DNA from: Sideroxydans sp.
GTDB lineage: Bacteria > Pseudomonadota > Gammaproteobacteria > Burkholderiales > Gallionellaceae
DNA length: 61,948 nucleotides
Assembly: GCA_028710605.1 (NCBI GenBank)
Contig: JAQTTU010000014.1
Span: 1-61,948, forward strand
Direction: 5' to 3'
The position numbers were made by a program, and so were the translations under genes. The number at the start of each line of letters is the position of its first letter. The stretch's first letter is position 1. The notes under the pieces were generated by a model. It was not told the DNA's origin. It did no database searches and saw nothing but the letters and a program-made list of their open reading frames with translations. This document shows, piece by piece, positions 1-61,948 of this stretch.

Positions 1-119
1 CCAGACCGAGAAAGTCGCTAGACTGGAAATGCCCAGCCGAACTGTTTCTTCCTGATGGCGCTTTTGACTTTAAGGCTTACTGGGAAGGCAAACTTAACTT
101 TGTTGCACTTGGACTTTGA
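1..119 (+). mobile_element. C-terminal end of an IS30-like transposase (cut by window edge)
   Basis: The open frame from base 3 ends at TGA 117-119 and encodes about 38 residues. It contains RPRKSLDWKCPAELF, which resembles the C-terminal RPRK-LG-KTPAE block of IS30-family DDE transposases, and ends VALGL. The rest of the gene lies outside the window, so catalytic residues cannot be checked. The sequence just after the stop (TTGAAACCGCC) may belong to the right inverted repeat. The family call is from recall of the motif and is moderately sure. Confidence 0.5.
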
Positions 120-155
120 AACCGCCCTTTTCTAAAAATGGTATGGCGTGAAGAA

Positions 156-220
156 GCGCGTCAATAGGCGATCCGCATCATGCGCCGCATGGAAATGCCC
201 GTATTTACTGCCTTGCGGGC
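156..220. repeat. Family A palindromic repeat, copy 1
   Basis: The unit starts GCGTCAATAGGCGATC, continues through CATGGAAATGCCCGTATTTACTG and ends CTTGCGGGC. The two arms are imperfect reverse complements, so the unit can form a long hairpin. It sits just upstream of crcB. No fluoride riboswitch is recognisable in this leader. Confidence 0.8.
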
Positions 221-286
221 AAGGCGGGGTGTTGAAAAAGTGATTTTTGCCAGAGGAGAGCAGGTTGCGCCTGCTACAATTCGCTC

Positions 287-670
287 ATGACTTTCTACGC
301 TTTCATCGCAATCGGACTCGGTGCGGCCATCGGCGCGTGGCTGCGCTGGGGCTTGGGTTTGTGGCTGAATCCCGCGTTGCCAGATTTGCCGCTGGGTACG
401 CTTTCCGCCAATCTCGTTGGCGGTTATCTGATCGGTCTTGCGGTCGCTTTTTTCATGCAGCACCCCGGCGTTTCGCCGGAATGGCGCTTGCTCATCATCA
501 CCGGATTTCTCGGCGGACTCACCACTTTTTCCACGTTTTCGGCAGAGACGGTCACGCTGTTATTGCGCGGGCAGTATGCGTGGGGCACGGCGATTATCGT
601 GACCCACCTCGGCGGTTCGTTGCTGATGACGGTGCTGGGGATGCAGACGTTCAAATGGATGCAACAGTAA
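287..670 (+). CDS. crcB: Fluoride ion channel CrcB/FluC
   Basis: This 127-residue, four-helix membrane protein matches CrcB/Fluc fluoride exporters, which act as dual-topology dimers in the inner membrane and lower cytoplasmic fluoride. Visible family marks are Asn42 in the ANLVGG segment and [10 protein letters not shown] at residues 76-85, which carries the pore-lining Phe and Thr/Ser residues. The length is normal. No clear Shine-Dalgarno precedes the ATG, but TACAAT lies 7 bp upstream, so the mRNA may be nearly leaderless. The DUF190 gene 185 bp downstream is a common partner of crcB. Confidence 0.95.
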
Positions 671-721
671 TCGCTTGCCAGTCAAATGATGTAAAAACAT
701 GACAAGATTTTGTCGTGAAAT

Positions 722-810
722 TTCACCCCATCCCCACCCCAGCCCTCCCCTTGAAGGGGAGGGAGCAAAGTTTCTCCCCCTTCAAGGGGGAGGTTAGGTG
801 GGGGATGGGG
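722..810. repeat. Family E repeat (CCCCTTCAAGGGGGAGG type)
   Basis: Two hairpins, CCCTCCCCTTGAAGGGGAGGG and CTCCCCCTTCAAGGGGGAG, are joined by AGCAAAGTTT and flanked by CACCCCATCCCC and GGGGATGGGG. The whole unit is palindromic. A nearly exact reverse-complement copy lies at 36784-36867. It separates crcB from the DUF190 gene. Confidence 0.85.
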
Positions 811-854
811 GAGGATGTGCTATTCCATTTTGGTTTCGGCTTAGGAGGCTCAAC

Positions 855-1172
855 ATGCAAACCGTCGTGCTCAAATTTTACGTCACCGAGAAACAACACC
901 ATCAGGGCGAGTTGCTGTACGAATGGTTGCTGCGTCTGGCGCAACGCCTGAAACTCCCCGGCGGTTCGGCCTTCCGCGCTGTCGCCGGATTCGGCAAACA
1001 CGGCAAGATGCACGAAGAAACTTTCTTTGAACTGGCGGGAGAGCTGTCGGTTGCGGTGGAATTTTTGTTGGGCGCGAGCGATGCCGACAAGCTCATCGCC
1101 GCGATCCGCGACGAAAAACTCGATCTGCAATTTGTGCGTTACTCGGTGGAGTCGGGCACAACGTTAAGCTGA
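855..1172 (+). CDS. DUF190 family protein (PII-like fold)
   Basis: This 105-residue protein matches the DUF190/COG1993 family, small proteins with a ferredoxin-like, PII-like fold often encoded beside crcB. The start at 855 is supported by TTAGGAGG seven bases upstream and by the usual N-terminus MQTVVLKFYVTEKQ. An upstream in-frame ATG would add residues encoded by the family E repeat and is rejected. Typical elements are the G-AFRAVAGFGKHGKMH stretch and the C-terminal LQFVRYSVE. A role in fluoride response is suggested only by gene neighbourhood. Confidence 0.85.
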   Translation: MQTVVLKFYVTEKQHHQGELLYEWLLRLAQRLKLPGGSAFRAVAGFGKHGKMHEETFFELAGELSVAVEFLLGASDADKLIAAIRDEKLDLQFVRYSVESGTTLS

Positions 1173-1188
1173 CTGGCTACACGTTTTT

Positions 1189-1235
1189 GTAGGTCGGGTT
1201 TTAACCCGACGAGTCGGGCTGAAGCCCGACCTACA
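1189..1235. repeat. Family D repeat (TAGGTCGGG...CCCGACCTAC)
   Basis: Two small hairpins, GTCGGGTTTTAACCCGAC and GTCGGGCTGAAGCCCGAC, are bounded by GTAGG and CCTAC. The unit could serve as a transcriptional barrier between the convergent DUF190 gene and the H1-like gene. Related copies lie at 15200, 30442, 32477 and 35264. Confidence 0.85.
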
Positions 1236-1252
1236 AGACCCCGGATGAGGTT

Positions 1253-1618
1253 TTATTTCCCCGCCAAAAACTCGCTGATCTCGGCTTCCGCCGCGATCCA
1301 GTAATCCAGCGCCCCGCCCTTGAAATTATTCCTCTCGGCCAGGAAATACGCGGCATCCTGCACCATGCGGTAACGTTCTTCCGCTGTCGGCGGTGGAGAG
1401 GATTTCTTCGGGGTAGCTTTGGGCGCGGCAGCTTTTTTCGGAGCGGCTGGTTTGGCGGCGGGCTTTGCTGCTGTTTTGGTGGCGGCGGGTTTTTTCGCCG
1501 GAGCCGCCTTGGCGACAGGGGCGGCTTTTTTCACCGCTGCAGTTTTGGCGGTTGTCTTGGTGGTCGTTGCTGCGGTTTTTTTTGTTGTTGCAGCAGAAGA
1601 AGTCTTGGAGGTTGCCAT
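1253..1618 (-). CDS. Histone H1-like Lys/Ala-rich protein with C-terminal DUF2934
   Basis: The first 75 or so of 121 residues are low-complexity Lys/Ala/Thr/Pro repeats (AKKPAATKTAAKPAAKP), as in AlgP/H1-like bacterial DNA-binding proteins. The last 45 residues (EERYRMVQDAAYFLAERN to WIAAEAEISEFL) match the DUF2934 domain. The basic tail probably binds DNA or RNA non-specifically. The combination is common in environmental proteobacteria. ATG 1618 is preceded by AAAGGGAATAACC. Confidence 0.8.
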   Translation of the reverse strand: MATSKTSSAATTKKTAATTTKTTAKTAAVKKAAPVAKAAPAKKPAATKTAAKPAAKPAAPKKAAAPKATPKKSSPPPTAEERYRMVQDAAYFLAERNNFKGGALDYWIAAEAEISEFLAGK

Positions 1619-1704
1619 GGTTATTCCCTTTCAAGAAAACGCGTCAGTGTTTGCGCGAAATTTGATTGTACACACAACACGCTGCGCGATGCTGTAACTT
1701 TTTG

Positions 1705-2517
1705 TTACAGCGAAAATATCCCGCCGGGACAGGACTGCGCTTGTTCCAGGCGCGACAGCGTGGGCAGCAAATTGAGCCCGGTTTTTTCTTTCATTGCCAG
1801 CGCTTGTTCTTTCAGTTCATCCAGGTTGATTTCAATTTTTTCTCCGGTCGCCGCGAGCGCGATCACGTTGCCGCTGTCGCAGGAAGGAAAGGCCAGCGCG
1901 CGCTCGTCGAACGAGGAGCGGATGCGCTCGAAACTGGTTTTGTAACCGCGACTGCGCCCCAGCAGATTCACCGCCAGAATGCCGTTGTTGTTCAGCCGCG
2001 CGCGGCACATCTGGTAGAACGGCAGCGTGTCCAGCGCACCGGGGCGCGCGTCTTCATCGAAGCCGTCCACCAGAATCAGATCGAATTTATTTTCGTTTTC
2101 GGCGATGAATTGCGCGCCGTCCGCGATCACGATGTTCAGGCGCAACGGATCGTCTGGCAATTTGAAAAACTGCCGTGCCGCCGCCACCACGCGCTCCTCG
2201 ATCTCCACCACCGTCAGCTTTGCCAGCGGGAAATTGCGATACAGGAATTTGGTGAGCGATGCCGCACCGAGGCCGATCAGCAGCACCTTGCGCGGGTAGC
2301 AATTATTCGTGCGCAGTACCCGCGAGGGGTACGCCGGTGGGTGCCCGGCGGCTGCGCCGCCACCCTCCCGCAGCAACAGGCTCGCCATCATCTCCTTGGT
2401 GTATTCAAGCTCAAGATTCCAGGGGCGCGCGATGCGCATCGAGCCTTGAATCCAGTCGGAACCAAAATGCAAAGAGCGCACGCCGGCCTCTTCTCGGATG
2501 TCGATAGAAAAACTCAT
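1705..2517 (-). CDS. Spermidine synthase-like methyltransferase-fold protein
   Basis: This 270-residue protein has the Rossmann-fold core of the SpeE family: KVLLIGLGAASLTKFLYRNFP (about 77-97), VVEIEERVV, the acidic LVDGFDED loop and GILAVNLLG. Stand-alone versions in proteobacteria are often of unknown substrate, so true spermidine synthesis is not assured. Residues of about 51-73 (GGGAAAGHPPAYPSRVLRTNN) interrupt the usual link between the EY-K-MM helix and the KVLLIG strand. They are encoded by a GC-rich inverted repeat and look like an in-frame insertion. It lies 3 bases beyond the stop of the DUF2937 gene and is probably cotranscribed. Confidence 0.75.
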   Translation of the reverse strand: MSFSIDIREEAGVRSLHFGSDWIQGSMRIARPWNLELEYTKEMMASLLLREGGGAAAGHPPAYPSRVLRTNNCYPRKVLLIGLGAASLTKFLYRNFPLAKLTVVEIEERVVAAARQFFKLPDDPLRLNIVIADGAQFIAENENKFDLILVDGFDEDARPGALDTLPFYQMCRARLNNNGILAVNLLGRSRGYKTSFERIRSSFDERALAFPSCDSGNVIALAATGEKIEINLDELKEQALAMKEKTGLNLLPTLSRLEQAQSCPGGIFSL

Positions 2518-2519
2518 AG

Positions 2520-3056
2520 TCAGGGATTGGTGGTTGAAGAAAGATTTTTCGGAGGGGAAAGTTTTGCGTAAGCGAAACGAGCCAGCGCGAACAGCAATTC
2601 CGCCAGCAACAGCATGGCCAGCGCAGCCGATGCGCCGAACAGCAGTGCATCCTGGTTCAGCGGCACGGCATAACTGTATTGCTGGCGCGCCTCATCCAAT
2701 ATTTCGCGGTCGCCGCGCAGCAACACATGCAGCGCCTGCATGGGCAGGCTGGCCTGCATCGCGGCCATATCGGCTTCAAAGCGCAACTTGCGCTCGACCA
2801 TTTTTTTGATCGCCGACCCTTCTTCCTGAAACGGTCCGGCATCGCTGTTGAGATGCAGTTCGATGAGCTTGTTGATGTCGCCGCCGAAATACTTGGCAGC
2901 GACTTCCTGAAACGGTTGCAGGTTGACGGTCACCTCGCGCAAATGCGCATCCAGACGCTTCTGGTATTGATCGACGAAATTCGGAACCTGTAGTCCGATC
3001 AACAGCGAGACGCAGGCGACGATGACGATCAGGTAGCGGTAGAGGATGGCGGTCAT
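2520..3056 (-). CDS. DUF2937 family membrane protein
   Basis: This 178-residue protein has one hydrophobic helix near the N-terminus (YLIVIVACVSLLIGLQVP), a hydrophilic middle, and a second helix near the C-terminus (LLFGASAALAMLLLAELLFAL). The arrangement and the VPNFVDQYQKRLDAHL segment fit DUF2937, whose function is unknown. The start at 3056 forms an ATGA overlap with the nnrD stop, suggesting translational coupling. An in-frame ATG further upstream would overlap nnrD by about 40 bp. Confidence 0.75.
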   Translation of the reverse strand: MTAILYRYLIVIVACVSLLIGLQVPNFVDQYQKRLDAHLREVTVNLQPFQEVAAKYFGGDINKLIELHLNSDAGPFQEEGSAIKKMVERKLRFEADMAAMQASLPMQALHVLLRGDREILDEARQQYSYAVPLNQDALLFGASAALAMLLLAELLFALARFAYAKLSPPKNLSSTTNP

Positions 3057-3964
3057 TGGGAAATCCATTGATTCAGCAACCAGCGTGCCCATGCCGTTAC
3101 CTCGGTCGCGCTCATGCCCAGCGTGGCCTGCTGCTTCGCCAGTTCATCGCCCGCCGCGCCGTGCAGATGCACGCCGAGCAGCAGCGCTTCATCAGCGCTC
3201 AAGCCTTGCGCGATAAATGAAGCGATCATGCCTGCCAGCACATCGCCCATGCCCGCGCTGCTCATACCGGGATTGCCGGTGTGGTTGATATATAGTTTGC
3301 CGTCGGACGTGGCGCAGATACTGCCCGCGCCTTTCAATACCGCGCTGCCGCCCAAACGTTTGGCGAGTTTGAGCACCGCAGCAGGGCGATCCTTTTGAAT
3401 ATCTGCCGTGCTGCAAGCCAATAAACGCGCGGCTTCGCCGGGATGCGGCGTGCAAACATGTGCTGCCTTGCGCGTATGCAACATGCCGCGCAGATCGGGG
3501 CGCTGCGCGATGAGGTTCAGCGCATCGGCATCCAGCACCAGCGGTATGTCGAGCAGCAGCGCGTCGTACAACAGCTTTTGCGCGGCGGGGCTTTGGCCGA
3601 GGCCGCAGCCGATCAGTAAAACTTCACCCACACTCACAGCAGGCGAGTGATGCAGAACCCTCTCCCCCCGGGAGAGGGCAGGGTGAGGGAGTCTTTGCAA
3701 GGCATCAGATGCCGAATGCAACATCAACTCCGGCTGCGCCAAATCCACCACCGGCGCGTTGTCCGCCAGCAGCCCGACATGCACGCAACCCGCGCCCATT
3801 TGCAACGCGGCGCGTCCGGCCAGCAGCGCCGCGCCCACCATACCGTTGGCTCCGCCAAACACGGTCACCGTGCCGAACAGGCCTTTGTGGCTATCCACAG
3901 GGCGCGGCTTGAGGAAGGCGGCGACTTGCTTTTGCGTGATGACGGGAGTTTTTGTGTTCATCAT
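3053..3964 (-). CDS. nnrD: ADP/ATP-dependent NAD(P)H-hydrate dehydratase
   Basis: The protein repairs damaged (hydrated) NADH and NADPH. It is the carbohydrate-kinase-like domain of the YjeF family without the epimerase domain. Markers are KGLFGTVTVFGGANGMVGAALLAGRAAL (about 28-55), LDADALNLIA, CTPHPGEAARLL, VLKGAGS and the NPGMSSAGMGDVLAG nucleotide-binding loop. Residues 89-108 (RLPHPALSRGERVLHH region) are encoded by a family E repeat at 3656-3692 and have no place in the family alignment as I know it. The start overlaps the toxin stop by ATGA. ATG 3961 is an equally possible start. Confidence 0.9.
   Translation of the reverse strand: MMNTKTPVITQKQVAAFLKPRPVDSHKGLFGTVTVFGGANGMVGAALLAGRAALQMGAGCVHVGLLADNAPVVDLAQPELMLHSASDALQRLPHPALSRGERVLHHSPAVSVGEVLLIGCGLGQSPAAQKLLYDALLLDIPLVLDADALNLIAQRPDLRGMLHTRKAAHVCTPHPGEAARLLACSTADIQKDRPAAVLKLAKRLGGSAVLKGAGSICATSDGKLYINHTGNPGMSSAGMGDVLAGMIASFIAQGLSADEALLLGVHLHGAAGDELAKQQATLGMSATEVTAWARWLLNQWISQ
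3656..3692. repeat. Family E repeat inserted in frame in nnrD
   Basis: ACCCTCTCCCCCCGGGAGAGGGCAGGGTGAGGG is a palindromic unit of the CCCTCTCCC/GGGAGAGGG type seen between genes at 12767 and 46349. Here it is translated, without a stop, as LPHPALSRGER within nnrD. It falls in a variable loop before the VGEVLLIGCGLG strand, which would tolerate extra residues. Confidence 0.8.
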
Positions 3965-4254
3965 GAAGTACGGTTTTTCCAATAACCGGGACGGCGTTTG
4001 AAATGCGCATAGGCCACGATCAAAACTTCGTTTTCAAAGATGTGGTAAATAACGAGATAGGGGTAGCGGCGTAAAGGGAAGCCGCGCAAGCCGCCGGACA
4101 TCGGTTTCCACGCCAGCGGGTATTCGACGATGAGCCGTTTGGCTGCTTTGATTTCATCCATCAATGCCTGCGCAAACATGGGGCTGATGTTCGCGTAGTG
4201 TCCGAGCGCCTCATCCAGTTCGTCCAGCGCCGGAGATAACTCGCGGATATTCAT
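3961..4254 (-). CDS. RelE/ParE family toxin of a type II TA module
   Basis: This 97-residue protein has the ParE/RelE pattern: an N-terminal helix pair (ELDEALGHYANISPMFAQALMDEI), then GLRGFPLRRYPYLVIYHIFENEVLIVAYAHFKRRPGYW, where the FPLRRYPY-IYH and H-KRRPGYW segments are hallmarks. Members either cleave ribosome-bound mRNA (RelE) or poison gyrase (ParE); sequence alone does not settle which. It overlaps the antitoxin stop by ATGA and the nnrD start likewise, so the TA pair and nnrD form one operon. Confidence 0.88.
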   Translation of the reverse strand: MNIRELSPALDELDEALGHYANISPMFAQALMDEIKAAKRLIVEYPLAWKPMSGGLRGFPLRRYPYLVIYHIFENEVLIVAYAHFKRRPGYWKNRTS

Positions 4255-4484
4255 TTCAAGCCGTATTTATTGCTCATGAGTTGCATTGCCTCAGCGGAAT
4301 CCAGCGCTTTGATTTCGCCTCTTTGATAGGCTTCCAGACGATTTTTACATTCCAGATTCCAGGCCGACTCCCATTCCGGGTCGGTCGGGTTCACCATCTC
4401 GTACAGCGCTTCCGTCAACACGGCCTGATCTTCCGGCGACAGGCTTCTGGCTTGTTTTACCAGTGATTCGACTTGAGTATTCAT
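4251..4484 (-). CDS. Addiction module antitoxin (TIGR02574-like)
   Basis: This 77-residue acidic protein fits the 'addiction module component' antitoxins: QARSLSPEDQAVLTEALYEMV, then WNLECKNRLEAYQRGEIKALDSAEAM. It would neutralise the adjacent RelE/ParE toxin. The start at 4484 is chosen because AAGGAG lies seven bases upstream; an upstream in-frame ATG would run into the purL promoter region. The gene is divergent from purL. A second, decayed locus of the same type is at 42915-43420. Confidence 0.85.
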   Translation of the reverse strand: MNTQVESLVKQARSLSPEDQAVLTEALYEMVNPTDPEWESAWNLECKNRLEAYQRGEIKALDSAEAMQLMSNKYGLK

Positions 4485-4558
4485 AACATGCTCCTTGGTG
4501 TCGGACGGAAATTCTACGCTATCCATTGCCCCGGCAACGTGGCGGACGGGGCGCATAG

Positions 4559-4564
4559 TATAAT
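4559..4564 (+). promoter_or_regulatory. Probable purL -10 element
   Basis: TATAAT lies 34 bp before the purL start, in the 113-bp divergent gap with the TA operon. No good -35 is visible at 16-18 bp spacing, so the assignment rests on the -10 match only. Confidence 0.4.
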
Positions 4565-4597
4565 CGCCGCCTCGTTATTTCATCGCACCAACTCGCC

Positions 4598-7500
4598 ATG
4601 TACCGCACTTCAATAGGTAAACCCGCTCTCTCTTCTTTCCGTCTCGAAAAACTGCGCGCCGCGCTGAATGCCGCTGTAACAGGGGTCACTCTGGAAGATA
4701 CCCGCCACTGTTATTTCACCGAACTGTCCGCCGCGTTATCGTCCGCCGAAGTCGCGCTGCTGAACCGTTTGCTCGGCATAGCCCGGGATGCCGGTGAGCC
4801 GGAGTGCGCGGATATGGCGCAGACGCTGCTGGTGGTGCCGCGCCTCGGCACCATCTCGCCGTGGTCGTCCAAAGCCACCGACATCGCCAGACATTGCGCA
4901 CTGCCGCAAGTGACACGCATCGAGCGCGGCGTGATTTTTTACCTGAAGAGCAAAAGCGGCAAGCCACTGAGCGCCGCCGAACAACAAGTCGTGCTGCCGT
5001 TGTTGCACGACCGCATGACCGAATCGGTGATCGCCGACATCGACGGCATCGAAGAGCGCATTTTCAAGCACGGCACGCCGCAACCGCTGTCTTCGGTGGA
5101 TATTCTCAAGGGCGGCAAGGATGCGCTGGCCGCCGCCAACCGCGAACTGGGGCTGGCACTTTCCGCCGACGAAATCGACTATCTGGTGGAGAATTTCAGC
5201 AAGCTCGGGCGCAATCCCACCGATGTCGAACTGATGATGTTCGCGCAAGCCAACTCCGAACATTGCCGCCACAAAATTTTCAACGCCGATTGGATCATCG
5301 ACGACGAACAGCAAGCCATCTCGCTGTTCGGCATGATACGCAACACGCACAAGCTGCATCCGGCAGGCACGGTGGTGGCGTACTCCGATAACTCTTCCGT
5401 CATCGAAGGTGCCGAGATCGAACGCTTCTATCCGCGTGCCGGCGGCGAATACGCATTCAGCAAGGAGCTCACTCACACGCTGATGAAAGTGGAGACGCAC
5501 AACCACCCGACCGCCATCGCGCCGTTCGCGGGCGCAGCCACCGGTTCGGGCGGCGAGATACGCGACGAAGGCGCGACCGGTTCCGGCTCCAAACCCAAGG
5601 CGGGTTTGGTCGGGTTCTCGGTTTCCAATTTGAATATTCCGGGGTTTGTGCAGCCTTGGGAAGCTGATCCCTATGGCAAGCCGGGGCGCATCGCCTCGCC
5701 GCTGCAAATCATGATCGACGGTCCTTTAGGCGGCGCGGCATTCAACAACGAATTTGGTCGCCCGAATCTGACCGGTTATTTCCGCACGTTTGAAGAATCC
5801 GTCAACGGCGAAATGCGTGGCTACCACAAGCCCATCATGCTGGCGGGCGGCGTGGGCAGCATTCGCGCAGAGCACACGCACAAACACGATTTGCCGACAG
5901 GCGCGGTGCTGATCCAGTTGGGCGGCCCCGGCATGTTGATCGGCCTAGGCGGCGGTGCTGCATCCAGCATGGATACCGGCGCTAACGCGGAAAACTTGGA
6001 CTTCGATTCCGTGCAGCGCGGCAACCCCGAGATGCAGCGCCGTGCGCAGGAAGTCATCGACCGCTGCTGGCAACTGGGCGACAACAATCCGATTCTTTCG
6101 ATACACGACGTGGGCGCGGGCGGCGTGTCCAACGCGCTGCCGGAGCTGGTGCACGGCGGCGGCAAGGGCGCGCGTTTCGAGTTGCGCGCCGTGCCGAACG
6201 AAGAGCGCGGCATGTCGCCCATGCAAATCTGGAGCAACGAAGCGCAAGAGCGTTACGTGCTGGCGATCCCGGCGCAGCGCCTGGACGAATTCGCCGCGAT
6301 GTGCGAGCGCGAGCGTTGCCCGTTCGCCGTGTTGGGCAAGGCGATCAACGAAGATCAACTGATCGTGCATGACGAGGAATTCAACAACAACGCGGTGGAT
6401 ATGCCGCTGTCCGTGTTGCTCGGCAAGCCGCCCAAAATGACGCGCAAAGTGCAACGCGAAAAAGTTTCGCTGCCGAAGTTCGACACCAGCAATATCGTGT
6501 TGCAAGAAGCCATTGAACGCGTGCTGCGTTTGCCATCGGTGGCCGACAAAACTTTCCTGATTTCCATCGGCGACCGCACCGTGGGCGGCCTGACCGCGCG
6601 CGACCAGATGGTCGGTCCGTGGCAAGTGCCGGTGGCCGATGTGGCGGTCACGCTGATGGGTTACAACACAAATTTGGGCGAAGCTTTCGCGCTCGGTGAA
6701 CGCACGCCCATCGCCGTGCTCAACGCGTCGGCCTCCGGTCGCATGGCCATCGGCGAATCCATCACCAACATCGCCGCCGCGCAGATCGAAAAAATCGGCG
6801 ACATCAAACTCTCCGCCAACTGGATGGCCGCCGCCGGACACCACGGCGAAGATGCTGCGTTGTTCGACACCGTGAAAGCCGTAGGCATGGAGCTGTGCCC
6901 GCAACTGGGCATCAGCATCCCGGTGGGCAAGGATTCGATGAGCATGAAGACAAGCTGGACAGAGCCAGCCACTCAGTCCCTTCCCTCAGGCAGGGGGAAG
7001 GCTAGGATGGGGGTTGAAGCGTCAGGGAATAGCCAAACTTCTACCCCCACCCTAACCCTCCCCCTGCAAGGGGGAGGGGATGGTGCGGTGGTGAAGAAGG
7101 AAGTTATCGCGCCGCTGTCGCTGATTGTCACCGCCTTCGCGCCGTGCAGCGACGCGCGCAAAACACTCACACCGCAACTCGCCGCCGACACCGATACCGC
7201 CGTGCTGTTGTTTGACTTGGGCTGTGGCAAGAACCGCATGGGCGGTTCGGCGCTGGCGCAGGTCTATAAACAAATCGGCGATGTCGCGCCGGATGTGGAC
7301 GATGCAAAGAAGCTAAAAGCCTTCTTCAACCTGACCCAGAAATTCAACCGCGAAGGCAAGCTGCTGGCTTACCACGACCGCTCCGACGGCGGCATGCTGG
7401 CCGCGTTGTGCGAGATGAGTTTCGCCTCGCACATCGGTCTGGATATTCGTCTGGACGAATGCAAAGGCGACGACCTCGATGTCTTGTTCAACGAAGAGTT

Positions 7501-8689
7501 GGGTGCACTGGTGCAAGTGCGCAATGCCGATGTGAACTACATCATCAAACAGTGCGCCGACGCGGGTTTGAGCCACGTGGTTGAAGTGGCGCGCCTCAAC
7601 ACCAAGGGCACGCTCAATATCACACGCGGCAAGACCAAGCTGTTCAGCGACAATGCCATCGCGCTGCGCCGCCTCTGGTCGGAGACGACATACCAACTGC
7701 AAAAACTGCGCGACAATCCCGCTTGCGCTCAACAAGAATTCGACCGCACGCTGGACGCGAAAGATGCGGGGCTGCATGTGAAGCTGACTTACGATCCGAA
7801 TGAATCACCTCTTTCGTCCCTTCCCCCAGGCAGGGGGAAGGCTAGGATGGGGGTTGAAGCGTCAGGGAATAGCCAAACTTCTACCCCCTCCCCAACCCTC
7901 CCCCTGCAAGGGGGAGGGAGTATGTTGTCCCGCCCAAAAATGGCCATCCTGCGCGAGCAAGGCGTGAACGGACAGGTGGAAATGGCCGCCGCGTTCGACC
8001 GCGCCGGATTCGCCGCCGTCGATGTGCACATGAGCGACATCATCAGCGGTCGCGTGAAGCTGGCCGATTTCAAAGGCGTGGCGGCGTGTGGCGGATTCTC
8101 TTACGGCGACGTGCTGGGTGCGGGCGAGGGCTGGGCGAACTCCATCCTGTTCAACCCCAGAGCGCGCGACGAATTCGAAGCCTTCTTCAAACGCAACGAC
8201 ACCTTCGCGCTCGGCGTGTGCAACGGTTGCCAGATGATGAGCAACCTGCACGAGATCATCCCCGGTGCAGAAAACTGGGCGCACTTCGCGCGCAACCAGT
8301 CGGAACAATTCGAAGCGCGTTTCGTCATGGTGGAAGTGCAACCCTCGCCGTCCATTTTGTTCGACGGCATGGCCGGCAGCCGCATGCCCATCGTCGTGTC
8401 GCACGGCGAAGGCTATGCCGACTTTAGCGGCAAGAAACAGAAAGCCGCGCTGGTCACGCTGCGCTATGTCGATCACAACGGCAAGCCCACCGAGACCTAT
8501 CCGCTCAACCCCAACGGCTCGCCGCAAGGCATCACCGGACTCACCACACCGGACGGCAGATTTTCCATCATGATGCCGCACCCCGAACGCGTGTTCCGCG
8601 CCGTGCAGAACTCTTGGTATCCAAGCGAATGGCAAGAGAACGGCGCATGGCTGCGCATGTTCCAGAACGCGCGGAAGTGGGTGGGGTGA
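4598..8689 (+). CDS. purL: Phosphoribosylformylglycinamidine synthase with two repeat insertions
   Basis: This single-chain FGAM synthase makes FGAM from FGAR, ATP and glutamine in purine synthesis. It has an N-terminal domain, two AIRS-like synthase halves ([41 protein letters not shown]) and a C-terminal class I glutamine amidotransferase with Cys1208 (GVCNGCQM), His1328 and Glu1330 ([10 protein letters not shown]). At 1363 residues it is about 68 longer than E. coli PurL (1295). The excess is explained by two near-identical in-frame inserts at about residues 794-828 and 1074-1108, both encoded by family E-type repeats. The first lies in the second synthase half and the second in the linker to the glutaminase. 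All key residues remain, so the enzyme is probably active. Confidence 0.97.
6976..7080 (+). repeat. Translated repeat insertion 1 in purL
   Basis: The segment starts CCCTTCCCTCAGGCAGGGGG and ends CCCTCCCCCTGCAAGGGGGAGGGG, so each end is a small hairpin. It encodes the [19 protein letters not shown] region, [12 protein letters not shown] and their connection without a stop. It is nearly identical to the copy 840 bp downstream, apart from a few substitutions. Confidence 0.9.
7816..7920 (+). repeat. Translated repeat insertion 2 in purL
   Basis: This is the same unit as at 6976-7080, in the same orientation and reading frame, and it encodes [19 protein letters not shown] followed by [12 protein letters not shown]. 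It falls between LTYDPNES and [14 protein letters not shown], the junction of the synthase and glutaminase domains. Confidence 0.9.
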
Positions 8690-8710
8690 AAAATAAAGAG
8701 GAAAGAAAAA

Positions 8711-8737
8711 AGACGACCGCAGGGTCGTCTTTTTTTG
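8711..8737 (+). terminator. Rho-independent terminator of purL
   Basis: AGACGACC and GGTCGTCT form an 8-bp stem with loop GCAG, followed by a T run and preceded by an A run. It lies 22 bp after the purL stop. Confidence 0.92.
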
Positions 8738-8830
8738 TCGGGTGATTATATTTTCCGACCAGTTTCATTCGTGCGATGTGGATGTGGTTGGTCATAAATT
8801 TTTCCCGGAAAATTCATTAGCCAATAACAT

Positions 8831-8954
8831 CGTCATTCCCGCGAAAGCGGGAATCCAGTTGATTGAATACGCCCCGCGAAGCGGGACAATACCAAGCTCT
8901 TGTCCGCTTCGCGGAATGTTTTTTTGCTGGATTCCCGCTTTTGCGGGAATGACG
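8831..8954. repeat. Family C compound palindrome (GTCATTCCCGC)
   Basis: The outer arms CGTCATTCCCGCGAAAGCGG and CGCTTTTGCGGGAATGACG enclose an inner pair around CCGCGAAGCGG and CCGCTTCGCGG. The 124-bp unit recurs at 11693 and 22132, with a half copy at 15095. It fills most of the gap between purL and the sheath gene. Confidence 0.88.
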
Positions 8955-8993
8955 GCTCTAATGGATTATTTGGGATTATTGAAAGGGCGCAAC

Positions 8994-10493
8994 ATGGCAA
9001 CGTATAAAACACCGGGCGTTTATATCGTCGAGAAGAGCGCTTTTCCCAATTCTGTGGTGGCGGTGGCCACGGCGGTTCCCGCGTTTGTCGGCTATACCGA
9101 GACAGCGGACAACAAGGGCAAGCCGCTGCGCAATGTGCCATGGCGCATCACCTCGATGGCCGAATTCCAGAATTATTTCGGCTCGGCTCCCGCGCCGCTG
9201 TTCAGTTTTGCCGAAACCAGTTCACCTGCGTCGCTTTCCTTCGCGGACAAGCACTACGCGCTGGAGCGTGTGCGGGGAAAATACCTGCTGTACTACAGCA
9301 TGCAACTGTTCTTCCAGAACGGCGGCGGAGCTTGCTATATCGTGTCGGTGGGCGGCTACGGCGACGCGGTGGATGCCGCGCAATTGCGGGGCGGTATCGA
9401 CCTCTTGGTCAAAGAGCAGGAGCCCACCCTGCTGGTGATCCCCGATGCTGTTTTGCTCGCGCAGAGCGACTGCATCGCCGTGCAGCAACATGCGCTGGAT
9501 CATTGTGGCAACGTCACGAAAAGCCGCATGGCGATTCTCGATATATTCGATGGCTATCGCGGCGGACACGATGTCGCTGGCGATCCGGTGGCGGCGTTCC
9601 GCGATGCGATTGGCGATCAATTTCTCGATTACGCTGCGGCTTACTATCCCTGGCTGCACACCACCATCAATCGGGCCAAGGATCAGGCGTACTGGAATCT
9701 GGATAGCGCGGGTCTGACGTTGTTGCAAACCTTGCTGCAAGCGGAACGCAAGACTTCCAATCTGCCTGCCGACAAAACCGTGCAGTTGCAGAACGCGATT
9801 GACGGCATCGTCCAAACGGAGGCTGCGCCGCAAGACAAAACGACGTGGCACAACACGCTGCTCGCGCTCAGCCCGCTCTACACCGCGCTGCTGACGGAGA
9901 TGGCTGACCAGCTCAACCTGCTGCCGCCGTCTGCGGCCATGGCCGGTATTTACACGATGGTGGACAACAATCGCGGGGTGTGGAAAGCACCGGCCAACGT
10001 CAGCTTGAACGCGGTCGTTGCGCCCGCCGTCAACCTTTCTCTCGACGATCAGGAAAGCCTGAATGTCCCGCCAGATGGCAAAGCAGTCAACGCGATCCGC
10101 ACCTTCGTCGGCGAAGGCGTTCTGGTCTGGGGCGCGCGCACGCTGGATGGCAACAACCAGGACTGGCGCTACATCAACGTGCGCAGAACCGCCATCATGA
10201 TCGAACAGTCGATCAAGCTGGCCGCCAATGCTTTCGTGTTTGAGCCCAACGTCGCCGCCACCTGGGTTGCTGTCCAAAACATGATAAGCAACTTCCTGAC
10301 CGGCATCTGGCAGCAGGGCGGACTGGCAGGATCTACGCCGAAAGATGCGTTCGCCGTCCAGATCGGCTTGGGCACAACCATGACAGCGGACGATATTCTG
10401 GAAGGCATCATGCGCGTGACGGTGCTGGTGGCGCTCATTCGCCCGGCTGAATTTATTGAGATTACTTTCGAGCAGCAGATGCAGCAATCGTAG
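8994..10493 (+). CDS. Orphan contractile tail sheath protein
   Basis: This 499-residue protein matches the phage/eCIS tail sheath family. The N-terminus MATYKTPGVYIVEKSAFPNSV and the segment AVPAFVGYTETADNKGKPL are typical of sheath subunits of contractile injection systems. The C-terminal part (ERTAIMIEQSIKLAANAFVFEPN-like region with RRTAIMIEQS, then RPAEFIEITFEQQM) corresponds to the conserved sheath C-terminal domain. Sheath subunits polymerise around a tube and contract to drive it into a target. No tube, baseplate, AAA ATPase or spike gene is in the window. ATG 8994 (GAAAGGG upstream) is preferred over longer forms that would read through the repeat. Confidence 0.85.
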   Translation: MATYKTPGVYIVEKSAFPNSVVAVATAVPAFVGYTETADNKGKPLRNVPWRITSMAEFQNYFGSAPAPLFSFAETSSPASLSFADKHYALERVRGKYLLYYSMQLFFQNGGGACYIVSVGGYGDAVDAAQLRGGIDLLVKEQEPTLLVIPDAVLLAQSDCIAVQQHALDHCGNVTKSRMAILDIFDGYRGGHDVAGDPVAAFRDAIGDQFLDYAAAYYPWLHTTINRAKDQAYWNLDSAGLTLLQTLLQAERKTSNLPADKTVQLQNAIDGIVQTEAAPQDKTTWHNTLLALSPLYTALLTEMADQLNLLPPSAAMAGIYTMVDNNRGVWKAPANVSLNAVVAPAVNLSLDDQESLNVPPDGKAVNAIRTFVGEGVLVWGARTLDGNNQDWRYINVRRTAIMIEQSIKLAANAFVFEPNVAATWVAVQNMISNFLTGIWQQGGLAGSTPKDAFAVQIGLGTTMTADDILEGIMRVTVLVALIRPAEFIEITFEQQMQQS

Positions 10494-10597
10494 TTGCAGA
10501 CGTAACAATTCGCACCTGCAAACACCGCAGCTTCTGCTTTAAGGTTTATCAAAACCGGGTTATTAAAAAATAATTTCAACTGCCAATCGCGTGGGAA

Positions 10598-10650
10598 CGC
10601 CCGTCAATAGGCGATCTCCATCATGCAATTGATGGAGATCGCCTTGGTTG
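10598..10650. repeat. Family A palindromic repeat, copy 2
   Basis: CGCCCGTCAATAGGCGATCTCCATCA is followed by an inverted GATGGAGATCGCC. The unit touches the stop codon of the minus-strand oxidoreductase gene, and its inner arms (GGCGATCTCCATCA and TGATGGAGATCGCC) are perfectly complementary, so it may act as that gene's 3' hairpin. The 100 bp between the sheath stop and this repeat hold nothing recognisable. Confidence 0.85.
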
Positions 10651-11625
10651 CTATCCCGCCGTGATAACCACCTTCCCCTTGGCATGTCCCGCTTCCACAT
10701 AACGTACTGCTTCCGCCACCTCGCTCAACGGATAACGTCTGTCGATAACCGGTTTCAGTTTGCCGGACTCCAGCAACTCTTTCAGCAACAGCAAATCCTT
10801 CTGGTTCGGGTTCGAGGTCAGCGCGCCCATCTTCTGCTTGCCGAACATCGAAATCCACGGTCCCAGCAACAGCGCTTGAAATAGTTGAGTGGAGTTGCCT
10901 CCGGCCATGACGTAAATTCCGCTGGGGCTCAATGCGCGTTTGTAATCGAAGATGGAACGGTTGCCGTTTACCGCGAGGATCAAGTCATATTGCCGCCCGC
11001 TGCGGGAGAAATCTTGCTGCGTGTAATCGAGCACATGGTCGGCACCGAGCGAACGTGCCAGCTCCGCCTTCGCCGTGCTGCACACTGCGGTGACCACCGC
11101 CCCGAAATGTTTGGCGAGCTGCACCGCGAACGTGCCCACGCCACCGGAAGCGCCATGGATCAACACCTGCTGTCCCGCCCGAATTTTTCCGTTGTCGCGC
11201 AGGCCATGCAACGCGGTCATCGCCGCCAACGGCACGGCTGCCGCCTCTTCGAACGACAAGTTGCCCGGTTTCAAAATCAATTCGCTTTCGCGCGCACATT
11301 TGTATTCGGCAAACCCGCCAAAGCCGCTGGCGAACACGTCGCCGAACACCTCATCGCCCGCTTGAAACTGGCGGACATTCTTACCCACCGCCTCCACCCG
11401 TCCGGCGATGTCCGCGCCCAGCGTATGAAATTTTTTCGGCCTCAACAGCCCCGCGTACATCCGCACCAGAAACGGGTCGGCCCGCATCATGCGCCAGTCC
11501 GCCGCATTCACCGATGACGCTTTAACCTGCACCAGAACTTCATCATCCGCAGGAAAAGGTTTCTCCACCTCCTTGAGCCGGAGCACATCCGGCGAACCAT
11601 ATTCGGTATAGACAATGGCTTTCAT
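10651..11625 (-). CDS. NAD(P)-dependent quinone oxidoreductase-like MDR protein
   Basis: This 324-residue medium-chain dehydrogenase/reductase has the GroES-like N-terminal half (GADIAGRVEAVGKNVRQFQAGDEVFG) and a Rossmann half with the IHGASGGVGTFAVQLAKHFGA nucleotide-binding loop. There is no structural zinc Cys cluster, which fits the quinone oxidoreductase/zeta-crystallin branch. The substrate is unknown. ATG 11625 (MKAIVYTEYGS) is chosen because GGGAAGGG sits nine to ten bases upstream. The gene is monocistronic between two repeats. Confidence 0.85.
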   Translation of the reverse strand: MKAIVYTEYGSPDVLRLKEVEKPFPADDEVLVQVKASSVNAADWRMMRADPFLVRMYAGLLRPKKFHTLGADIAGRVEAVGKNVRQFQAGDEVFGDVFASGFGGFAEYKCARESELILKPGNLSFEEAAAVPLAAMTALHGLRDNGKIRAGQQVLIHGASGGVGTFAVQLAKHFGAVVTAVCSTAKAELARSLGADHVLDYTQQDFSRSGRQYDLILAVNGNRSIFDYKRALSPSGIYVMAGGNSTQLFQALLLGPWISMFGKQKMGALTSNPNQKDLLLLKELLESGKLKPVIDRRYPLSEVAEAVRYVEAGHAKGKVVITAG

Positions 11626-11692
11626 GGCGTTCATCCCTTCCCAAGGAAATTGCAATGGTGTTTGTCGGTATATTCCAAATATTTCATTATTC

Positions 11693-11820
11693 CGTCATTC
11701 CGGCGCAGGCCGGAATCCAGTAGAAAAAATGATTCCGCGAAGCGGACAAAATCATGATGTTGTCCCACTTTCGTGGGCATTTATTAATTATCTGGATTCC
11801 GGCCTGCGCCGGAATGACTT
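11693..11820. repeat. Family C compound palindrome
   Basis: The outer arms CGTCATTCCGGCGCAGGCCGG and CCGGCCTGCGCCGGAATGAC enclose a degenerate inner pair around GCGAAGCGG. It lies between the oxidoreductase gene and the divergent ABC transporter operon and may separate their promoters. Confidence 0.88.
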
Positions 11821-11835
11821 TGTATTTTCTAATGA

Positions 11836-12684
<849 letters not shown>

Positions 12685-12766
12685 TTCGGCGGCGATTTTG
12701 AATATGAGCCAAAAATTCGTAATTGCTCTTTGTCAATTTCTTGCTGTGGCAGGCTGGATGCGGAAT

Positions 12767-12845
12767 TCCCTCATCCCCAGCCCTTCTCCCAGTGGGAGAA
12801 GGGAGCAAAGTCCCTCTCCCACCGGGAGAGGGGTTGGGGTGAGGG
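12767..12845. repeat. Family E repeat inside the ABC operon
   Basis: CCCTTCTCCCAGTGGGAGAAGGG and CCCTCTCCCACCGGGAGAGGGG are joined by AGCAAAGT, with CCCTCATCCCC and GGGGTGAGGG at the ends. It sits in the 201-bp gap between the binding-protein and first permease genes. Its stems could protect the upstream mRNA from 3' decay and raise binding-protein yield. Confidence 0.85.
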
Positions 12846-12885
12846 CTTGCGAACTGATGCTGCCAAGCGAACTGCGTTTTCCAAG

Positions 12886-13539
12886 ATGAATTTCTTCGAC
12901 ATCATCGCGCTGCTGGCGCAGGGCGTGGGATACACCGTGATGGTTACCCTCGCGTGCTGTGCCACCGGCCTGCTGGTGGGGCTGGCAGCGGCGGGTTTGC
13001 GTCGGCTTGAATTGCCGGGAGCCAGGCCGCTGCTGGATGTTTACACCTACATCTTTCGCGGCATCCCGGTGTTGGTGTTGTTGTTCCTCGTGTATTTCGG
13101 CTTGCCCGGCGCGGGTTTGAAGGTTTCGCCGTTGCTGGCGATGATGCTCAGTCTGGGGCTGATTTGCGGCGCGTATCTCGCGGAAGTTTTTCGCGGCGCG
13201 CTGGACTCGGTGGATGCGGGCGAGATTGTTGCCGCGCAGGCCATGGGCATGACCCGCCTGCAAATTCTGATGTACATCGAATTCCCGCAAATGCTGCGCT
13301 TCGCCGTGCCCGGCATGGTGAACGAATTCACCACCGTGCTGAAATACTCGCCGTTTGCCTACACCGTGGGCATTCCCGAAATCACCAAACAAGCGATGAC
13401 GCTCGCCTCGACCACTTTGCGCGGGGTCGAAGTGTATCTGGCGGTCGGCATTTTGTACTTCGCCATCTACCGCACGCTGCTGGTCGGCGTGCAGTGGCTG
13501 GCGCGGCGTTACAGCGTGCCGGGCATGGGGGCGGCGTAG
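12886..13539 (+). CDS. Amino acid ABC transporter permease
   Basis: This 217-residue His/Glu/Gln-type permease has five or so hydrophobic helices and the EAA loop (GEIVAAQAMGMTRLQILMYIEFPQ) that contacts the ATPase. The N-terminal helix reads IIALLAQGVGYTVMVTLAC, and YIFRGIPVLVLLFLVYFGLP is typical of the HisM/GlnP group. ATG 12886 is taken as the start because the longer frame is encoded by the family E repeat. The ribosome site there is weak (CCAAG). Confidence 0.92.
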   Translation: MNFFDIIALLAQGVGYTVMVTLACCATGLLVGLAAAGLRRLELPGARPLLDVYTYIFRGIPVLVLLFLVYFGLPGAGLKVSPLLAMMLSLGLICGAYLAEVFRGALDSVDAGEIVAAQAMGMTRLQILMYIEFPQMLRFAVPGMVNEFTTVLKYSPFAYTVGIPEITKQAMTLASTTLRGVEVYLAVGILYFAIYRTLLVGVQWLARRYSVPGMGAA

Positions 13540-13568
13540 GTGGGATGAATCTGAAAATTGCGGTTTGT

Positions 13569-13628
13569 GTAGGTGCGAATTCATTCGCACGCCCGACGAG
13601 TTATGTGCGAATGAATTCGCACCTACAA
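13569..13628. repeat. Family B repeat (TAGGTGCGAATTCATTCGCAC)
   Basis: GTAGGTGCGAATTCATTCGCAC and GTGCGAATGAATTCGCACCTAC form nested palindromes. It occupies the 132-bp gap between permease and ATPase genes. Other copies are at 17094, 27307, 28096 and 36207. Confidence 0.88.
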
Positions 13629-13671
13629 CCCCCTCAACAACGGTTGTTTGGATGAATCCAAAGGAAGCTTC

Positions 13672-14409
13672 ATGGCGTTAATCGAAATACGTGATCTGGT
13701 AATGAAGTTCGGCGATCAAGTTGTGCTGAACGGCATCAACCTCGATGTGAACGAGGGCGAGGTCAAGGTGGTGATGGGCTCGTCCGGTTGTGGCAAATCA
13801 ACTTTGTTGCGTTGCATCAACCGGCTGGTGGAACCCAGTTCTGGCACGATCTTTTTGCGTGGACAGCAGATCACCGGGGCGGGTGTCGATGTGCGCGCCT
13901 TGCGTCAAAGCATAGGCTTTGTGTTTCAGCAATTCGCCTTGTACCGCCACCTTTCCGTGCTGGATAACGTCACGCTCGGCTTGCGCAAACTGCGCGGCAT
14001 GCACAGAGCGGAAGCCGAAGAAAAAGCCCTGCACGAATTGGCGCGTCTGGACATGGCCGAACAGCGCGACAAATATCCCGCGCATCTTTCTGGCGGACAA
14101 AAACAGCGCGTGGCGTTGGCGCGCGCACTGGCGATGGACCCGGCAGTGGTGTTGCTGGACGAACCCACTTCGGCGCTGGATCCGGTGATGTCGCGCGAGG
14201 TGGGCATGCTGATTGATCGCCTGCACCATGAGAACGTCACCATGCTGTGCGTTACCCACGACCTGCTGCTGGCCGCCGCCATCGCCGAGCGCGTCACCTT
14301 TCTCGACCGTGGCGTGATCCGTGCGCAAGACACCATCGCCAACTTGTCGAACCTGCACCCCGACGAACAAGTGCGCGCCTTTTTCGGCGGCGAGGAAAAC
14401 GCGCGATGA
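13672..14409 (+). CDS. Amino acid ABC transporter ATP-binding protein
   Basis: This 245-residue GlnQ/HisP-type ATPase energises uptake. Walker A is GSSGCGKST, the signature is LSGGQKQRVALARAL, and Walker B is VVLLDEPTSALDP, with the H-loop in LCVTHDLLLAAA. ATG 13672 has AAGGAAG upstream. Its stop overlaps the next permease start by ATGA. Confidence 0.95.
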   Translation: MALIEIRDLVMKFGDQVVLNGINLDVNEGEVKVVMGSSGCGKSTLLRCINRLVEPSSGTIFLRGQQITGAGVDVRALRQSIGFVFQQFALYRHLSVLDNVTLGLRKLRGMHRAEAEEKALHELARLDMAEQRDKYPAHLSGGQKQRVALARALAMDPAVVLLDEPTSALDPVMSREVGMLIDRLHHENVTMLCVTHDLLLAAAIAERVTFLDRGVIRAQDTIANLSNLHPDEQVRAFFGGEENAR

Positions 14410-15080
14410 ACGGATGGGATACTTTTCTGCGCGATTTGCTGGAACAGATGCCGCTGATAATGGCCGGACTCGTGCAAACTTTGCAGCTCACCGCCATCAT
14501 CAGCATCAGCGGATTATTGGTGGGCATCGTCGTGTTCTATCTCACGCAAAGCCATCTCAACTGGGTGCGCCGCGCGACTCAGGCCTACATCTCGTTCTTC
14601 ATCGGCATGCCGCTCATCGTGCTGCTGTTCCTGATGTATTACGGCTTGCCGCAGTGGGGCATCACGCTGTCGCCGTTCATGGTCGCCGTTATCGGCTTCA
14701 CCTTCAACGTGGCCGCCTACAATGCCGCCTATATGACCACCGCCTACAACGGCCTCGACTTCAGCGAGATCGAAGCCGCCCGAGCGCAGGGCTTCGACCA
14801 CCTGCAAATATTCCGCTTCATCAGCCTGCCGCAAGTGCTGCGCCTGTCCGTGCCCGCGCTAACCAATCAGGTCATCAACAACCTGAAAGACAGCTCCGTC
14901 GCCTTCCTCATCCAATACACCGAATTCTTCGCCCGCGTACAAGAACTGGCCGCTACCAACTTCCAGTTCTTCAAAGCCTACTTGTTCGCCGCACTCGTCT
15001 ATCTGGCGTTCGTGTCGATGATCGTGCTGGTGGCGCGCGTCATTGAAAAGAAGGTTGCGATACCGGGTGTGTTTCGCTGA
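14406..15080 (+). CDS. Second amino acid ABC transporter permease
   Basis: This 224-residue permease is a paralogue of the one at 12886 and would form the heterodimeric channel with it. It shows the EAA loop (SEIEAARAQGFDHLQIFRFISLPQ) and the helix pair FFIGMPLIVLLFLMYYGLPQ. The four genes together (binding protein, permease, ATPase, permease) make a full importer. It is translationally coupled to the ATPase gene through the 4-bp overlap. Confidence 0.92.
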   Translation: MNGWDTFLRDLLEQMPLIMAGLVQTLQLTAIISISGLLVGIVVFYLTQSHLNWVRRATQAYISFFIGMPLIVLLFLMYYGLPQWGITLSPFMVAVIGFTFNVAAYNAAYMTTAYNGLDFSEIEAARAQGFDHLQIFRFISLPQVLRLSVPALTNQVINNLKDSSVAFLIQYTEFFARVQELAATNFQFFKAYLFAALVYLAFVSMIVLVARVIEKKVAIPGVFR

Positions 15081-15094
15081 GCCGGTAAATACCA

Positions 15095-15122
15095 CGTCAT
15101 TCCGGCGCAGGCCGGAATGACG
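15095..15122. repeat. Half copy of family C repeat
   Basis: CGTCATTCCGGCGCAGGCCGGAATGACG is a single 28-bp palindrome, equal to the joined outer arms of the long family C units. It follows the last transporter gene by 15 bp and may end the operon mRNA. Confidence 0.85.
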
Positions 15123-15199
15123 ATTGGATAGATTTTCTGGGAATAGCTTGAATCCAGGCTGTCCATTGGACTTTTGGGTATCACAAAATCCAAGGTGTT

Positions 15200-15245
15200 G
15201 TAGGTCGGGTTTTAACCCGACATGTCGGGCTGAAGCCCGACCTAC
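15200..15245. repeat. Family D repeat
   Basis: GTAGGTCGGGTTTTAACCCGAC followed by GTCGGGCTGAAGCCCGACCTAC. It is nearly identical to the copy at 1189. Confidence 0.88.
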
Positions 15246-15319
15246 GTGATGCCGCTGCCCTGTCATAAATTATGGAAAGATCACCAGAGCGCCCTGCCTC
15301 TGCGACATTGCCCGTGGGC

Positions 15320-15352
15320 GAAAAAAATGGCGACCTGAGTCGCCATTTTCAT
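15320..15352 (-). terminator. Terminator of the lipoprotein gene
   Basis: On the minus strand AAAATGGCGACTCAGGTCGCCATTTTTTT forms a stem of about 9 bp ending in a T run, 25 bp past the stop at 15377. Confidence 0.88.
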
Positions 15353-15376
15353 CAACCGTCTGTCACCGATTGTCGT

Positions 15377-16111
15377 TCAATTCTTCTGGAAATCCTGCGC
15401 GATGCGGGCACTGACCAACTCAGCCCCACTCGTCAGACCGTCTGCCGCGTTGGCGCTCTTATCCATCAAATCCTGAAAGCTGCTATAGCTATAACCCGTT
15501 TCCGCAGGAACATGAATCCATTGTCCCGCTGAAGGCTCCCACCCGTACATAAAGTGTTCGCGATAAATGACCTCGGACGAATTCTTCGACACCATCTCCA
15601 CCACAATCCCCACGGTCGGAATATAGCTGTTGACCCCTCGCGTCGAAACGTAACCGACCATCGTTGGCGTGATATTCATCACCACATCCGCGTCCGTCTT
15701 GACCTCCTTGTAATCCAGCACCAGCTTGCCTTCTTTTTCCACGCGGGTGTCGGGAACATGCTCAACCTTGTATCCCCGCTTGAGCAGATTTTCGGCTGTC
15801 TTATCCGTCAAATGCTGCGCGATGGCAAAGCCCTTGCTGCGCAGCGCGTTGGTAAATTGCGTTCCCTTGGCTTCCATGTCGGCACCCGCGATAGCACCGC
15901 CTATCGCACCGAACATCATGCCGGGATGGCCGAAGTTCATCGTCACATATTTTACCGGCTCGCGCGCATCGACTATGGCCACCTTGTCGATCTTCTGCGC
16001 CATGCTCTTATCCAGCGCTTGCTTCTGAAAGTTCGCGCAGCCCGAAAGTGTAGCGACGACAAAGGCCAAACCCGCCCAGAAAACCAACCGCGATTGAATT
16101 GCCCGCTTCAT
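15377..16111 (-). CDS. Putative lipoprotein of unknown function
   Basis: This 244-residue protein has a type II signal (VVATLSGC, Cys at 25) and a Gly-rich stretch (GHPGMMFGAIGGAIAGADM) that may insert in or line the membrane. The rest is soluble with KLVLDYKEVKTDADVVMNI. I do not recognise a family. The start has AGGAGAAAAGA upstream. It is one of four loci with the shared TTGACA-N18-TAMAGT promoter described at 16112-16235. Confidence 0.7.
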   Translation of the reverse strand: MKRAIQSRLVFWAGLAFVVATLSGCANFQKQALDKSMAQKIDKVAIVDAREPVKYVTMNFGHPGMMFGAIGGAIAGADMEAKGTQFTNALRSKGFAIAQHLTDKTAENLLKRGYKVEHVPDTRVEKEGKLVLDYKEVKTDADVVMNITPTMVGYVSTRGVNSYIPTVGIVVEMVSKNSSEVIYREHFMYGWEPSAGQWIHVPAETGYSYSSFQDLMDKSANAADGLTSGAELVSARIAQDFQKN

Positions 16112-16235
16112 TCTTTTCTCCTCGTGTAATTTAAAAGCATGCCCAGCGCGACAAACAAATCGAGCCGCTGGCGATGTGCTTTGGGCAGATTTGCAAGTGG
16201 GGCGAACTGTATTGGAGGAGAGCGGGAAGTGTCAA
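16112..16235 (-). promoter_or_regulatory. Shared-type promoter (copy D) of the lipoprotein gene
   Basis: On the minus strand the -35 is TTGACA (16230-16235), the -10 TACAGT (16206-16211), 18 bp apart, followed by TCGCCCCACTTGCAAATC. The same arrangement occurs at 27030, 31432 and 36380. This copy has a leader of about 95 nt and lacks the anti-Shine-Dalgarno block of the other three. Confidence 0.75.
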
Positions 16236-16343
16236 TGTTGCAAGGAGGGTTTTGCTGTAATTTTGAAATGCCAACCTCACGGGATACCCGCAAGGGGTAG
16301 GCCGTGGTTGTAGAGCCGACAAGTCGGCAACAACCACGCACAC

Positions 16344-16410
16344 GCCCGTCAATAGGCGATCTAGCGCATACGATTGATGGAGATGGCCGTATTTAGGGGC
16401 TTGCGAGCAA
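16344..16410. repeat. Family A palindromic repeat, copy 3
   Basis: GCCCGTCAATAGGCGATC, then GCGCATACGATTGATGGAGA, then the right arm ending GGGGCTTGCGAGC. It is nearly identical to the copy at 17855, so the two bracket the Phd/RelE to orphan-antitoxin segment as direct repeats. The rest of the 395-bp gap holds promoter copy D and nothing else I can name. Confidence 0.88.
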
Positions 16411-16506
16411 TCAGGGTTATTCAAAAGTGCCTAACCCGAGCAATCTGCGGTTGACCGACCCCTCTCAACCTCCTACACTCCAGCGTACATTATTCAGGAC
16501 ATAATC

Positions 16507-16764
16507 ATGAACGCCATCCATGCGGGAATTACCATCGGGGTCACCGAATTGCGCGAGTCGCCGACACGCATTCTCCAACGCGCAGAAGACGAAGACCAGG
16601 CCGTCGCCATCCTTAATCACAACAAACCGGCGGGCTACATCATCTCGCCCAGAATGATGGAAGCCATGCTCGACTCCATCGCCGAACGCATTGCCGAGAA
16701 CCGCGCCAAAACTCGCCTCCCCACGTTGAACAAAGCCCGCAAGGTCAAACTGGATGAGCTATGA
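16507..16764 (+). CDS. Phd/YefM family antitoxin
   Basis: This 85-residue protein fits the Phd/YefM/StbD antitoxin fold: VTELRESPTRILQRAEDEDQ and AVAILNHNKPAGYIISPRMME. It would bind its own promoter and the RelE toxin encoded next, whose start lies 11 bp inside this gene. CAGGACATAATC precedes the ATG. Confidence 0.9.
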   Translation: MNAIHAGITIGVTELRESPTRILQRAEDEDQAVAILNHNKPAGYIISPRMMEAMLDSIAERIAENRAKTRLPTLNKARKVKLDEL

Positions 16765-17035
16765 ACTCGCCATCCATCCAGAAGCCGAGAAAGAATGGGC
16801 GAAACTGGATGGCAGCATAAAACGGCGCTTCAAGGAAAAGTTCGCCAAAGAGCGACTCACCCACCCGCGCGTAGCGAAAGATGCGCTACGAGAGATGCCC
16901 GACTGCTACAAAATAAAAATCACCACACCGCAGTTCAGATTGATTTACCACGTCAACGACACCAAACGCCTATTGACCATCCTCTCGGTGGCAAGCAGAG
17001 ACGACGTGTATGCCGAACTGAAATCGCGGCTGTGA
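16754..17035 (+). CDS. RelE family mRNA interferase toxin
   Basis: This 93-residue protein has the RelE pattern: LAIHPEAEKEWAKLDGSIKRRFKEK, then LREMPDCYKIKITTPQFRLIYHV and VASRDDVYAEL. The basic YKIKI and RLIYHV strands and C-terminal Tyr fit ribosome-dependent mRNA cleavage. It is coupled to the upstream antitoxin by an 11-bp overlap. Confidence 0.92.
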   Translation: MSYELAIHPEAEKEWAKLDGSIKRRFKEKFAKERLTHPRVAKDALREMPDCYKIKITTPQFRLIYHVNDTKRLLTILSVASRDDVYAELKSRL

Positions 17036-17093
17036 TTTTTCTTGAAATAGGCGGCGACACTGATCCATCCTTTAAATCGCAGACGGGGCATTT

Positions 17094-17150
17094 GTAGGTG
17101 CGAATTTATTCGCACAAAACTCGTGGCGCGTGCGAATTAATTCGCACCTT
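17094..17150. repeat. Family B repeat
   Basis: GTAGGTGCGAATTTATTCGCAC and GTGCGAATTAATTCGCACCT are separated by AAAACTCGTGGCGC. It lies between the RelE toxin and the orphan HTH gene. Confidence 0.85.
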
Positions 17151-17190
17151 GCACGCAACTCAACTGAGTTTTCTAGGATGAATTTTTGCC

Positions 17191-17514
17191 ATGACCACAA
17201 AAACTAAAACCCAAAGCGGCATTCTGCAAGCCGTCCATGAAACAGCGAGCGACCTTCATCGCTTGGGCTTTATTGATAAACGCAAAATGAACAAATTTGA
17301 TGCCCTGTGTCTGACACCTGTGCCGGAATACAGCAGCGAAAAAATTCGTGAACTGCGCGACCATTTGCAACTCAGCCAAGCGGTGCTCGCAGCCGTGTTG
17401 AACACCAGCATATCGACCGTGCGCAAATGGGAAATCGGCGAAAAACATCCCAGCGGACCGTCGTTGAAACTGCTGAACTTGCTGGAACGCAAGGGGTTAG
17501 AGGCGGTGCTTTAA
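17191..17514 (+). CDS. Orphan HTH (NadS/HigA-like) antitoxin-type regulator
   Basis: This 107-residue protein has a C-terminal XRE-type helix-turn-helix (IRELRDHLQLSQAVLAAVLNTSISTVRKWEIGEKHPSGP) as in NadS/HigA-type antitoxins of RelE/HigB toxins. The expected toxin would lie immediately upstream, but the 155 bp before it hold only a family B repeat. It may be a solitary regulator left after toxin loss, or act on another toxin. Confidence 0.75.
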   Translation: MTTKTKTQSGILQAVHETASDLHRLGFIDKRKMNKFDALCLTPVPEYSSEKIRELRDHLQLSQAVLAAVLNTSISTVRKWEIGEKHPSGPSLKLLNLLERKGLEAVL

Positions 17515-17531
17515 AGTTAACCAATGCAGGC

Positions 17532-17729
17532 TTAGTCTTTGCCATGCAATCCCCATTCAACATCTTCTTGAATAAAGGATTCGGTTAACACGCCTTGATG
17601 CGATTCCAGATAGCGGCGCAATGCTTCATTGACCACCTCTTCAACGTTACTCGCCCAACCTTGTTGCACCAGTGTTTGCGCCTGTTGCCGCAGCTGATCG
17701 GGTATTTCAGCGTGAATAGAGCTACTCAT
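17532..17729 (-). CDS. Small ParD/CopG-like antitoxin, no toxin nearby
   Basis: This 65-residue protein has the pattern of ribbon-helix-helix antitoxins (SSIHAEIPDQLRQQAQTLVQQGWASNVEEVVNEALRRYLE). A strong site, AGGAGG, precedes ATG 17729. The toxin is normally encoded just downstream, but the gene converges on the HTH gene with only 17 bp between stops, so the partner is missing. Confidence 0.65.
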   Translation of the reverse strand: MSSSIHAEIPDQLRQQAQTLVQQGWASNVEEVVNEALRRYLESHQGVLTESFIQEDVEWGLHGKD

Positions 17730-17854
17730 GACTGGCCTCCTGTTTGAATATACGAATCTTCCCTGTAACTATATCGTTAATCAGCGTGTTGTGCTGGCTT
17801 GAAGAGGGGAGGTGCGATGGAAGCAGTTACGGTTGACCTGCACTTCATGGGCAC

Positions 17855-17919
17855 GCCCGTCAATAGGCGATCTAGCGCATACGATTGATGGAGATGGCCG
17901 TATTTAGGGGCTTGCGGGC
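17855..17919. repeat. Family A palindromic repeat, copy 4
   Basis: GCCCGTCAATAGGCGATC to GGGGCTTGCGGGC. It matches copy 3 at 16344 almost base for base. It sits in the 309-bp gap before hicA, which otherwise shows no feature. Confidence 0.88.
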
Positions 17920-18038
17920 AAGTATGAGTTTGAAAAATCAAGTGTAGGGTGCGCCTGCGCACCATCGACAATTTGAACTTGTCCGCCAGCTATTTGGTTG
18001 AATCAAAATATTTGACAGCCGGACATTTATGACCGACC

Positions 18039-18266
18039 ATGCAAATCATGAAAGGCAGCGAATTCCTGAAGAAGCTCAAGACCCTCGCCGAACGAAAGGG
18101 ATGGTCTTACAAGTGGCATCCCGACGAAGGCAAGGGAAGTCATGGTGCGCTTTACCTGAATGGTCAAAAAACCATCGTGCGCAATTTAAAGGACGAACTG
18201 AAAACCGGAACCTATCACGCCATGCTCAAGCAACTGGGCATCAAAGAAAGCGACCTGCACAAATAG
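18039..18266 (+). CDS. hicA: HicA-type mRNA interferase toxin
   Basis: This 75-residue protein has the dsRBD-like HicA fold: MKGSEFLKKLKTLAERKGW and the catalytic-His segment GKGSHGALYL. HicA toxins cleave mRNA and are held by HicB. ATG 18048 (MKGSEF) is the alternative start and agrees better with family N-termini; no strong ribosome site favours either. HicB begins 10 bp downstream. Confidence 0.9.
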   Translation: MQIMKGSEFLKKLKTLAERKGWSYKWHPDEGKGSHGALYLNGQKTIVRNLKDELKTGTYHAMLKQLGIKESDLHK

Positions 18267-18275
18267 AGGCACACC

Positions 18276-18698
18276 ATGAAAACTTACGACTACGCATTCA
18301 AATTTACCAAAGACGACGATGGCTGGGTCATCACCTGCCGCGATTTGCCCGAAGCCATTTCGCAGGCAGACGCAAACGAAGACCGCATCGACGTGGCGCA
18401 AGGTTGCCTGCAAGCCGCGCTCGAATCCCGCATCCGCGACAACGAATCCCTGCCCGTCGCCAGCAAGCTGCGTCGCGGCGAAGTGGAAGTGTCACCCCCA
18501 GCCGCAACCGCCGCAAAAGCCGCGCTTTACGACGCAATGCGCGAAGCGGGCATCAGCAAATCCGAGCTTGCGCACAGGCTGGGCGTGGATGAAAAAGAAG
18601 TGCGCAGAATGCTCGACGCGGGGCACGGCACAAAGCTACCGCGCATTGCCGAAGCAGTCGAAGCGTTGGGGCGGCATCTGCATATTGCGCTGGTTTGA
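18276..18698 (+). CDS. hicB: HicB antitoxin with C-terminal HTH
   Basis: This 140-residue protein has the partial RNase H-like HicB domain (YAFKFTKDDDGWVITCRDLPEAISQADANED) followed by a helix-turn-helix (AMREAGISKSELAHRLGVDEKEVRRMLD). It would neutralise HicA and repress the pair. AGAGGCACACC precedes the ATG. Confidence 0.92.
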   Translation: MKTYDYAFKFTKDDDGWVITCRDLPEAISQADANEDRIDVAQGCLQAALESRIRDNESLPVASKLRRGEVEVSPPAATAAKAALYDAMREAGISKSELAHRLGVDEKEVRRMLDAGHGTKLPRIAEAVEALGRHLHIALV

Positions 18699-18783
18699 GA
18701 ACTGCACAGGCCGCGCGAGAAAATAGCCGTGGTCTGCCCCCGGTTATTCGGTTGTTACCGGTTGTTAGGTTCAATCAATGCTT

Positions 18784-19209
18784 TTAATTTACCGCAAAAG
18801 GATTGATTACAATTAAGCCTGCAATGCGTTGACCGCTTTGCAAATCTTCGGTTAAAAGCTCGGAAGCGCCCGAGCGTTCGGCTGCCGCGATAATCATTCC
18901 ATCCCAGAAAGATGTTTGCCAAGCATCGGCAATTTCAGATGCGCGAATAACCATTTCACCGTCAGACACAGTCCTGACCCACGGCAAATAAATACGCATC
19001 ACTTCACGTGCCACAGCAGTTGGTAACGGTTGCGGGATTTTTTTGGTAACGTTGACAAAAAACTCTTGCAACACCTGAGCACTCAAACAACCGTTTTCCT
19101 GATTCCAAAGATCAATCAGTATTTGCCGCGCCTTGTCGTGCTTGATACCGGCATCACGATCATGCGCGTAGATCAGGATATTTGTATCAACGAAGCGCAG
19201 TGCGGTCAT
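18784..19209 (-). CDS. PIN-domain ribonuclease toxin (VapC-like)
   Basis: This 141-residue protein shows the PIN acidic residues: FVDTNILIYAHD (first Asp at 7), QVLQEFFVNV (Glu) and SFWDGMIIAAAE (Asp). It should be a Mg-dependent RNase. ATG 19209 is chosen because the family N-terminus begins there (MTALRFVDTN); it overlaps the antitoxin gene by 23 bp. The longer frame upstream is the antitoxin in another frame. Confidence 0.9.
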   Translation of the reverse strand: MTALRFVDTNILIYAHDRDAGIKHDKARQILIDLWNQENGCLSAQVLQEFFVNVTKKIPQPLPTAVAREVMRIYLPWVRTVSDGEMVIRASEIADAWQTSFWDGMIIAAAERSGASELLTEDLQSGQRIAGLIVINPFAVN

Positions 19210-19432
19210 GGAGCGCCTCGCGATCATTGACACCCAGACCGCCAAGCGACCAAGGCTGTTCAAGCATGGAAAGAGCAATCTGTTTGGAATGCTCGTAGCG
19301 ACGATGGTTTTCGATTTTTTCAATCAACTCATCGGCCAGCAAGGCACTCACGCTGGTGCCTTGTTGCGCGGCAAAAACGCGCGCGGCCACGAGCACCTCC
19401 CGATCAAGTGCAAGAGTGATGTTCTGTTTCAT
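19187..19432 (-). CDS. Ribbon-helix-helix antitoxin of the PIN toxin
   Basis: This 81-residue protein starts MKQNITLALDREVLVAARVF, with a beta strand then helix typical of RHH repressors, followed by QQGTSVSALLADELIEKIE. Start 19432 is chosen over an upstream ATG because it gives the conserved N-terminus. It is coupled to the downstream PIN gene by overlap. Confidence 0.85.
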   Translation of the reverse strand: MKQNITLALDREVLVAARVFAAQQGTSVSALLADELIEKIENHRRYEHSKQIALSMLEQPWSLGGLGVNDREALHDRTALR

Positions 19433-19716
19433 GGGGTTACTCCCGTAAAATTTAGTCGCACGTATATTACGTGCAACAAGAGCCATTCACCAGCAGCATT
19501 TACGCATTTGAAAAAAACAATCCAATGTAAGCCAGTTGATTCAGAACAAAAAACCCCCCCGCTTCCTTGTGATGGGCGGGGGGTGGAGGTGAGGCAAAAT
19601 ATCTGGTCACTCAGGATTCAGATTTCGTGGGAAAACGCGGAAACCGTGGTCTGTCCCCGTTTCTCGTTTCTTAAGGCGGCGTGAAAATGATTGTGATGCT
19701 GGCTCCTTTGCCTCAG

Positions 19717-19752
19717 CCAACAAAACGCCCCGGATACGGGGCGTTTTGTTGG
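19717..19752. terminator. Perfect 36-bp palindrome, likely bidirectional terminator
   Basis: CCAACAAAACGCCCC and GGGGCGTTTTGTTGG are exact complements around the loop GGATAC. The T-rich tracts on both sides fit a terminator working in either direction, although neither flanking gene ends close to it. Confidence 0.65.
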
Positions 19753-19840
19753 GGGCATTTATCTGTGTTTGATCGAAAACCGTGGCCCCTTTAATTTCGT
19801 GATGTGCCCTTCCTGCATGTCGCCCCCGCTTAAAATCAAA

Positions 19841-19884
19841 AGGGGACATTTCTACTTTGCTGATAGGGGACATTACAACTTTGC
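19841..19884. repeat. Two direct repeats AGGGGACATT..ACTTTGC
   Basis: AGGGGACATTTCTACTTTGC (19841-19860) and AGGGGACATTACAACTTTGC (19865-19884) differ at two or three positions with a 24-bp period. Tandem terminal repeats of this kind are found at ends of some insertion sequences, so this may be a solo IS end. No transposase is present. Confidence 0.6.
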
Positions 19885-19911
19885 GTTTACATATCTGTGG
19901 TCTCTGATTGT

Positions 19912-21747
19912 TTAAGCACCCTGATTCTCATTAAATTTTGTTTGTATGAAAGTAAATAGTGCATTGAAGTTTTGCTTAGTTTCTTCAGAAAGTTCGAACT
20001 TTGTTTTTGTAATTAAAAGTTCTTGGATAGCTCTATTGAAATGCTTTTTGCTAAATTTGTTTTCAGTTGGATACGTTTTCTTTTGAATACTGATTTTATC
20101 TTCGTCGGAGATAAGCATCTCCATCTCACCGTTTTTCCATGAAGCATCTATATCCATCAATGTGAAAATTCTATTTCTAAGTGTGTATTCAAAAAGCTCT
20201 TGATATCGGTTCTTCTGAATAATCCCCTCTTTGTCAGAATCAAGAAGGACAAGGTATTGGCGACCCCATGCAGTGTAGAGTCTTATTGGTGTTTCTAAAT
20301 TGCTAGAGCTTGTTCCAGGCATCAGGTTAATTTTCTTTTTCAGCAAGAACTGCATGTAACTAATCACATAATAATCATTCTTGCCCTCAACCATCGTGAC
20401 GTTCGGGATAGCGTCGAATTTGCTCGGGACATAATCAAGTACATCAAGTATTGGCCTAAAGTAATCGGTTTGATCAGGATGCTTTACAGCGAACTCTCGA
20501 TAGCGAGTAACCTTAATATCTGTTTTGTTTGCGTTGAAATTTACTTCGTTGTCTCCATATTCAAGCCCATCATTCTTTACTACAAAAGCACTTTCTAGCC
20601 ATTCTGGGTTAATCAAGTGATGACTATGAGTTGTATAAATTATTCGGCAATTCTCGGCAAGTTTTTCAAAAGTGCTTAGTAATTGCATTTGTGCTGATGG
20701 ATGCAGATTGGATGCTGGTTCATCAAACAAAAACAATACATTGTTTGAAGAGTCTTTTCGGGAACCTCTGTATTGAGTGAGAAGAAGGAATACAAAAAAC
20801 CATCTAAATCCAAGTGACCTCTCATTTATTAAGAAATAACCATCTGTATCTTCTAATTTAAATTCAAGGTAATGCTTTTTCTGCTCGTCACATCCATGCT
20901 TAATTAGGATTTTTTTATGCCCAATATTTTGGTGGAAAATTTTATTCCAAGCACCGAATACCACTGTGGTTACATTACGTCCCATTTCTAATAACAGGAC
21001 ATCTAAACTTTTTTTGTCATTAATGTCGTTTGATTTTGCTCTCTCAAGAATATGTTTTTCTAAATTCGAGTTCGTGTTTGTCGCATCAAGAATGTCTTGA
21101 ATAACGAGACGATAGAAGGCGGATTTTTGTGATTTATTGTCACCGTCTTCAAGATATATTCTGTCAGGAAATTCAAAAAGAAAATTCGGGAAATATAGAA
21201 CGCTAGGCATTAGGGTCATGATGTGCTTCACAGTTGCTTGCCAAATGTCGCTATGAGTAATGTGTGATATGGAAATTCCTTTTCTCCCATTTCCCACTTT
21301 TCCGACAAGCGAAATCGTCCAGAGATTCTCGCGAAGTTTTGCATCGAACTTTGAATCTTGGAAGCCAACGTACCGAGATATTGTGATTCGGTCAATTTTA
21401 TTGGTTAATGAAATGCTGTGTGTGGAACTCATGTAATTTGCAATCTTTTCTTCATCGTCAGCATCTAATTCAAGTTCGAATTTAACTGATGTTTTTTCAT
21501 TGAAGTTTGATCTGCGGCTGATGGGTATCAAACTGTGCATATCTTGAATTGAATACCCAGGCAATTCTAATGGGTCAAGTGTTTCATTTTTGTATGTGAA
21601 GTGATTAATGGCTTCAAGAATAGTCGACTTTCCTGACTCATTTAATCCAACTAATGTGTATATGTGTGAGCTTGGAATAGTAGCTAAGTCGAGGCGTGTT
21701 TTTTGGATGCCACGGAAGTTTTCAATTTCAAAATATGTAAATTTCAT
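19912..21747 (-). CDS. OLD-family ATPase/TOPRIM nuclease
   Basis: This 611-residue protein has an ABC-type ATPase and a C-terminal TOPRIM nuclease. Walker A is GLNESGKS (34-41), a signature-like segment is SLGFRW (311-316), Walker B is VLFLFDEP (337-344), and the H-loop is YTTHSHH (371-377). TOPRIM acidic residues are Glu454 (VEGKND), Asp503 and Asp505 (LLDSDKEG). OLD nucleases, including GajA of Gabija, act in phage defence. No helicase (GajB) or AriB partner is adjacent, so it is either a stand-alone class 1 OLD protein or has lost a partner. The gene is distinctly AT-rich compared with its neighbours, which indicates transfer. Confidence 0.85.
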   Translation of the reverse strand: MKFTYFEIENFRGIQKTRLDLATIPSSHIYTLVGLNESGKSTILEAINHFTYKNETLDPLELPGYSIQDMHSLIPISRRSNFNEKTSVKFELELDADDEEKIANYMSSTHSISLTNKIDRITISRYVGFQDSKFDAKLRENLWTISLVGKVGNGRKGISISHITHSDIWQATVKHIMTLMPSVLYFPNFLFEFPDRIYLEDGDNKSQKSAFYRLVIQDILDATNTNSNLEKHILERAKSNDINDKKSLDVLLLEMGRNVTTVVFGAWNKIFHQNIGHKKILIKHGCDEQKKHYLEFKLEDTDGYFLINERSLGFRWFFVFLLLTQYRGSRKDSSNNVLFLFDEPASNLHPSAQMQLLSTFEKLAENCRIIYTTHSHHLINPEWLESAFVVKNDGLEYGDNEVNFNANKTDIKVTRYREFAVKHPDQTDYFRPILDVLDYVPSKFDAIPNVTMVEGKNDYYVISYMQFLLKKKINLMPGTSSSNLETPIRLYTAWGRQYLVLLDSDKEGIIQKNRYQELFEYTLRNRIFTLMDIDASWKNGEMEMLISDEDKISIQKKTYPTENKFSKKHFNRAIQELLITKTKFELSEETKQNFNALFTFIQTKFNENQGA

Positions 21748-21809
21748 TTATACATTCCCCTTGCTTTTATAAGGCCGTTAGCGACCAATTTGACGTGCCT
21801 GCATCACAA

Positions 21810-22073
21810 CTATTCCAGCCCAAACAACTCATCCAGCGGATTCTTCCCCGCCCCCGCACTACCCGAAACTTTCTTCACCGTAAATTCCTCTTCAATGTTG
21901 TCCCGATAAAAACTCCACGCTGCGCCGGAAGTGCTGAGTCGTCGCCAGAGGTCTTCGCCGACTCCGCTGTATTGCAGGGTGTCGCCGTTGTTGAGTTGCA
22001 CTTGCAGCAGGCGCGCGCGCGCGTCGTAGCCGATGGCGCGGAGTTTGCCGGAGTTGATTTTTTTCATTTCCAT
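21810..22073 (-). CDS. KTSC domain protein
   Basis: This 87-residue protein matches the KTSC domain: KINSGKLRAIGYDARARLLQVQLNNGDTLQYSGVGEDLWRRL, then SFYRDNIEEEF. KTSC proteins are small, of unclear function, and sometimes linked to nucleic-acid enzymes. ATG 22073 has GAAGGA at good spacing; ATG 22079 would sit directly on that site. GC content is like the core genome, unlike the nuclease gene downstream. Confidence 0.8.
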   Translation of the reverse strand: MEMKKINSGKLRAIGYDARARLLQVQLNNGDTLQYSGVGEDLWRRLSTSGAAWSFYRDNIEEEFTVKKVSGSAGAGKNPLDELFGLE

Positions 22074-22131
22074 AAACATTCCTTCGGTTTCTATTTCTGA
22101 TCATTCATCCCGGACCATCAGCCCAGCAACT

Positions 22132-22255
22132 CGTCATTCCCGCGCAGGCGGGAATCCAGTTGATTAAATAGTTCTCGCGTAGCGGGTCAATGCCAAGGTT
22201 TTGTCCGCTTCGCGGACTGTTTGCTTTGCTGGATTCCCGCCTGCGCGGGAATGAC
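22132..22255. repeat. Family C compound palindrome
   Basis: CGTCATTCCCGCGCAGGCGGG and CCCGCCTGCGCGGGAATGACG enclose inner arms around TAGCGGG and CCGCTTCGCGG. It is the closest relative of the unit at 8831. Confidence 0.88.
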
Positions 22256-22282
22256 GGGACTGATGGATTATTCGTGTTCATT

Positions 22283-24970
22283 TCATTTCGTTCCATTGAA
22301 TGCCACGTATCCAGATGGCTTGGGCGATTTAAACGGCCTCTCGCCGAAGTTCACTTCCCATGTGGTGTCCGACTGCGGGATGCCTTGTTTTACTTCGCTG
22401 GTGACTGTTCCGGCGGCGAGTACGCAGGCGCGGTAATGTTTGCCGTTTTCCAGCGGGAATCCGTTGCCGTTGTCGGGTGTGCCGCTGAGCCATTGGCCGT
22501 TTACGCTGAAATAAAGTTTGCCCCGGTCGAGGTCGGCGGCGATGCCGAAGATGTCGCCGTCCTTGTAGAGTTTTTGTTCGCCGTGGCTGATGACGGTTGT
22601 GCCGCCGGGCATGGGCGGTACGTCGATGCCTTTGCCGCGTTCCAGGCACAGACCGATGTTGGCGTGGGTGTGCGCGGCGAGCGCGCCGGTGACTTTCATT
22701 TTGCCTTCGTAGTAAAGCTTGCCTGCCGAGAAGGCGTGATCCGACCACGCGTCGGTGTATGCCCCCGCCGGGCCGCGTCGCAGCGTGTTGCCATTGACGG
22801 CTTCTGTGAATGCGCTTTGCAGGCTGATGCGCGTGCCGTTGGGGGCGGGCTTCAGCGGCGGCGGCAGGGCGAAGGCGGGCGTTTTCGCGGAAATGCTGAA
22901 TCCGCTGGCGGGTGCTTGATTGCTTGCCTGAACGGTTGCCGGTGCGGCAGCGGTGAGCGCGCGGGTTGCGGCGGCGATGTCGATCAGGTCGTTGGCTTCG
23001 CTGTTGGTCGGGAATCGATTGAACAGGCGGGTGCCCATTCTTTGCATGATGTCAATTTCCCGGGTGATGAAAACTTTGGGTTTGCCGCCCCCGCTGAGGG
23101 TGACGCGCGGTTCGTAAAATCCGATGGCGATCACTTGTTTCAGTTCAACGCCGTGCGCGGCTTCGATGTGCCATTCGACCGGCTCGTAGGCGTGCAGCAG
23201 CAACACTGCATTGTTTGCGCTCACTTTGAGGTTGACCTTGCCTTCGGGATGTTCCTGAAATTTGCGCGGCATGTCTTGCGGAAAATTCGCCTGATAGATC
23301 GAAACTACATGCACCGGCGCGCCCTCTGCCGGATAAGGCGCGGGCTTGGCAGGCAATGCTGGCGCGGCGACCGGTGCGGTGGTTTGCATCGTATAGGGCG
23401 CTGCCGCTGCGGCTGCAGGCAGGGCGTTGAATGCGGCGCGCGCTTGATCCTGCTGCATCAGCGCGGGTGCTTTGATCGGCGGCACGGGGAAGGCGGCCAG
23501 GGTACGCGGAAACAGCGCGGCGAGTTGCGGCGGCACGCTGTTGTAGTTGATCTCCGGGTAGATGGGCGACAAGCCGCTCAAGCGCCATTGTCCTTCGCCT
23601 TCGTAGCTGGCGTAGTTGAGTTGGCCGGTCATCTGAACGCCGTTGTCGAGCAACGATTTTAGCGCGGGCAACTGTTCGCCGATCTTGCTTGCCCAGTCCG
23701 GCGTTTGCGACAGCACGCCGCGCGCCTTGATCTGGTATGAGCCACGGATGCCCTGCACATCCAGCAGCTCCAGCGCGATGCGCCCGGCGGGTATGCAGCC
23801 GCTGCCGTAACCCGACAGTTCAAGCGCCTGCGCCGCTTCGGGTGTCAGTGTGAAACGAACGCCATCATTCTGCGCATCAGCGGCAGGCGGACAACTCTCG
23901 TTGGCGGGTTTGTCTTTGGCGAGCAGCGGCTTGATGCGTTCCATTTTTGCCAGACCGGCATGTTCCAGCGCGGACAGGATATGCAGCGCCTTGTACATCG
24001 CGCCAAGTTCGTAGGGTTTGCGATCCGCCTTGTCGTAATAGGTGGCCGTGAACGGGGTCGGCGCTTCCGACTGGCGCATTGTGCCGGGCACGGGTTTGTC
24101 GTCGCCGCCGCGTTGCAGTTGCAGCGGTAAGCAGGCGATGCTGTTGCGCGCGAGCCAGCTGGTGTCGCCCGCTTGAAGAGCGATCTGCTGTCTCGCCAGT
24201 TCGAGGGTGGGCGGTTGGCGCAAGAGGCTCTTCTGCATCTCAAACGCATAGTTGTTGGTCTGGCCTCGGGAGGCTTGCGCGGCCTCGATCTCGATCTCGT
24301 AAGTCGAGCGCCATCCAGAATGGGTGCGCACCACTTTGACATGGCCTTTGCCGTCTTCGCTCAATTGCCGGAGTTTTGGGAACAAACGTTTCGCTTCGGG
24401 GCTTTGCGTCCATGCGGGCGCATCGGCGAGTTTGATCGTGTAGGTCACGTCATAAACATCCATATCCATGACGGTCTCGGGCGACTTTTCAGTCTTCTCG
24501 ATGCCCGCGAATTCTCTGCGCCCATAGTTAAAGCACAGCGCGTTGCCATAGCCGGTCTGGTTGTTGGCGAACCCTTGCCACGTCATCTGGTACGTCCGCG
24601 CGGGCAGTGCGCCGCTGTCGGTCGCTATGCTGCGGTCGGTAGCGGTAAAGAAACCCTGCGTGGTCAGATAATCCATTTGCTCGATCTGAATATCGCGCAC
24701 CGCTTGATCGCGCAAATTGGTTTGCCGCAACAGCGTCACCGCAAAGCGTCCCGGCACGGCTGCGGGTGAGATGCCGGGAAAGCCGGAAATTTCCGGTGCC
24801 GGGCGGTTGAGATCGACACTGATGCAGGACTCGGAATTATCTCGCGTGGCGATGTTGACCATCGCCTGCTTGCGCACCGCTTCTTCCTTCAGCATCCCCC
24901 CGTAACTGATGCACGGCAGGCTTAACAATGCAGCGGCGATGAGTGGGTGGATTTTGAGGAAATTATTCAT
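22283..24970 (-). CDS. Exported protein with C-terminal SPRY domain
   Basis: This 895-residue protein begins with a Sec signal (IHPLIAAALLSLPCISYGG). The middle 650 residues match nothing I know; they include Ala/Pro-rich linkers near residues 500-560. The C-terminal part (about 740-890) is a SPRY/B30.2-like beta-sandwich: GKLYYEGKM, NIGLCLERGKGID, DIFGIAADLDRGKLYFSVNGQW, then YRACVLAAG and WEVNFGERPF. SPRY domains bind proteins or peptides and are uncommon in exported bacterial proteins. It is followed on the same strand, after a gap, by the DUF3857 gene upstream at 27029. Confidence 0.75.
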   Translation of the reverse strand: MNNFLKIHPLIAAALLSLPCISYGGMLKEEAVRKQAMVNIATRDNSESCISVDLNRPAPEISGFPGISPAAVPGRFAVTLLRQTNLRDQAVRDIQIEQMDYLTTQGFFTATDRSIATDSGALPARTYQMTWQGFANNQTGYGNALCFNYGRREFAGIEKTEKSPETVMDMDVYDVTYTIKLADAPAWTQSPEAKRLFPKLRQLSEDGKGHVKVVRTHSGWRSTYEIEIEAAQASRGQTNNYAFEMQKSLLRQPPTLELARQQIALQAGDTSWLARNSIACLPLQLQRGGDDKPVPGTMRQSEAPTPFTATYYDKADRKPYELGAMYKALHILSALEHAGLAKMERIKPLLAKDKPANESCPPAADAQNDGVRFTLTPEAAQALELSGYGSGCIPAGRIALELLDVQGIRGSYQIKARGVLSQTPDWASKIGEQLPALKSLLDNGVQMTGQLNYASYEGEGQWRLSGLSPIYPEINYNSVPPQLAALFPRTLAAFPVPPIKAPALMQQDQARAAFNALPAAAAAAPYTMQTTAPVAAPALPAKPAPYPAEGAPVHVVSIYQANFPQDMPRKFQEHPEGKVNLKVSANNAVLLLHAYEPVEWHIEAAHGVELKQVIAIGFYEPRVTLSGGGKPKVFITREIDIMQRMGTRLFNRFPTNSEANDLIDIAAATRALTAAAPATVQASNQAPASGFSISAKTPAFALPPPLKPAPNGTRISLQSAFTEAVNGNTLRRGPAGAYTDAWSDHAFSAGKLYYEGKMKVTGALAAHTHANIGLCLERGKGIDVPPMPGGTTVISHGEQKLYKDGDIFGIAADLDRGKLYFSVNGQWLSGTPDNGNGFPLENGKHYRACVLAAGTVTSEVKQGIPQSDTTWEVNFGERPFKSPKPSGYVAFNGTK

Positions 24971-24999
24971 GGGAAATTAGAGCGGCGGAAAAAACGACA

Positions 25000-25030
25000 T
25001 CATGGAGATGCCCGTATTTACTGGCTTGCG
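25000..25030. repeat. Half copy of family A repeat
   Basis: TCATGGAGATGCCCGTATTTACTGGCTTGCG equals the right half of family A units. It lies just upstream of the SPRY gene start, in the 193-bp gap that otherwise shows no feature. Confidence 0.8.
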
Positions 25031-25163
25031 ACGAAGGGGTGTTGAGATTGCGCAATCATTTTCTTCATCCGGCGGACTCATCTCCTCCGCGCAGGAGAGC
25101 GGGAGTTTGTGCCAGTGGTCTTTAATGATTTTCATTGCGATCCGTTTCGGATTCTTTGTCGAA

Positions 25164-27029
25164 TTATTTATACAACACCTGCTCCTTCAAGTTATCTATC
25201 GCCTTCTCCGCAATCTTTTTGTATTCGACGAATACCTGCGGTTTGCAGACGTTGCCTTTGGTGCGGTCATCGAGTGTGCGTTTGACGGTCAGGACGTTGC
25301 CTTTGAGTTTGTAGTTCGCCGTGTAGGACACGAAGTCGTTGGCGATTTTCAGGTTGTCCGGGATAGACAGCACTTTGACTGTCTTGGGCAATTCGATGGT
25401 GTATTCCTCTGTGGCATTGATACTGGAACAGACGACATCGACTTCTTCCGGTTCCATCGCGGTCTGAAGGAATGAATAAATAGGCGCGGCTAAACTGAGC
25501 GGTGGATAGATGTAGAAGGCACCTGCGCCGGGCAGCTTGATGAATTTTTCGGCATTGAAGCTTGCTTTGTAGTGGTAGTTGTCCGTCAGTTCTTTCGGGT
25601 CGTCTTTTTCCAGTTTGCCGTTGCCGATTATGTTTTGTTGCCGGTATATGTTTTTGACCAGATCATCTTCGGTTTCCTTGGTCATGTTGCGCGCCCAGGC
25701 TCGTGTTTGTACTGCGTTTACCCCTTGCAGAGATACATCCACATTGCCGGAAACTGAACCGTCGGGCGCGAACTTGAACTTACTTTTGACGTATTGCTTG
25801 TTGCTGCCGATGGGCGGCACCGGAGTTTTTGCGCCATCCTTGAAGCCTTCGACCAGCAGCACGGGTTTGTCCTGGTCGCCGTAGGGCAGCAAGCCGAACG
25901 GTGTGGAGTCCGATGTGGAATCGAGATACAGGTCGAACGCGGGGACATAATTGATTACGTGGTTGACGGTGGAAACGACAGGGACTTTTGCCAATTGATA
26001 GGCCGACCCCGCATTCACCAAGGCCTGCGTGCTCTTGATGCCGCGAGCCGCGAGCAGGGCTTGCAGCAGTGTGGCGTGATCTTTGCAGTCGCCCATCTTG
26101 TTGTCGAGGATGAACGCGGTATCTCGCGGTACGACAGCGCCGATGCCGATGCAATTGCCGGCATAGGTGATATTGGTGGCGACCCATTCGTAAAGGGCGC
26201 GAGCCTGTTCTTTGGGGGCAGATTTGTCCTTGACGATGTCGCTGGCCAGTTTGCTGATCCGTTCCGTGACGGCTGCCTTGGGCAGCGCTCGTTCGCCATA
26301 AGCGGATGCGATGTCGGCGTAAGTTTTGAAAGTGGAAAAAGACAGGCCGGTGACCTTGTCGGCATCGAACACCGAATAATCGCGGCGTTCGGTTTTGAGC
26401 GGTTGCGGGTTGGCATAAGACCACTCGATGATTTTGCGCTCGCCTTGTGTTTCGTTTGCCGTTTCTTTCATGCCTCGTGCTTCGTACTGCACCCACATCG
26501 CGGCGGGATAGTCGAATCTCACACGTACATCGTTGTAGGCGACCTGATCGGAGAAATACTGCGCAGTCGAATATTGCTTGGGGAACATCGGCTCGGTTTG
26601 CACCAGCTTGAAGGAGAACACGACTTTGTCGCCGACAGCGACATCGGGAAAGACGACGGTCAATGTTGACCAGTCGGAATAGACCGGAGAATCCTTGTCC
26701 TTGCCGCTGTTGACTTCAAGCTGGTAGTTGTCTTTGGGCACGTCCAAGCGGCGACCATCCGCTTTTAAGGTATAGGCCGCGACCACTTCGGTCTTCTCTG
26801 CGCTGGTGCTGTAACTGACGGAAGCGCTCTTGGACCTTTCCAGCGCGGTTTCTTTCAACACTGTTTTCGACCATTCGTGTGACTCTGTCGCCGTGCCGTC
26901 TTCATTGATGGAGTAGGTGGCGTGGTAGTAGTCGAAGCGGATTTGCAGCTCAAGCGGATCGCCTGTTGCGGCGCAAGCAGAGGTGCAAAACATGAGTGCT
27001 GCAAGTAAAGAAGCGAATGCGATTTTCAA
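25164..27029 (-). CDS. Exported DUF3857/transglutaminase-like protein (TTG start)
   Basis: This 621-residue protein has an N-terminal signal (IAFASLLAALMFCTSACA), a DUF3857 half and a transglutaminase-like core with Cys315 (KMGDCKDHATLLQALL), a His in VNHVINYV and an Asp in DLYLDSTSD. Such proteins are thought to act on envelope peptides or cross-links; the substrate is unknown. The TTG at 27029 is chosen because AAAGGGGATTCAC precedes it and the signal begins there. The longer ATG-initiated frame would translate the conserved leader. Control is probably through the promoter and leader at 27030-27218. Confidence 0.85.
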   Translation of the reverse strand: MKIAFASLLAALMFCTSACAATGDPLELQIRFDYYHATYSINEDGTATESHEWSKTVLKETALERSKSASVSYSTSAEKTEVVAAYTLKADGRRLDVPKDNYQLEVNSGKDKDSPVYSDWSTLTVVFPDVAVGDKVVFSFKLVQTEPMFPKQYSTAQYFSDQVAYNDVRVRFDYPAAMWVQYEARGMKETANETQGERKIIEWSYANPQPLKTERRDYSVFDADKVTGLSFSTFKTYADIASAYGERALPKAAVTERISKLASDIVKDKSAPKEQARALYEWVATNITYAGNCIGIGAVVPRDTAFILDNKMGDCKDHATLLQALLAARGIKSTQALVNAGSAYQLAKVPVVSTVNHVINYVPAFDLYLDSTSDSTPFGLLPYGDQDKPVLLVEGFKDGAKTPVPPIGSNKQYVKSKFKFAPDGSVSGNVDVSLQGVNAVQTRAWARNMTKETEDDLVKNIYRQQNIIGNGKLEKDDPKELTDNYHYKASFNAEKFIKLPGAGAFYIYPPLSLAAPIYSFLQTAMEPEEVDVVCSSINATEEYTIELPKTVKVLSIPDNLKIANDFVSYTANYKLKGNVLTVKRTLDDRTKGNVCKPQVFVEYKKIAEKAIDNLKEQVLYK

Positions 27030-27218
27030 GTGAATCCCCTTTGTCGAACAAGTTGTGCGGCGTGCGTTGTTTCCCGTCGTCGCGGAATACGAATCTTGCG
27101 CCAGACTCCTATTTCCGGGGATTCCGCTGTATGCCTCGCGCCGTGCGTGCGGTGCGATGTGCGTGTGGCGGATTTGCAAGTGGGTTGAACTGTAGGGGAG
27201 CGGGGTTGGTGGTGTCAA
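27030..27218 (-). promoter_or_regulatory. Shared promoter-leader, copy A
   Basis: The -35 TTGACA (27213-27218) and -10 TACAGT (27189-27194) are 18 bp apart, then CCCACTTGCAAATC. The leader of about 155 nt includes AGGAGTCTGGCGCAAG. GAATCCCC of the RNA (plus-strand 27117-27124) can pair fully with GGGGATTC (27032-27039), which contains the Shine-Dalgarno of the TTG start. Copies B and C share the layout. Confidence 0.75.
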
Positions 27219-27306
27219 TTGCTGAATGGTTTGTTTCGGGCTGATAGACTTGGCGCTTCGCTGGAAGGCGGATAATTTCTATTGAAAACCATTAGTTAAT
27301 GGGTTG

Positions 27307-27366
27307 GTAGGTGCGAATTTATTCGCACATCACTCTTTATTCGTGCGAATAAATTCGCACCTACAA
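27307..27366. repeat. Family B repeat
   Basis: GTAGGTGCGAATTTATTCGCAC and GTGCGAATAAATTCGCACCTAC are separated by ATCACTCTTTATTC. It lies upstream of tpm. Confidence 0.88.
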
Positions 27367-27424
27367 GTGGGGGTCTATTGGGTTATCCGAGGCTAAGGAA
27401 TTTTCAAACAATGAAGGTGCGAAT

Positions 27425-28081
27425 ATGAAAAAAGAATTTTGGCTGGAGCGTTGGGAGCGGGCGGAGATCGGGTTTCATCAGGGCGAGATCAATCCTTATC
27501 TGCGGCGTTTCTGGCCGGAGTTGGATGTGGCGCGCGGCGGCGAGGTGTTTGTGCCGTTGTGCGGCAAGAGTCTGGATATGGTGTGGCTGCGCCAGCAGGG
27601 AAATTTTGTGCTGGGGGTGGAGTTGAGTCCGATTGCGGTGCGAGATTTTTTTCGCGAGCAGGGGAGGTTGGCGCAGCGTGTGAGCGGCGGGGGGTTCGAC
27701 AATTACATCGCGGATGGATTTTGTCTGGCTTGCGGCGATTTTTTCGATTTGCGCGAGGAGGATATGGCGCAGGTGAGCGCGGTTTACGACCGCGCTTCGC
27801 TGGTGGCGTTGCCGCCGGAGATGCGCGAAAGTTATGCGCGACATCTGGTAAACATCCTGCCGTCGGGGACGCGGATTTTGCTGGTCACGTTCGATTATCC
27901 GCAGGCGGAAATGCCGGGGCCGCCGTTCGCGGTGTCGGTGCAGGAGGTGCAAGCCCTTTACGGGCAGTACGCAGAGGTGCGTTTGCTGGCGCAGGAAGAT
28001 GTGCTGGCGCAGAACCCGCGCTTCGTGCAACGCGGGGTGACGCGGATGCAGGAGAATATTTTTCTGGTGACGTTGCGGTAG
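27425..28081 (+). CDS. tpm: Thiopurine S-methyltransferase
   Basis: This 218-residue class I SAM methyltransferase matches bacterial TPMT: FWLERWERAEIGFHQGEINPYL, then VFVPLCGKSLDMVWLRQQGNFVLGVELSPIAV (SAM loop), DFFDLREED and YDRASLVALPPEMRESYARHL. Bacterial TPMTs methylate thiol- and selenium/tellurium-type compounds. It stands alone between two family B repeats. GAAGGTGCGAAT precedes the ATG. Confidence 0.93.
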   Translation: MKKEFWLERWERAEIGFHQGEINPYLRRFWPELDVARGGEVFVPLCGKSLDMVWLRQQGNFVLGVELSPIAVRDFFREQGRLAQRVSGGGFDNYIADGFCLACGDFFDLREEDMAQVSAVYDRASLVALPPEMRESYARHLVNILPSGTRILLVTFDYPQAEMPGPPFAVSVQEVQALYGQYAEVRLLAQEDVLAQNPRFVQRGVTRMQENIFLVTLR

Positions 28082-28095
28082 CGAGGTATTGTATG

Positions 28096-28156
28096 TGTAG
28101 GTGCGAATTCATTCGCACGGGGTAAATGGTGAGTGCGAATAAATTCGCACCTACAA
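28096..28156. repeat. Family B repeat
   Basis: GTAGGTGCGAATTCATTCGCAC and GTGCGAATAAATTCGCACCTAC are separated by GGGGTAAATGGTGA. With the copy at 27307 it brackets tpm. Confidence 0.88.
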
Positions 28157-28195
28157 ACACCTCAAATGCGGCTTTACGGAAAAAGCCGATAGTGT

Positions 28196-28771
28196 TCATA
28201 TCACCGTCAACCCCAGCGAGCACCAGTCCTGCATGCCGCCTCGATACCATTTCAATTTTTCGGCGGGGTAGCCGAGGGATAGCAGGGTGCGGATGTAGTT
28301 GGGCGTTTGTCCGCACCACGGGCCGTTGCAGAAGATGGCGAGGGTGCGCGCTTCGCTGAAGTCGTAATCCCCGCCGATTTCTTTCGCGCCGAATATTTCC
28401 GCCAGTGTTTTTTTCACGCCGGGCAGGTCGGTGGCTTCGCCTGCCATGTTCTGCGCGTAGGGAATGTTGATTGCGCCGGGGATGGTGTATTTCTCGTACC
28501 AGTCTGCTGTGCGCGAATCGACGACCATGAGTTGGCTGTCGCCGTGGCGGATGCGCCGGAGAAAATCCAGCACTTCCAGTTCGCCCAGCGTTTCCACGCC
28601 CGCCGCCAGTTGCATGGGCTGGATGCAATACGGCGGACATTTGCGCGCGGTGGCGGCGTAATCGGCGCGTATCGTGGCGGACGGGTTTTGCTCGCGCTGT
28701 ATCGTGACGAGTTTGCCTCGATGCAGCGCTTCTACGGCAGGGATGGTTGCGGTGATGTTGTAGTCGGTCAT
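28196..28771 (-). CDS. Rhodanese-domain protein
   Basis: This 191-residue protein has a rhodanese domain in its second half: LMVVDSRTADWYEKYTIPGAINIPY and the active-site loop IFCNGPWCGQTP (Cys as sulfur acceptor), then YRGGMQDW. The first 70 residues are of unknown role. Start 28771 overlaps the stop of the hydrolase gene by ATGA, so the two are translated together. It could transfer sulfur or act as a regulatory domain for its partner. Confidence 0.85.
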   Translation of the reverse strand: MTDYNITATIPAVEALHRGKLVTIQREQNPSATIRADYAATARKCPPYCIQPMQLAAGVETLGELEVLDFLRRIRHGDSQLMVVDSRTADWYEKYTIPGAINIPYAQNMAGEATDLPGVKKTLAEIFGAKEIGGDYDFSEARTLAIFCNGPWCGQTPNYIRTLLSLGYPAEKLKWYRGGMQDWCSLGLTVI

Positions 28772-30372
28772 GGTAGCAGCGAGTTTAGCACTTGCTTGGT
28801 TTGCGCCTGATCGAAGAAGTTGAGATGCATCACCACGGACTGCGGATTTTTTTCGTCTCCGTAGCTGTAGGCGGGTTTCATTATCGACTGGTAAGCGGGC
28901 AGGTAGCCGGGGTTGGGGCTGGCTCCGTCGTAGGGTACGACCAAGTCGTTGGCCGCGCCGTCGAACACGCCGTTGTCCCACAAATATTCTTGCAGCAGTT
29001 TGGCGGGCAGGGCGTGGAAGTCGTAATGCGCGCGGATATAGTCGTATTCGGCGGCTGCGGTTTTTCCGAATTTGTTCAGCTCGGTGATTTCGGTGCCGAC
29101 CGGGTTCATTGATTCCACGCCCGGCATTTGTTGGGCGATGGTCGCCAGCAATTTGATGATGGTCAAAATCGCTTTGACGAAAGCCGAGGACGATCCGCCG
29201 AAGAACCAGACGAGCATGTTGAGGCGGCGGAACAGGCGGTCGGTGTTTTGCGCTTCGGCCAGTTGCGATCCCAGGCAGGCGCCCGCCACGAACACCACTT
29301 TGTTGATGGTGACTCCCTGCTTGGCCAGCGTCTGGATATTGGCCGGGTTCTCGACGAAGTTGCGGATCACGCCGCCGCCGCGACTGTGGCAGACAATATC
29401 CAGCGTGACGTTATGCAGCGCGCCCAATTTTTCCATCAGCAGATTGTTGGCGTTGAGCGCGGTGGTTTTGGACAGGGTGTAGTGATCCCACGCCAGCACA
29501 TTGTTGTTGTAGCGGGCAAGCAGCGGGGGGAAGAACGCGGGGTCGCCGAGCAGCCCTTCAAACGCGCCCACGGTGGAGCTGAAAATGCCGTGGCAGAACA
29601 GCAGCGCCTTGCCGTTGATCGCTTGCAGTTCGGCGCTGGTGGCCGCACGCGGCACGCCGCTTTGCGGAATGATTTGCAGCACTTCCTGGCCGTCGGTGTT
29701 TTTCTTCAGATAAACGTCGGCCTTTCTGGCGAGCCACTCCACCAGCCCCGTCAGTTCCAGACGATATGCCGGATGAAAGACGGGCGCGCGGCTTGTGCCG
29801 ACGAGGTTGTGTTGCATGCGCATGCGCTGCGTGCGTTGCATCACTTCTTCGTCTTCGATGACGAAGATGCCGAAGGTCAATTGCGTTTCGTTTTCCCATT
29901 GCCCGGCCTGGCTCAGAAAATCGGCGCGGCCGGTAAACGGACTGGCTTCGCGCTTGACGGATACCAGCGGGATGTCGAAATAGATGGCGGTGTCGTTGGT
30001 TTCCTGCTGGCGGAAAAAGGAAGACGGCTGGTGACCCGGCAGCACCCAATCCACCAGTGCGCCGCGCTCGTTATCCAGAATCAGCACCACATAGCTTCTT
30101 TCGTCCGCCGCTTCCGGTAGCGTCAATTCCAGATGCAATTGCGGCGCTGCATTCGACAGCAACCCCGGCCTGGTGCGCACCGTGTCAACGTTGTGCAGCG
30201 TGTTGTTCAGCAGCTTGAAATTTTCGCCGATAAGGTCATCCCAGATTTCTCCCATCATTTCCGCCCGGGTGGTTTCGCCGATAAAGTCGGAAGTGCCGGA
30301 GGCATATTTCACCTGGTATCCGCCACGTGATTCGATGCTGGCAATGTCGTTTTCAAGGTTGCTGAATCTCAT
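28768..30372 (-). CDS. Alpha/beta hydrolase (lipase-like), 534 residues
   Basis: The C-terminal half is an alpha/beta hydrolase: the oxyanion segment ALLFCHGIFSSTVGAF (about 262) and the nucleophile elbow DIVCHSRGGGVIRNF (Ser near 330) with CHSRGG in place of the commonest GHSMGG. Asp and His of the triad cannot be placed with certainty. The first 200 residues resemble no domain I know and may be a binding module. No signal peptide is seen. It precedes and is coupled to the rhodanese gene. Confidence 0.7.
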   Translation of the reverse strand: MRFSNLENDIASIESRGGYQVKYASGTSDFIGETTRAEMMGEIWDDLIGENFKLLNNTLHNVDTVRTRPGLLSNAAPQLHLELTLPEAADERSYVVLILDNERGALVDWVLPGHQPSSFFRQQETNDTAIYFDIPLVSVKREASPFTGRADFLSQAGQWENETQLTFGIFVIEDEEVMQRTQRMRMQHNLVGTSRAPVFHPAYRLELTGLVEWLARKADVYLKKNTDGQEVLQIIPQSGVPRAATSAELQAINGKALLFCHGIFSSTVGAFEGLLGDPAFFPPLLARYNNNVLAWDHYTLSKTTALNANNLLMEKLGALHNVTLDIVCHSRGGGVIRNFVENPANIQTLAKQGVTINKVVFVAGACLGSQLAEAQNTDRLFRRLNMLVWFFGGSSSAFVKAILTIIKLLATIAQQMPGVESMNPVGTEITELNKFGKTAAAEYDYIRAHYDFHALPAKLLQEYLWDNGVFDGAANDLVVPYDGASPNPGYLPAYQSIMKPAYSYGDEKNPQSVVMHLNFFDQAQTKQVLNSLLP

Positions 30373-30441
30373 GATTTATTCTCCGTGGTTGAGTTAATTT
30401 GTATCGGGTCTTTCATGTTTTGCAAAATCATTTTGATTTGC

Positions 30442-30487
30442 CGCAGGCCGGGCTTTAGCCCGACATGCCGGGTTACCTCCGACCTGC
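30442..30487. repeat. Family D repeat, diverged
   Basis: GCAGGCCGGGCTTTAGCCCGAC and GCCGGGTTACCTCCGACCTGC. It separates the hydrolase gene from the phospholipase-C-like gene. Confidence 0.75.
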
Positions 30488-30523
30488 GTGACAGCGTTGA
30501 TCCGCCCCATCTGATGCCGCGCG

Positions 30524-31258
30524 TTACACAAAGCAGCCGCCGTCCGAATGCGCCGCATCGGCGCTCAAAGCGAGCAGCGGCGCGCAGTCGTACTCCGCGT
30601 TGTCCAGCAGGCTTTCCACGCACAAACTGCATTCGCCCATCAGTGCGGCTTTATGTTTTTTTGATACGTCGTCGCAGGCTTTGTGCTTGGCGGAATCCTG
30701 CGCTTCGTAGCAATAAAATTTGACCAGTTCGTTATCGTCGTTGCGCTCGCAATGGCTGGCGGTATAGGAATCCTGTATCAGGTGCAGCATCATGCCGATG
30801 CTGCGGTAACGGATTTTGGAAATTTCTCTGGTGTCGTTGATGTCCTCAAATGCGATGCTGCCATCGGCAAACAGCGCCCGCATTTTTTTATGGTTCAACT
30901 CGATTTTGCTCGCCCTGCCGATCGGCACTTTGCCGGTAGCCAGTTCATTCAAATAGCCGAACCACGCCGCCAGTTCATCGCGCGTGCTGCTGGCGGGTTC
31001 GCCGCATCCTTTGGACATGGCGTGCAGGGAAGCCAAGCGTCCGTGGTGCGACTGAAAAAGCGCGGGATCATCGTTGTGGATGAAAATTTCCATGGCGCGG
31101 ATCGCGTTGGGTTGTTTGATGAATATCTGGCTGCCGCCGGACAGCTCGCACAAATCGTTGGCGGTGACCCCGAGGCTGATTTGCTCGCGCGCCCTGCCGC
31201 TGATCTTCAGCGCGTCGAGACAGATCAGCGAATATTGGACGTGGTTGTTTAGCAGCAT
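30524..31258 (-). CDS. Possible zinc-dependent phospholipase C-like protein
   Basis: This 244-residue protein has His- and Asp-rich segments (IFIHNDDPALFQSHHGRL, SIGMMLHLIQDSYTASHCER) that recall the metal-binding helices of the zinc phospholipase C/S1-P1 nuclease fold (HxxxD...SH). The C-terminus is Cys-rich. The assignment is tentative. GGGAGAACGCC precedes ATG 31258. The promoter-leader at 31432 lies upstream on the same strand. Between them a 60-codon frame (31249-31431) starts at the leader's ribosome site; it reads through a repeat fragment and is probably not a real protein. Confidence 0.55.
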   Translation of the reverse strand: MLLNNHVQYSLICLDALKISGRAREQISLGVTANDLCELSGGSQIFIKQPNAIRAMEIFIHNDDPALFQSHHGRLASLHAMSKGCGEPASSTRDELAAWFGYLNELATGKVPIGRASKIELNHKKMRALFADGSIAFEDINDTREISKIRYRSIGMMLHLIQDSYTASHCERNDDNELVKFYCYEAQDSAKHKACDDVSKKHKAALMGECSLCVESLLDNAEYDCAPLLALSADAAHSDGGCFV

Positions 31259-31328
31259 GGCGTTCTCCCGGAAACGGTCATCAAACGAAACAAGGAAATG
31301 GCTGAACCAACAGCGGCTGCCCGCACAA

Positions 31329-31358
31329 CCGCGTCAATAGGCGATCTGCGGGGCATGG
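31329..31358. repeat. Family A fragment
   Basis: CCGCGTCAATAGGCGATCTGCGGGGCATGG is the left arm only. It lies between promoter-leader copy B and the phospholipase-C-like gene. Confidence 0.75.
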
Positions 31359-31431
31359 CGCGCTTTGGTTCGGGGGGAAGGGCGCTACGGTTGCGGTCGG
31401 TGCCGAGCGTGTGCGGCGCAGTGAGATTCAT

Positions 31432-31619
31432 TGGAATTCCCCTTTGAGCAGGTTGTGTTGCCGGCGCGGTTTCCCTTGTGCTGCGGGAAAATTTCTTGCG
31501 CCAGCTCCTGTTTCTGGGGACTCTTTCGTAGCGCTACGCACCGTACATAGCGGGGCGTATGTCTGTCGAAAGATTTGCAAGTGGGACGAACTTTAGGGGA
31601 GTTATTCGGGTGGTGTCAA
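31432..31619 (-). promoter_or_regulatory. Shared promoter-leader, copy B
   Basis: The -35 is TTGACA (31614-31619), the -10 TAAAGT (31590-31595), spacing 18 bp, then TCGTCCCACTTGCAAATC. The leader contains AGGAGCTGGCGCAAG and ends AAAGGGGAATTCC before an ATG at 31431. AGTCCCC of the RNA can pair with GGGGA at the ribosome site, less fully than in copies A and C. It is divergent from the OB-fold gene at 31689. Confidence 0.72.
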
Positions 31620-31688
31620 TAATTTTTCAGCCGCTCCCTGTTACACTTTGCACTTCAAAAATATTTATTAAACGGGAGCATCCAAACC

Positions 31689-32384
31689 ATGAAAGCCTTG
31701 TTAGCGATCTGCTTGATTGTTGTATCCACCTTTGTTGGCGCAGCCCAAAATCCTGCGCCAGCCGAACACGCGTCCGCCGTCGTGGTTACCGGCAAAGTGC
31801 TGGAGGTGAAGAACGCCGCCAGTTACACCTATCTCCGCCTCAAAACCAAAGACGGCGAGGTGTGGGCGGCGGTGATGCAGGCGCAGGTCAAGAAGGGCGC
31901 GACGGTCACGCTGGAAAACGTGATGGTGATGGATAACTTTGAAAGCAAAGCGCTGAAGAAAACGTTCAAGACCATCCTGTTCGGCTCTTTGGGCGGCGCG
32001 GCGGCAAGTACCGCCGTCGGTCACGCCATGGCTAAATATTCTCCCGAAAAAATGGAAGTCATCAAAGTGCCCAAGGCTGTCGGCGACAACGCCTACACCG
32101 TGGCGGAAATTTTCGGTAAAAGTGCCAGCCTGAAAGACAAGACGATTCTGCTTCGCGCCAAGGTGGTGAAATACAACCCCGGCATCATGGGCAAGAACTG
32201 GATTCACCTGCGCGACGGCACGGGCTCCGATGCCGACAACAGCAACGACATCATCGCCACCTCGCTGAACGAAACCAAGCCCGGCGATGTCGTGACCATC
32301 AAAGGCATGGTGCGCACCGACAAGGATTTCGGCGCGGGCTACGCATACAAAGTGATTATCGAAGAAGCGGTGTTGCAGAAATAG
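31689..32384 (+). CDS. Exported OB-fold-like (NrfJ-type) protein
   Basis: This 231-residue protein has a signal peptide (LLAICLIVVSTFVGAAQ) and two similar beta-rich segments: GKVLEVKNAASYTYLRLKTKDGEVWAAV and AKVVKYNPGIMGKNWIHLRDGTG, with VTIKGMVRTDKDFGAGY. These resemble the small OB-fold proteins annotated NrfJ-like in iron- and metal-reducing bacteria. A Gly/Ala helix (FGSLGGAAASTAVGHAMA) lies between them. Function unknown. AACGGGAGCATCC lies before the ATG. Confidence 0.65.
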   Translation: MKALLAICLIVVSTFVGAAQNPAPAEHASAVVVTGKVLEVKNAASYTYLRLKTKDGEVWAAVMQAQVKKGATVTLENVMVMDNFESKALKKTFKTILFGSLGGAAASTAVGHAMAKYSPEKMEVIKVPKAVGDNAYTVAEIFGKSASLKDKTILLRAKVVKYNPGIMGKNWIHLRDGTGSDADNSNDIIATSLNETKPGDVVTIKGMVRTDKDFGAGYAYKVIIEEAVLQK

Positions 32385-32476
32385 TCGGGCTCCATGCACC
32401 TTTCTCCCGCAAGCGGGAGAGGCCGCAGCCGGTCGGTGATCGCCCGAATTGAATCCCATGAACCGCGCTGATTTTC

Positions 32477-32543
32477 GTAGGTCGGGATTTATCCCGACGG
32501 TGTTCACGGTTTGAAAAAATCGTCGGGATAAATCCCGACCTAC
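32477..32543. repeat. Family D repeat, long-loop version
   Basis: GTAGGTCGGGATTTATCCCGAC and GTCGGGATAAATCCCGACCTAC are perfect partners around GGTGTTCACGGTTTGAAAAAATC. It sits between convergent genes, followed by a small GAGACTTTTCAGTCTC hairpin at 32551. Confidence 0.88.
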
Positions 32544-32576
32544 AAAAGCGTGAGACTTTTCAGTCTCAGAGAATCA

Positions 32577-33374
32577 TTACCAGAATCCCCCCGATTTCGG
32601 TTTCTTGGCCTCGCCCGATTTATACATTTCCTCCAGTTTCGCTTTGGCACCTTCGTGGTTTTGATCGGCGGCTTTTTTGTACCACTCCGCCGCCTGGGCG
32701 ACATCCTGCTTCACGCCCACGCCTTTGCGGTACATGCCCGCCACATTGAATTGCGCGCTTGCGTCGCCCTTCATCGCGGCTTTCATGAACCACTCGAAGG
32801 CGACCGGATAATCTTCCGCGAAGGCGGCACCGTCGCTGTACATGACACCCAGCGCGATATACGCGGCGGTATATTCTTTCTCAGCTGCTTTGGTGTACCA
32901 CGCCAAAGCCTGCGCATCATCCTGCGGCAAGACCACGCCTTTGGAGTAACCGAGCCCCAAGTTATACATGGCCCAAGCATCGCCTTCCTCCGCCAAGAGG
33001 CGGTAAATGTCGGTTTTTTGACGGCAGGAAGTTTTCATGAACAAATTCAGAACATCGGAAAATCCCGCATCGACCTTGCCCGCAACGTATTTGAAGTCCG
33101 CGCGCCATTCTCCCGTTTTGTATTTGTCCAGCAGAACTAGCGCCGAATACTGGTCTTTGCACATCAGCTCAAACTCGCCGCGCTGTTCCGATTTCGCTGC
33201 CTGTTGCACCAAGCCATCCACCGTTTCCAGCGCATTTTTGGCGCATACCGACTCTTCGTAGTTGGCTTTAAACGTATCCACCGCCGCAGCGGGATCGCAG
33301 GAAGAAGCCTGCGCGCTCAAAGCGAGCAGCGACAGAGTGAAGGCGAGAGCCGGGTGGAAAATATTGCGTGACAT
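32577..33374 (-). CDS. Exported Sel1-repeat protein
   Basis: This 265-residue protein has a signal peptide (FTLSLLALSAQA) and three to four Sel1-like repeats from about residue 125: AMYNLGLGYSKGVVLPQDDAQALAWYTKAAE, AYIALGVMYSDGAAFAEDYPVAFEWFMKAA and AQFNVAGMYRKGVGVKQDVAQAAEWYKKAA. Sel1 repeats are protein-protein scaffolds. Partners are unknown. No operon neighbours on this strand are close. Confidence 0.9.
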   Translation of the reverse strand: MSRNIFHPALAFTLSLLALSAQASSCDPAAAVDTFKANYEESVCAKNALETVDGLVQQAAKSEQRGEFELMCKDQYSALVLLDKYKTGEWRADFKYVAGKVDAGFSDVLNLFMKTSCRQKTDIYRLLAEEGDAWAMYNLGLGYSKGVVLPQDDAQALAWYTKAAEKEYTAAYIALGVMYSDGAAFAEDYPVAFEWFMKAAMKGDASAQFNVAGMYRKGVGVKQDVAQAAEWYKKAADQNHEGAKAKLEEMYKSGEAKKPKSGGFW

Positions 33375-33454
33375 TGCGTGGCCTCTTGGAACGTGATTGC
33401 AGAGGTTTCATTATGGGCAGGTCACGGCGATTCGACAAGCGCAAAACAGGCAAT

Positions 33455-33530
33455 ATCATGGAGATGCCCGTCAATCGGCGATCTGCGAGGTATGGGTCGG
33501 AGATCGCCGTGTTTACTGCCTTTGGGGGCA
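33455..33530. repeat. Family A palindromic repeat
   Basis: CATGGAGATGCCCGTCAATCGGCGATCTGC and GGAGATCGCCGTGTTTACTGCC, with an extra left half. It abuts the stop of the gene at 33536. Confidence 0.82.
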
Positions 33531-33535
33531 ATTCA

Positions 33536-34384
33536 TTATTTTTTTAGCCACGATATTGCTTTTGAGACATTAAAGCTGATGCCGTACATCGTGCTTGGTG
33601 TTGTGCCCAGCGATGCCAGCCCTGTGTTTTCGTTATCCCGTGTCCATACGCGGGCAATAAACACATCGGCAAAATCGAAGCTGTAACCGATCCCCAGCCC
33701 CATTGATTCGTTGGGCGTGTTGGATGCTTTGAACAGAAACTTTGCGCTCAGGTTGTGCCAGTCGCGGCAGTCGTAGTTGGTATAAACATCGCCCAGCTTG
33801 TAATTCAAACCGAGATAAAACGATACCGGTTTGTCTTTTTCGACAAGGCTGGAAGTTTGCGGGTTGTAGCTGAGCTGTTTCGCGTTGGTCACAGGCATGT
33901 CGGCGGACAGCGACCAGTGTTCCTCCGGGCCGGCAATGAATGAGCGGTTGATCGGCGGCTTACTATCAATCTGGATGGCGATGGTCGAGCGTTCAAATGC
34001 GGTGGTGTATTCAATGCAAATATGTTTTGGTTTTTCGGCGAAGGTTTCCAACATCTTCACTTGAGATTTGAGGTAAGCGGCGATTTGTGCCACGTCGTCT
34101 TCGATGTGTGATTTGCGTCGGGTTTCTTCGATGGAAATAGTTAACTTGTCGGCATCGGTTTGTGTGTAGTCTCCGATATAGAAAATGTATTTTTTGCCAG
34201 CGCCCGATAAGGGCAGACGGTCGCCGTTGAGTATCGGGTGCTCGGCGTTTGTTGCCAAAACGATCAAACTTTCGCTGTCACACTCAAAGCGTTTAATACT
34301 GCTACTTTCGGTCTTGATACTTTCTGCAAATACGCCGGATGAGAAGAGTGCGAAAACCGCGAATGCCAGCCAATGATTTTTCAT
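33536..34384 (-). CDS. Exported protein of unknown function
   Basis: This 282-residue protein begins with a signal peptide (WLAFAVFALFSSGVFAES). The C-terminal third alternates hydrophobic residues (FYLGLNYKLGDVYTNYD, MGLGIGYSFDFADVFIARVW, STMYGISFNVS) in the way of outer-membrane beta strands, so a small barrel or porin-like end is possible. No family is recognised. Start 34384 is chosen for the signal and for AAAGGCGGAATC upstream. Confidence 0.65.
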   Translation of the reverse strand: MKNHWLAFAVFALFSSGVFAESIKTESSSIKRFECDSESLIVLATNAEHPILNGDRLPLSGAGKKYIFYIGDYTQTDADKLTISIEETRRKSHIEDDVAQIAAYLKSQVKMLETFAEKPKHICIEYTTAFERSTIAIQIDSKPPINRSFIAGPEEHWSLSADMPVTNAKQLSYNPQTSSLVEKDKPVSFYLGLNYKLGDVYTNYDCRDWHNLSAKFLFKASNTPNESMGLGIGYSFDFADVFIARVWTRDNENTGLASLGTTPSTMYGISFNVSKAISWLKK

Positions 34385-34441
34385 TTTGATTCCGCCTTTG
34401 GAGGATTGCGATAGTTCCAAAATTCATTAGTCCCCAATGCC

Positions 34442-34577
34442 TCGTAGGAGCCAGCTTGCTGGCGAATGCCATTCGCGGCACTGCCCTCTATCCAACTTTC
34501 CCCCAGAGGGGGAAAGGGCGATTGCCTCCTCTCCCTCCGGGAGAGGATTGAGGTGAGGGGGGCTGCCGCTCCTACAA
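34442..34577. repeat. Nested repeats: family F interrupted by family E
   Basis: The outer arms CGTAGGAGCCAGCTTGCTGGCGAATGCC and GCTGCCGCTCCTACAAG belong to family F (compare 41145). Between them lies a family E unit with CTTTCCCCCAGAGGGGGAAAG and CCTCTCCCTCCGGGAGAGG. One repeat has apparently entered another. Confidence 0.75.
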
Positions 34578-34632
34578 GGGATGACGCAGATAATGAACTG
34601 TGCAAGTTCATTTGCCGTAATGCGCGCTCATG

Positions 34633-35193
34633 TCAGGCGGGTGTATCTCCCGTTTGCTCTTTCGGTTTTGCCTTGGCTTTGGCCGCTTCATCTTTGAGTT
34701 TGGCTACTTGCGCTGATCTTTCTGCTTCGGGCGGGCGGATGCCGAGTTTTCTGAATATTTGCAGCACACCGGCGCTGCCGCCCGCGATCAGCAGTGCGGT
34801 GAGGAATTTGCCGCCAGCCGCGAGCGAGTGGGTGGTGCTGCCGTCGATGTGTTGCGCGTTCAGCACATCGCGGATGATGTCCATGTCGTAGTTCTGGAAG
34901 ACGATGAATGCGGTGATTACGGTGATGGGCGTTTTCAGTCCTTTGCCATCGAACCGTTTCATGAAAATGCTCCAGTTGAACACCGGATGCAGCGCCACTT
35001 CAAAAATGATGGAGATGGCGAGATAGGTGAACAGGATGTCGTACAGCGTCTGGTTGGTCTGGCCGGTGTCGCCGCTTGCAGCCATCGTTGTGGCGGCCAC
35101 AACGCCGCTGGCGGGCGCGGCTTGCGCTTGAGTGAGCAGAGTAAGGGTGAAGAATGGAACGACCAGTATTGCCATCAGTAATAACTTTTTCAT
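34633..35193 (-). CDS. Small membrane protein of unknown function
   Basis: This 186-residue protein has a signal or first helix (LLLMAILVVPFFTLTLLTQAQA) and three hydrophobic stretches (LYDILFTYLAISIIFEVAL, TPITVITAFIVF, FLTALLIAGGSAGVLQIF), then a Lys/Ala-rich tail (LKDEAAKAKAKPKEQ). No family is recognised. AGAGAGGTCAAC precedes the ATG. Confidence 0.6.
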   Translation of the reverse strand: MKKLLLMAILVVPFFTLTLLTQAQAAPASGVVAATTMAASGDTGQTNQTLYDILFTYLAISIIFEVALHPVFNWSIFMKRFDGKGLKTPITVITAFIVFQNYDMDIIRDVLNAQHIDGSTTHSLAAGGKFLTALLIAGGSAGVLQIFRKLGIRPPEAERSAQVAKLKDEAAKAKAKPKEQTGDTPA

Positions 35194-35263
35194 GTTGACC
35201 TCTCTTGGTTGAATGAATCAATTTTCGGATGATTGCTTTTTGTGCTTTTGTACTGCGTTGAGT

Positions 35264-35288
35264 GTTGTCGGGCTGAAGCCCGACCTAC
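35264..35288. repeat. Half copy of family D repeat
   Basis: GTCGGGCTGAAGCCCGACCTAC, next to the stop of the SGNH hydrolase gene. Confidence 0.75.
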
Positions 35289-35292
35289 GTTT

Positions 35293-36141
35293 TTACAACC
35301 ACCCCTCCCAATACTTCGCCATTTTTGTTTTGCCGCTGTCGTTGAGATGGATCTCGTTCAGCCAGTCGCCGCTGTCGCCCGTTGATCCTTCTGCGGCGCG
35401 CACGAAGGGGATGTTGGCGAGGGAGTCGATCAGGGTGAGGTTGGGGTGTATGGTTTTTTGTTTGCGCAATGTGTTGGCGAGTTCGTCCATCAGGCAGTCC
35501 GACAATTCTTTCCAGTATTGCGTGGGGATTTTGTTGGAGGTGAAGGAGTTGTATAGCCACGGCCCGAAGACTTTGTTCGCCGGGGCATTACGCACGGTCA
35601 CATAGGCGTAGGTGTGATAGAGGATGGGGATGGTGCGGTTGGCTTCCAGTTCGGAATTGTTGCGCAGTTCGACGAGGTAGCGGAAATGGTCGTTGAAATA
35701 GGTTTCAAAAATATCCATCGAGCCGGGGATGATGAAATCGCGGAAGCTGGTGGGGTTGGCGCAGGGCTGTAGCATGCCGCCGCCCGCTGCGGCGACGATG
35801 TCGTTGCCGCCCGCGCTCAACAAAACGGCATCCCATTTCCAGGCGAAATTTTTCTTGTAGAGCAGGTCGTGAAATTTTTTGCTGGTGCTCCAGTCGATCA
35901 TTTTGGACAGCGTCCGTCCGGGGTAGGCGCAGTTGACGATCAGCGTGTCCTGTTTGAGCGGAACGTCCTTGCCGAAGGTGTAGAGAAAAGCCGGGGTCAA
36001 CAAATCGCTGATGGAAAACCACGAGTCGCCGATGGCGAGGTAGTGGCGCTCAAAATCGTTCCACGACAGCAGCACGCCCGGCTTGGTGATTTGTCCGTTT
36101 CCTTCCAGTTCGTCCGGCGAAATTACAGCAACGGTGGTCAT
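35293..36141 (-). CDS. SGNH/GDSL hydrolase
   Basis: This 282-residue protein has the SGNH blocks: YLAIGDSWFS with Ser40 (block I), LLSAGGNDIVAAAGGG with Asn (block III) and DWLNEIHLNDSG with Asp and His (block V). It would hydrolyse an ester or acyl group; the substrate is unknown. No signal peptide is visible. GGGAGAATTCA precedes the ATG. Promoter-leader copy C lies 240 bp upstream, with a family B repeat between. Confidence 0.85.
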   Translation of the reverse strand: MTTVAVISPDELEGNGQITKPGVLLSWNDFERHYLAIGDSWFSISDLLTPAFLYTFGKDVPLKQDTLIVNCAYPGRTLSKMIDWSTSKKFHDLLYKKNFAWKWDAVLLSAGGNDIVAAAGGGMLQPCANPTSFRDFIIPGSMDIFETYFNDHFRYLVELRNNSELEANRTIPILYHTYAYVTVRNAPANKVFGPWLYNSFTSNKIPTQYWKELSDCLMDELANTLRKQKTIHPNLTLIDSLANIPFVRAAEGSTGDSGDWLNEIHLNDSGKTKMAKYWEGWL

Positions 36142-36206
36142 TGAATTCTCCCTTCGGTTAATGAGTTGTTGTGTGCGAATGCGCCTCGAATTCAGGTTGG
36201 AGTTTG

Positions 36207-36298
36207 TGTAGGGGCGAATTCACCTCGCAGAGGTTCTTGCACCCTGTGGGTGTTCGCACGAATTAACATGATATGTGCGAATAAATTCGCACCTACAA
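36207..36298. repeat. Family B repeat with extra internal hairpin
   Basis: GTAGGGGCGAATTCACC and GTGCGAATAAATTCGCACCTAC flank GAGGTTCTTGCACCCTGTGGGTGTTCGCAC. The longer middle may be a second insertion. Confidence 0.75.
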
Positions 36299-36379
36299 AA
36301 CGCAATACACAGAGAGGTGTCGCACTCGTTTTGAGTGCTGGAGGGGCTGAAAAAAATCGGGCGACGAAGCTTGCGTTCA

Positions 36380-36565
36380 TTTGAATCCCCTTTTGAACAA
36401 GTCGTGCTGCTGGCGCTGCGTCCCTTTGGATGCGGGATTGGTCTTGCGCCAGACTCCTTTTCCGGGGATTCCGCCGTGAGCCTCGCGCCGTGCGTGCGGC
36501 GCGATGTGCGTGTGGCGGACTTGCAAGTGGGGCGAACTTTAGGGGAGTAGCTCAAGCTGTGTCAA
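36380..36565 (-). promoter_or_regulatory. Shared promoter-leader, copy C
   Basis: The -35 TTGACA (36560-36565) and -10 TAAAGT (36536-36541) are 18 bp apart, then TCGCCCCACTTGCAAGTC. The leader contains AGGAGTCTGGCGCAAG. GAATCCCC of the RNA (plus-strand 36464-36471) is perfectly complementary to GGGGATTC (36383-36390) at the ribosome site. Confidence 0.74.
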
Positions 36566-36600
36566 TGGCGTTTCAAAACGGGCGGCAGACTGCCCCGCAA

Positions 36601-36667
36601 CGCCCGCCAATAGGTGATCTGCGCCATGCGCACGCTGTAGATGGCCGTGTTTATTGGCTTGCGGGCA
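36601..36667. repeat. Family A palindromic repeat
   Basis: CGCCCGCCAATAGGTGATCTGC and GTAGATGGCCGTGTTTATTGGCTTGCGGGC form long imperfect arms. Confidence 0.85.
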
Positions 36668-36783
36668 TGGTGGGTAGTAAAAATGTTGGGTGGATACGTT
36701 GCGCCCTTCGATTTCGCTCAGGACTGGTTTATCCGCCCACTTTGTTATTGCCCTAAACCGGACAAGCCGGAAGCAAAATAGAT

Positions 36784-36867
36784 CACCCCATCCCCCACCT
36801 AGCCTCCCCCTTGAAGGGGGAGGAACTTTGCTCCCTCCCCTTCAAGGGGAGGGCTGGGGTGGGGTGT
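36784..36867. repeat. Family E repeat, inverted relative to 722
   Basis: CACCCCATCCCCCACCTAGC, then two hairpins around CCCCTTGAAGGGG and CCCCTTCAAGGGG joined by AACTTTGCT. It is the reverse complement of the unit at 722 with few differences. Confidence 0.88.
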
Positions 36868-36919
36868 CATTTCGCGACAATATCTTTTCATGCTTTTACA
36901 TCTTCTGACTGGTAAGTGA

Positions 36920-39900
36920 CTAATCCCCCTTAATCAACGAAATCAATTCCTCCGTCGAAGGAATATTTACCGCGTCGCCTTCGCCCAATATGCTTTCCGC
37001 CAGCGCGCGTTTATCGTTGTGCAGGCCGACGATGTGTTCTTCCACTGTGCCTTGCAGCACCAGCCGGTAAACCGTGACTGGGCGCAGTTGTCCCATGCGG
37101 TGGGCGCGGCCCATGGCTTGGTCTTCGGCGGCGGGGTTCCACCACGGATCGGTGATGACGACGTAGTCGGCGGCGGTGAGGTTGAGGCCGAAGCCGCCCG
37201 CTTTCAGGCTGATTAAAAACAGGTCGCACTTGCCGGACTGGAATGCTGCCACGCGTTTGGTGCGTTCGGCGGCGGGGGTTGCGCCGTCCAGATATTGGTA
37301 GCTGACTCCGGCCTTATCCAGCGCGTCGCGCAGCAACGAAAGGAAATCCACGAACTGGCTGAACACCAGCGCTTTGTGGCCGTTGGCGACCAGTTCTACG
37401 GCCAGTTCGGTGAAGGTTTGCACTTTGCTGCCGATGGCGGGGAAGGCCGGGGTGACGATGCGCGGGTCGCAGGCGGCGCGGCGCAGGCGGGTGAGTTGCG
37501 CGAGGATGTTCATGCGCGCCTGTCCGCCTTTGCCGCTGGCCAGCGCCATGTCCGCTTCGGCGATGGCCTGGCGGCGCAGCGCTTCGTAGTGCGAGGCTTC
37601 TTCCTTGCTCGGCGAAATTTTGATGACCAGCTCGGTGCGCGACGGCAGCTCTTGCAGCACTTGGGTTTTGGTGCGGCGCAGCAGGAAGGGCGCGATCAAA
37701 CGGCGCAGCGTGTGTTGCGCGTCGCGGTCTTTGTCGCGCTCGATGGGCGTGGCGAAACGTTCGTTGAAACGGCTGATGCTGCCGAGCAAACCGGGGTTGG
37801 CGAAACGCATGATGGACCACAGTTCGGCGAGGCGGTTTTCCACCGGCGTGCCGGACAAGGCGAGACGAAAATCTGCGTCCAGCTCGAACACCGCCTGGCT
37901 GCGTTTGGCCGTGGCGTTCTTGATGAACTGCGCTTCGTCGGCGATCAACGTGTGCCAATGTTTGGCGGCGAATTGTTCGCCGGTGATCTGTAGCAGGTTG
38001 TAGGAAACCACCACCACATCGAACGCGGCGGCATCGTTGATGACCGCCTCTCTATCGGCTTCGCTGAACAGGTGGCAATTCAGGCTGGGCGCGAAGCGCG
38101 CGGCCTCACTCACCCAGTTGCCGCACACCGAGGTGGGCGCGATCACCAGCGCGGGGCCGCCCTCGGCGCGCGCCAGCAGCAGCGCCAAGGCTTGCAGCGT
38201 TTTGCCCAAGCCCATGTCGTCGGCCAGACACGCGCCGAAGCCCGCCTGCGCCAAGCGCGATGCCCACAGGTAACCGTCTTCCTGATAGGGCCGCAACTCG
38301 GCTTGCAGTGTGCTCGGCATCGCGATGGCTTGCTCTTGCGTGGCGCGCAATTTCTCGATCGCGTTGCGGAATTCTTTGTCGCTCTGGGTGGCGATGCCTT
38401 CCAGCGCATCGTCCATCCACGCCGCCGCCATGCGCGGAATGTGCGTGCCGGTCTTGTCGGTTTCGCTGACCGATGCCAGATCGGACAGGCTGGCCTTCAA
38501 GCGCCGAGTGAGCGCGGCATACACGCCGTTGCCCATGGCGATGAAACGGCTGTTGCTTTTTGATGCGGCCAACAGTGCCTCGAAGGTGAACACCATGCCT
38601 TCATCCACTTTCGCTTCGCCTTCAATTTTGAACCAATCGCGCTGACTTTTTACCTGCACTGAAAGCTGCGCCATATCCACCTGAATCACACGCACCGCTT
38701 TGCCTTTCGGCCAGTCCAGCGCGGCCACACCGGGCAATCCCGGCAACACTTCCACCAGCGCCAGCGCGTCTTCCGGCTCGGCCACATCCCACTCGCATTG
38801 CTCGGCATCGCCCGCACAATTTTCCAAAAACGGCAGCGCGTCGAGTACGGCTTCCAGATGTTGGCGCTCGGCAATCAGCTCGCGCGTCGTGCCAACGCTT
38901 TCGCCCGCCACCAGTGCCATCAGGCGTTTGCGCCCGCTGCCCGGCACCAGGCGCGGCCCTTCATTGCCCAGCGGTGTCACCACCAAGCGCAACAACAAGC
39001 CGTCGTTCAACGGCGACAGCTCGGCGCGCAAACGCGGCTCTGCGGGCACTTCGCGCGAGGCTTGCAGGTTGTCGGACTGCAACTGGAAATGTTTGGTCAG
39101 CGACTCCATCGCGGTCTGCAATTCGCTTTGCGCGGAAGACGGGATGGTGATTTTTTCCGCCAGCAATTGCGCGGCGCGGCGTTGCGACGGCGTGAAGCGG
39201 ATCAGCCGCACGCGCTGCGCCGAATCCTGCACCAGCGTGATCAGGCGCAGCGCTTCATCCGCGCGTTTCTCATCGGCATCGTAATAATATTTCTCCTTGG
39301 CGTTGCTTTCGCGCAGCGGCGGTGTGACTTTGAGCGTGATCTTGTCGCCCTTGTGGATCACTTCGATTTCGGGCGTGCCTTCGGAGAGTTCGACCAGTTG
39401 GTCCGGCTTGCTGCTCAACACCACCGACGGATGGCCGACCAGCGCCAGCACCGCGTTGGGCAAATCGAGATAGGCGTTGTGCCTGCCGTATTTTTCGGTG
39501 CGAATACAGGTGGCAACTTTGGCATCATGCGGCGACAGATGCGGATTGCCCGCGATTTTTGAAAGCGAAATTTCCTTGGGTTTGTTCCAGCCGCGCGCGC
39601 CTCGTTTTTGCTCCATCGCCCGAATATCTTTCAGTTCGCCGCCTTTGCCGATGTCTATCATCCAGATGAAACGCAGGCTTTCGCCGCTGTCTGCTTTGGC
39701 GGGCGCATCGTTGCCCAGCGCCTGCAACGCGGACAACACTTCGCGCCAATGTTCGGCCTTGCCCGCCACAAAATAGCCTGCGGGCGGCTCTTCGCCTTCG
39801 ATGATTTTTGTCGCGCCCTCCACCATCTGCGCCAGCCAGTCGAAGCGACACAGCCTGAGGCGCTCGATCTGGTTCTTTGCCATGACGGCCAGCGCTTCGC

Positions 39901-41101
39901 GGTAATCCGTGGTCGCGCCGCGCATGGCATCCATGCCCAGCCAGGCCGCGATCAGCACGCGCCACAGATGGTCGAGACTGACGTGGCCGGAGTAGTAATT
40001 TGCCGCGCGGTACAGCGCCGGGTCGGGTTCGGCATCGCCGCGCCGGATGTCGATGGCGTGCACCCATTGCCCCCAACCGGATGTGGTGTCCGGCTCGCGC
40101 TTGCCCGCTTCGCCGATGCAGAATTTGCGCGCCAGTTCCAGGTGCTTGGGCGTTTGCTGCGCCAGCAAAATCAGCGGATAAAGCCACGCGATTTCGGGCG
40201 AAAAAACACGCTTCTTTGCGCCGACTTCGGTCTGGCGTTTTTTCAGCGCGGCCTCGAACAAGGTTTGCGCTTGCGCCCACTGGCCTTGCTGCGCCAGCGC
40301 GTAGGCGCGGAACGCATCTACCGCGCCGCCGCTGAGCCCGCTCAACGCCCGGTCTGCCGCCTCGCGTTCGCCCCGGTGCAGCAGCATTTCGGCGATGGCT
40401 GCGCGCAAGCGGGGCGGCAATGGGGCGGGCGCAGACTCCATTTGCGTCAACGTCCAATCGGTCAGCGGCAGCATGTCAGTATCCCAGTCCGCACATAAAC
40501 CGTAGATCGCCCAATAACAAATATCCCAGCGGATGGCGGGTTCGATGCGCGCAAACGTGTTTTCGTTAAATCCGCGCATCAGCGCGGCGGACAAAATGCT
40601 GTGCCAATCCATCGTGCTGTCGATCAACTGCCGCATGCGCTCGATTTCCTGCGGGCTGGAGCCGGTCAACAGCGCCAGCCGCACCACGGCTGCCGTGGCA
40701 TCGCGCTCGTACAGCGGCCACGAATACAGCGCGTGATGCGTGTGGTAGCCCAGCGTTTCAAACAGCGCGCGGCGCAATATTTTGGCATCCACCGTGGCCA
40801 GCAATTCTTCGTATAGCGAGCTGCGCAACTCGTCGGTCAGACGGTAATAACCCTGGCGCTGTGTCGATTCGACCGCCTGTTTCTGCGCGAGCAGATGGCG
40901 GCTACAGAGTTTCACCTCGTCGCTGGAAAAGAAGCGGCCGGAGCTGTGCCTGAATTCGAGTTTGCGCAACAGGTTGAACAGCGCGGTGCGCGTATGCGGA
41001 GCCCACAGCAAAGCCATGGCGAGCATGATGGGGCGGTGTTCGAGTTGCGGTGCGGTCGGTGTAACCGGTGCGGGCATATCGTCGCCGAGTAAATCTTTCA
41101 T
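36920..41101 (-). CDS. Large SNF2-family DEAD/DEAH helicase
   Basis: This 1393-residue protein has a long N-terminal region with helical, TPR-like repeats (to about 450), a middle part of unknown fold and a C-terminal Swi2/Snf2 ATPase. The ATPase markers are Walker A ADDMGLGKTLQAL (near 965), DEAQ in LIADEAQFIKN (near 1055), LSGTPVENRLAELWS, then SQFVDFLSLL, SLKAGGFGLNLTAADYV and GRAHRMGQ. Such proteins translocate on DNA or displace bound proteins, including RNA polymerase. ATG 41101 is chosen as a conservative start; the frame continues 30 codons upstream into a family F repeat. Confidence 0.92.
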   Translation of the reverse strand: MKDLLGDDMPAPVTPTAPQLEHRPIMLAMALLWAPHTRTALFNLLRKLEFRHSSGRFFSSDEVKLCSRHLLAQKQAVESTQRQGYYRLTDELRSSLYEELLATVDAKILRRALFETLGYHTHHALYSWPLYERDATAAVVRLALLTGSSPQEIERMRQLIDSTMDWHSILSAALMRGFNENTFARIEPAIRWDICYWAIYGLCADWDTDMLPLTDWTLTQMESAPAPLPPRLRAAIAEMLLHRGEREAADRALSGLSGGAVDAFRAYALAQQGQWAQAQTLFEAALKKRQTEVGAKKRVFSPEIAWLYPLILLAQQTPKHLELARKFCIGEAGKREPDTTSGWGQWVHAIDIRRGDAEPDPALYRAANYYSGHVSLDHLWRVLIAAWLGMDAMRGATTDYREALAVMAKNQIERLRLCRFDWLAQMVEGATKIIEGEEPPAGYFVAGKAEHWREVLSALQALGNDAPAKADSGESLRFIWMIDIGKGGELKDIRAMEQKRGARGWNKPKEISLSKIAGNPHLSPHDAKVATCIRTEKYGRHNAYLDLPNAVLALVGHPSVVLSSKPDQLVELSEGTPEIEVIHKGDKITLKVTPPLRESNAKEKYYYDADEKRADEALRLITLVQDSAQRVRLIRFTPSQRRAAQLLAEKITIPSSAQSELQTAMESLTKHFQLQSDNLQASREVPAEPRLRAELSPLNDGLLLRLVVTPLGNEGPRLVPGSGRKRLMALVAGESVGTTRELIAERQHLEAVLDALPFLENCAGDAEQCEWDVAEPEDALALVEVLPGLPGVAALDWPKGKAVRVIQVDMAQLSVQVKSQRDWFKIEGEAKVDEGMVFTFEALLAASKSNSRFIAMGNGVYAALTRRLKASLSDLASVSETDKTGTHIPRMAAAWMDDALEGIATQSDKEFRNAIEKLRATQEQAIAMPSTLQAELRPYQEDGYLWASRLAQAGFGACLADDMGLGKTLQALALLLARAEGGPALVIAPTSVCGNWVSEAARFAPSLNCHLFSEADREAVINDAAAFDVVVVSYNLLQITGEQFAAKHWHTLIADEAQFIKNATAKRSQAVFELDADFRLALSGTPVENRLAELWSIMRFANPGLLGSISRFNERFATPIERDKDRDAQHTLRRLIAPFLLRRTKTQVLQELPSRTELVIKISPSKEEASHYEALRRQAIAEADMALASGKGGQARMNILAQLTRLRRAACDPRIVTPAFPAIGSKVQTFTELAVELVANGHKALVFSQFVDFLSLLRDALDKAGVSYQYLDGATPAAERTKRVAAFQSGKCDLFLISLKAGGFGLNLTAADYVVITDPWWNPAAEDQAMGRAHRMGQLRPVTVYRLVLQGTVEEHIVGLHNDKRALAESILGEGDAVNIPSTEELISLIKGD

Positions 41102-41144
41102 GTGCGGACAGACCTTGAATAGTTGCGGGTTAAATTGCGTTTTT

Positions 41145-41204
41145 TGTAGGAGCGAGCTTGCTCGCGAATATCGCAGATCTTTCGCGAGCAAGCTCGCTCC
41201 TACA
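41145..41204. repeat. Family F hairpin (TAGGAGCGAGCTTGCTCGCGAA)
   Basis: TGTAGGAGCGAGCTTGCTCG and CGAGCAAGCTCGCTCCTACA are perfect partners. It lies in the divergent gap between the helicase gene and djlA. Confidence 0.88.
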
Positions 41205-41281
41205 GACTGCGCATATCCAAAGGGAGGCGCAGGTTACCCGATGCGAGCGTGTCCGCGCAATCGTATGATGCTGCGTCTATA

Positions 41282-42094
41282 ATGCGCGCCCTGTTCACGA
41301 TATTTTCTGGAACCATCTTGTTCAAGCTCATCGGCATTTTCGCTGGTTATTATTTTTGGGGGTTCTGGGGCGCGTTGCTCGGCTTCTTTATTGGCTCTTC
41401 GATAGACCGCATGCGGGCTTACGGCGCGGGCGGCATGAACCCGTTGCAGAACGCGCTGCGCCAAGCGGTTTTCCTCGAAACGATTTTCATCCTGATGGGC
41501 AAACTGGCCAAGGCCGACGGCCACGTGTCGCAGGGCGAGATCGACCATGTCGAGCAGTTCATGGCGAAGCTGAACATGACACCGGAGCACCGCCAGCTGG
41601 CGATAGGCTGGTTCAAGAAAGGTGCGGCGGCGGATTTCGACATTGCGCCGACTCTAAGCCGTTTCATGTCTGTTTGCGGCCACACCAAAAATCTAAAAGA
41701 TGTGCTGCTGGTGTATCTGATCGTGATGGCATTGGCGGACGGCCATTTCCATCCGGCAGAAGAAGCGCTGCTCACCGACATCGCCGCCCGTCTCGGCTAC
41801 GGCCCGGAAACGTTCAAGCACTTGATGGACATGGTGCTCAACCAGTCGCACTTCGGCGGTCAACAAGCCAATTCCGCCGCCGCGCTGGACGATGCCTACA
41901 AGGCGCTGGGCGTGACCAGGGAAAACACCGATGCCGAAATCAAACGCGCCTACCGCAAACTGATGAGCCAATACCATCCCGACAAACTGATGGGGCAGGG
42001 CATGCCGCCAGACATGATCGCCATGGCCACCGAACAGGCGAAAGAGATTCAGGTGGCTTACGACATGATCCATAAAAGCCGGGGCGGGGTGTAA
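41282..42094 (+). CDS. djlA: DjlA-type membrane DnaJ co-chaperone
   Basis: This 270-residue protein has an N-terminal membrane helix with Gly pairs (GIFAGYYFWGFWGALLGFFIGSSIDR), a TerB-like helical middle (ETIFILMGKLAKADGHVSQGEIDHV) and a C-terminal J domain with the HPD motif (KLMSQYHPDKLMGQG). It stimulates DnaK at the inner membrane. The start is uncertain: TATAAT overlaps ATG 41282, so initiation may lie at a downstream TTG (LFKLIG) or an upstream GTG at 41249. Confidence 0.9.
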   Translation: MRALFTIFSGTILFKLIGIFAGYYFWGFWGALLGFFIGSSIDRMRAYGAGGMNPLQNALRQAVFLETIFILMGKLAKADGHVSQGEIDHVEQFMAKLNMTPEHRQLAIGWFKKGAAADFDIAPTLSRFMSVCGHTKNLKDVLLVYLIVMALADGHFHPAEEALLTDIAARLGYGPETFKHLMDMVLNQSHFGGQQANSAAALDDAYKALGVTRENTDAEIKRAYRKLMSQYHPDKLMGQGMPPDMIAMATEQAKEIQVAYDMIHKSRGGV

Positions 42095-42169
42095 AACCGG
42101 AAAAACTTTTGCCCGCAGATTACGCAGATTAACCAGATTAAACCCGAATCAAAATCTATCAACCAACAG

Positions 42170-42816
42170 GAGAACCCCCGGCTAAGCCGGGGAGGCAGTA
42201 GAAGTTTGACAGATACGGGAGTCCATCAGCGACACTCCGAACGTGAGCCGCCAAGCACACGAAGAAAGGAGAACCGAGATGGACGACAGCGCAAGCCTAA
42301 GCCATAGCAAATGGGAGTGCAAATACCACGTAGTATTTATACCGAAGTGCAGAAGAAAAACCTTGTATGCACAGTTACGCCCGCACCTTGGAGAAGTGCT
42401 CAAAAGACTGGCCGAATACAAAGAGTGCAGGATAGAAGAAGGGCATCTGATGCAGGATCACGTGCACATACTGATCTCAATCCCGCCGAAATATGCAGTG
42501 TCGCAGGTGGTGGGATATATCAAAGGAAAAAGCGCGATCCACCTGGCGCGGTGTATGGAGAAAACAGGCGCAACTTTGTAGGGCAACACTTTTGGGCGAG
42601 AGGATATTTCGTGTCAACGGTGGGGCGAGACGAAGAGTCGATACGGGAATACATTCGCCATCAAGAGGAAGAGGACAAGCGCATAGACCAGATGAACCTA
42701 TGGCGCTGACCCCGCCACCGAAAGGTGGCACAAAGGAATGGGGCCGCGTAAGCGACCCCGTTAAGCCGCTTTGAGCGGCTCGCAAACTAAAGCCCCCGGC
42801 TTTGCCGGGGGATACT
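42170..42816 (+). mobile_element. IS200/IS605-type insertion sequence
   Basis: A hairpin at each end, CCCCGGCTAAGCCGGGG (42176-42192) and CCCCCGGCTTTGCCGGGGG (42793-42811), flanks a single tnpA-like gene, as in IS200 elements that move as single strands and recognise end hairpins. There is no tnpB. A fragment of family A repeat (TGACGGGCGTTGCGGGGCAG) follows the right end. Exact boundaries are not fixed, since such elements make no target duplication. Confidence 0.8.
42279..42709 (+). pseudogene. tnpA: IS200 Y1 transposase with a frameshift
   Basis: The first frame gives the HUH transposase start: WECKYHVVFIPKCRRKTLY, EEGHLMQDHVHILISIPPK (HxH) and QVVGYIKGKSAI, then stops soon after MEKTGATL. 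The rest (RRNFVGQHFWARGYFVSTVGRDEESIREYIRHQ, with the catalytic Tyr) is in the frame one base back. A missing A in the GAGAAAACAGG run at about 42560 would explain it; with five A's the reading is MEKNRRNFVGQ. AAAGGAG precedes ATG 42279. Programmed slippage on AAAA cannot be excluded. Confidence 0.85.
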
Positions 42817-42825
42817 TACTGACGG

Positions 42826-42845
42826 GCGTTGCGGGGCAGTTCGCG
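42826..42845. repeat. Family A fragment beside the IS
   Basis: GCGTTGCGGGGCAG follows GGGCG after the right IS hairpin and matches the right end of the family A unit at 44249 (GGCGTTGAGGGGCAG). The IS may have entered a family A unit. Confidence 0.5.
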
Positions 42846-42914
42846 TGGCGCGCAAACGTTATTGCGCCGAATTGAAACATCTGGTGCAATGCGGATCAAT
42901 CAGGGAGGGGAAAC

Positions 42915-43121
42915 ATGGGCAAGCTCGAAATTATTGATATGGCGCTGCAATTAAAAGCGGCAGAGCGCTATGAGGTCGTCGAGAAAATCATGCAAAGTTT
43001 GGACAAGTCAGACCCTGAAATAGATCGTGTGTGGGCGGAAGAGGCTTTGCACCGGGCGCAGGCATGCGATGCGGGTCGCATGAAAACAGTATCATTCGAA
43101 GAAGTATTTGGCGGCAAGTAA
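42915..43121 (+). CDS. Addiction module antitoxin (TIGR02574-like)
   Basis: This 68-residue protein reads MALQLKAAERYEVVEKIMQSLDKSDPEIDRVWAEEALHRAQA, the pattern of addiction module antitoxins, with a C-terminal SFEEVFGGK. AGGGAGGGGAAAC precedes the ATG. The toxin start overlaps its stop (TAATG) but the toxin is broken, so the antitoxin is solitary in effect. Confidence 0.85.
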   Translation: MGKLEIIDMALQLKAAERYEVVEKIMQSLDKSDPEIDRVWAEEALHRAQACDAGRMKTVSFEEVFGGK

Positions 43122-43420
43122 TGCGGATACGCTTTGCCGAAGCCGCGAATGATGAATTGAATGATGCGTGCGCTTGGTTTGAGTAACAACAAGTCGGTCT
43201 GGGAAAACGTTTCAAGAACGATGTGCGCGAGGCCGCGATCCTGATTGCCAAAGCTCCGTTATTGTTTCCGCTTGAACTCGAAGATGTGCGGCGTTTTGTG
43301 ATGAATCAGTTTTCTTACACTCTACGCTATGTGTTGCGAGGCGATGAAGTCTGGATTGTGGCGGTTTCCCACCAGCATCGCCGCCCGGATTACTGGGTAG
43401 CGCGGGCAAAAAATCAATAA
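43121..43420 (+). pseudogene. ParE/RelE-type toxin with an internal stop
   Basis: Reading from ATG 43121 gives MRIRFAEAANDELNDACAWFE, then TAA at 43184-43186, then in the same frame QQVGLGKRFKNDVREAAILI to VAVSHQHRRPDYWVAR. The intact family has a coding codon at that position (for example E-x-Q-x-PGLG), so one substitution to TAA kills the toxin. The rest is full length and otherwise well preserved. Confidence 0.85.
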
Positions 43421-43896
43421 CTGTTGGCACTGGCCGCGTTGATCTCCTTTTACATAAAGCTATTCAACCTCGAACCGGGGAATATGACTATCTAGTTGTC
43501 GAACTAAAAAGACCAAAAAAGAAAATCGACGATGAGGTTCTAACACAAGTAAAGAAGTATGCGAACGCCGTTGCTGGTGATGAGCGATTCCACGATATTC
43601 CAACTCGCTGGAAGTTTGTTGCGATTTCAAATGAAATGGATTCGTTTGCAAAGAGTGAAGCAAATCAGCGCAATAGGCCAAGGGGGATGGTTTCCGATAA
43701 CGCCGATCTAAATATTACAGTGTGGGCAAAAACTTGGGCGGAGGTAATTAATGATGCGCGATCTCGCCTACGATTTGTAAATCAGCAACTGGCCTATCAA
43801 GCAGATGATGACAGTGCCAAAGCCTATTTGAATAAAGCTCACGCAAAATTTATTCCGATGTCCTACGGGAAAAGCGCTGAGTCTGAAAATGAATGA
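43421..43896 (+). pseudogene. 3' remnant of a PD-(D/E)XK nuclease-type gene
   Basis: An open frame without a start begins at the toxin stop and reads TVGTGRVDLLLHKAIQ, then EYDYLVVELKRPKKKIDDEV and ends YGKSAESENE. Asp in GRVD and ExK in VELKRP fit a PD-(D/E)XK core, as at the C-terminus of some large ATP-binding defence-type proteins. The N-terminal part is absent, removed by the junction with the TA locus. The fragment is AT-richer than its surroundings. Confidence 0.65.
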
Positions 43897-44386
43897 AGAG
43901 TGGATGTCCGCAATTTTGAGTACAGCCGTCGTTGAAACCTCAACATCTACATGGCCGCTCCGGCCGAGGAACTGCCTCTCAATACAATCAAACAAGTCGT
44001 TTTCAAAAAAGCTAAGAATTTAATTTTGAGTTGCAAAAATGCCAGCCAGATAACAGTCGGACGCAATTCAGGGTAACGGGTATTGCCCTGGCTGTTGACT
44101 GGATGGGTCGATTGGTCTGCCTATCACTCAAACAAATCGCTCCGGGCTTGGGGCGTTTTGTTTTGCATTTCAATGTGCTATCTCGTGAAGATGCCCGTCA
44201 ATAGGCGTTCTTCGTGCGCTACTTGGTGTAGATCGCCTATTGGCGGGCGTTGAGGGGCAGTTTGCCGGTCAATTTCTCTCTCAAAACTATCCGTCCGGCT
44301 GTGCTAACAAGGTCTAAGCCAGCGCTTTCATGTATCATTCGTAACGCGTTTAATTTCCCAGTTACCCAATCGAAGGAAGTATCAGA
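43897..44386. other. 490-bp gene-free stretch before tig
   Basis: It holds a weak terminator-like element CGCTCCGGGCTTGGGGCG followed by TTTTGTTTT at 44138-44165 and a family A repeat at 44193. The rest has no recognisable gene and may be decayed accessory DNA. The tig promoter should lie near its end but no good match is seen. Confidence 0.5.
44193..44249. repeat. Family A repeat with near-perfect arms
   Basis: GCCCGTCAATAGGCG and CGCCTATTGGCGGGC pair over 15 bp with one G-T, around a loop of about 27 nt. This copy shows the ancestral inverted-repeat form most clearly. Confidence 0.9.
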
Positions 44387-45691
44387 ATGTCAAATGTTGA
44401 AACTCTAGGCGGATTGCAGCGTCGTTTGAATGCATCCATTCCCCAGCAAACTATCCGTGGCGAAGTCGAAAATCGGCTGAAGCGCTTGGGTCGCACGGCC
44501 AAGGTGCACGGTTTCCGTCCGGGCAAAGTGCCGTTGAAGGTGTTGGAGCAGCAATATGGAGCGTCCGTGCAGCAAGAGGTGATTGGCGACAGTTTGCAGC
44601 GCACGTTTGCCGATGCCGCTATTGCCAACAAATTGCAGGTGGCGGGCTATCCGCAGTTTGAACTGATCACGCAGGATTTGAATGCGCCGCAGATCGAGTT
44701 CAGCGCGACCTTTGAGGTGTACCCGGAAGTGGTGATCGGCGACATCGGCGGCGAAAGCGTTAACCGCGTGTCGTTCACGCTGAGCGATGCGGATGTGGAA
44801 GAGACCATCAAGACTTTGCGCAAGCAGCGCACGGAATACAAAAAAGCAGACGGTCGTGCGGCACAGGCTGACGATCAAGTACGCATCGACTTCAGCGGCA
44901 AGCTGGACGGTGTGGTGTTTGAAGGCGGCGAGGCCAAGGACTTTAACGTGGTGCTGGGTTCGGGGCGCATGTTGCCGGATTTCGAAAACGCGATTCTTGG
45001 CATGAAGGCGGGTGAAACCAAATCGTTCGATATGACTTTCCCTGCGGATTATCACGGCAAGGATGTGGCGGGCAAGCAAGTCACGTTCACGATCACCGCG
45101 AATGTGGTCGAAGCGGCGCATTTGCCGGAAGTGGATGCGGATTTCGCCAAGGCTTTGGGCGTGACGGATGGCGATGTGGAAAAACTCAAACAGGAAATCC
45201 GCGACAACATCGGCCGTGAAGCGCAGCGCCGGGTGAAGGTGCGCAACAAGGATGCGGCGATGGATGCGCTGCTCAAGATCGCGCAACTGGACGTGCCCAA
45301 GGCATTGCTGGAAAGCGAGTCGCAGCGCCTGATGGAACAGTCGGTGCAGGACATGGAAGCTCGCGGCATGAAGATACCCAAGGGCATGAAATTGCCGGCG
45401 GATATGTTTGCCGAGCGTGCGACCAAGCGCGTCAAGCTGGGGCTGATTCTGGCGGAGCTGGTCGGCAAACATAATTTGAATGCCAAGCCGGAACAAGTTG
45501 AGGCCATGGTGCAGGAATATGCGCAGAGCTTTGAGCATCCGGCGGAGGTGGTGAGCTGGTATCACGCCGCGCCAGAACGTATGCGCGAAGTGGAAAATCT
45601 GGTGCTGGAAGAGAATGTGGTGGCTTGGGTGATGGCGGGCGCGAAAGTGACGGATCAAACGGTCAAGCTGACTGAATTGATGGGAGAGTGA
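44387..45691 (+). CDS. tig: Trigger factor
   Basis: This 434-residue ribosome-bound chaperone and prolyl isomerase meets nascent chains at the exit tunnel. It has the ribosome-binding loop ([24 protein letters not shown]), an FKBP-type domain (about 150-245: [20 protein letters not shown]) and the C-terminal helical arms. Length is normal. GAAGGAAGTATCAG precedes the ATG. It heads the conserved tig-clpP-clpX-lon block. Confidence 0.97.
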
Positions 45692-45693
45692 GC

Positions 45694-46320
45694 ATGATGC
45701 AAAGCGCTGCTGGCAAGATGATGGAGCCGCAAGACAGTGGGTTGATCCCGATGGTGATCGAAACCAGCGGGCGCGGCGAGCGTGCTTTCGATATTTATTC
45801 GCGTTTGCTCAAAGAGCGCGTGATCTTTCTGGTCGGTCCGATCAACGATCACGTGGCGAATCTGATCGTGGCGCAGTTGCTGTTTCTGGAATCTGAAAAT
45901 CCCGACAAGGATATTCACCTGTACATCAATTCGCCCGGCGGTTCGATCTCGGCGGGCATGGCGATTTACGACACCATGCAGTTCATCAAGCCGCAGGTTT
46001 CCACGCTGTGCATCGGCATGGCGGCATCCATGGGTGCGTTTTTGTTGCAGGCGGGCGAGAAGGGTAAACGCTTCGCCTTGCCCAATTCCACGGTGATGAT
46101 CCACCAGCCGCTGGGCGGTTTTCAGGGGCAGGCGACAGACATCGAAATTCACGCCAAGTATATTTTGAGCTTGCGCGAGAGTTTGTATGCGCTGATGGCC
46201 AAGCATACCGGTCGTGCAGTGGAGGAGATTGCGCGCGACAGCGAACGCGATAATTTCCTGACCGCCAAAGAAGCGATGGAATACGGCTTGATTGACCAAG
46301 TGCTGGACAAGCGCGCATAA
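45694..46320 (+). CDS. clpP: ATP-dependent Clp protease proteolytic subunit
   Basis: This serine peptidase of 208 residues forms the 14-mer chamber that works with ClpX (and ClpA). The triad is Ser112 ([11 protein letters not shown]), His137 (VMIHQPLGG) and the Asp in [23 protein letters not shown] 45694 is spaced well after GGGAGAG; a GTG at 45688 overlaps the tig stop and is a possible alternative. It follows tig in one operon. Confidence 0.97.
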
Positions 46321-46348
46321 CGTGAAACTCGCGTAGCGAGACGTTTGC

Positions 46349-46386
46349 CTCCTCGCCCGCTTGCGGGAGAGGATTGAGGTGAGGGA
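46349..46386. repeat. Family E-type repeat between clpP and clpX
   Basis: CCTCCTCGCCCGCTTGCGGGAGAGG followed by ATTGAGGTGAGGGA. The hairpin could uncouple the stability of the clpP and clpX mRNA segments. Confidence 0.75.
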
Positions 46387-46438
46387 TGCAGTTTTAAGAA
46401 TTTAGTGAGCAGCCGATAATTTCGGTGCGGAGGAAAAA

Positions 46439-47695
46439 ATGACAACAGACAAGAGCAAGGGTGACAAGCTGCTGTATTGCTCGTTCTGCGGCAAGAGCCA
46501 GCATGAAGTGCGCAAGCTGATCGCGGGGCCGTCGGTGTTTGTGTGCGATGAATGTATCGCGCTGTGCAACGATATTATCCGCGAGGAAACGCAGAGCGCT
46601 ATCGGCGGGGAAAAATCCGACAAGAACGATTTGCCGGTTCCGCACGAGATATGCAAACGTCTGGACGAGTATGTGATCGGCCAGCGTCAGGCGAAAAAGA
46701 TTTTGTCGGTGGCGGTTTATAACCACTACAAGCGTTTGAAGAACAAGACCGACGATGGCGTGGAGTTGTCCAAGAGCAACATCCTGCTGGTCGGGCCGAC
46801 CGGTTCGGGCAAGACCTTGCTGGCGCAGACATTGGCGCGTTTGCTCAACGTGCCGTTTGTGATGGCGGATGCGACGACGCTGACCGAAGCCGGTTATGTC
46901 GGCGAGGATGTCGAGAACATCATCCAGAAGTTGTTGCAGTCTTGCGATTACGATGTGGAGAAGGCGCAGCGCGGCATCGTGTATATCGACGAGATCGACA
47001 AGATTTCGCGCAAATCGGATAACCCATCCATCACCCGCGATGTGTCGGGCGAGGGCGTGCAGCAGGCGTTGCTCAAGCTGATCGAGGGAACCAAGGCAGC
47101 CATTCCTCCGCAAGGTGGGCGCAAACATCCCAATACCGAATTCCTGCAAGTGGATACCACCAATATTTTATTTATTTGCGGCGGTGCGTTCGATGGTCTG
47201 GAGAAGGTGATTCGCAACCGTTCCGAGAAAGCCGGGATCGGTTTCTCGGCCAATCTGGCCAAGCGCGACGACACGAAAGATGTGGGCAAGGTGTTGCGCG
47301 AGGTCGAGCCGGAAGACTTGATCAAGTTCGGTCTGATTCCCGAGTTCGTCGGGCGTTTGCCGGTGGTGGCGGCGCTGGAAGGCTTGGATGAGGCTGCGCT
47401 GATCCAGATTCTGACCGAACCCAAGAACGCGCTGACCAAGCAATATCAGAAGCTGTTTGCGATGGAAGGTGTGGAGCTGGAGTTCCGTCCGGGCGTGTTG
47501 AACGTGATCGCCAAAAAAGCGCTGGCCCGCAAAGCTGGTGCGCGCGGATTGCGTTCCATCCTCGAACAATCTTTGCTCGACATCATGTTTGACCTGCCTT
47601 CGGTGGAAAATGTCAGCAAAGTGGTGCTGGATGAAAACAGCGCGGGCGAGATCAAACCTATCGTGATGTACGCGGAAACACCAAAGGCTGCGTAA
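46439..47695 (+). CDS. clpX: ATP-dependent Clp protease ATPase subunit
   Basis: This 418-residue AAA+ unfoldase feeds substrates to ClpP. It has the N-terminal zinc-binding domain (CSFCGKS and CDECIALC), Walker [16 protein letters not shown], Walker [12 protein letters not shown], the pore and sensor motifs typical of ClpX, and an IGF-like loop region for ClpP (IGFSAN). GCGGAGGAAAAA gives a strong ribosome site. Length is normal. Confidence 0.98.
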
Positions 47696-47716
47696 TCAAA
47701 GCCTTGGCGGGCTGGG

Positions 47717-47744
47717 CTTGAATTATTCTGCCCAGTCCCCATAT
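47717..47744 (+). promoter_or_regulatory. Heat-shock (sigma-32 type) promoter of lon
   Basis: CTTGAA (47717-47722) and CCCCATAT (47737-47744) are spaced by 14 bp, a near-perfect match to the sigma-32 consensus. It lies 35 bp before the lon ATG and fits heat-shock control of Lon. Confidence 0.8.
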
Positions 47745-47778
47745 CGTTTTCACATTTAATCATTCCGAGTTCCGAATC

Positions 47779-50196
47779 ATGGCCGAATACGATCCTATAA
47801 CCACCCACGCCGACCTGTTCCCCCTGTTGCCATTGCGCGATGTGGTGGTGTTCCCGCACATGGTCATCCCGCTGTTCGTTGGCCGAGCCAAATCCATCAA
47901 GGCGTTGGAAGCGGCGATGGAGGCGGGCAAAAGCATCGTGCTGGTAGCGCAAAAATCCGCCGCCAAAGACGAGCCTGCCACCGAAGATATTTACCGCATC
48001 GGCAGCATTGCCAATATTCTGCAAATGCTCAAGCTGCCCGATGGCACGGTGAAAGTGCTGGTGGAAGGCACGCAACGCGCCAAAGTGGTTCAAATCTTTG
48101 ACGACAAATCCCATCTGGATGCCGAGATTCAGGCAGTTCCCGCCGACGAAGAAGTGGGGCATGAGGCCGAGGCGATGCGCCGCGCGCTCATCAATCAGTT
48201 CGATCAATACGTCAAACTCAACAAAAAAATTCCACCGGAAATTCTGACTTCATTGGCGGGCATCGACGATGCCGGTCGTCTGGCCGATACTATCGCGGCG
48301 CACTTGCCGTTGAAGCTGGAACAGAAACAGGAAGTGCTGGAAATATTCGATGTGCGCAAACGCCTCGAACATCTGCTCGGTTTGTTGGAAGCCGAGCTGG
48401 ACATCATGCAGGTGGAAAAACGCATCCGTGGTCGCGTCAAACGCCAGATGGAAAAGAGCCAGCGCGAGTATTACCTGAACGAACAGGTCAAGGCGATCCA
48501 GAAGGAATTGGGCGAAGGCGAAGACGGCGCGGACATCGAAGAGATCGAGAAAAAGATCAAGGCGGCGCACATGCCCAAGGAGGCGCGCGCCAAGGCCGAG
48601 GCCGAGTTGAAGAAGCTGCGCCTGATGTCGCCCATGTCTGCCGAAGCGACGGTGGTGCGCAACTACATCGACATCCTCATCGGCTTGCCGTGGAAGAAAA
48701 AGACCAAGATCGACACCGATCTGAAGCACGCTGAAGGCGTGCTGGAAGCGGATCATTATGGCCTGGAAAAAGTCAAAGAGCGCATCGTGGAATATCTTGC
48801 GGTGCAGCAACGCGTCGAAAAAATGAAAGCGCCGATCTTGTGTCTGGTCGGACCTCCCGGTGTCGGCAAGACTTCGTTGGGGCAGTCCATTGCCCGCGCC
48901 ACCAACCGCAAATTCGTGCGCATGTCGCTGGGTGGTGTGCGCGATGAATCGGAAATTCGTGGGCATAGACGCACTTACATCGGCTCCATGCCGGGTAAAA
49001 TTTTGCAGAACATGAGCAAGGTCGGCGTGAAGAACCCGCTGTTCCTGCTGGATGAAGTGGACAAGATGGGCATGGATTTCCGTGGCGATCCGTCGTCGGC
49101 GTTGCTGGAAGTGCTCGATCCTGAGCAGAACCACACCTTTGTCGATCACTACGTCGAAGTCGAGTACGACTTGTCGGATGTGATGTTCGTTGCCACTTCC
49201 AACAGCATGAATATTCCGGCACCACTGCTGGATCGCATGGAAGTGATTTTCGTGTCCAGCTACACGGAAGACGAGAAGGTCAACATCGCCACGCGTTATT
49301 TGTTGCCCAAGGCGATCAAGAACAACGGACTGAAAGAAGAAGAGATCAGCGTTTCCGAAAGCGCGATCCGCGATATTTTGCGTTACTACACACGGGAAGC
49401 CGGTGTGCGCAGTCTGGAGCGCGAACTGTCCAAGATTTGCCGCAAGGTGGTGAAGGCGTTGCTGCTGAAAGGTCGCGAGACCAAGGTTGTGATCAATGCG
49501 CGCAATCTGGACAAGTATCTCGGCGTGCGTCGCTACAGCTACGGCATCGCTGAAAAGAATAATCAGGTTGGACAGGTCACCGGCTTGGCATGGACGGAAG
49601 TGGGCGGCGAATTGTTGACCATTGAGACCGCTGTGTTGCCGGGCAAGGGCAAGACCACCACCACGGGCAAGCTGGGTGAGGTAATGCAGGAATCCATCCA
49701 GGCCGCCTTGAGTGTGGTGCGTAGCCGTGCGCGCAAGCTGGGTATCGCGGAAAACTTTTACGAGAAGAACGATCTGCACATTCACCTGCCCGAAGGCGCA
49801 ACTCCCAAGGATGGGCCGAGCGCCGGTGTCGGTATCTGCACGGCGATGGTTTCCGCGTTGACCGGAATACCGGTGCGCGCTGATGTGGCGATGACTGGCG
49901 AGATCACGTTGCGTGGCGAGGTGTTGCCCATAGGCGGGCTGAAGGAGAAGCTGCTGGCTGCGCAGCGCGGCGGGATAAAGGTTGTGTTGATTCCAGAAGA
50001 AAACGTGAAGGATCTGGTCGAAATGCCGGATACCGTCAAAAACAAACTGGAGATACATCCGGTGAAGTGGATCGAGCAGGTTTTGGAGATGGCGCTTGAA
50101 CGCAAGCCTGAGCCGCTCCCGGAATCTGTTGTGGCAAATGTGCCGCCCCCTCCGGTCGTCGGCGAATCAAGCACATTGTCCGCGATCAAGCATTGA
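47779..50196 (+). CDS. lon: ATP-dependent Lon protease
   Basis: This 805-residue AAA+ serine protease degrades misfolded and regulatory proteins. It has the N-terminal substrate domain (LFPLLPLRDVVVFPHMVIPLFVGR), Walker A GPPGVGKTSLGQSIA, Walker B LFLLDEVDKM, and the Ser-Lys dyad Ser681 (PKDGPSAGVG) and Lys722 (LPIGGLKEKLLA). Length is normal. It has its own heat-shock promoter and is followed by hupB. Confidence 0.98.
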   Translation: MAEYDPITTHADLFPLLPLRDVVVFPHMVIPLFVGRAKSIKALEAAMEAGKSIVLVAQKSAAKDEPATEDIYRIGSIANILQMLKLPDGTVKVLVEGTQRAKVVQIFDDKSHLDAEIQAVPADEEVGHEAEAMRRALINQFDQYVKLNKKIPPEILTSLAGIDDAGRLADTIAAHLPLKLEQKQEVLEIFDVRKRLEHLLGLLEAELDIMQVEKRIRGRVKRQMEKSQREYYLNEQVKAIQKELGEGEDGADIEEIEKKIKAAHMPKEARAKAEAELKKLRLMSPMSAEATVVRNYIDILIGLPWKKKTKIDTDLKHAEGVLEADHYGLEKVKERIVEYLAVQQRVEKMKAPILCLVGPPGVGKTSLGQSIARATNRKFVRMSLGGVRDESEIRGHRRTYIGSMPGKILQNMSKVGVKNPLFLLDEVDKMGMDFRGDPSSALLEVLDPEQNHTFVDHYVEVEYDLSDVMFVATSNSMNIPAPLLDRMEVIFVSSYTEDEKVNIATRYLLPKAIKNNGLKEEEISVSESAIRDILRYYTREAGVRSLERELSKICRKVVKALLLKGRETKVVINARNLDKYLGVRRYSYGIAEKNNQVGQVTGLAWTEVGGELLTIETAVLPGKGKTTTTGKLGEVMQESIQAALSVVRSRARKLGIAENFYEKNDLHIHLPEGATPKDGPSAGVGICTAMVSALTGIPVRADVAMTGEITLRGEVLPIGGLKEKLLAAQRGGIKVVLIPEENVKDLVEMPDTVKNKLEIHPVKWIEQVLEMALERKPEPLPESVVANVPPPPVVGESSTLSAIKH

Positions 50197-50330
50197 TGCG
50201 GGTTTGCGGGGATATGCCACCCGAAATAAATCTGCTCAATTGCTTGACCCGATATTTATCCCTTGATATAAAGCCGTCGCAGATTTGATCTGCGCCATTT
50301 CTGTCAATCAACCAAGCAAAGGGGGCTCGC

Positions 50331-50606
50331 GTGAGTAATAAATCTGATCTGATCGAAGCAATTGCAAAATCCGCCGACATTTCCAAAGCGGCAGCCGGTC
50401 GTGCTTTGGGTGCGACGATTGACTCCATCAAGAAATCCTTGAAAAAAGGTGAGTTGGTGAGCTTGGTTGGTTTTGGAACGTTTTATGTTGCCAAGCGTGC
50501 CGCACGAAATGGCCGCAATCCGCGCACCGGAGCGACAATAAAAATCAAGGCAGCTAAAGTTCCTAAATTTCGCGCTGGCAAAGGATTAAAAGATGCTGTA
50601 AACTAG
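50331..50606 (+). CDS. hupB: DNA-binding protein HU
   Basis: This 91-residue histone-like protein has the HU/IHF fold: [26 protein letters not shown], then [10 protein letters not shown] and the DNA-binding arm [14 protein letters not shown]. It compacts and bends DNA. The start codon is GTG, supported by AAAGGGGG eight bases upstream. The position after lon is conserved in proteobacteria. Confidence 0.96.
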
Positions 50607-50617
50607 CGTTCTTTGTC

Positions 50618-50693
50618 GGGTGCTTAGCTCAGCTGGTAGAGCACCGCCCTTACAAGGCGATTGTCGGCGGTTCGATCCCGTCAGCACCCACCA
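50618..50693 (+). tRNA. tRNA-Val (anticodon UAC)
   Basis: The 76-nt cloverleaf starts GGGTGCT and ends AGCACCC ACCA with encoded CCA. The anticodon loop is CTTACAA and the T arm GGCGGTTCGATCCCGTC. One pair of the anticodon stem is a C-A mismatch. Confidence 0.95.
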
Positions 50694-50725
50694 AATAAAT
50701 GCAGGAAGAAGTAACAAGGTTTCAT

Positions 50726-50802
50726 GGAGTGGTAGTTCAGTTGGTTAGAATACCGGCCTGTCACGCCGGGGGTCGCGGGTTCGAGTCCCGTCCACTCCGC
50801 CA
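50726..50802 (+). tRNA. tRNA-Asp (anticodon GUC)
   Basis: The 77-nt cloverleaf starts GGAGTGG and ends CCACTCC GCCA. The anticodon loop is CTGTCAC and the T arm GCGGGTTCGAGTCCCGT. It is 32 bp after tRNA-Val and probably cotranscribed. Confidence 0.96.
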
Positions 50803-50807
50803 AACAG

Positions 50808-50833
50808 AGGCGAACGTCAAGTTCGCCTTTTTT
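50808..50833 (+). terminator. Terminator after the tRNA pair
   Basis: AGGCGAAC and GTTCGCCT form an 8-bp stem with loop GTCAA, followed by six T. Confidence 0.92.
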
Positions 50834-50879
50834 CATGTTGGATGTCCCTTGAGGCATTCGCTCATTTAGGTGGCCTGAT

Positions 50880-52766
50880 ATGTTCGATTTCGTGCATGAG
50901 AAAAAACGATTAGTACAGTTTGTGCTGGCGCTTATCATTCTTCCGTTCGCGTTTTGGGGGGTTGATTCATTCCGCAATTCTGGCGGCGCAGAGCCGTTGG
51001 CTACGGTGAACGGCGAAAAAATCGGACAACAGGAATTCGAAAATGCGTTGGATCAACAACGCCAGAGAATGCGCGAGATGGCCGGAGCCAACTATGATCC
51101 CGCCATATTCGACCAACCTGAAATCAAACACTCGGTTCTGGAAAATCTGGTCTCCCGTCGCCTGTTGGTCGCCGATGCGCGCGACTTACGCTTGATGCCG
51201 GGTGATGAGCAGATTGCGCAAGTGCTTATCGGCATAGGCGCATTTCAAAAAGACGGCAAGTTCGACAAACAAAGCTATATCTCTGCTTTGAACTCACGCG
51301 GCATGAATCAAATTGATTTTGAACGCAGTTTGAGTCAGGACATCGCGGTACAGCGATTGACCGATGCCTATTCGCAGAACGGTTATGCGGCTGATACGGT
51401 GGCTGAAATGCTCATCCGTCTGAACGAGCAGCAGCGCACTGTGTCCGTGGCGAATCTGAATGCGGAAGAATTTATGAAGCAGGCTCAAGTGAGCGATGCG
51501 GAGGTAAGTGCCTATTACAGCAAGAATGCCGGCGAGTTTCAGTTGCCGGAGCGCGCCAGTGTTGAATATGTGACATTCTCTGCGGATTCGTTGCAATCTA
51601 CGATCTCGCTGACCGACGAAGAGATCAAAAAATATTACGAAGAGCATGTCGCCGATTTCGGCACGCAAGAGCAACGTCAGGCAGCGCACATCCTGATCGG
51701 GGTGGCGAAACAAGCAACCGATGCGGACAAGCAGGCGGCAAAGGCCAAGGCCGAACAAGTGCTGCAACAGGTCAAGCAATCTCCCGGCAATTTCGCGGCA
51801 TTGGCCAAGCAATATTCGCAAGACCCCGGCTCGGCAACGCGAGGGGGCGATCTCGGAATGTTCGGGCGTGGGGCGATGGTGAAGCCGTTTGAAGAGAGCG
51901 TGTTTAGCCTCAAGGTGGGCGAAGTGAGCGGGCTGGTACAGTCCGACTTCGGTTATCACATCATTAAATTGCTGGCGGTGAAGCCGGCCAAGGTGCAAGC
52001 GCTGAACGAGGTGCGCGGCGTGGTCGAGCAGCGCCTGAAGTCGCAACATGCCAGCGACAAATTTGCGGAACTGGCCGAGAAGTTCAACAACACCGTCTAT
52101 GAGCAAAGCGACTCTTTGAAGCCGGCTGCCGAATTGGTCAATGCCTCCGTTCAGCGCGGCGTGTGGTTGAGCAAAGGTCAGGCTCCAACCGAGCTGTGGT
52201 CGAGCAAGGTATTGCAAGCCGTGTTTTCGGACGATGTGTTGAAGAACAAGCGCAACACGGCGGCGGTGGAAGTTGCGCCGAATACTTTGCTGGCGGCGCG
52301 CGTGGTGGAATACAAGCCCGCGAGCGAGCGTCCTTTGGCCGAAGTCGCGGCGGGCATCAAGCTGAAATTGCAGCAACAGCAAGCGGTAGAATTGGCTACC
52401 AAGCAGGGCATGGCCGTATTGGCGCAATTGCAGCACGGAGATAAGGTCAGCGTGAGTTGGAAGTCAGTACCAGGCATCACGCGTAGCCAGCATGCCGGTA
52501 TTGCCCCGGATTTGTCGCAAGCTATATTCGGTGCCAGCATCAACAAGTTGCCTGTATATGTGGGTGTAAAAGGCTCAAATGGTTATTTGCTGGCGCGTAT
52601 CGATTCGGTTAAAGAGGTCGAATCGATTGATGAGAATAAACGTAGCCGTTATGCGCAGCAGATCCGCCAGATCACCGGAGAGGAATTGTTGATGGCCTAT
52701 TTGGCGGACAAGAGGAAACGCTCCGACATCACCATGAAGGACTTCAAAGCTGAAGAAAAGAAGTAA
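50880..52766 (+). CDS. ppiD: Periplasmic chaperone/peptidyl-prolyl isomerase PpiD
   Basis: This 628-residue protein is anchored by one helix ([21 protein letters not shown]) and has a SurA-like N-domain ([24 protein letters not shown]) and a parvulin domain at about 265-368 ([10 protein letters not shown] to [13 protein letters not shown]). It helps newly exported proteins fold at the Sec translocon. Its place after hupB is conserved. The start is supported by position rather than by a strong ribosome site. Confidence 0.95.
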
Positions 52767-52790
52767 TCTCAGTTTTTGCCGCACGATGAA

Positions 52791-52822
52791 AAACGCCGCT
52801 TTTGATAAGCGGCGTTTTTTTA
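52791..52822 (+). terminator. Terminator of ppiD
   Basis: AAACGCCGCT and AGCGGCGTTTTTTT form a GC-rich stem with loop TTTGATA and a T run. Confidence 0.93.
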
Positions 52823-52931
52823 TTTGAGGTGCGTAAATCCATATTTACCCCAGGTTATTTTGGCGTTGAACCGTTGATGTGGCGCGGATTGCAGCCGGAT
52901 CGAAGCAGCGCACCGCGCCGGTTCAATCGTA

Positions 52932-52937
52932 TATAAT
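52932..52937 (+). promoter_or_regulatory. Probable ccm operon -10 element
   Basis: TATAAT, 40 bp before ccmA. No good -35 is seen 16-18 bp upstream, so an activator may be needed. Confidence 0.4.
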
Positions 52938-52976
52938 CCGGCGCTATTTTGTTTCGGGCGTGCAACGCGATTACCC

Positions 52977-53606
52977 ATGCAGCAAGCACCTCTTCTGGAA
53001 GTAAAAGGCCTTTCTTGCGAGCGGGGCGATCATCGTCTGTTCAGCGGGCTGAATTTTTCGCTTGCGGCGGGAGAGTTGATGCAAGTGCAAGGCGCGAACG
53101 GCAGCGGCAAGACCACGCTGTTGCGCACTTTGTGCGGTTTCGTGCGACCCGTGCAGGGATCGGTGCATTGGTGCGGTCAGGACATAGGCGAGTGGGATGA
53201 CGATTTTCATGCCGGGATGTGTTATCTCGGACACTTGAATGCCATCAAGGATGAATTGAGCGCGCTGGAGAATTTGCAAATGAGCGCGGGGTTGGCGGGA
53301 TACACATTGAGTGAACGTCAGGTCGTGGCGGCATTGCGTCGCATGGGATTGCAGCGGCGAGAGCATCTTCCTGTCAGGGTCTTGTCGCAAGGCCAGCGGC
53401 GCAGGGTGGCGCTGGCGCGTTTGCTGGTCGGCGATGCGCCTTTGTGGATACTGGATGAGCCATTAACCGCACTCGATGTGGGTGCAGTAGGTCTGATGCA
53501 GGAACTAATTGGCGAACATCTGTCGAAGGGGGGGATGGCAATTTTTACCACGCACCAACCGTTGCAAGTGGCTGGTGTAGAGACCCGGCAGTTGACGTTG
53601 TCATGA
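52977..53606 (+). CDS. ccmA: Heme exporter ATP-binding protein CcmA
   Basis: This 209-residue ABC ATPase is part of the CcmABCD complex that releases holo-CcmE during cytochrome c maturation. Walker A is GANGSGKTTLLRTL, the signature LSQGQRRRVALARL and Walker B LWILDEPLTALD. It overlaps ccmB by 4 bp and starts the nine-gene operon. Confidence 0.96.
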   Translation: MQQAPLLEVKGLSCERGDHRLFSGLNFSLAAGELMQVQGANGSGKTTLLRTLCGFVRPVQGSVHWCGQDIGEWDDDFHAGMCYLGHLNAIKDELSALENLQMSAGLAGYTLSERQVVAALRRMGLQRREHLPVRVLSQGQRRRVALARLLVGDAPLWILDEPLTALDVGAVGLMQELIGEHLSKGGMAIFTTHQPLQVAGVETRQLTLS

Positions 53607-54286
53607 GGAAATTGTCGCTATTGGGCTTGTTGGGGTTGGTGATCCGGCGCGATTTGCTGCTGGCGATGCGCCGCCGCGCGGATGTACTGACCACGCTGAT
53701 TTTCTTCGTGATGGTGGTGAGTTTGTTCCCGCTCGGTGTCGGGCCGGAAATGGATATGTTGCGCAAGATGGCATCCGGTGTGGTGTGGGTGGCGGCGTTA
53801 TTGGCTTCCATGCTGTCGTTGCCTCGCATGTTCTCGGCGGATTATGCCGACGGCACGCTGGAGCAAATGATGCTCGCGCCGCAGTCGCTTTCCGTGCTGG
53901 TACTGGGCAAGATCGTTGCGCACTGGATGTTGTCCGGTCTGCCGTTGGCGCTGATTGCGCCGGTGCTGGGATTGCAATTCGACATGTCGGTCCCTGCATT
54001 GTGGGCGCTGGTGTTGGCGCTGTTGCTGGGGACTCCGGTGTTGAGCATGATAGGCGCGATCGGCGCAGCGCTTACCTTGGGGTTGCGCGGCGGCGGAGTG
54101 CTGGTGTCGTTGTTGGTGTTGCCTTTATGCATCCCGGTGCTGATCTTTGGGGCGGGCGCGGTGGAAGCGGTTAACAGCGGCATGAGTGCCGTTTCCAACT
54201 TGTCGTTATTGGGGGCATTCATGCTGTTTGCTCTGGTGTTTACGCCGTTCGTTGCGGCGCAGGCGTTGCGTATTTCGATGGAGTGA
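53603..54286 (+). CDS. ccmB: Heme exporter permease CcmB
   Basis: This 227-residue protein has six hydrophobic helices and the family's N-terminal RRDLLLAMRRRADVLTTLIFFVMVVSLFPL. The FSADYADGTLEQMMLAPQS loop is conserved. It is the membrane partner of CcmA. ATG 53603 overlaps the ccmA stop. Confidence 0.95.
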   Translation: MRKLSLLGLLGLVIRRDLLLAMRRRADVLTTLIFFVMVVSLFPLGVGPEMDMLRKMASGVVWVAALLASMLSLPRMFSADYADGTLEQMMLAPQSLSVLVLGKIVAHWMLSGLPLALIAPVLGLQFDMSVPALWALVLALLLGTPVLSMIGAIGAALTLGLRGGGVLVSLLVLPLCIPVLIFGAGAVEAVNSGMSAVSNLSLLGAFMLFALVFTPFVAAQALRISME

Positions 54287-54290
54287 TAAT

Positions 54291-55028
54291 TTGGCTATCA
54301 ACTGGTTTAAATATTCGGCACCGTCCACCTTTTACGGTTTGGCTGGCAAGCTGATTCCCTTCTTCGCGTGGCCTGCCGCGATCCTGTTTGTGATCGGTCT
54401 GTACATCGGCTTCTTTGTCGCGCCGACCGATGCTGTGCAGAGCGAGGCTTACCGCATCATCTTCCTGCACGTTCCCGCTTCCATCTTGTCCATGTTCATC
54501 TATCTCATCATGGCGGGGTATGCGGCGCTGGGTTTGATCTTCAATACCCGTCTTTCATCCATGATGGCGCAGGCACTGGCCCCTACCGGCGCGCTGTTCG
54601 CCTTTGTTTCGCTGTGGTCGGGCGCGCTGTGGGGCAAGCCGATGTGGGGCGCATGGTGGGTGTGGGATGCGCGCCTGACTTCGGAATTGATTCTGCTGTT
54701 CCTGTACCTTGGCTACATCGCGCTGCAAGCCTCCATCGAAGACCCGCGCCGCGCGGACAGAGCCAGCGCGCTGCTGGCCATTGTCGGCTCGGTCAACGTA
54801 CCCATCATTTATTTCTCGGTGAAATGGTGGAACACGCTGCATCAGGGTTCGACCATCAAATTCACCGGCACCAGCATGCACATCGCCATGCAGCAAGCCA
54901 TGTTCGCGGTATTGGCTGCCTGCTGGTTGTACGCCATCGCGGTGACTCTGGCGCGCGTGCGCAGCATCATTCTGGAACGCGAGCGCAATACGCAGTGGGT
55001 TAGTGAATTGAGGGAGATGAAGCAATGA
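54291..55028 (+). CDS. ccmC: Heme-handling protein CcmC (TTG start)
   Basis: This 245-residue membrane protein loads heme onto CcmE. It has the tryptophan-rich WWD segment (WGKPMWGAWWVWDARLTSELILLFLY) and flanking His residues (FLHVPAS, MHIAMQQA). The TTG at 54291, with GGAG eight bases upstream, is chosen since it gives the normal N-terminus (AINWFKYSAPSTF) and lies 4 bp after the ccmB stop; the longer frame runs back through ccmB. Confidence 0.94.
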   Translation: MAINWFKYSAPSTFYGLAGKLIPFFAWPAAILFVIGLYIGFFVAPTDAVQSEAYRIIFLHVPASILSMFIYLIMAGYAALGLIFNTRLSSMMAQALAPTGALFAFVSLWSGALWGKPMWGAWWVWDARLTSELILLFLYLGYIALQASIEDPRRADRASALLAIVGSVNVPIIYFSVKWWNTLHQGSTIKFTGTSMHIAMQQAMFAVLAACWLYAIAVTLARVRSIILERERNTQWVSELREMKQ

Positions 55029-55210
55029 ATTGGAGCGAATTTTTCTTCATGAATGGTTACGCCTTTTACGTCTGGGGTTCTTATGGCGTGGCGGTGCTGG
55101 TGTTCGGCATCGAGGTGTTGATGGTGCGTCACCGCAGGAAAATCACGTTGCGCGATTTGCGTTTGATGCGCGATGAAACAGGCGAAGTCGGAACAGGAGA
55201 TGCGGCATGA
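55025..55210 (+). CDS. ccmD: Heme exporter small subunit CcmD
   Basis: This 61-residue protein has a single helix (AFYVWGSYGVAVLVFGIEVLMV) and a basic tail, as for CcmD, which stabilises the CcmABC-CcmE complex. It overlaps both neighbours by 4 bp. Confidence 0.92.
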   Translation: MNWSEFFFMNGYAFYVWGSYGVAVLVFGIEVLMVRHRRKITLRDLRLMRDETGEVGTGDAA

Positions 55211-55689
55211 CACCGAGACAGAAAAGAATGTGGTTCATCGTGGCGGGCGTTGCGCTGGTCGCGGCGGCGGTGGGGCTGGTGCTGTATGCGCTGAAGAATA
55301 ACGTCAGTCTGTATTTCACGCCGACGCAAGTGTTCAACAAGGAAGCGCCGCAAGGGCGCAGTTTCCGTATCGGCGGTCTGGTGGAAGCAGGCAGCGTGCA
55401 GCGCGAGAAAGACGGATTGAATACCCGCTTCAATATCACCGACACCGTGCAAAAAATGCCGGTGATCTACAAAGGAATTCTTCCCGATCTGTTCAAGGAA
55501 GGCAAAGGCGTAGTCGCGCAGGGCAAGCTGGAGTCGGACAACGTGTTTCATGCCGAAGAGGTATTGGCCAAGCATGATGAGAATTACATGCCGCCTGAAG
55601 CTGTCGATGCGATCAAGAAAGCGGAAGCCGCCAAAGCCGCAGCACAGCCGAACAGCAGTTCAACCGCAAATTCATCCGTAGCCAAATAA
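55207..55689 (+). CDS. ccmE: Periplasmic heme chaperone CcmE
   Basis: This 160-residue protein has one N-terminal helix and an OB-fold; the heme-binding His is in EEVLAKHDENYMPPE. Other family marks are RIGGLVEAGSV and YKGILPDLFKEGKGVVAQG. It carries heme covalently from CcmC to CcmF. An Ala/Lys/Ser-rich tail follows. Confidence 0.96.
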   Translation: MTPRQKRMWFIVAGVALVAAAVGLVLYALKNNVSLYFTPTQVFNKEAPQGRSFRIGGLVEAGSVQREKDGLNTRFNITDTVQKMPVIYKGILPDLFKEGKGVVAQGKLESDNVFHAEEVLAKHDENYMPPEAVDAIKKAEAAKAAAQPNSSSTANSSVAK

Positions 55690-55706
55690 TTTTTGAAAGC
55701 ATCAGC

Positions 55707-57683
55707 ATGATTCCAGAAATCGGTAATTTCGCACTCATCGTTGCCCTGTTTCTTGCCCTCATTCAAGGCGCGCTGCCCATCATCGGCGCGGCGCGCAACG
55801 ATGCGGTGATGATGTCCACGGCGCGCACCCTGGCGCTGGGGCAGTTCCTTATTGTGGCGGTCGCTTTTGGTTGCCTGGTACAGGCATTTGTCATCAACGA
55901 TTTTTCCGTTTTGTACGTCGCGCAGAATTCTAATTCGCAGCTGCCGATTGCATATCGCATCTCGGCAATCTGGGGCGGGCATGAAGGTTCGTTGCTGCTG
56001 TGGACGCTCATCCTTACGGTGTGGACGGTCGCCGTCGCCTCGTTCAGCAAGCATCTGCCGCAGGAAATGGTGGCACGCGTGATCGGTGTAATGGGCTTGA
56101 TCTCCGCCGGCTTCCTGTTATTCATGCTGTTTACCTCCAATCCGTTTGATCGCCTGTTTCCGGCGGCGATGGATGGACGGGATCTGAACCCGTTGCTGCA
56201 AGACCCCGGTCTGGTGATTCATCCGCCGATGCTGTACATGGGTTACGTTGGCTTCTCGGTTGCTTTCGCTTTCGCGCTGTCAGCCTTGCTCGGCGGTAAG
56301 CTAGATTCTACTTGGGCGCGCTGGTCGCGTCCGTGGACGACGGTGGCTTGGGTATTCCTGACTATCGGCATCGCGCTCGGCAGCTGGTGGGCGTATTACG
56401 AGCTGGGTTGGGGCGGCTGGTGGTTCTGGGACCCGGTCGAGAACGCTTCGTTCATGCCGTGGCTGGTGGGTACCGCATTGATGCATTCGCTGGCGGTGAC
56501 GGAAAAACGCGGTGCTTTCAAGAGCTGGACGGTGCTGCTGGCCATCGCGGCATTCTCGCTCAGTCTGCTGGGAACATTCCTGGTGCGTTCCGGCGTGTTG
56601 TCCTCGGTGCATGCCTTTGCGACCGATCCCAAGCGCGGCGTGTTTATCCTGTCGTTCTTGGTCGTGGTCATCGGCTCATCCCTGCTGTTGTTCGCGTGGC
56701 GCGCGCCCAAGATCGGGCTGGGCGGCAAGTTCGATGTCATCTCGCGCGAGTCGATGTTGCTCAGCAATAACGTTCTCCTGTCGGTGGCCTCCGCCTCGGT
56801 ATTTCTCGGCACGCTGTATCCCTTGTTCATGGATGCGCTGGGCATGGGCAAACTTTCCGTCGGCCCCCCTTATTTCAATACCGTGTTCGTGCCGCTGATG
56901 GTGCCTATGTTGCTGATGATGGGCTTGGGGCCGATCGCGCGCTGGAAACAAGCCCGCCTGCCGGACATCTGGCAGCGCGTGCGCTGGGCGTTGGCTGCCA
57001 GCGCGGTCATCGCCCTGTTGCTGCCGTTTGTGATGGGCAAGTGGACACCGCTCATCGCGCTGGGATTGTTGCTGGCCGCGTGGATCATTACCACCTCGTT
57101 ACTCGACTGGCGCAAACGCATCGCCGGTTCGGGTTCGTTGTGGCAACGCATGAAAATTCCGGCACGCAGCTATTACGGCATGCTGCTGGCGCACCTCGGC
57201 ATCGCGGTATTCATTATCGGCGTGACCATGGTGAAAGGGTATGAGACCGAGCGCGATGTGCGCATGGATGTCGGCGACACGGTCGAGGCGGGCGGATACG
57301 TGTTCCGCTTCGATGGCGTGAGCGACCAGCAGGGGCCGAACTACGTGGCTTCGCAAGGGCGTGTGACGGTCAGCAAAGATGGCAAGTCCATCACCGAGCT
57401 GCATCCCGAGAAACGCGTTTACAACGCTTCCGGCATGCCGATGACCGAAGCGTCTATCGAAGCCGGATTCCTGCGCGACTTGTACGTGTCGCTGGGCGAG
57501 CCGATCCCGGACAGCAGTGCATGGGCGGTGCGCGTCTATATCAAACCGTTTGTGGACTGGATATGGGCGGGTTGTCTGTTGATGGTGCTGGGCGGAATAT
57601 TGGCGATCAGTGATCGTCGCTACCGCATCCACGCGCGCAAAGCCGCTGACGGCGGAAAGAATTTGAAGGAGAAAACAGCATGA
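55707..57683 (+). CDS. ccmF: Cytochrome c heme lyase subunit CcmF
   Basis: This 658-residue protein has about 15 helices and the WWD segment (WGGWWFWDPVENASFMPWL). His-containing loops (GGHEGSLLLW, LVIHPPMLYMGYVG) contact heme. It joins heme to apocytochrome with CcmH and CcmI. The 17-bp gap after ccmE is the only clear gap in the operon. Confidence 0.97.
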   Translation: MIPEIGNFALIVALFLALIQGALPIIGAARNDAVMMSTARTLALGQFLIVAVAFGCLVQAFVINDFSVLYVAQNSNSQLPIAYRISAIWGGHEGSLLLWTLILTVWTVAVASFSKHLPQEMVARVIGVMGLISAGFLLFMLFTSNPFDRLFPAAMDGRDLNPLLQDPGLVIHPPMLYMGYVGFSVAFAFALSALLGGKLDSTWARWSRPWTTVAWVFLTIGIALGSWWAYYELGWGGWWFWDPVENASFMPWLVGTALMHSLAVTEKRGAFKSWTVLLAIAAFSLSLLGTFLVRSGVLSSVHAFATDPKRGVFILSFLVVVIGSSLLLFAWRAPKIGLGGKFDVISRESMLLSNNVLLSVASASVFLGTLYPLFMDALGMGKLSVGPPYFNTVFVPLMVPMLLMMGLGPIARWKQARLPDIWQRVRWALAASAVIALLLPFVMGKWTPLIALGLLLAAWIITTSLLDWRKRIAGSGSLWQRMKIPARSYYGMLLAHLGIAVFIIGVTMVKGYETERDVRMDVGDTVEAGGYVFRFDGVSDQQGPNYVASQGRVTVSKDGKSITELHPEKRVYNASGMPMTEASIEAGFLRDLYVSLGEPIPDSSAWAVRVYIKPFVDWIWAGCLLMVLGGILAISDRRYRIHARKAADGGKNLKEKTA

Positions 57684-58207
57684 CGCGATTCATTTTGCCG
57701 CTGGTCATTTTCTTGGTGCTGGCCGGATTTTTGTACAAAGGATTGGGACTAAACCCGCGCGAAGTTCCGTCGCCGTTCATCGACAAACCGGCTCCGGTGT
57801 TTAATCTGGTCGAGTTGGAAGATCCGTCCAAAAGCTTCACTCCCGCCGACATGAAAGGCAAAGTGTGGCTGTTCAACCTGTGGGCTTCGTGGTGCGTGTC
57901 CTGCCGCGAAGAGCATCCTCTTCTGCTTGATCTGGCGCGGCAGAACATCGTGCCCATCGTCGGGCTGGATTACAAAGATAAGCGCGCGGATGCCGAATCT
58001 CTGTTGGCGCGGGTCGGCAATCCCTATCTGCTGAACGTGTTCGATGCCGAAGGGCGCATCGGTATCGACTACGGCGTGACCGGCGTGCCGGAAACTTTTG
58101 TCATCGACAAGCAAGGCATCATTCGCTACAAACAGATCGGTCCCGTTACGGCGCAGAATTTGCGCGAGAAGATTTTGCCACTGGTTGCGGAGTTGCAGAA
58201 AAAATGA
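57680..58207 (+). CDS. ccmG: Thiol:disulfide oxidoreductase CcmG/DsbE
   Basis: This 175-residue membrane-anchored thioredoxin-like protein has the active site WASWCVSCREEHP and the cis-Pro segment TGVPETFVID. It keeps the apocytochrome CXXCH cysteines reduced. It overlaps ccmF and ccmH by 4 bp. Confidence 0.95.
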   Translation: MTRFILPLVIFLVLAGFLYKGLGLNPREVPSPFIDKPAPVFNLVELEDPSKSFTPADMKGKVWLFNLWASWCVSCREEHPLLLDLARQNIVPIVGLDYKDKRADAESLLARVGNPYLLNVFDAEGRIGIDYGVTGVPETFVIDKQGIIRYKQIGPVTAQNLREKILPLVAELQKK

Positions 58208-58665
58208 AAAAACTATTGATCCTGTTGTTCTGCCTGTTGCCGGTTTTCGCGCACGCGGGCGAAGCGAAAGATTTGGCCGAAGACCCAGTGCTGGAAAAAC
58301 GCATGGTCGGCCTAGCGGAAAATTTGCGCTGTCTGGTGTGCCAGAACGAATCGCTGGCGAGTTCGCATGCGGAACTGGCGGAAGACCTGCGCCGCGAAGT
58401 GCGCGAGCAGATGAACAAGGGCAAGAGCGATCAGGAAATTATCGACTATCTGGTGGCGCGTTACGGCGACTTCGTGCTGTATCAGCCGCCGATGAAAAGC
58501 TACACCATTTTGCTTTGGTTCGGACCTTTTGTTTTGTTGCTGGCAGGCGCAGGGATGCTGTTCTTCCAGTTGCGCAAACGTCGCCAGACCGTGGCGGAAT
58601 CCGAGCTTTCCCCCGAAGCGCAACAACGCGCTGCCGCCTTACTCAACGAAGAAGATAACAAATGA
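58204..58665 (+). CDS. ccmH: Cytochrome c maturation protein CcmH
   Basis: This 153-residue protein has a signal peptide, the LRCLVCQNES redox motif and a C-terminal helix (ILLWFGPFVLLLAGAGMLFF). It is the short CcmH form, with the TPR part encoded separately by the next gene. Confidence 0.95.
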   Translation: MKKLLILLFCLLPVFAHAGEAKDLAEDPVLEKRMVGLAENLRCLVCQNESLASSHAELAEDLRREVREQMNKGKSDQEIIDYLVARYGDFVLYQPPMKSYTILLWFGPFVLLLAGAGMLFFQLRKRRQTVAESELSPEAQQRAAALLNEEDNK

Positions 58666-59915
58666 CTTTATTCTGGCTTATCTGTGCGGCGCTGCTGATC
58701 GTCGCCATCCTGTTTGTCGCGATCCCGCTGTGGCGCGGCACTTCGAAAAACAATTCCGTGGAACGCGATGCCGCGAATCTGGAAATCCTGCGCGACCAGA
58801 TCGCCGAGATGGACAACGATCTGAAAAACGGCCTGCTTACGCCGGAATTGCACGAGCAAGGCAAGCGCGAGCTGCAAGCACGCTTGCTGGAAGAAGTGGG
58901 CGACACGCAGGGCGCTGAAGTCTCGAACAAACCGCATCCGCTCAAGATCACCGCCATCGTGTTGGCGGTGTTGTTGCCGCTGGCCTCGGTGGGGCTGTAT
59001 TACAAAATCGGCAACCTGGATGCCTTCTCGCCGATGGTGGTGCAGGGTGGCGCAAGCAGCATGATGGGTATCGCGCGCACCGATGCCGAGTTCAGCGCAC
59101 TGGCGCAAAAGGTCGAGTCTGATCCCGCCGACGGCGAGTCATTGGTAATGTTGGCGCGCAGCTACATGGAAGCGGGTCGTTATACCGATGCTGCGCGAAC
59201 CTACGATAAATTGACCGCGCTGGCGGCGGAAGAAGCCTGGGTGTGGGCCGATTACGCCGACGCGCTGGCCATGGCGCAAGGGCAGACGATGCGCGGCAAA
59301 CCGACCGAACTGTTGAACAAGGCGCTGTCGCTCGATCCGAACAGCCTGAAGGGATTGGCGCTGGCCGGTTCGGCAGCGATAGAGCGCGGCGACTATGCGG
59401 CGACCATCACCTATTGGGGGAAATTGCGCGGCCTCGTTCCCGACGATAGTGAAGATGCAAAAATGCTGGATTCCGGCCTCAAAGAAGCGCGCCAGATGAT
59501 GTCGCACATCAAAGGCGGCAAAGCGCCCAAGCAGCTGGATCAAATCAATTCTCCGGCGGTGGCAGGTGGTCAAGAGCGCATCAGCGGCACGGTGACGCTG
59601 GATGCCGCATTGAAGGGCAAATTCAGCCCGGACGATACCGTGTTCATCCTGGCGCGCGCGGTGGAAGGACCGAAAATGCCGCTCGCCATTTTGCGCAAAC
59701 AAGTGCGCGACCTGCCGTTGAGTTTTGAGCTGGATGACAGTATGGCAATGACACCGCAAGGCAGGCTATCCAATTTCGATCAGGTCGTGGTCGTGGTGCG
59801 CGTTTCCAAATCCGGCGACGCGATGCCCAAGCCCGGCGATGGGCAAGGCATGAGCGGAGCTATAAAGCCGGGCAGAAAAAATGTGGCGGTAAAGATTGAC
59901 CAACTGGTGAAGTGA
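58662..59915 (+). CDS. ccmI: Cytochrome c maturation protein CcmI
   Basis: This 417-residue protein has two N-terminal helices, a TPR region (about 140-260: LVMLARSYMEAGRYTDAARTYDKL) and a beta-rich C-terminal part (ISGTVTLDAALKGKF, DTVFILARAVEGPKMPLAIL). It binds the C-terminal end of apocytochromes and brings them to CcmFH. It ends the operon. Confidence 0.93.
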   Translation: MTLFWLICAALLIVAILFVAIPLWRGTSKNNSVERDAANLEILRDQIAEMDNDLKNGLLTPELHEQGKRELQARLLEEVGDTQGAEVSNKPHPLKITAIVLAVLLPLASVGLYYKIGNLDAFSPMVVQGGASSMMGIARTDAEFSALAQKVESDPADGESLVMLARSYMEAGRYTDAARTYDKLTALAAEEAWVWADYADALAMAQGQTMRGKPTELLNKALSLDPNSLKGLALAGSAAIERGDYAATITYWGKLRGLVPDDSEDAKMLDSGLKEARQMMSHIKGGKAPKQLDQINSPAVAGGQERISGTVTLDAALKGKFSPDDTVFILARAVEGPKMPLAILRKQVRDLPLSFELDDSMAMTPQGRLSNFDQVVVVVRVSKSGDAMPKPGDGQGMSGAIKPGRKNVAVKIDQLVK

Positions 59916-59930
59916 TTCTGATGCCACTGA

Positions 59931-59959
59931 AAAAGCCGCACTGAAAAGTGCGGTTTTTT
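59931..59959 (+). terminator. Terminator of the ccm operon
   Basis: AAAGCCGCACT and AGTGCGGTTTTTT form a stable stem around GAAA, then T-rich sequence. Confidence 0.9.
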
Positions 59960-59985
59960 GTTTTCAACAGCGCAACCACGTGGGA

Positions 59986-60053
59986 GCGCCCGTCAATAGC
60001 CAATCCGCGTGATGCGCTGCGTGGAGATGCCCGTATTTACTGCTTTGCGGGCA
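59986..60053. repeat. Family A palindromic repeat
   Basis: GCGCCCGTCAATAGCCAATCCGC, then GTGGAGATGCCCGTATTTACTGC and TTTGCGGGC. It lies between the converging ccm operon and the amidotransferase gene. Confidence 0.85.
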
Positions 60054-60060
60054 AGGTGTG

Positions 60061-61842
60061 TTATTTCAAATCAACATTTTGCTGCAACCAGAATTCCAGC
60101 AGCGCGAGATGCCACAGTTTATTGCCGTTGAGGCGCGTGTAATGCGCTTCGGGAGCGGCCAGCAGTTTTTCCACGTAGCTGCGGTTGAACAATCCTCTGC
60201 GCAGACAAGCATCCGACAACAATACTTCTTTCATGAATTGCAGGAATTCGCCGCGCACATATTTCAGCGCAGGAACGGGGAAGTAGCCTTTGGGGCGGTC
60301 GATCACCGCGTCGGGGATCAGGCCGCGCGCGATGGCTTTGAGCGGAAATTTGCCGCCTTCCTTGAGGCGCAATTCGGGCGGCATGCGCGCCGCGAGTTCC
60401 ACCAGTTCATGGTCGAGGAACGGCACGCGCGCCTCCAGTCCCCACGCCATGCTCATGTTGTCCATGCGCTTCACCGGATCATCCACGATAAGCGTGGTCA
60501 CGTCGAAGCGCAGCACCTGATCTAGGAAAGTATCGGCGTGCGCTTGGGACAATTCGCGCTGCACCAGTTCGCTGCTGACATCGGGCGTGTGATAACGGCT
60601 ATCCACGGTTTCCAGATATTCGGCATGGTCGCGGTCGAAATAATGATCGCGGAATTTTTCCAGTGCAGAACCTTGTGCGGCCTGCATCTGCGGATACCAG
60701 AAGTAACCGCCGAACACCTCATCCGCGCCCTGACCGGCCAGCGCGACTTTGACTTCCTGCGACACTTTTTCCGCGAGCAAATAAAACGCGATGTTGTCCT
60801 GACTCACCATAGGCTCCGACATGCAGCGCACCGCTTCCGGCAAGCGCCGCAGCACTTCGCTGTTGGGGATAAGGAATTTGTGGTGGCGCGTGTTGAAGCG
60901 TTTGACGACCTGATCGGAATATTCGAACTCGTCGCCTTTCTCCGCGTCGCCGCCTATGTCTTCAAAGCCGATGGAGAACGTGCGCAAATCCTGCACGTGG
61001 TCGGCCAGCAGGCCGACAATCAAGCTGGAATCCAGCCCGCCCGAAAGCAGCACGCCCACCGGCACATCGGCGGCCAGGCGATGGCGCTCTACCGCTTTGT
61101 TCAGCACGTGGCGCGTGGCAGCCAGCCAATCCTGTTCGCTCAAGGTGGCGGCGGGGCGCGTTGCATCCAGTGACCAATAGCGGCGGAGCTTGACCTCGCC
61201 GCTCGCAGTGAAGCTCATGCAACTGGCGGGCGGAATTTTTTTCACGCCGTTGAGCAAGGTGCGCGGCGCGGGCACGACGGCGTGCAGCGTGAGGTGATGA
61301 TGCAGCGCGACCGGATCAATGCTGGTATCGACTCCGCCCGCCGCCAGCAAGGCTTGCAGCGTGGAGGCGAAGCGCAGCGATGCGCCATCGACGGCGTAGT
61401 ACAGCGGCTTGATGCCGAAGCGGTCGCGCGCCAAAAATAAAGTCTGGTTGCGCATATCCCACAGGGCGAACGCGAACATGCCGTAAAAATGTTCTACACA
61501 GTGCTCGCCCCACGCGTGATAAGCCTTGAGGATGACTTCGGTGTCGCCCTCGGAGAAAAAGTCGTAGCCCATTTCGAGCAATTCGTCGCGCAGCGCTTTG
61601 TAGTTGTAGATGGTGCCGTTGAATACCAGCGCCAGATGCAGCGCTTCATCCACCATGGGTTGTTTGGAGTGCTCGGACAGGTCGATGATGGAAAGCCGTC
61701 TGTGGCCGAAGGCCAGCATATTGTTGCCGTAGATTCCCTCGGCATCCGGGCCGCGCCGGGCGAGGCAAGACATCATGCGTTTGATGCCGTCGGGATCGGG
61801 AGTTTGCTTGTCGAAACGTAATTCGCCGCAGATACCGCACAT
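60061..61842 (-). CDS. Asparagine synthase-like amidotransferase (NAGGN type)
   Basis: This 593-residue protein has an N-terminal Ntn glutaminase with Cys2 (MCGICGELRF) and a C-terminal synthase domain with the PP-loop GVLLSGGLDSSLIVGLL near 270. The segments IDPVALHHHLTLHAVVPAPRTLLNGVKKIPP and the overall length fit the N-acetylglutaminylglutamine amidotransferase branch, which makes the osmolyte NAGGN, better than classical AsnB. The synthetase partner normally encoded beside it is not in the window. Start 61842 gives Cys2 and has GAGGAAAAATT upstream. Confidence 0.85.
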   Translation of the reverse strand: MCGICGELRFDKQTPDPDGIKRMMSCLARRGPDAEGIYGNNMLAFGHRRLSIIDLSEHSKQPMVDEALHLALVFNGTIYNYKALRDELLEMGYDFFSEGDTEVILKAYHAWGEHCVEHFYGMFAFALWDMRNQTLFLARDRFGIKPLYYAVDGASLRFASTLQALLAAGGVDTSIDPVALHHHLTLHAVVPAPRTLLNGVKKIPPASCMSFTASGEVKLRRYWSLDATRPAATLSEQDWLAATRHVLNKAVERHRLAADVPVGVLLSGGLDSSLIVGLLADHVQDLRTFSIGFEDIGGDAEKGDEFEYSDQVVKRFNTRHHKFLIPNSEVLRRLPEAVRCMSEPMVSQDNIAFYLLAEKVSQEVKVALAGQGADEVFGGYFWYPQMQAAQGSALEKFRDHYFDRDHAEYLETVDSRYHTPDVSSELVQRELSQAHADTFLDQVLRFDVTTLIVDDPVKRMDNMSMAWGLEARVPFLDHELVELAARMPPELRLKEGGKFPLKAIARGLIPDAVIDRPKGYFPVPALKYVRGEFLQFMKEVLLSDACLRRGLFNRSYVEKLLAAPEAHYTRLNGNKLWHLALLEFWLQQNVDLK

Positions 61843-61862
61843 AATTTTTCCTCGTCGCAAAG

Positions 61863-61893
61863 AAAAAAGGGTTGGCAGAAACTGCCAACCCTT
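61863..61893 (-). terminator. Terminator between tRNA-Asn and the amidotransferase gene
   Basis: On the minus strand AAGGGTTGGCAG and CTGCCAACCCTT form a 12-bp stem with loop TTT, followed by a T run. It ends the tRNA transcript and is 20 bp upstream of the amidotransferase start, so some read-through or an internal promoter must feed that gene. Confidence 0.88.
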
Positions 61894-61901
61894 CGTCATT
61901 C

Positions 61902-61948
61902 TGGCTCCCCGACCTGGACTCGAACCAGGGACCTGCGGATTAACAGTC
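61902..61948 (-). tRNA. 3' part of tRNA-Asn (GUU), cut by the window edge
   Basis: On the minus strand the sequence runs GACTGTTAATCC (anticodon loop with GTT), then the T arm CCTGGTTCGAGTCCAGG and the 3' acceptor strand TCGGGGAGCCA with encoded CCA. The 5' half is outside the window. Confidence 0.88.

Follow-up and report, generated by a model that had tools for sequence, protein, structure and literature searches.

Structured 5′ leaders that mask a ribosome-binding site in cis, such as translational riboswitches and autoregulatory leaders, fall into known classes that usually control related genes. A mobile promoter is defined by non-homologous genes that have highly similar promoter regions, and the integron platform consists of a Pc promoter with an attI site and exchangeable genes behind the fixed promoter. 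Mobile promoters, or promoter propagation, have been described by Matus-Garcia, Nijveen and van Passel (2012, as cited in PMC9208149), and a switching of intergenic regions, termed horizontal regulatory transfer, by Oren et al. (2014, as cited in PMC5890482). The module characterized here, in a window comprising the whole analysed stretch of 61,948 nucleotides from a Sideroxydans genome and in its relatives among the Gallionellaceae, resembles each of these in part. Like the masking leaders, it has a structured 5′ leader, a predicted paired ribosome-binding site and a gene immediately downstream, but it faces about 62 protein clusters, its cargo differs at one locus and it has no Rfam match. 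With mobile promoters, as far as they are presented in PMC9208149, it shares similar promoter regions before unrelated genes; its conserved unit, however, is mainly a folded RNA with a ribosome-binding site, which compensatory change has preserved and which extends through a family. Horizontal regulatory transfer, as outlined in PMC5890482, likewise has recombination altering the control region that stands before a gene, but in that case the control regions vary before a single gene, whereas here one control region precedes different genes. The integron platform, too, has exchangeable genes behind a fixed promoter; in contrast to it, no integrase adjoins the modules listed, no common recombination site was found, and every unit brings a promoter and leader of its own. 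On balance, we regard it as probable that the module is a portable promoter with a translational leader RNA that has spread through recombination and is put to use repeatedly for acquired genes.

Within the window, a search for TTGACA-N16..20-TAMAGT yielded exactly four matches, all on the minus strand and each with an 18-bp spacer, against a chance expectation of 0.05 and with none of 100 shuffles reaching four. These are the four sites of a preliminary description, which had reported TTGACA, an exact 18-bp gap and TACAGT or TAAAGT, and CCACTTGCAARTC occurs free of mismatches at the same four promoter sites and is absent from the rest of the window. The same description had proposed one promoter-leader at all four loci, which holds for the promoter but for the leader at three of them only: in the copies at 27, 31 and 36 kb the likeness runs on for about 150 nt past the promoter, while the truncated copy at 16 kb consists of the promoter and about 90 nt (covariance-model E 0.18). 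Among the 108 unique copies, TTGAC[A/G/T]-17/18-TAnnnT is present in 103, and upstream of CATTGACA conservation drops to at most 0.33 bits per position.

All features of the four loci lie on the minus strand. At 36 kb, the promoter TTGACA-N18-TAAAGT (36536–36565, from the pattern search) is followed by a full leader RNA (36384–36533, covariance-model E 1.1e-31), for which our guess at the transcript start is the A at 36528; the 5′ strand of helix P3, CCCC at 36464–36467, has as its predicted partner the GGGG of the ribosome-binding site, the 3′ strand, at 36387–36390. Here the module start codon opens a 62-codon ORF, and the named gene, which is weakly GDSL/SGNH-like (35293–36141; 23.2 bits against a Pfam cut-off of 23.6), starts about 242 nt past the leader match. 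The 31-kb copy is arranged in the same way, with its promoter TTGACA-N18-TAAAGT located by the same search at 31590–31619, a full leader at 31436–31587 (E 1.1e-20), a 60-codon ORF, not the named gene, at the module start codon and a gene without a family match (30524–31258) about 177 nt past the leader match. The short ORFs that open with this codon have N-termini that resemble one another, which may hint at a conserved leader peptide. At 27 kb, where same-locus copies exist in two other genomes, G025 and G017, the promoter TTGACA-N18-TACAGT (27189–27218, pattern search) and full leader (27033–27186, E 1.9e-31) lead into a DUF3857/transglutaminase gene (25164–27029; PF12969, E 2e-26 in Pfam) that is fused in frame to the TTG start codon of the module; the genes upstream of it span 27404–28981. 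The 16-kb copy has the promoter TTGACA-N18-TACAGT (16206–16235, pattern search) and a truncated leader (16114–16203) in which the CCCACTTGCAAATC start is retained, a P1/P2-like hairpin can be made out by eye, and P3–P6 and the GGGG site are missing. The gene behind it (15377–16111) is lipoprotein-like, as judged by a signal and lipobox read by eye and an NCBIfam match far below threshold (16.4 against 80 bits); its ortholog in G017 is 95% identical and has kept the promoter and an AAGGGGAA site, with P1/P2 lost and a repeat in their place. Thus, the DUF3857/transglutaminase name given in the preliminary description is well founded, those of the SGNH hydrolase and the lipoprotein rest on the weaker matches above, and the phospholipase-C identity of the 31-kb gene was dropped, having no sequence support in Pfam, NCBIfam or PDB sequences.

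What can be discerned about the leader? Its fold begins with P1/P2, followed by P3 enclosing P4, P5 and P6; P3 would be formed by CCCC and the GGGG of the AAAGGGGA ribosome-binding site at the leader end, which is predicted to be paired, and a probable pseudoknot would join the first bases of the transcript, CUUGC, to GCAAG beside P5. After removal by length of 8 of the 108 copies (<125 or >165 nt), covariation and pairs were assessed in a MAFFT alignment of the remaining 100, built independently of the fold, in which 88.2% of cells pair and 27 of 43 pairs carry double changes. Double-change cells number 161; shuffles give 58.4 ± 6.0, none of 500 reaching the observed figure, and slid controls 48–81. 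This count omits the fifth pseudoknot pair because it conflicts with P5, and some rows of the alignment remain shifted at the GGGG columns. The top three covarying pairs in an unsupervised analysis are 17–62 in P1 and 30–51 and 37–44 in P2. Sequence comparison therefore marks the leader as a conserved RNA fold, backed by compensatory changes over 100 copies. The support is uneven along the molecule: P3 has few double changes, the 3′ side of P4/P5 is missing from at least six copies, and the pseudoknot in its four-pair version is paired in 97.8% of cells with one double change, the five-pair version meeting a mismatch or gap in 12 of 100 copies. Leaving aside 13 of the 100 copies that have no GGGG near the end, thermodynamic prediction gives the GGGG an unpaired probability of 0.056, against 0.280 in shuffled leaders; it is lower in 78 of 87 copies, which is the extent to which a masked-ribosome-binding-site expression platform is predicted, and the other 9 depart from it. 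Rfam 15, riboswitches and JUMPstart included, gave no match over any module (E up to 5 for the window, up to 1 for six loci), and known RNA families were accordingly set aside as its identity; a limited-depth search of the literature found no description of the element itself.

The preliminary description had suggested searching the genome and its relatives with a profile model, and this bore out the repetition. The 24-bp core, with up to three mismatches, occurs at 10 places in the 3.36-Mb genome (reversed control, 0), and the covariance model finds 11 copies there at E ≤ 1.1e-8; of 158 genomes taken as Gallionellaceae, 75 contain a match to it. In the genome samples from the order and class it has no matches outside the family, searches of more than 40 genomes, in family, order and class alike, having been run with stricter filters that lose weak matches. 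Phage or plasmid origin was provisionally set aside for want of a blastn match in the phage and plasmid records searched, and viral origin because the exact pattern is absent from the viral contigs searched.

A conserved fold of this complexity, with near-invariant unpaired stretches and a predicted paired ribosome-binding site, would also suit a true regulon headed by a riboswitch or protein-bound leader, in which one metabolite, ion, temperature or binding protein is sensed by the RNA, all cargo respond and copying is incidental. This is a possibility to be taken seriously, if one we would not put first, as the cargo shows no common pathway and truncated and promoter-only copies persist. Cargo, taken as the longest ORF within 700 nt, was found for 105 of the 108 copies, which precede about 62 protein clusters, a number that is somewhat high since some of these ORFs are probably in the wrong frame and at least one gene is divided between two clusters (L045 4249 and L051 5609). 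Among them are GajA, Kiwa, SIR2, OLD, lipases, GGDEF/EAL and DUF3857, besides other types. The Pfam survey covered 51 of the 62 cluster representatives: among 50 proteins (49 representatives and KwaA) 29 have a family at E ≤ 0.001, two further representatives having been run separately. PADLOC matched 9 of 10 cargo proteins at E ≤ 1e-5, which is uninformative on enrichment, as the ten were chosen for their defence-like look. With cargo so functionally mixed, the envelope-function regulon under one signal that had been proposed earlier finds no support. The association with genes is itself plain at the level of sequence: of the 104 copies that could be tested, 90 share their strand with the next long ORF, at a median distance of 46 nt, and 14 do not (the other 4 of the 108 copies were too short, and ORF calling was crude); for the previous, upstream long ORF the corresponding background is 61 of 92. 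Copies lying mostly away from gene starts, which would have spoken against the preliminary description, are thus not what we see. DUF3857 occurs in 4 of 34 genus genomes, with the module in front every time.

Beyond facing different genes, the module occurs as discrete copies in unrelated contexts. Closely similar copies are flanked by unrelated sequence, three pairs having 91.5–93.4% similarity confined to the module over 211–236 bp, and five genomes have the module in common and different cargo. At two loci the module is kept while the cargo differs; at the 27-kb locus, this genome, G025 and G017 have an upstream gene and the module in common, and the gene behind differs in all three. There, the gene at 27404–28030 adjoins the module in both relatives, and the rhodanese gene at 28196–28981 accompanies it in G025 only, not being found within 2.1 kb upstream in G017. 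The 105 copies before about 62 clusters support the view that the similarity lies in the control region, and highly similar promoter regions with non-homologous genes behind them are what a mobile promoter cassette, as proposed earlier, would look like; copying before different genes is thus supported, the mobile cassette in part, and the route of movement is a matter of inference. The folded RNA with its paired ribosome-binding site and the same-locus difference in cargo behind a kept module were absent from that proposal. Could the promoter alone be what matters, with the RNA as baggage or a copying aid? We consider this unlikely. Hexamers and spacing are well conserved, and some truncated or promoter-only copies retain the promoter and still face genes, so that the promoter may be the useful part; however, the compensatory changes over 100 copies and the predicted paired ribosome-binding site indicate selection on the RNA, and one pair of copies in genome G015, as judged by eye, is nearly the same in its RNA part but not in its promoter spacers.

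The retention of the module with differing cargo at two loci, and clusters of modules in the same orientation, could further point to an attI-like recombination site, at which a site-specific recombinase adds cassettes behind a fixed promoter and the fold is needed as single-stranded DNA. Integron integrases above cut-off are indeed present in 15 of 34 genus genomes, but none is in this genome, and none of the 15 comes within 150 kb of any listed module on its contig, which leaves the integron reading a weak rival. Neither fixed module ends nor a recombinase were found, the junctions between module and flanks vary, and the upstream regions have no common element or motif, any 10-mer occurring in at most 9 of 107, a figure that bears on attC as a 10-mer count and not as an attC model; we therefore think a recombination site highly improbable. 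Very doubtful, finally, is an independent trans-acting small RNA gene located upstream of accessory genes by chance, which would fit the own promoter, the strong fold and the module start codons that open only an ORF of 8–97 codons (67 of 108 copies) or none (6), but not a ribosome-binding site and start codon inside the conserved block, the 35 of 108 copies that continue straight from their own start codon into an ORF of at least 118 aa, or the 3′ end of the leader, where no terminator was seen by eye.

Our analysis thus favors the portable promoter and leader, for which we envisage the following scenario. The module, some 230–250 bp long, would comprise a sigma-70-type promoter (TTGACA, 17–18 bp, TAnAGT, with a G+C-rich stretch ahead of the likely start), a structured 5′ leader of about 150 nt, the ribosome-binding site and a start codon. 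Transcription presumably starts from the module promoter; with the GGGG sequestered in the predicted P3, little translation would be expected before a factor, ligand, RNA or ribosome disrupts the helix, and both this repression and its relief are inferred from the predicted fold. Whether alone or together with cargo, copies would move to new sites, the likeliest route being homologous recombination and gene conversion between copies; in this way a resident module could acquire another gene, and an incoming gene could bring its own module. Where cargo differs, mean module similarity is 0.718 within and 0.716 between genomes; frequent spreading inside genomes is thus not seen overall, and homogenisation within genomes was rejected as a general rule, even if single pairs do show it. 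A bolder version, to which we give only tentative credence, would make the module a family-specific, integrase-free gene-capture platform, in which the structured leader, together with its promoter, its ribosome-binding site and its start codon, serves as the homology anchor for incoming defence and effector genes, which are expressed at once under one common translational brake. In any such scenario the module would presumably benefit its host.

Gallionellaceae, then, seem to reuse one unit of promoter and ribosome-binding-site-hiding RNA before dozens of unrelated accessory genes, and the leader RNA, without a match in Rfam, is a candidate for a new class of regulatory RNA in iron oxidisers of environmental importance. 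How transferred foreign genes gain workable expression is an open question, and a reusable promoter-leader, traceable over 75 genomes with differing cargo, makes it testable within one family. The module is also a handle for accessory and defence genes in the Gallionellaceae, since the unknown proteins behind it are candidates for such functions.

What do the four minus-strand copies of the module in the window, at 16, 27, 31 and 36 kb, have in common, and how far does their kind extend? The sites recognized in the preliminary description proved to be real, as the window contains TTGACA-N16..20-TAMAGT four times, always with a spacing of 18 bp, against 0.05 occurrences expected, and the CCACTTGCAARTC block is found free of mismatches at these four promoter places and nowhere else in the window. 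On alignment, three of the copies share about 150 nt of common sequence and the 16-kb copy ends after about 90 nt. The core pattern, with at most three mismatches allowed, occurs at 10 places in the 3.36-Mb genome to which the window belongs as contig 35, and at none for a reversed control. The covariance-model search that the preliminary description had proposed, using a model built from 33 aligned copies, recovers 11 copies in this genome at E values of 1.1e-8 or better; the truncated 16-kb copy scores 0.18, and an additional place at 0.585 is probably a chance match. With the same model, 75 of 158 genomes of the family, in 8 of its 15 genera, yield matches, as do 9 of 399 genomes in a sample of the order, every one from the module's own family, and 1 of 369 in a sample of the class, the window's own genome. 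The 18 stretches carrying the exact pattern are labeled Sideroxydans, Gallionella, Sideroxyarcus or uncultured Gallionellaceae, or just Nitrosomonadales, Gammaproteobacteria or Proteobacteria, and from contig titles we infer that the family holding the module is Gallionellaceae. The module was found in no phage records, plasmid records or viral contigs, and no Rfam family matched any module examined; nor was a description of it found in the open-access papers searched, most subscription papers lying outside this search. Altogether, 110 matches, 108 of them unique, were gathered from 86 sources.

Several other repeats lie in the window. A family of about 70 bp (GCCCGTCAATAGGCGATC...) has seven copies, at 130-201, 10573-10644, 16318-16389, 17829-17900, 36576-36647, 44167-44238 and 59962-60033, one of which stops some 10 bp short of the 36-kb module on its upstream side. 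In a related genome, G025 (L149/L215, G025:C36), a repeat-like insertion of about 70 bp lies within the region of leader helix P6, the remaining leader being in place. REP-like paired palindromes of the type GTAGGTGCGAATTYATTCGCAC occur at 13566-13624, 17091-17149, 27304-27362 and 28094-28152, the 27-kb module having one such pair immediately upstream. Two 79-nt arms at 732-810 and 36786-36864 are 97% complementary across 36 kb, and some 250 bp at 21822-22075, about 89-92% identical to places in the related genomes G007, G025 and G017 (two copies), is perhaps another small mobile element.

Both parts of the module are conserved. A TTGAC-type -35 box, followed after 17 or 18 bp by a TAnnnT -10 box, is present in 103 of the 108 unique copies, across which conservation drops upstream of CATTGACA. 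A C- and G-rich stretch, such as promoters governed by growth rate or by the stringent response typically have, separates the -10 box from the likely transcript start. For the leader RNA, pairs were counted over 100 copies in an alignment made without structure: the proposed fold (helices P1-P6) has standard pairs in 88.2% of cells and two-sided changes in 27 of its 43 pairs, and its double-change cells number 161, where shuffles give 58.4 and slid controls 48-81. An unsupervised covariation ranking is headed by P1 17-62, P2 30-51 and P2 37-44 and also contains P2 34-47, P6 99-112 and P4 74-134, along with many other listed pairs outside the proposed fold. CUUGC, with which the transcript likely begins, has its complement in a conserved GCAAG beside P5; this helix is perfect in 79 of the 100 copies, includes a G-U pair in 8, a double change in 1 and a mismatch or gap in 12, and its support is modest because it is nearly invariant. 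The GGGG of the ribosome-binding site, which P3 would pair with CCCC, has a predicted unpaired probability of 0.056 compared with 0.280 in shuffled leaders, lying below the shuffled value in 78 of 87 copies.

Modules lie where genes begin. Of 104 testable copies, 90 are followed by a long ORF on their own strand, at a median distance of 46 nt, and the preceding upstream ORF shares the strand in 61 of 92. From the module's own start codon, 35 of the 108 copies open an ORF encoding at least 118 aa and 67 a short one of 8-97 codons, with none found in 6; in short-ORF copies, similarity often extends about 60-70 nt further, with an extra small hairpin discerned by eye. The genes behind the module, its cargo, are diverse: 105 proteins fall into 62 clusters, a number that choosing ORFs by length has made somewhat too high. 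Among 50 scanned proteins, 29 contain a Pfam family, among them ORF6N, methyltransferase, MASE3-PAS-GGDEF-EAL, PAS, phospholipase A1, DUF3857, Nmad2, HerA-like DUF87, OLD-like AAA, class-3 lipase, PhoD, SIR2 with STAND NTPase, patatin, DUF2130, DUF6765, chemotaxis receptor, KwaB, NA37 and DUF900. In the window's genome, the copy at contig 24:110524 is followed by a gene that PADLOC identifies as GajA-like (E 6.4e-216), and in G039 KwaA starts at the module start codon with KwaB adjoining; the ten PADLOC proteins were preselected as defence-looking, and therefore no enrichment is claimed.

Judged by sequence comparison, the module is portable. In G011, G005, G003, G025 and G030, module blocks are 83-96% identical in front of different cargo, the shared blocks spanning about -46/-33 to at most +222 and being broken up in G025 by a repeat inserted there. 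G011 and G005 have about 2 kb upstream in common at 89%, then an unalignable gap of 94 or 340 bp before the module, which is kept; their cargo differs to the end of the G005 contig (4.6 kb). The match is confined to the module between stretches L139 and L141 (91.5%) and between L155 and L056 (93.1%), and between L153 and L148 (93.4%) it is joined by another common piece of 187 bp downstream. The overall statistics give a less clear-cut picture: among copies with different cargo, those of one genome resemble each other as much as those of separate genomes do. Two copies in G015 share 93.4% identity over a 211-bp stretch and otherwise differ in the compared flanks; on visual inspection, the RNA parts are near-identical and the promoter spacers differ, the pattern that gene conversion would leave.

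Cargo also differs at a single locus. The gene upstream of the 27-kb module (27404-28030) occurs together with the module in G025 and G017 as well, where the module is followed by ORFs of 408 and 343 aa, respectively, in place of the DUF3857 gene of the window, whose coding sequence is fused in frame at the module's TTG. G025 also has the rhodanese gene preceding 27404-28030 and the 1363-aa gene past the variable stretch; the match in G017 has the one upstream gene as its basis, no rhodanese gene being found within the 2.1 kb examined upstream. The DUF3857 gene is present in 4 of 34 genus genomes, and the other three (G007, G014 and G030) each carry it with a module; over most of its length, the window's module is closer to the same-locus copies than to these. 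The gene for the 16-kb lipoprotein, found in 2 of the 34, lies in G017 on the same contig as the 27-kb-locus module; this ortholog has kept the promoter and an AAGGGGAA site, with P1/P2 lost and a repeat instead. Decay of the module is visible at this lipoprotein locus, in 3'-half-only copies that lack its promoter (L212 11716-11788; L213 5767-5827 and 9369-9437) and in promoter-only copies without P1-P6 (L046 6701, L048 2717, L051 2800 and L052 6444), which in four genomes face one similar ORF that, translated by eye, starts MYNL(F/Y)KPEQPAGLMDF.

How might such a module spread? A comparison with integrons fails on the integrase, none scoring over the curated cut-off in the window's genome; integron integrases over this cut-off are present in 15 of 34 genus genomes (e.g. 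at G028:C1:388278-389222, and at 14 further places). With regard to attC, no 10-mer recurred in more than 9 of 107 regions upstream of modules. We infer from the sequence patterns that spread proceeded through homologous recombination between copies, which would explain the blocks without fixed ends, the conversion of RNA parts and the differing cargo at one locus. The leader RNA probably keeps translation low until some signal opens P3. The economical reading is of a mobile expression unit in which the promoter and the RNA would both be kept by selection.
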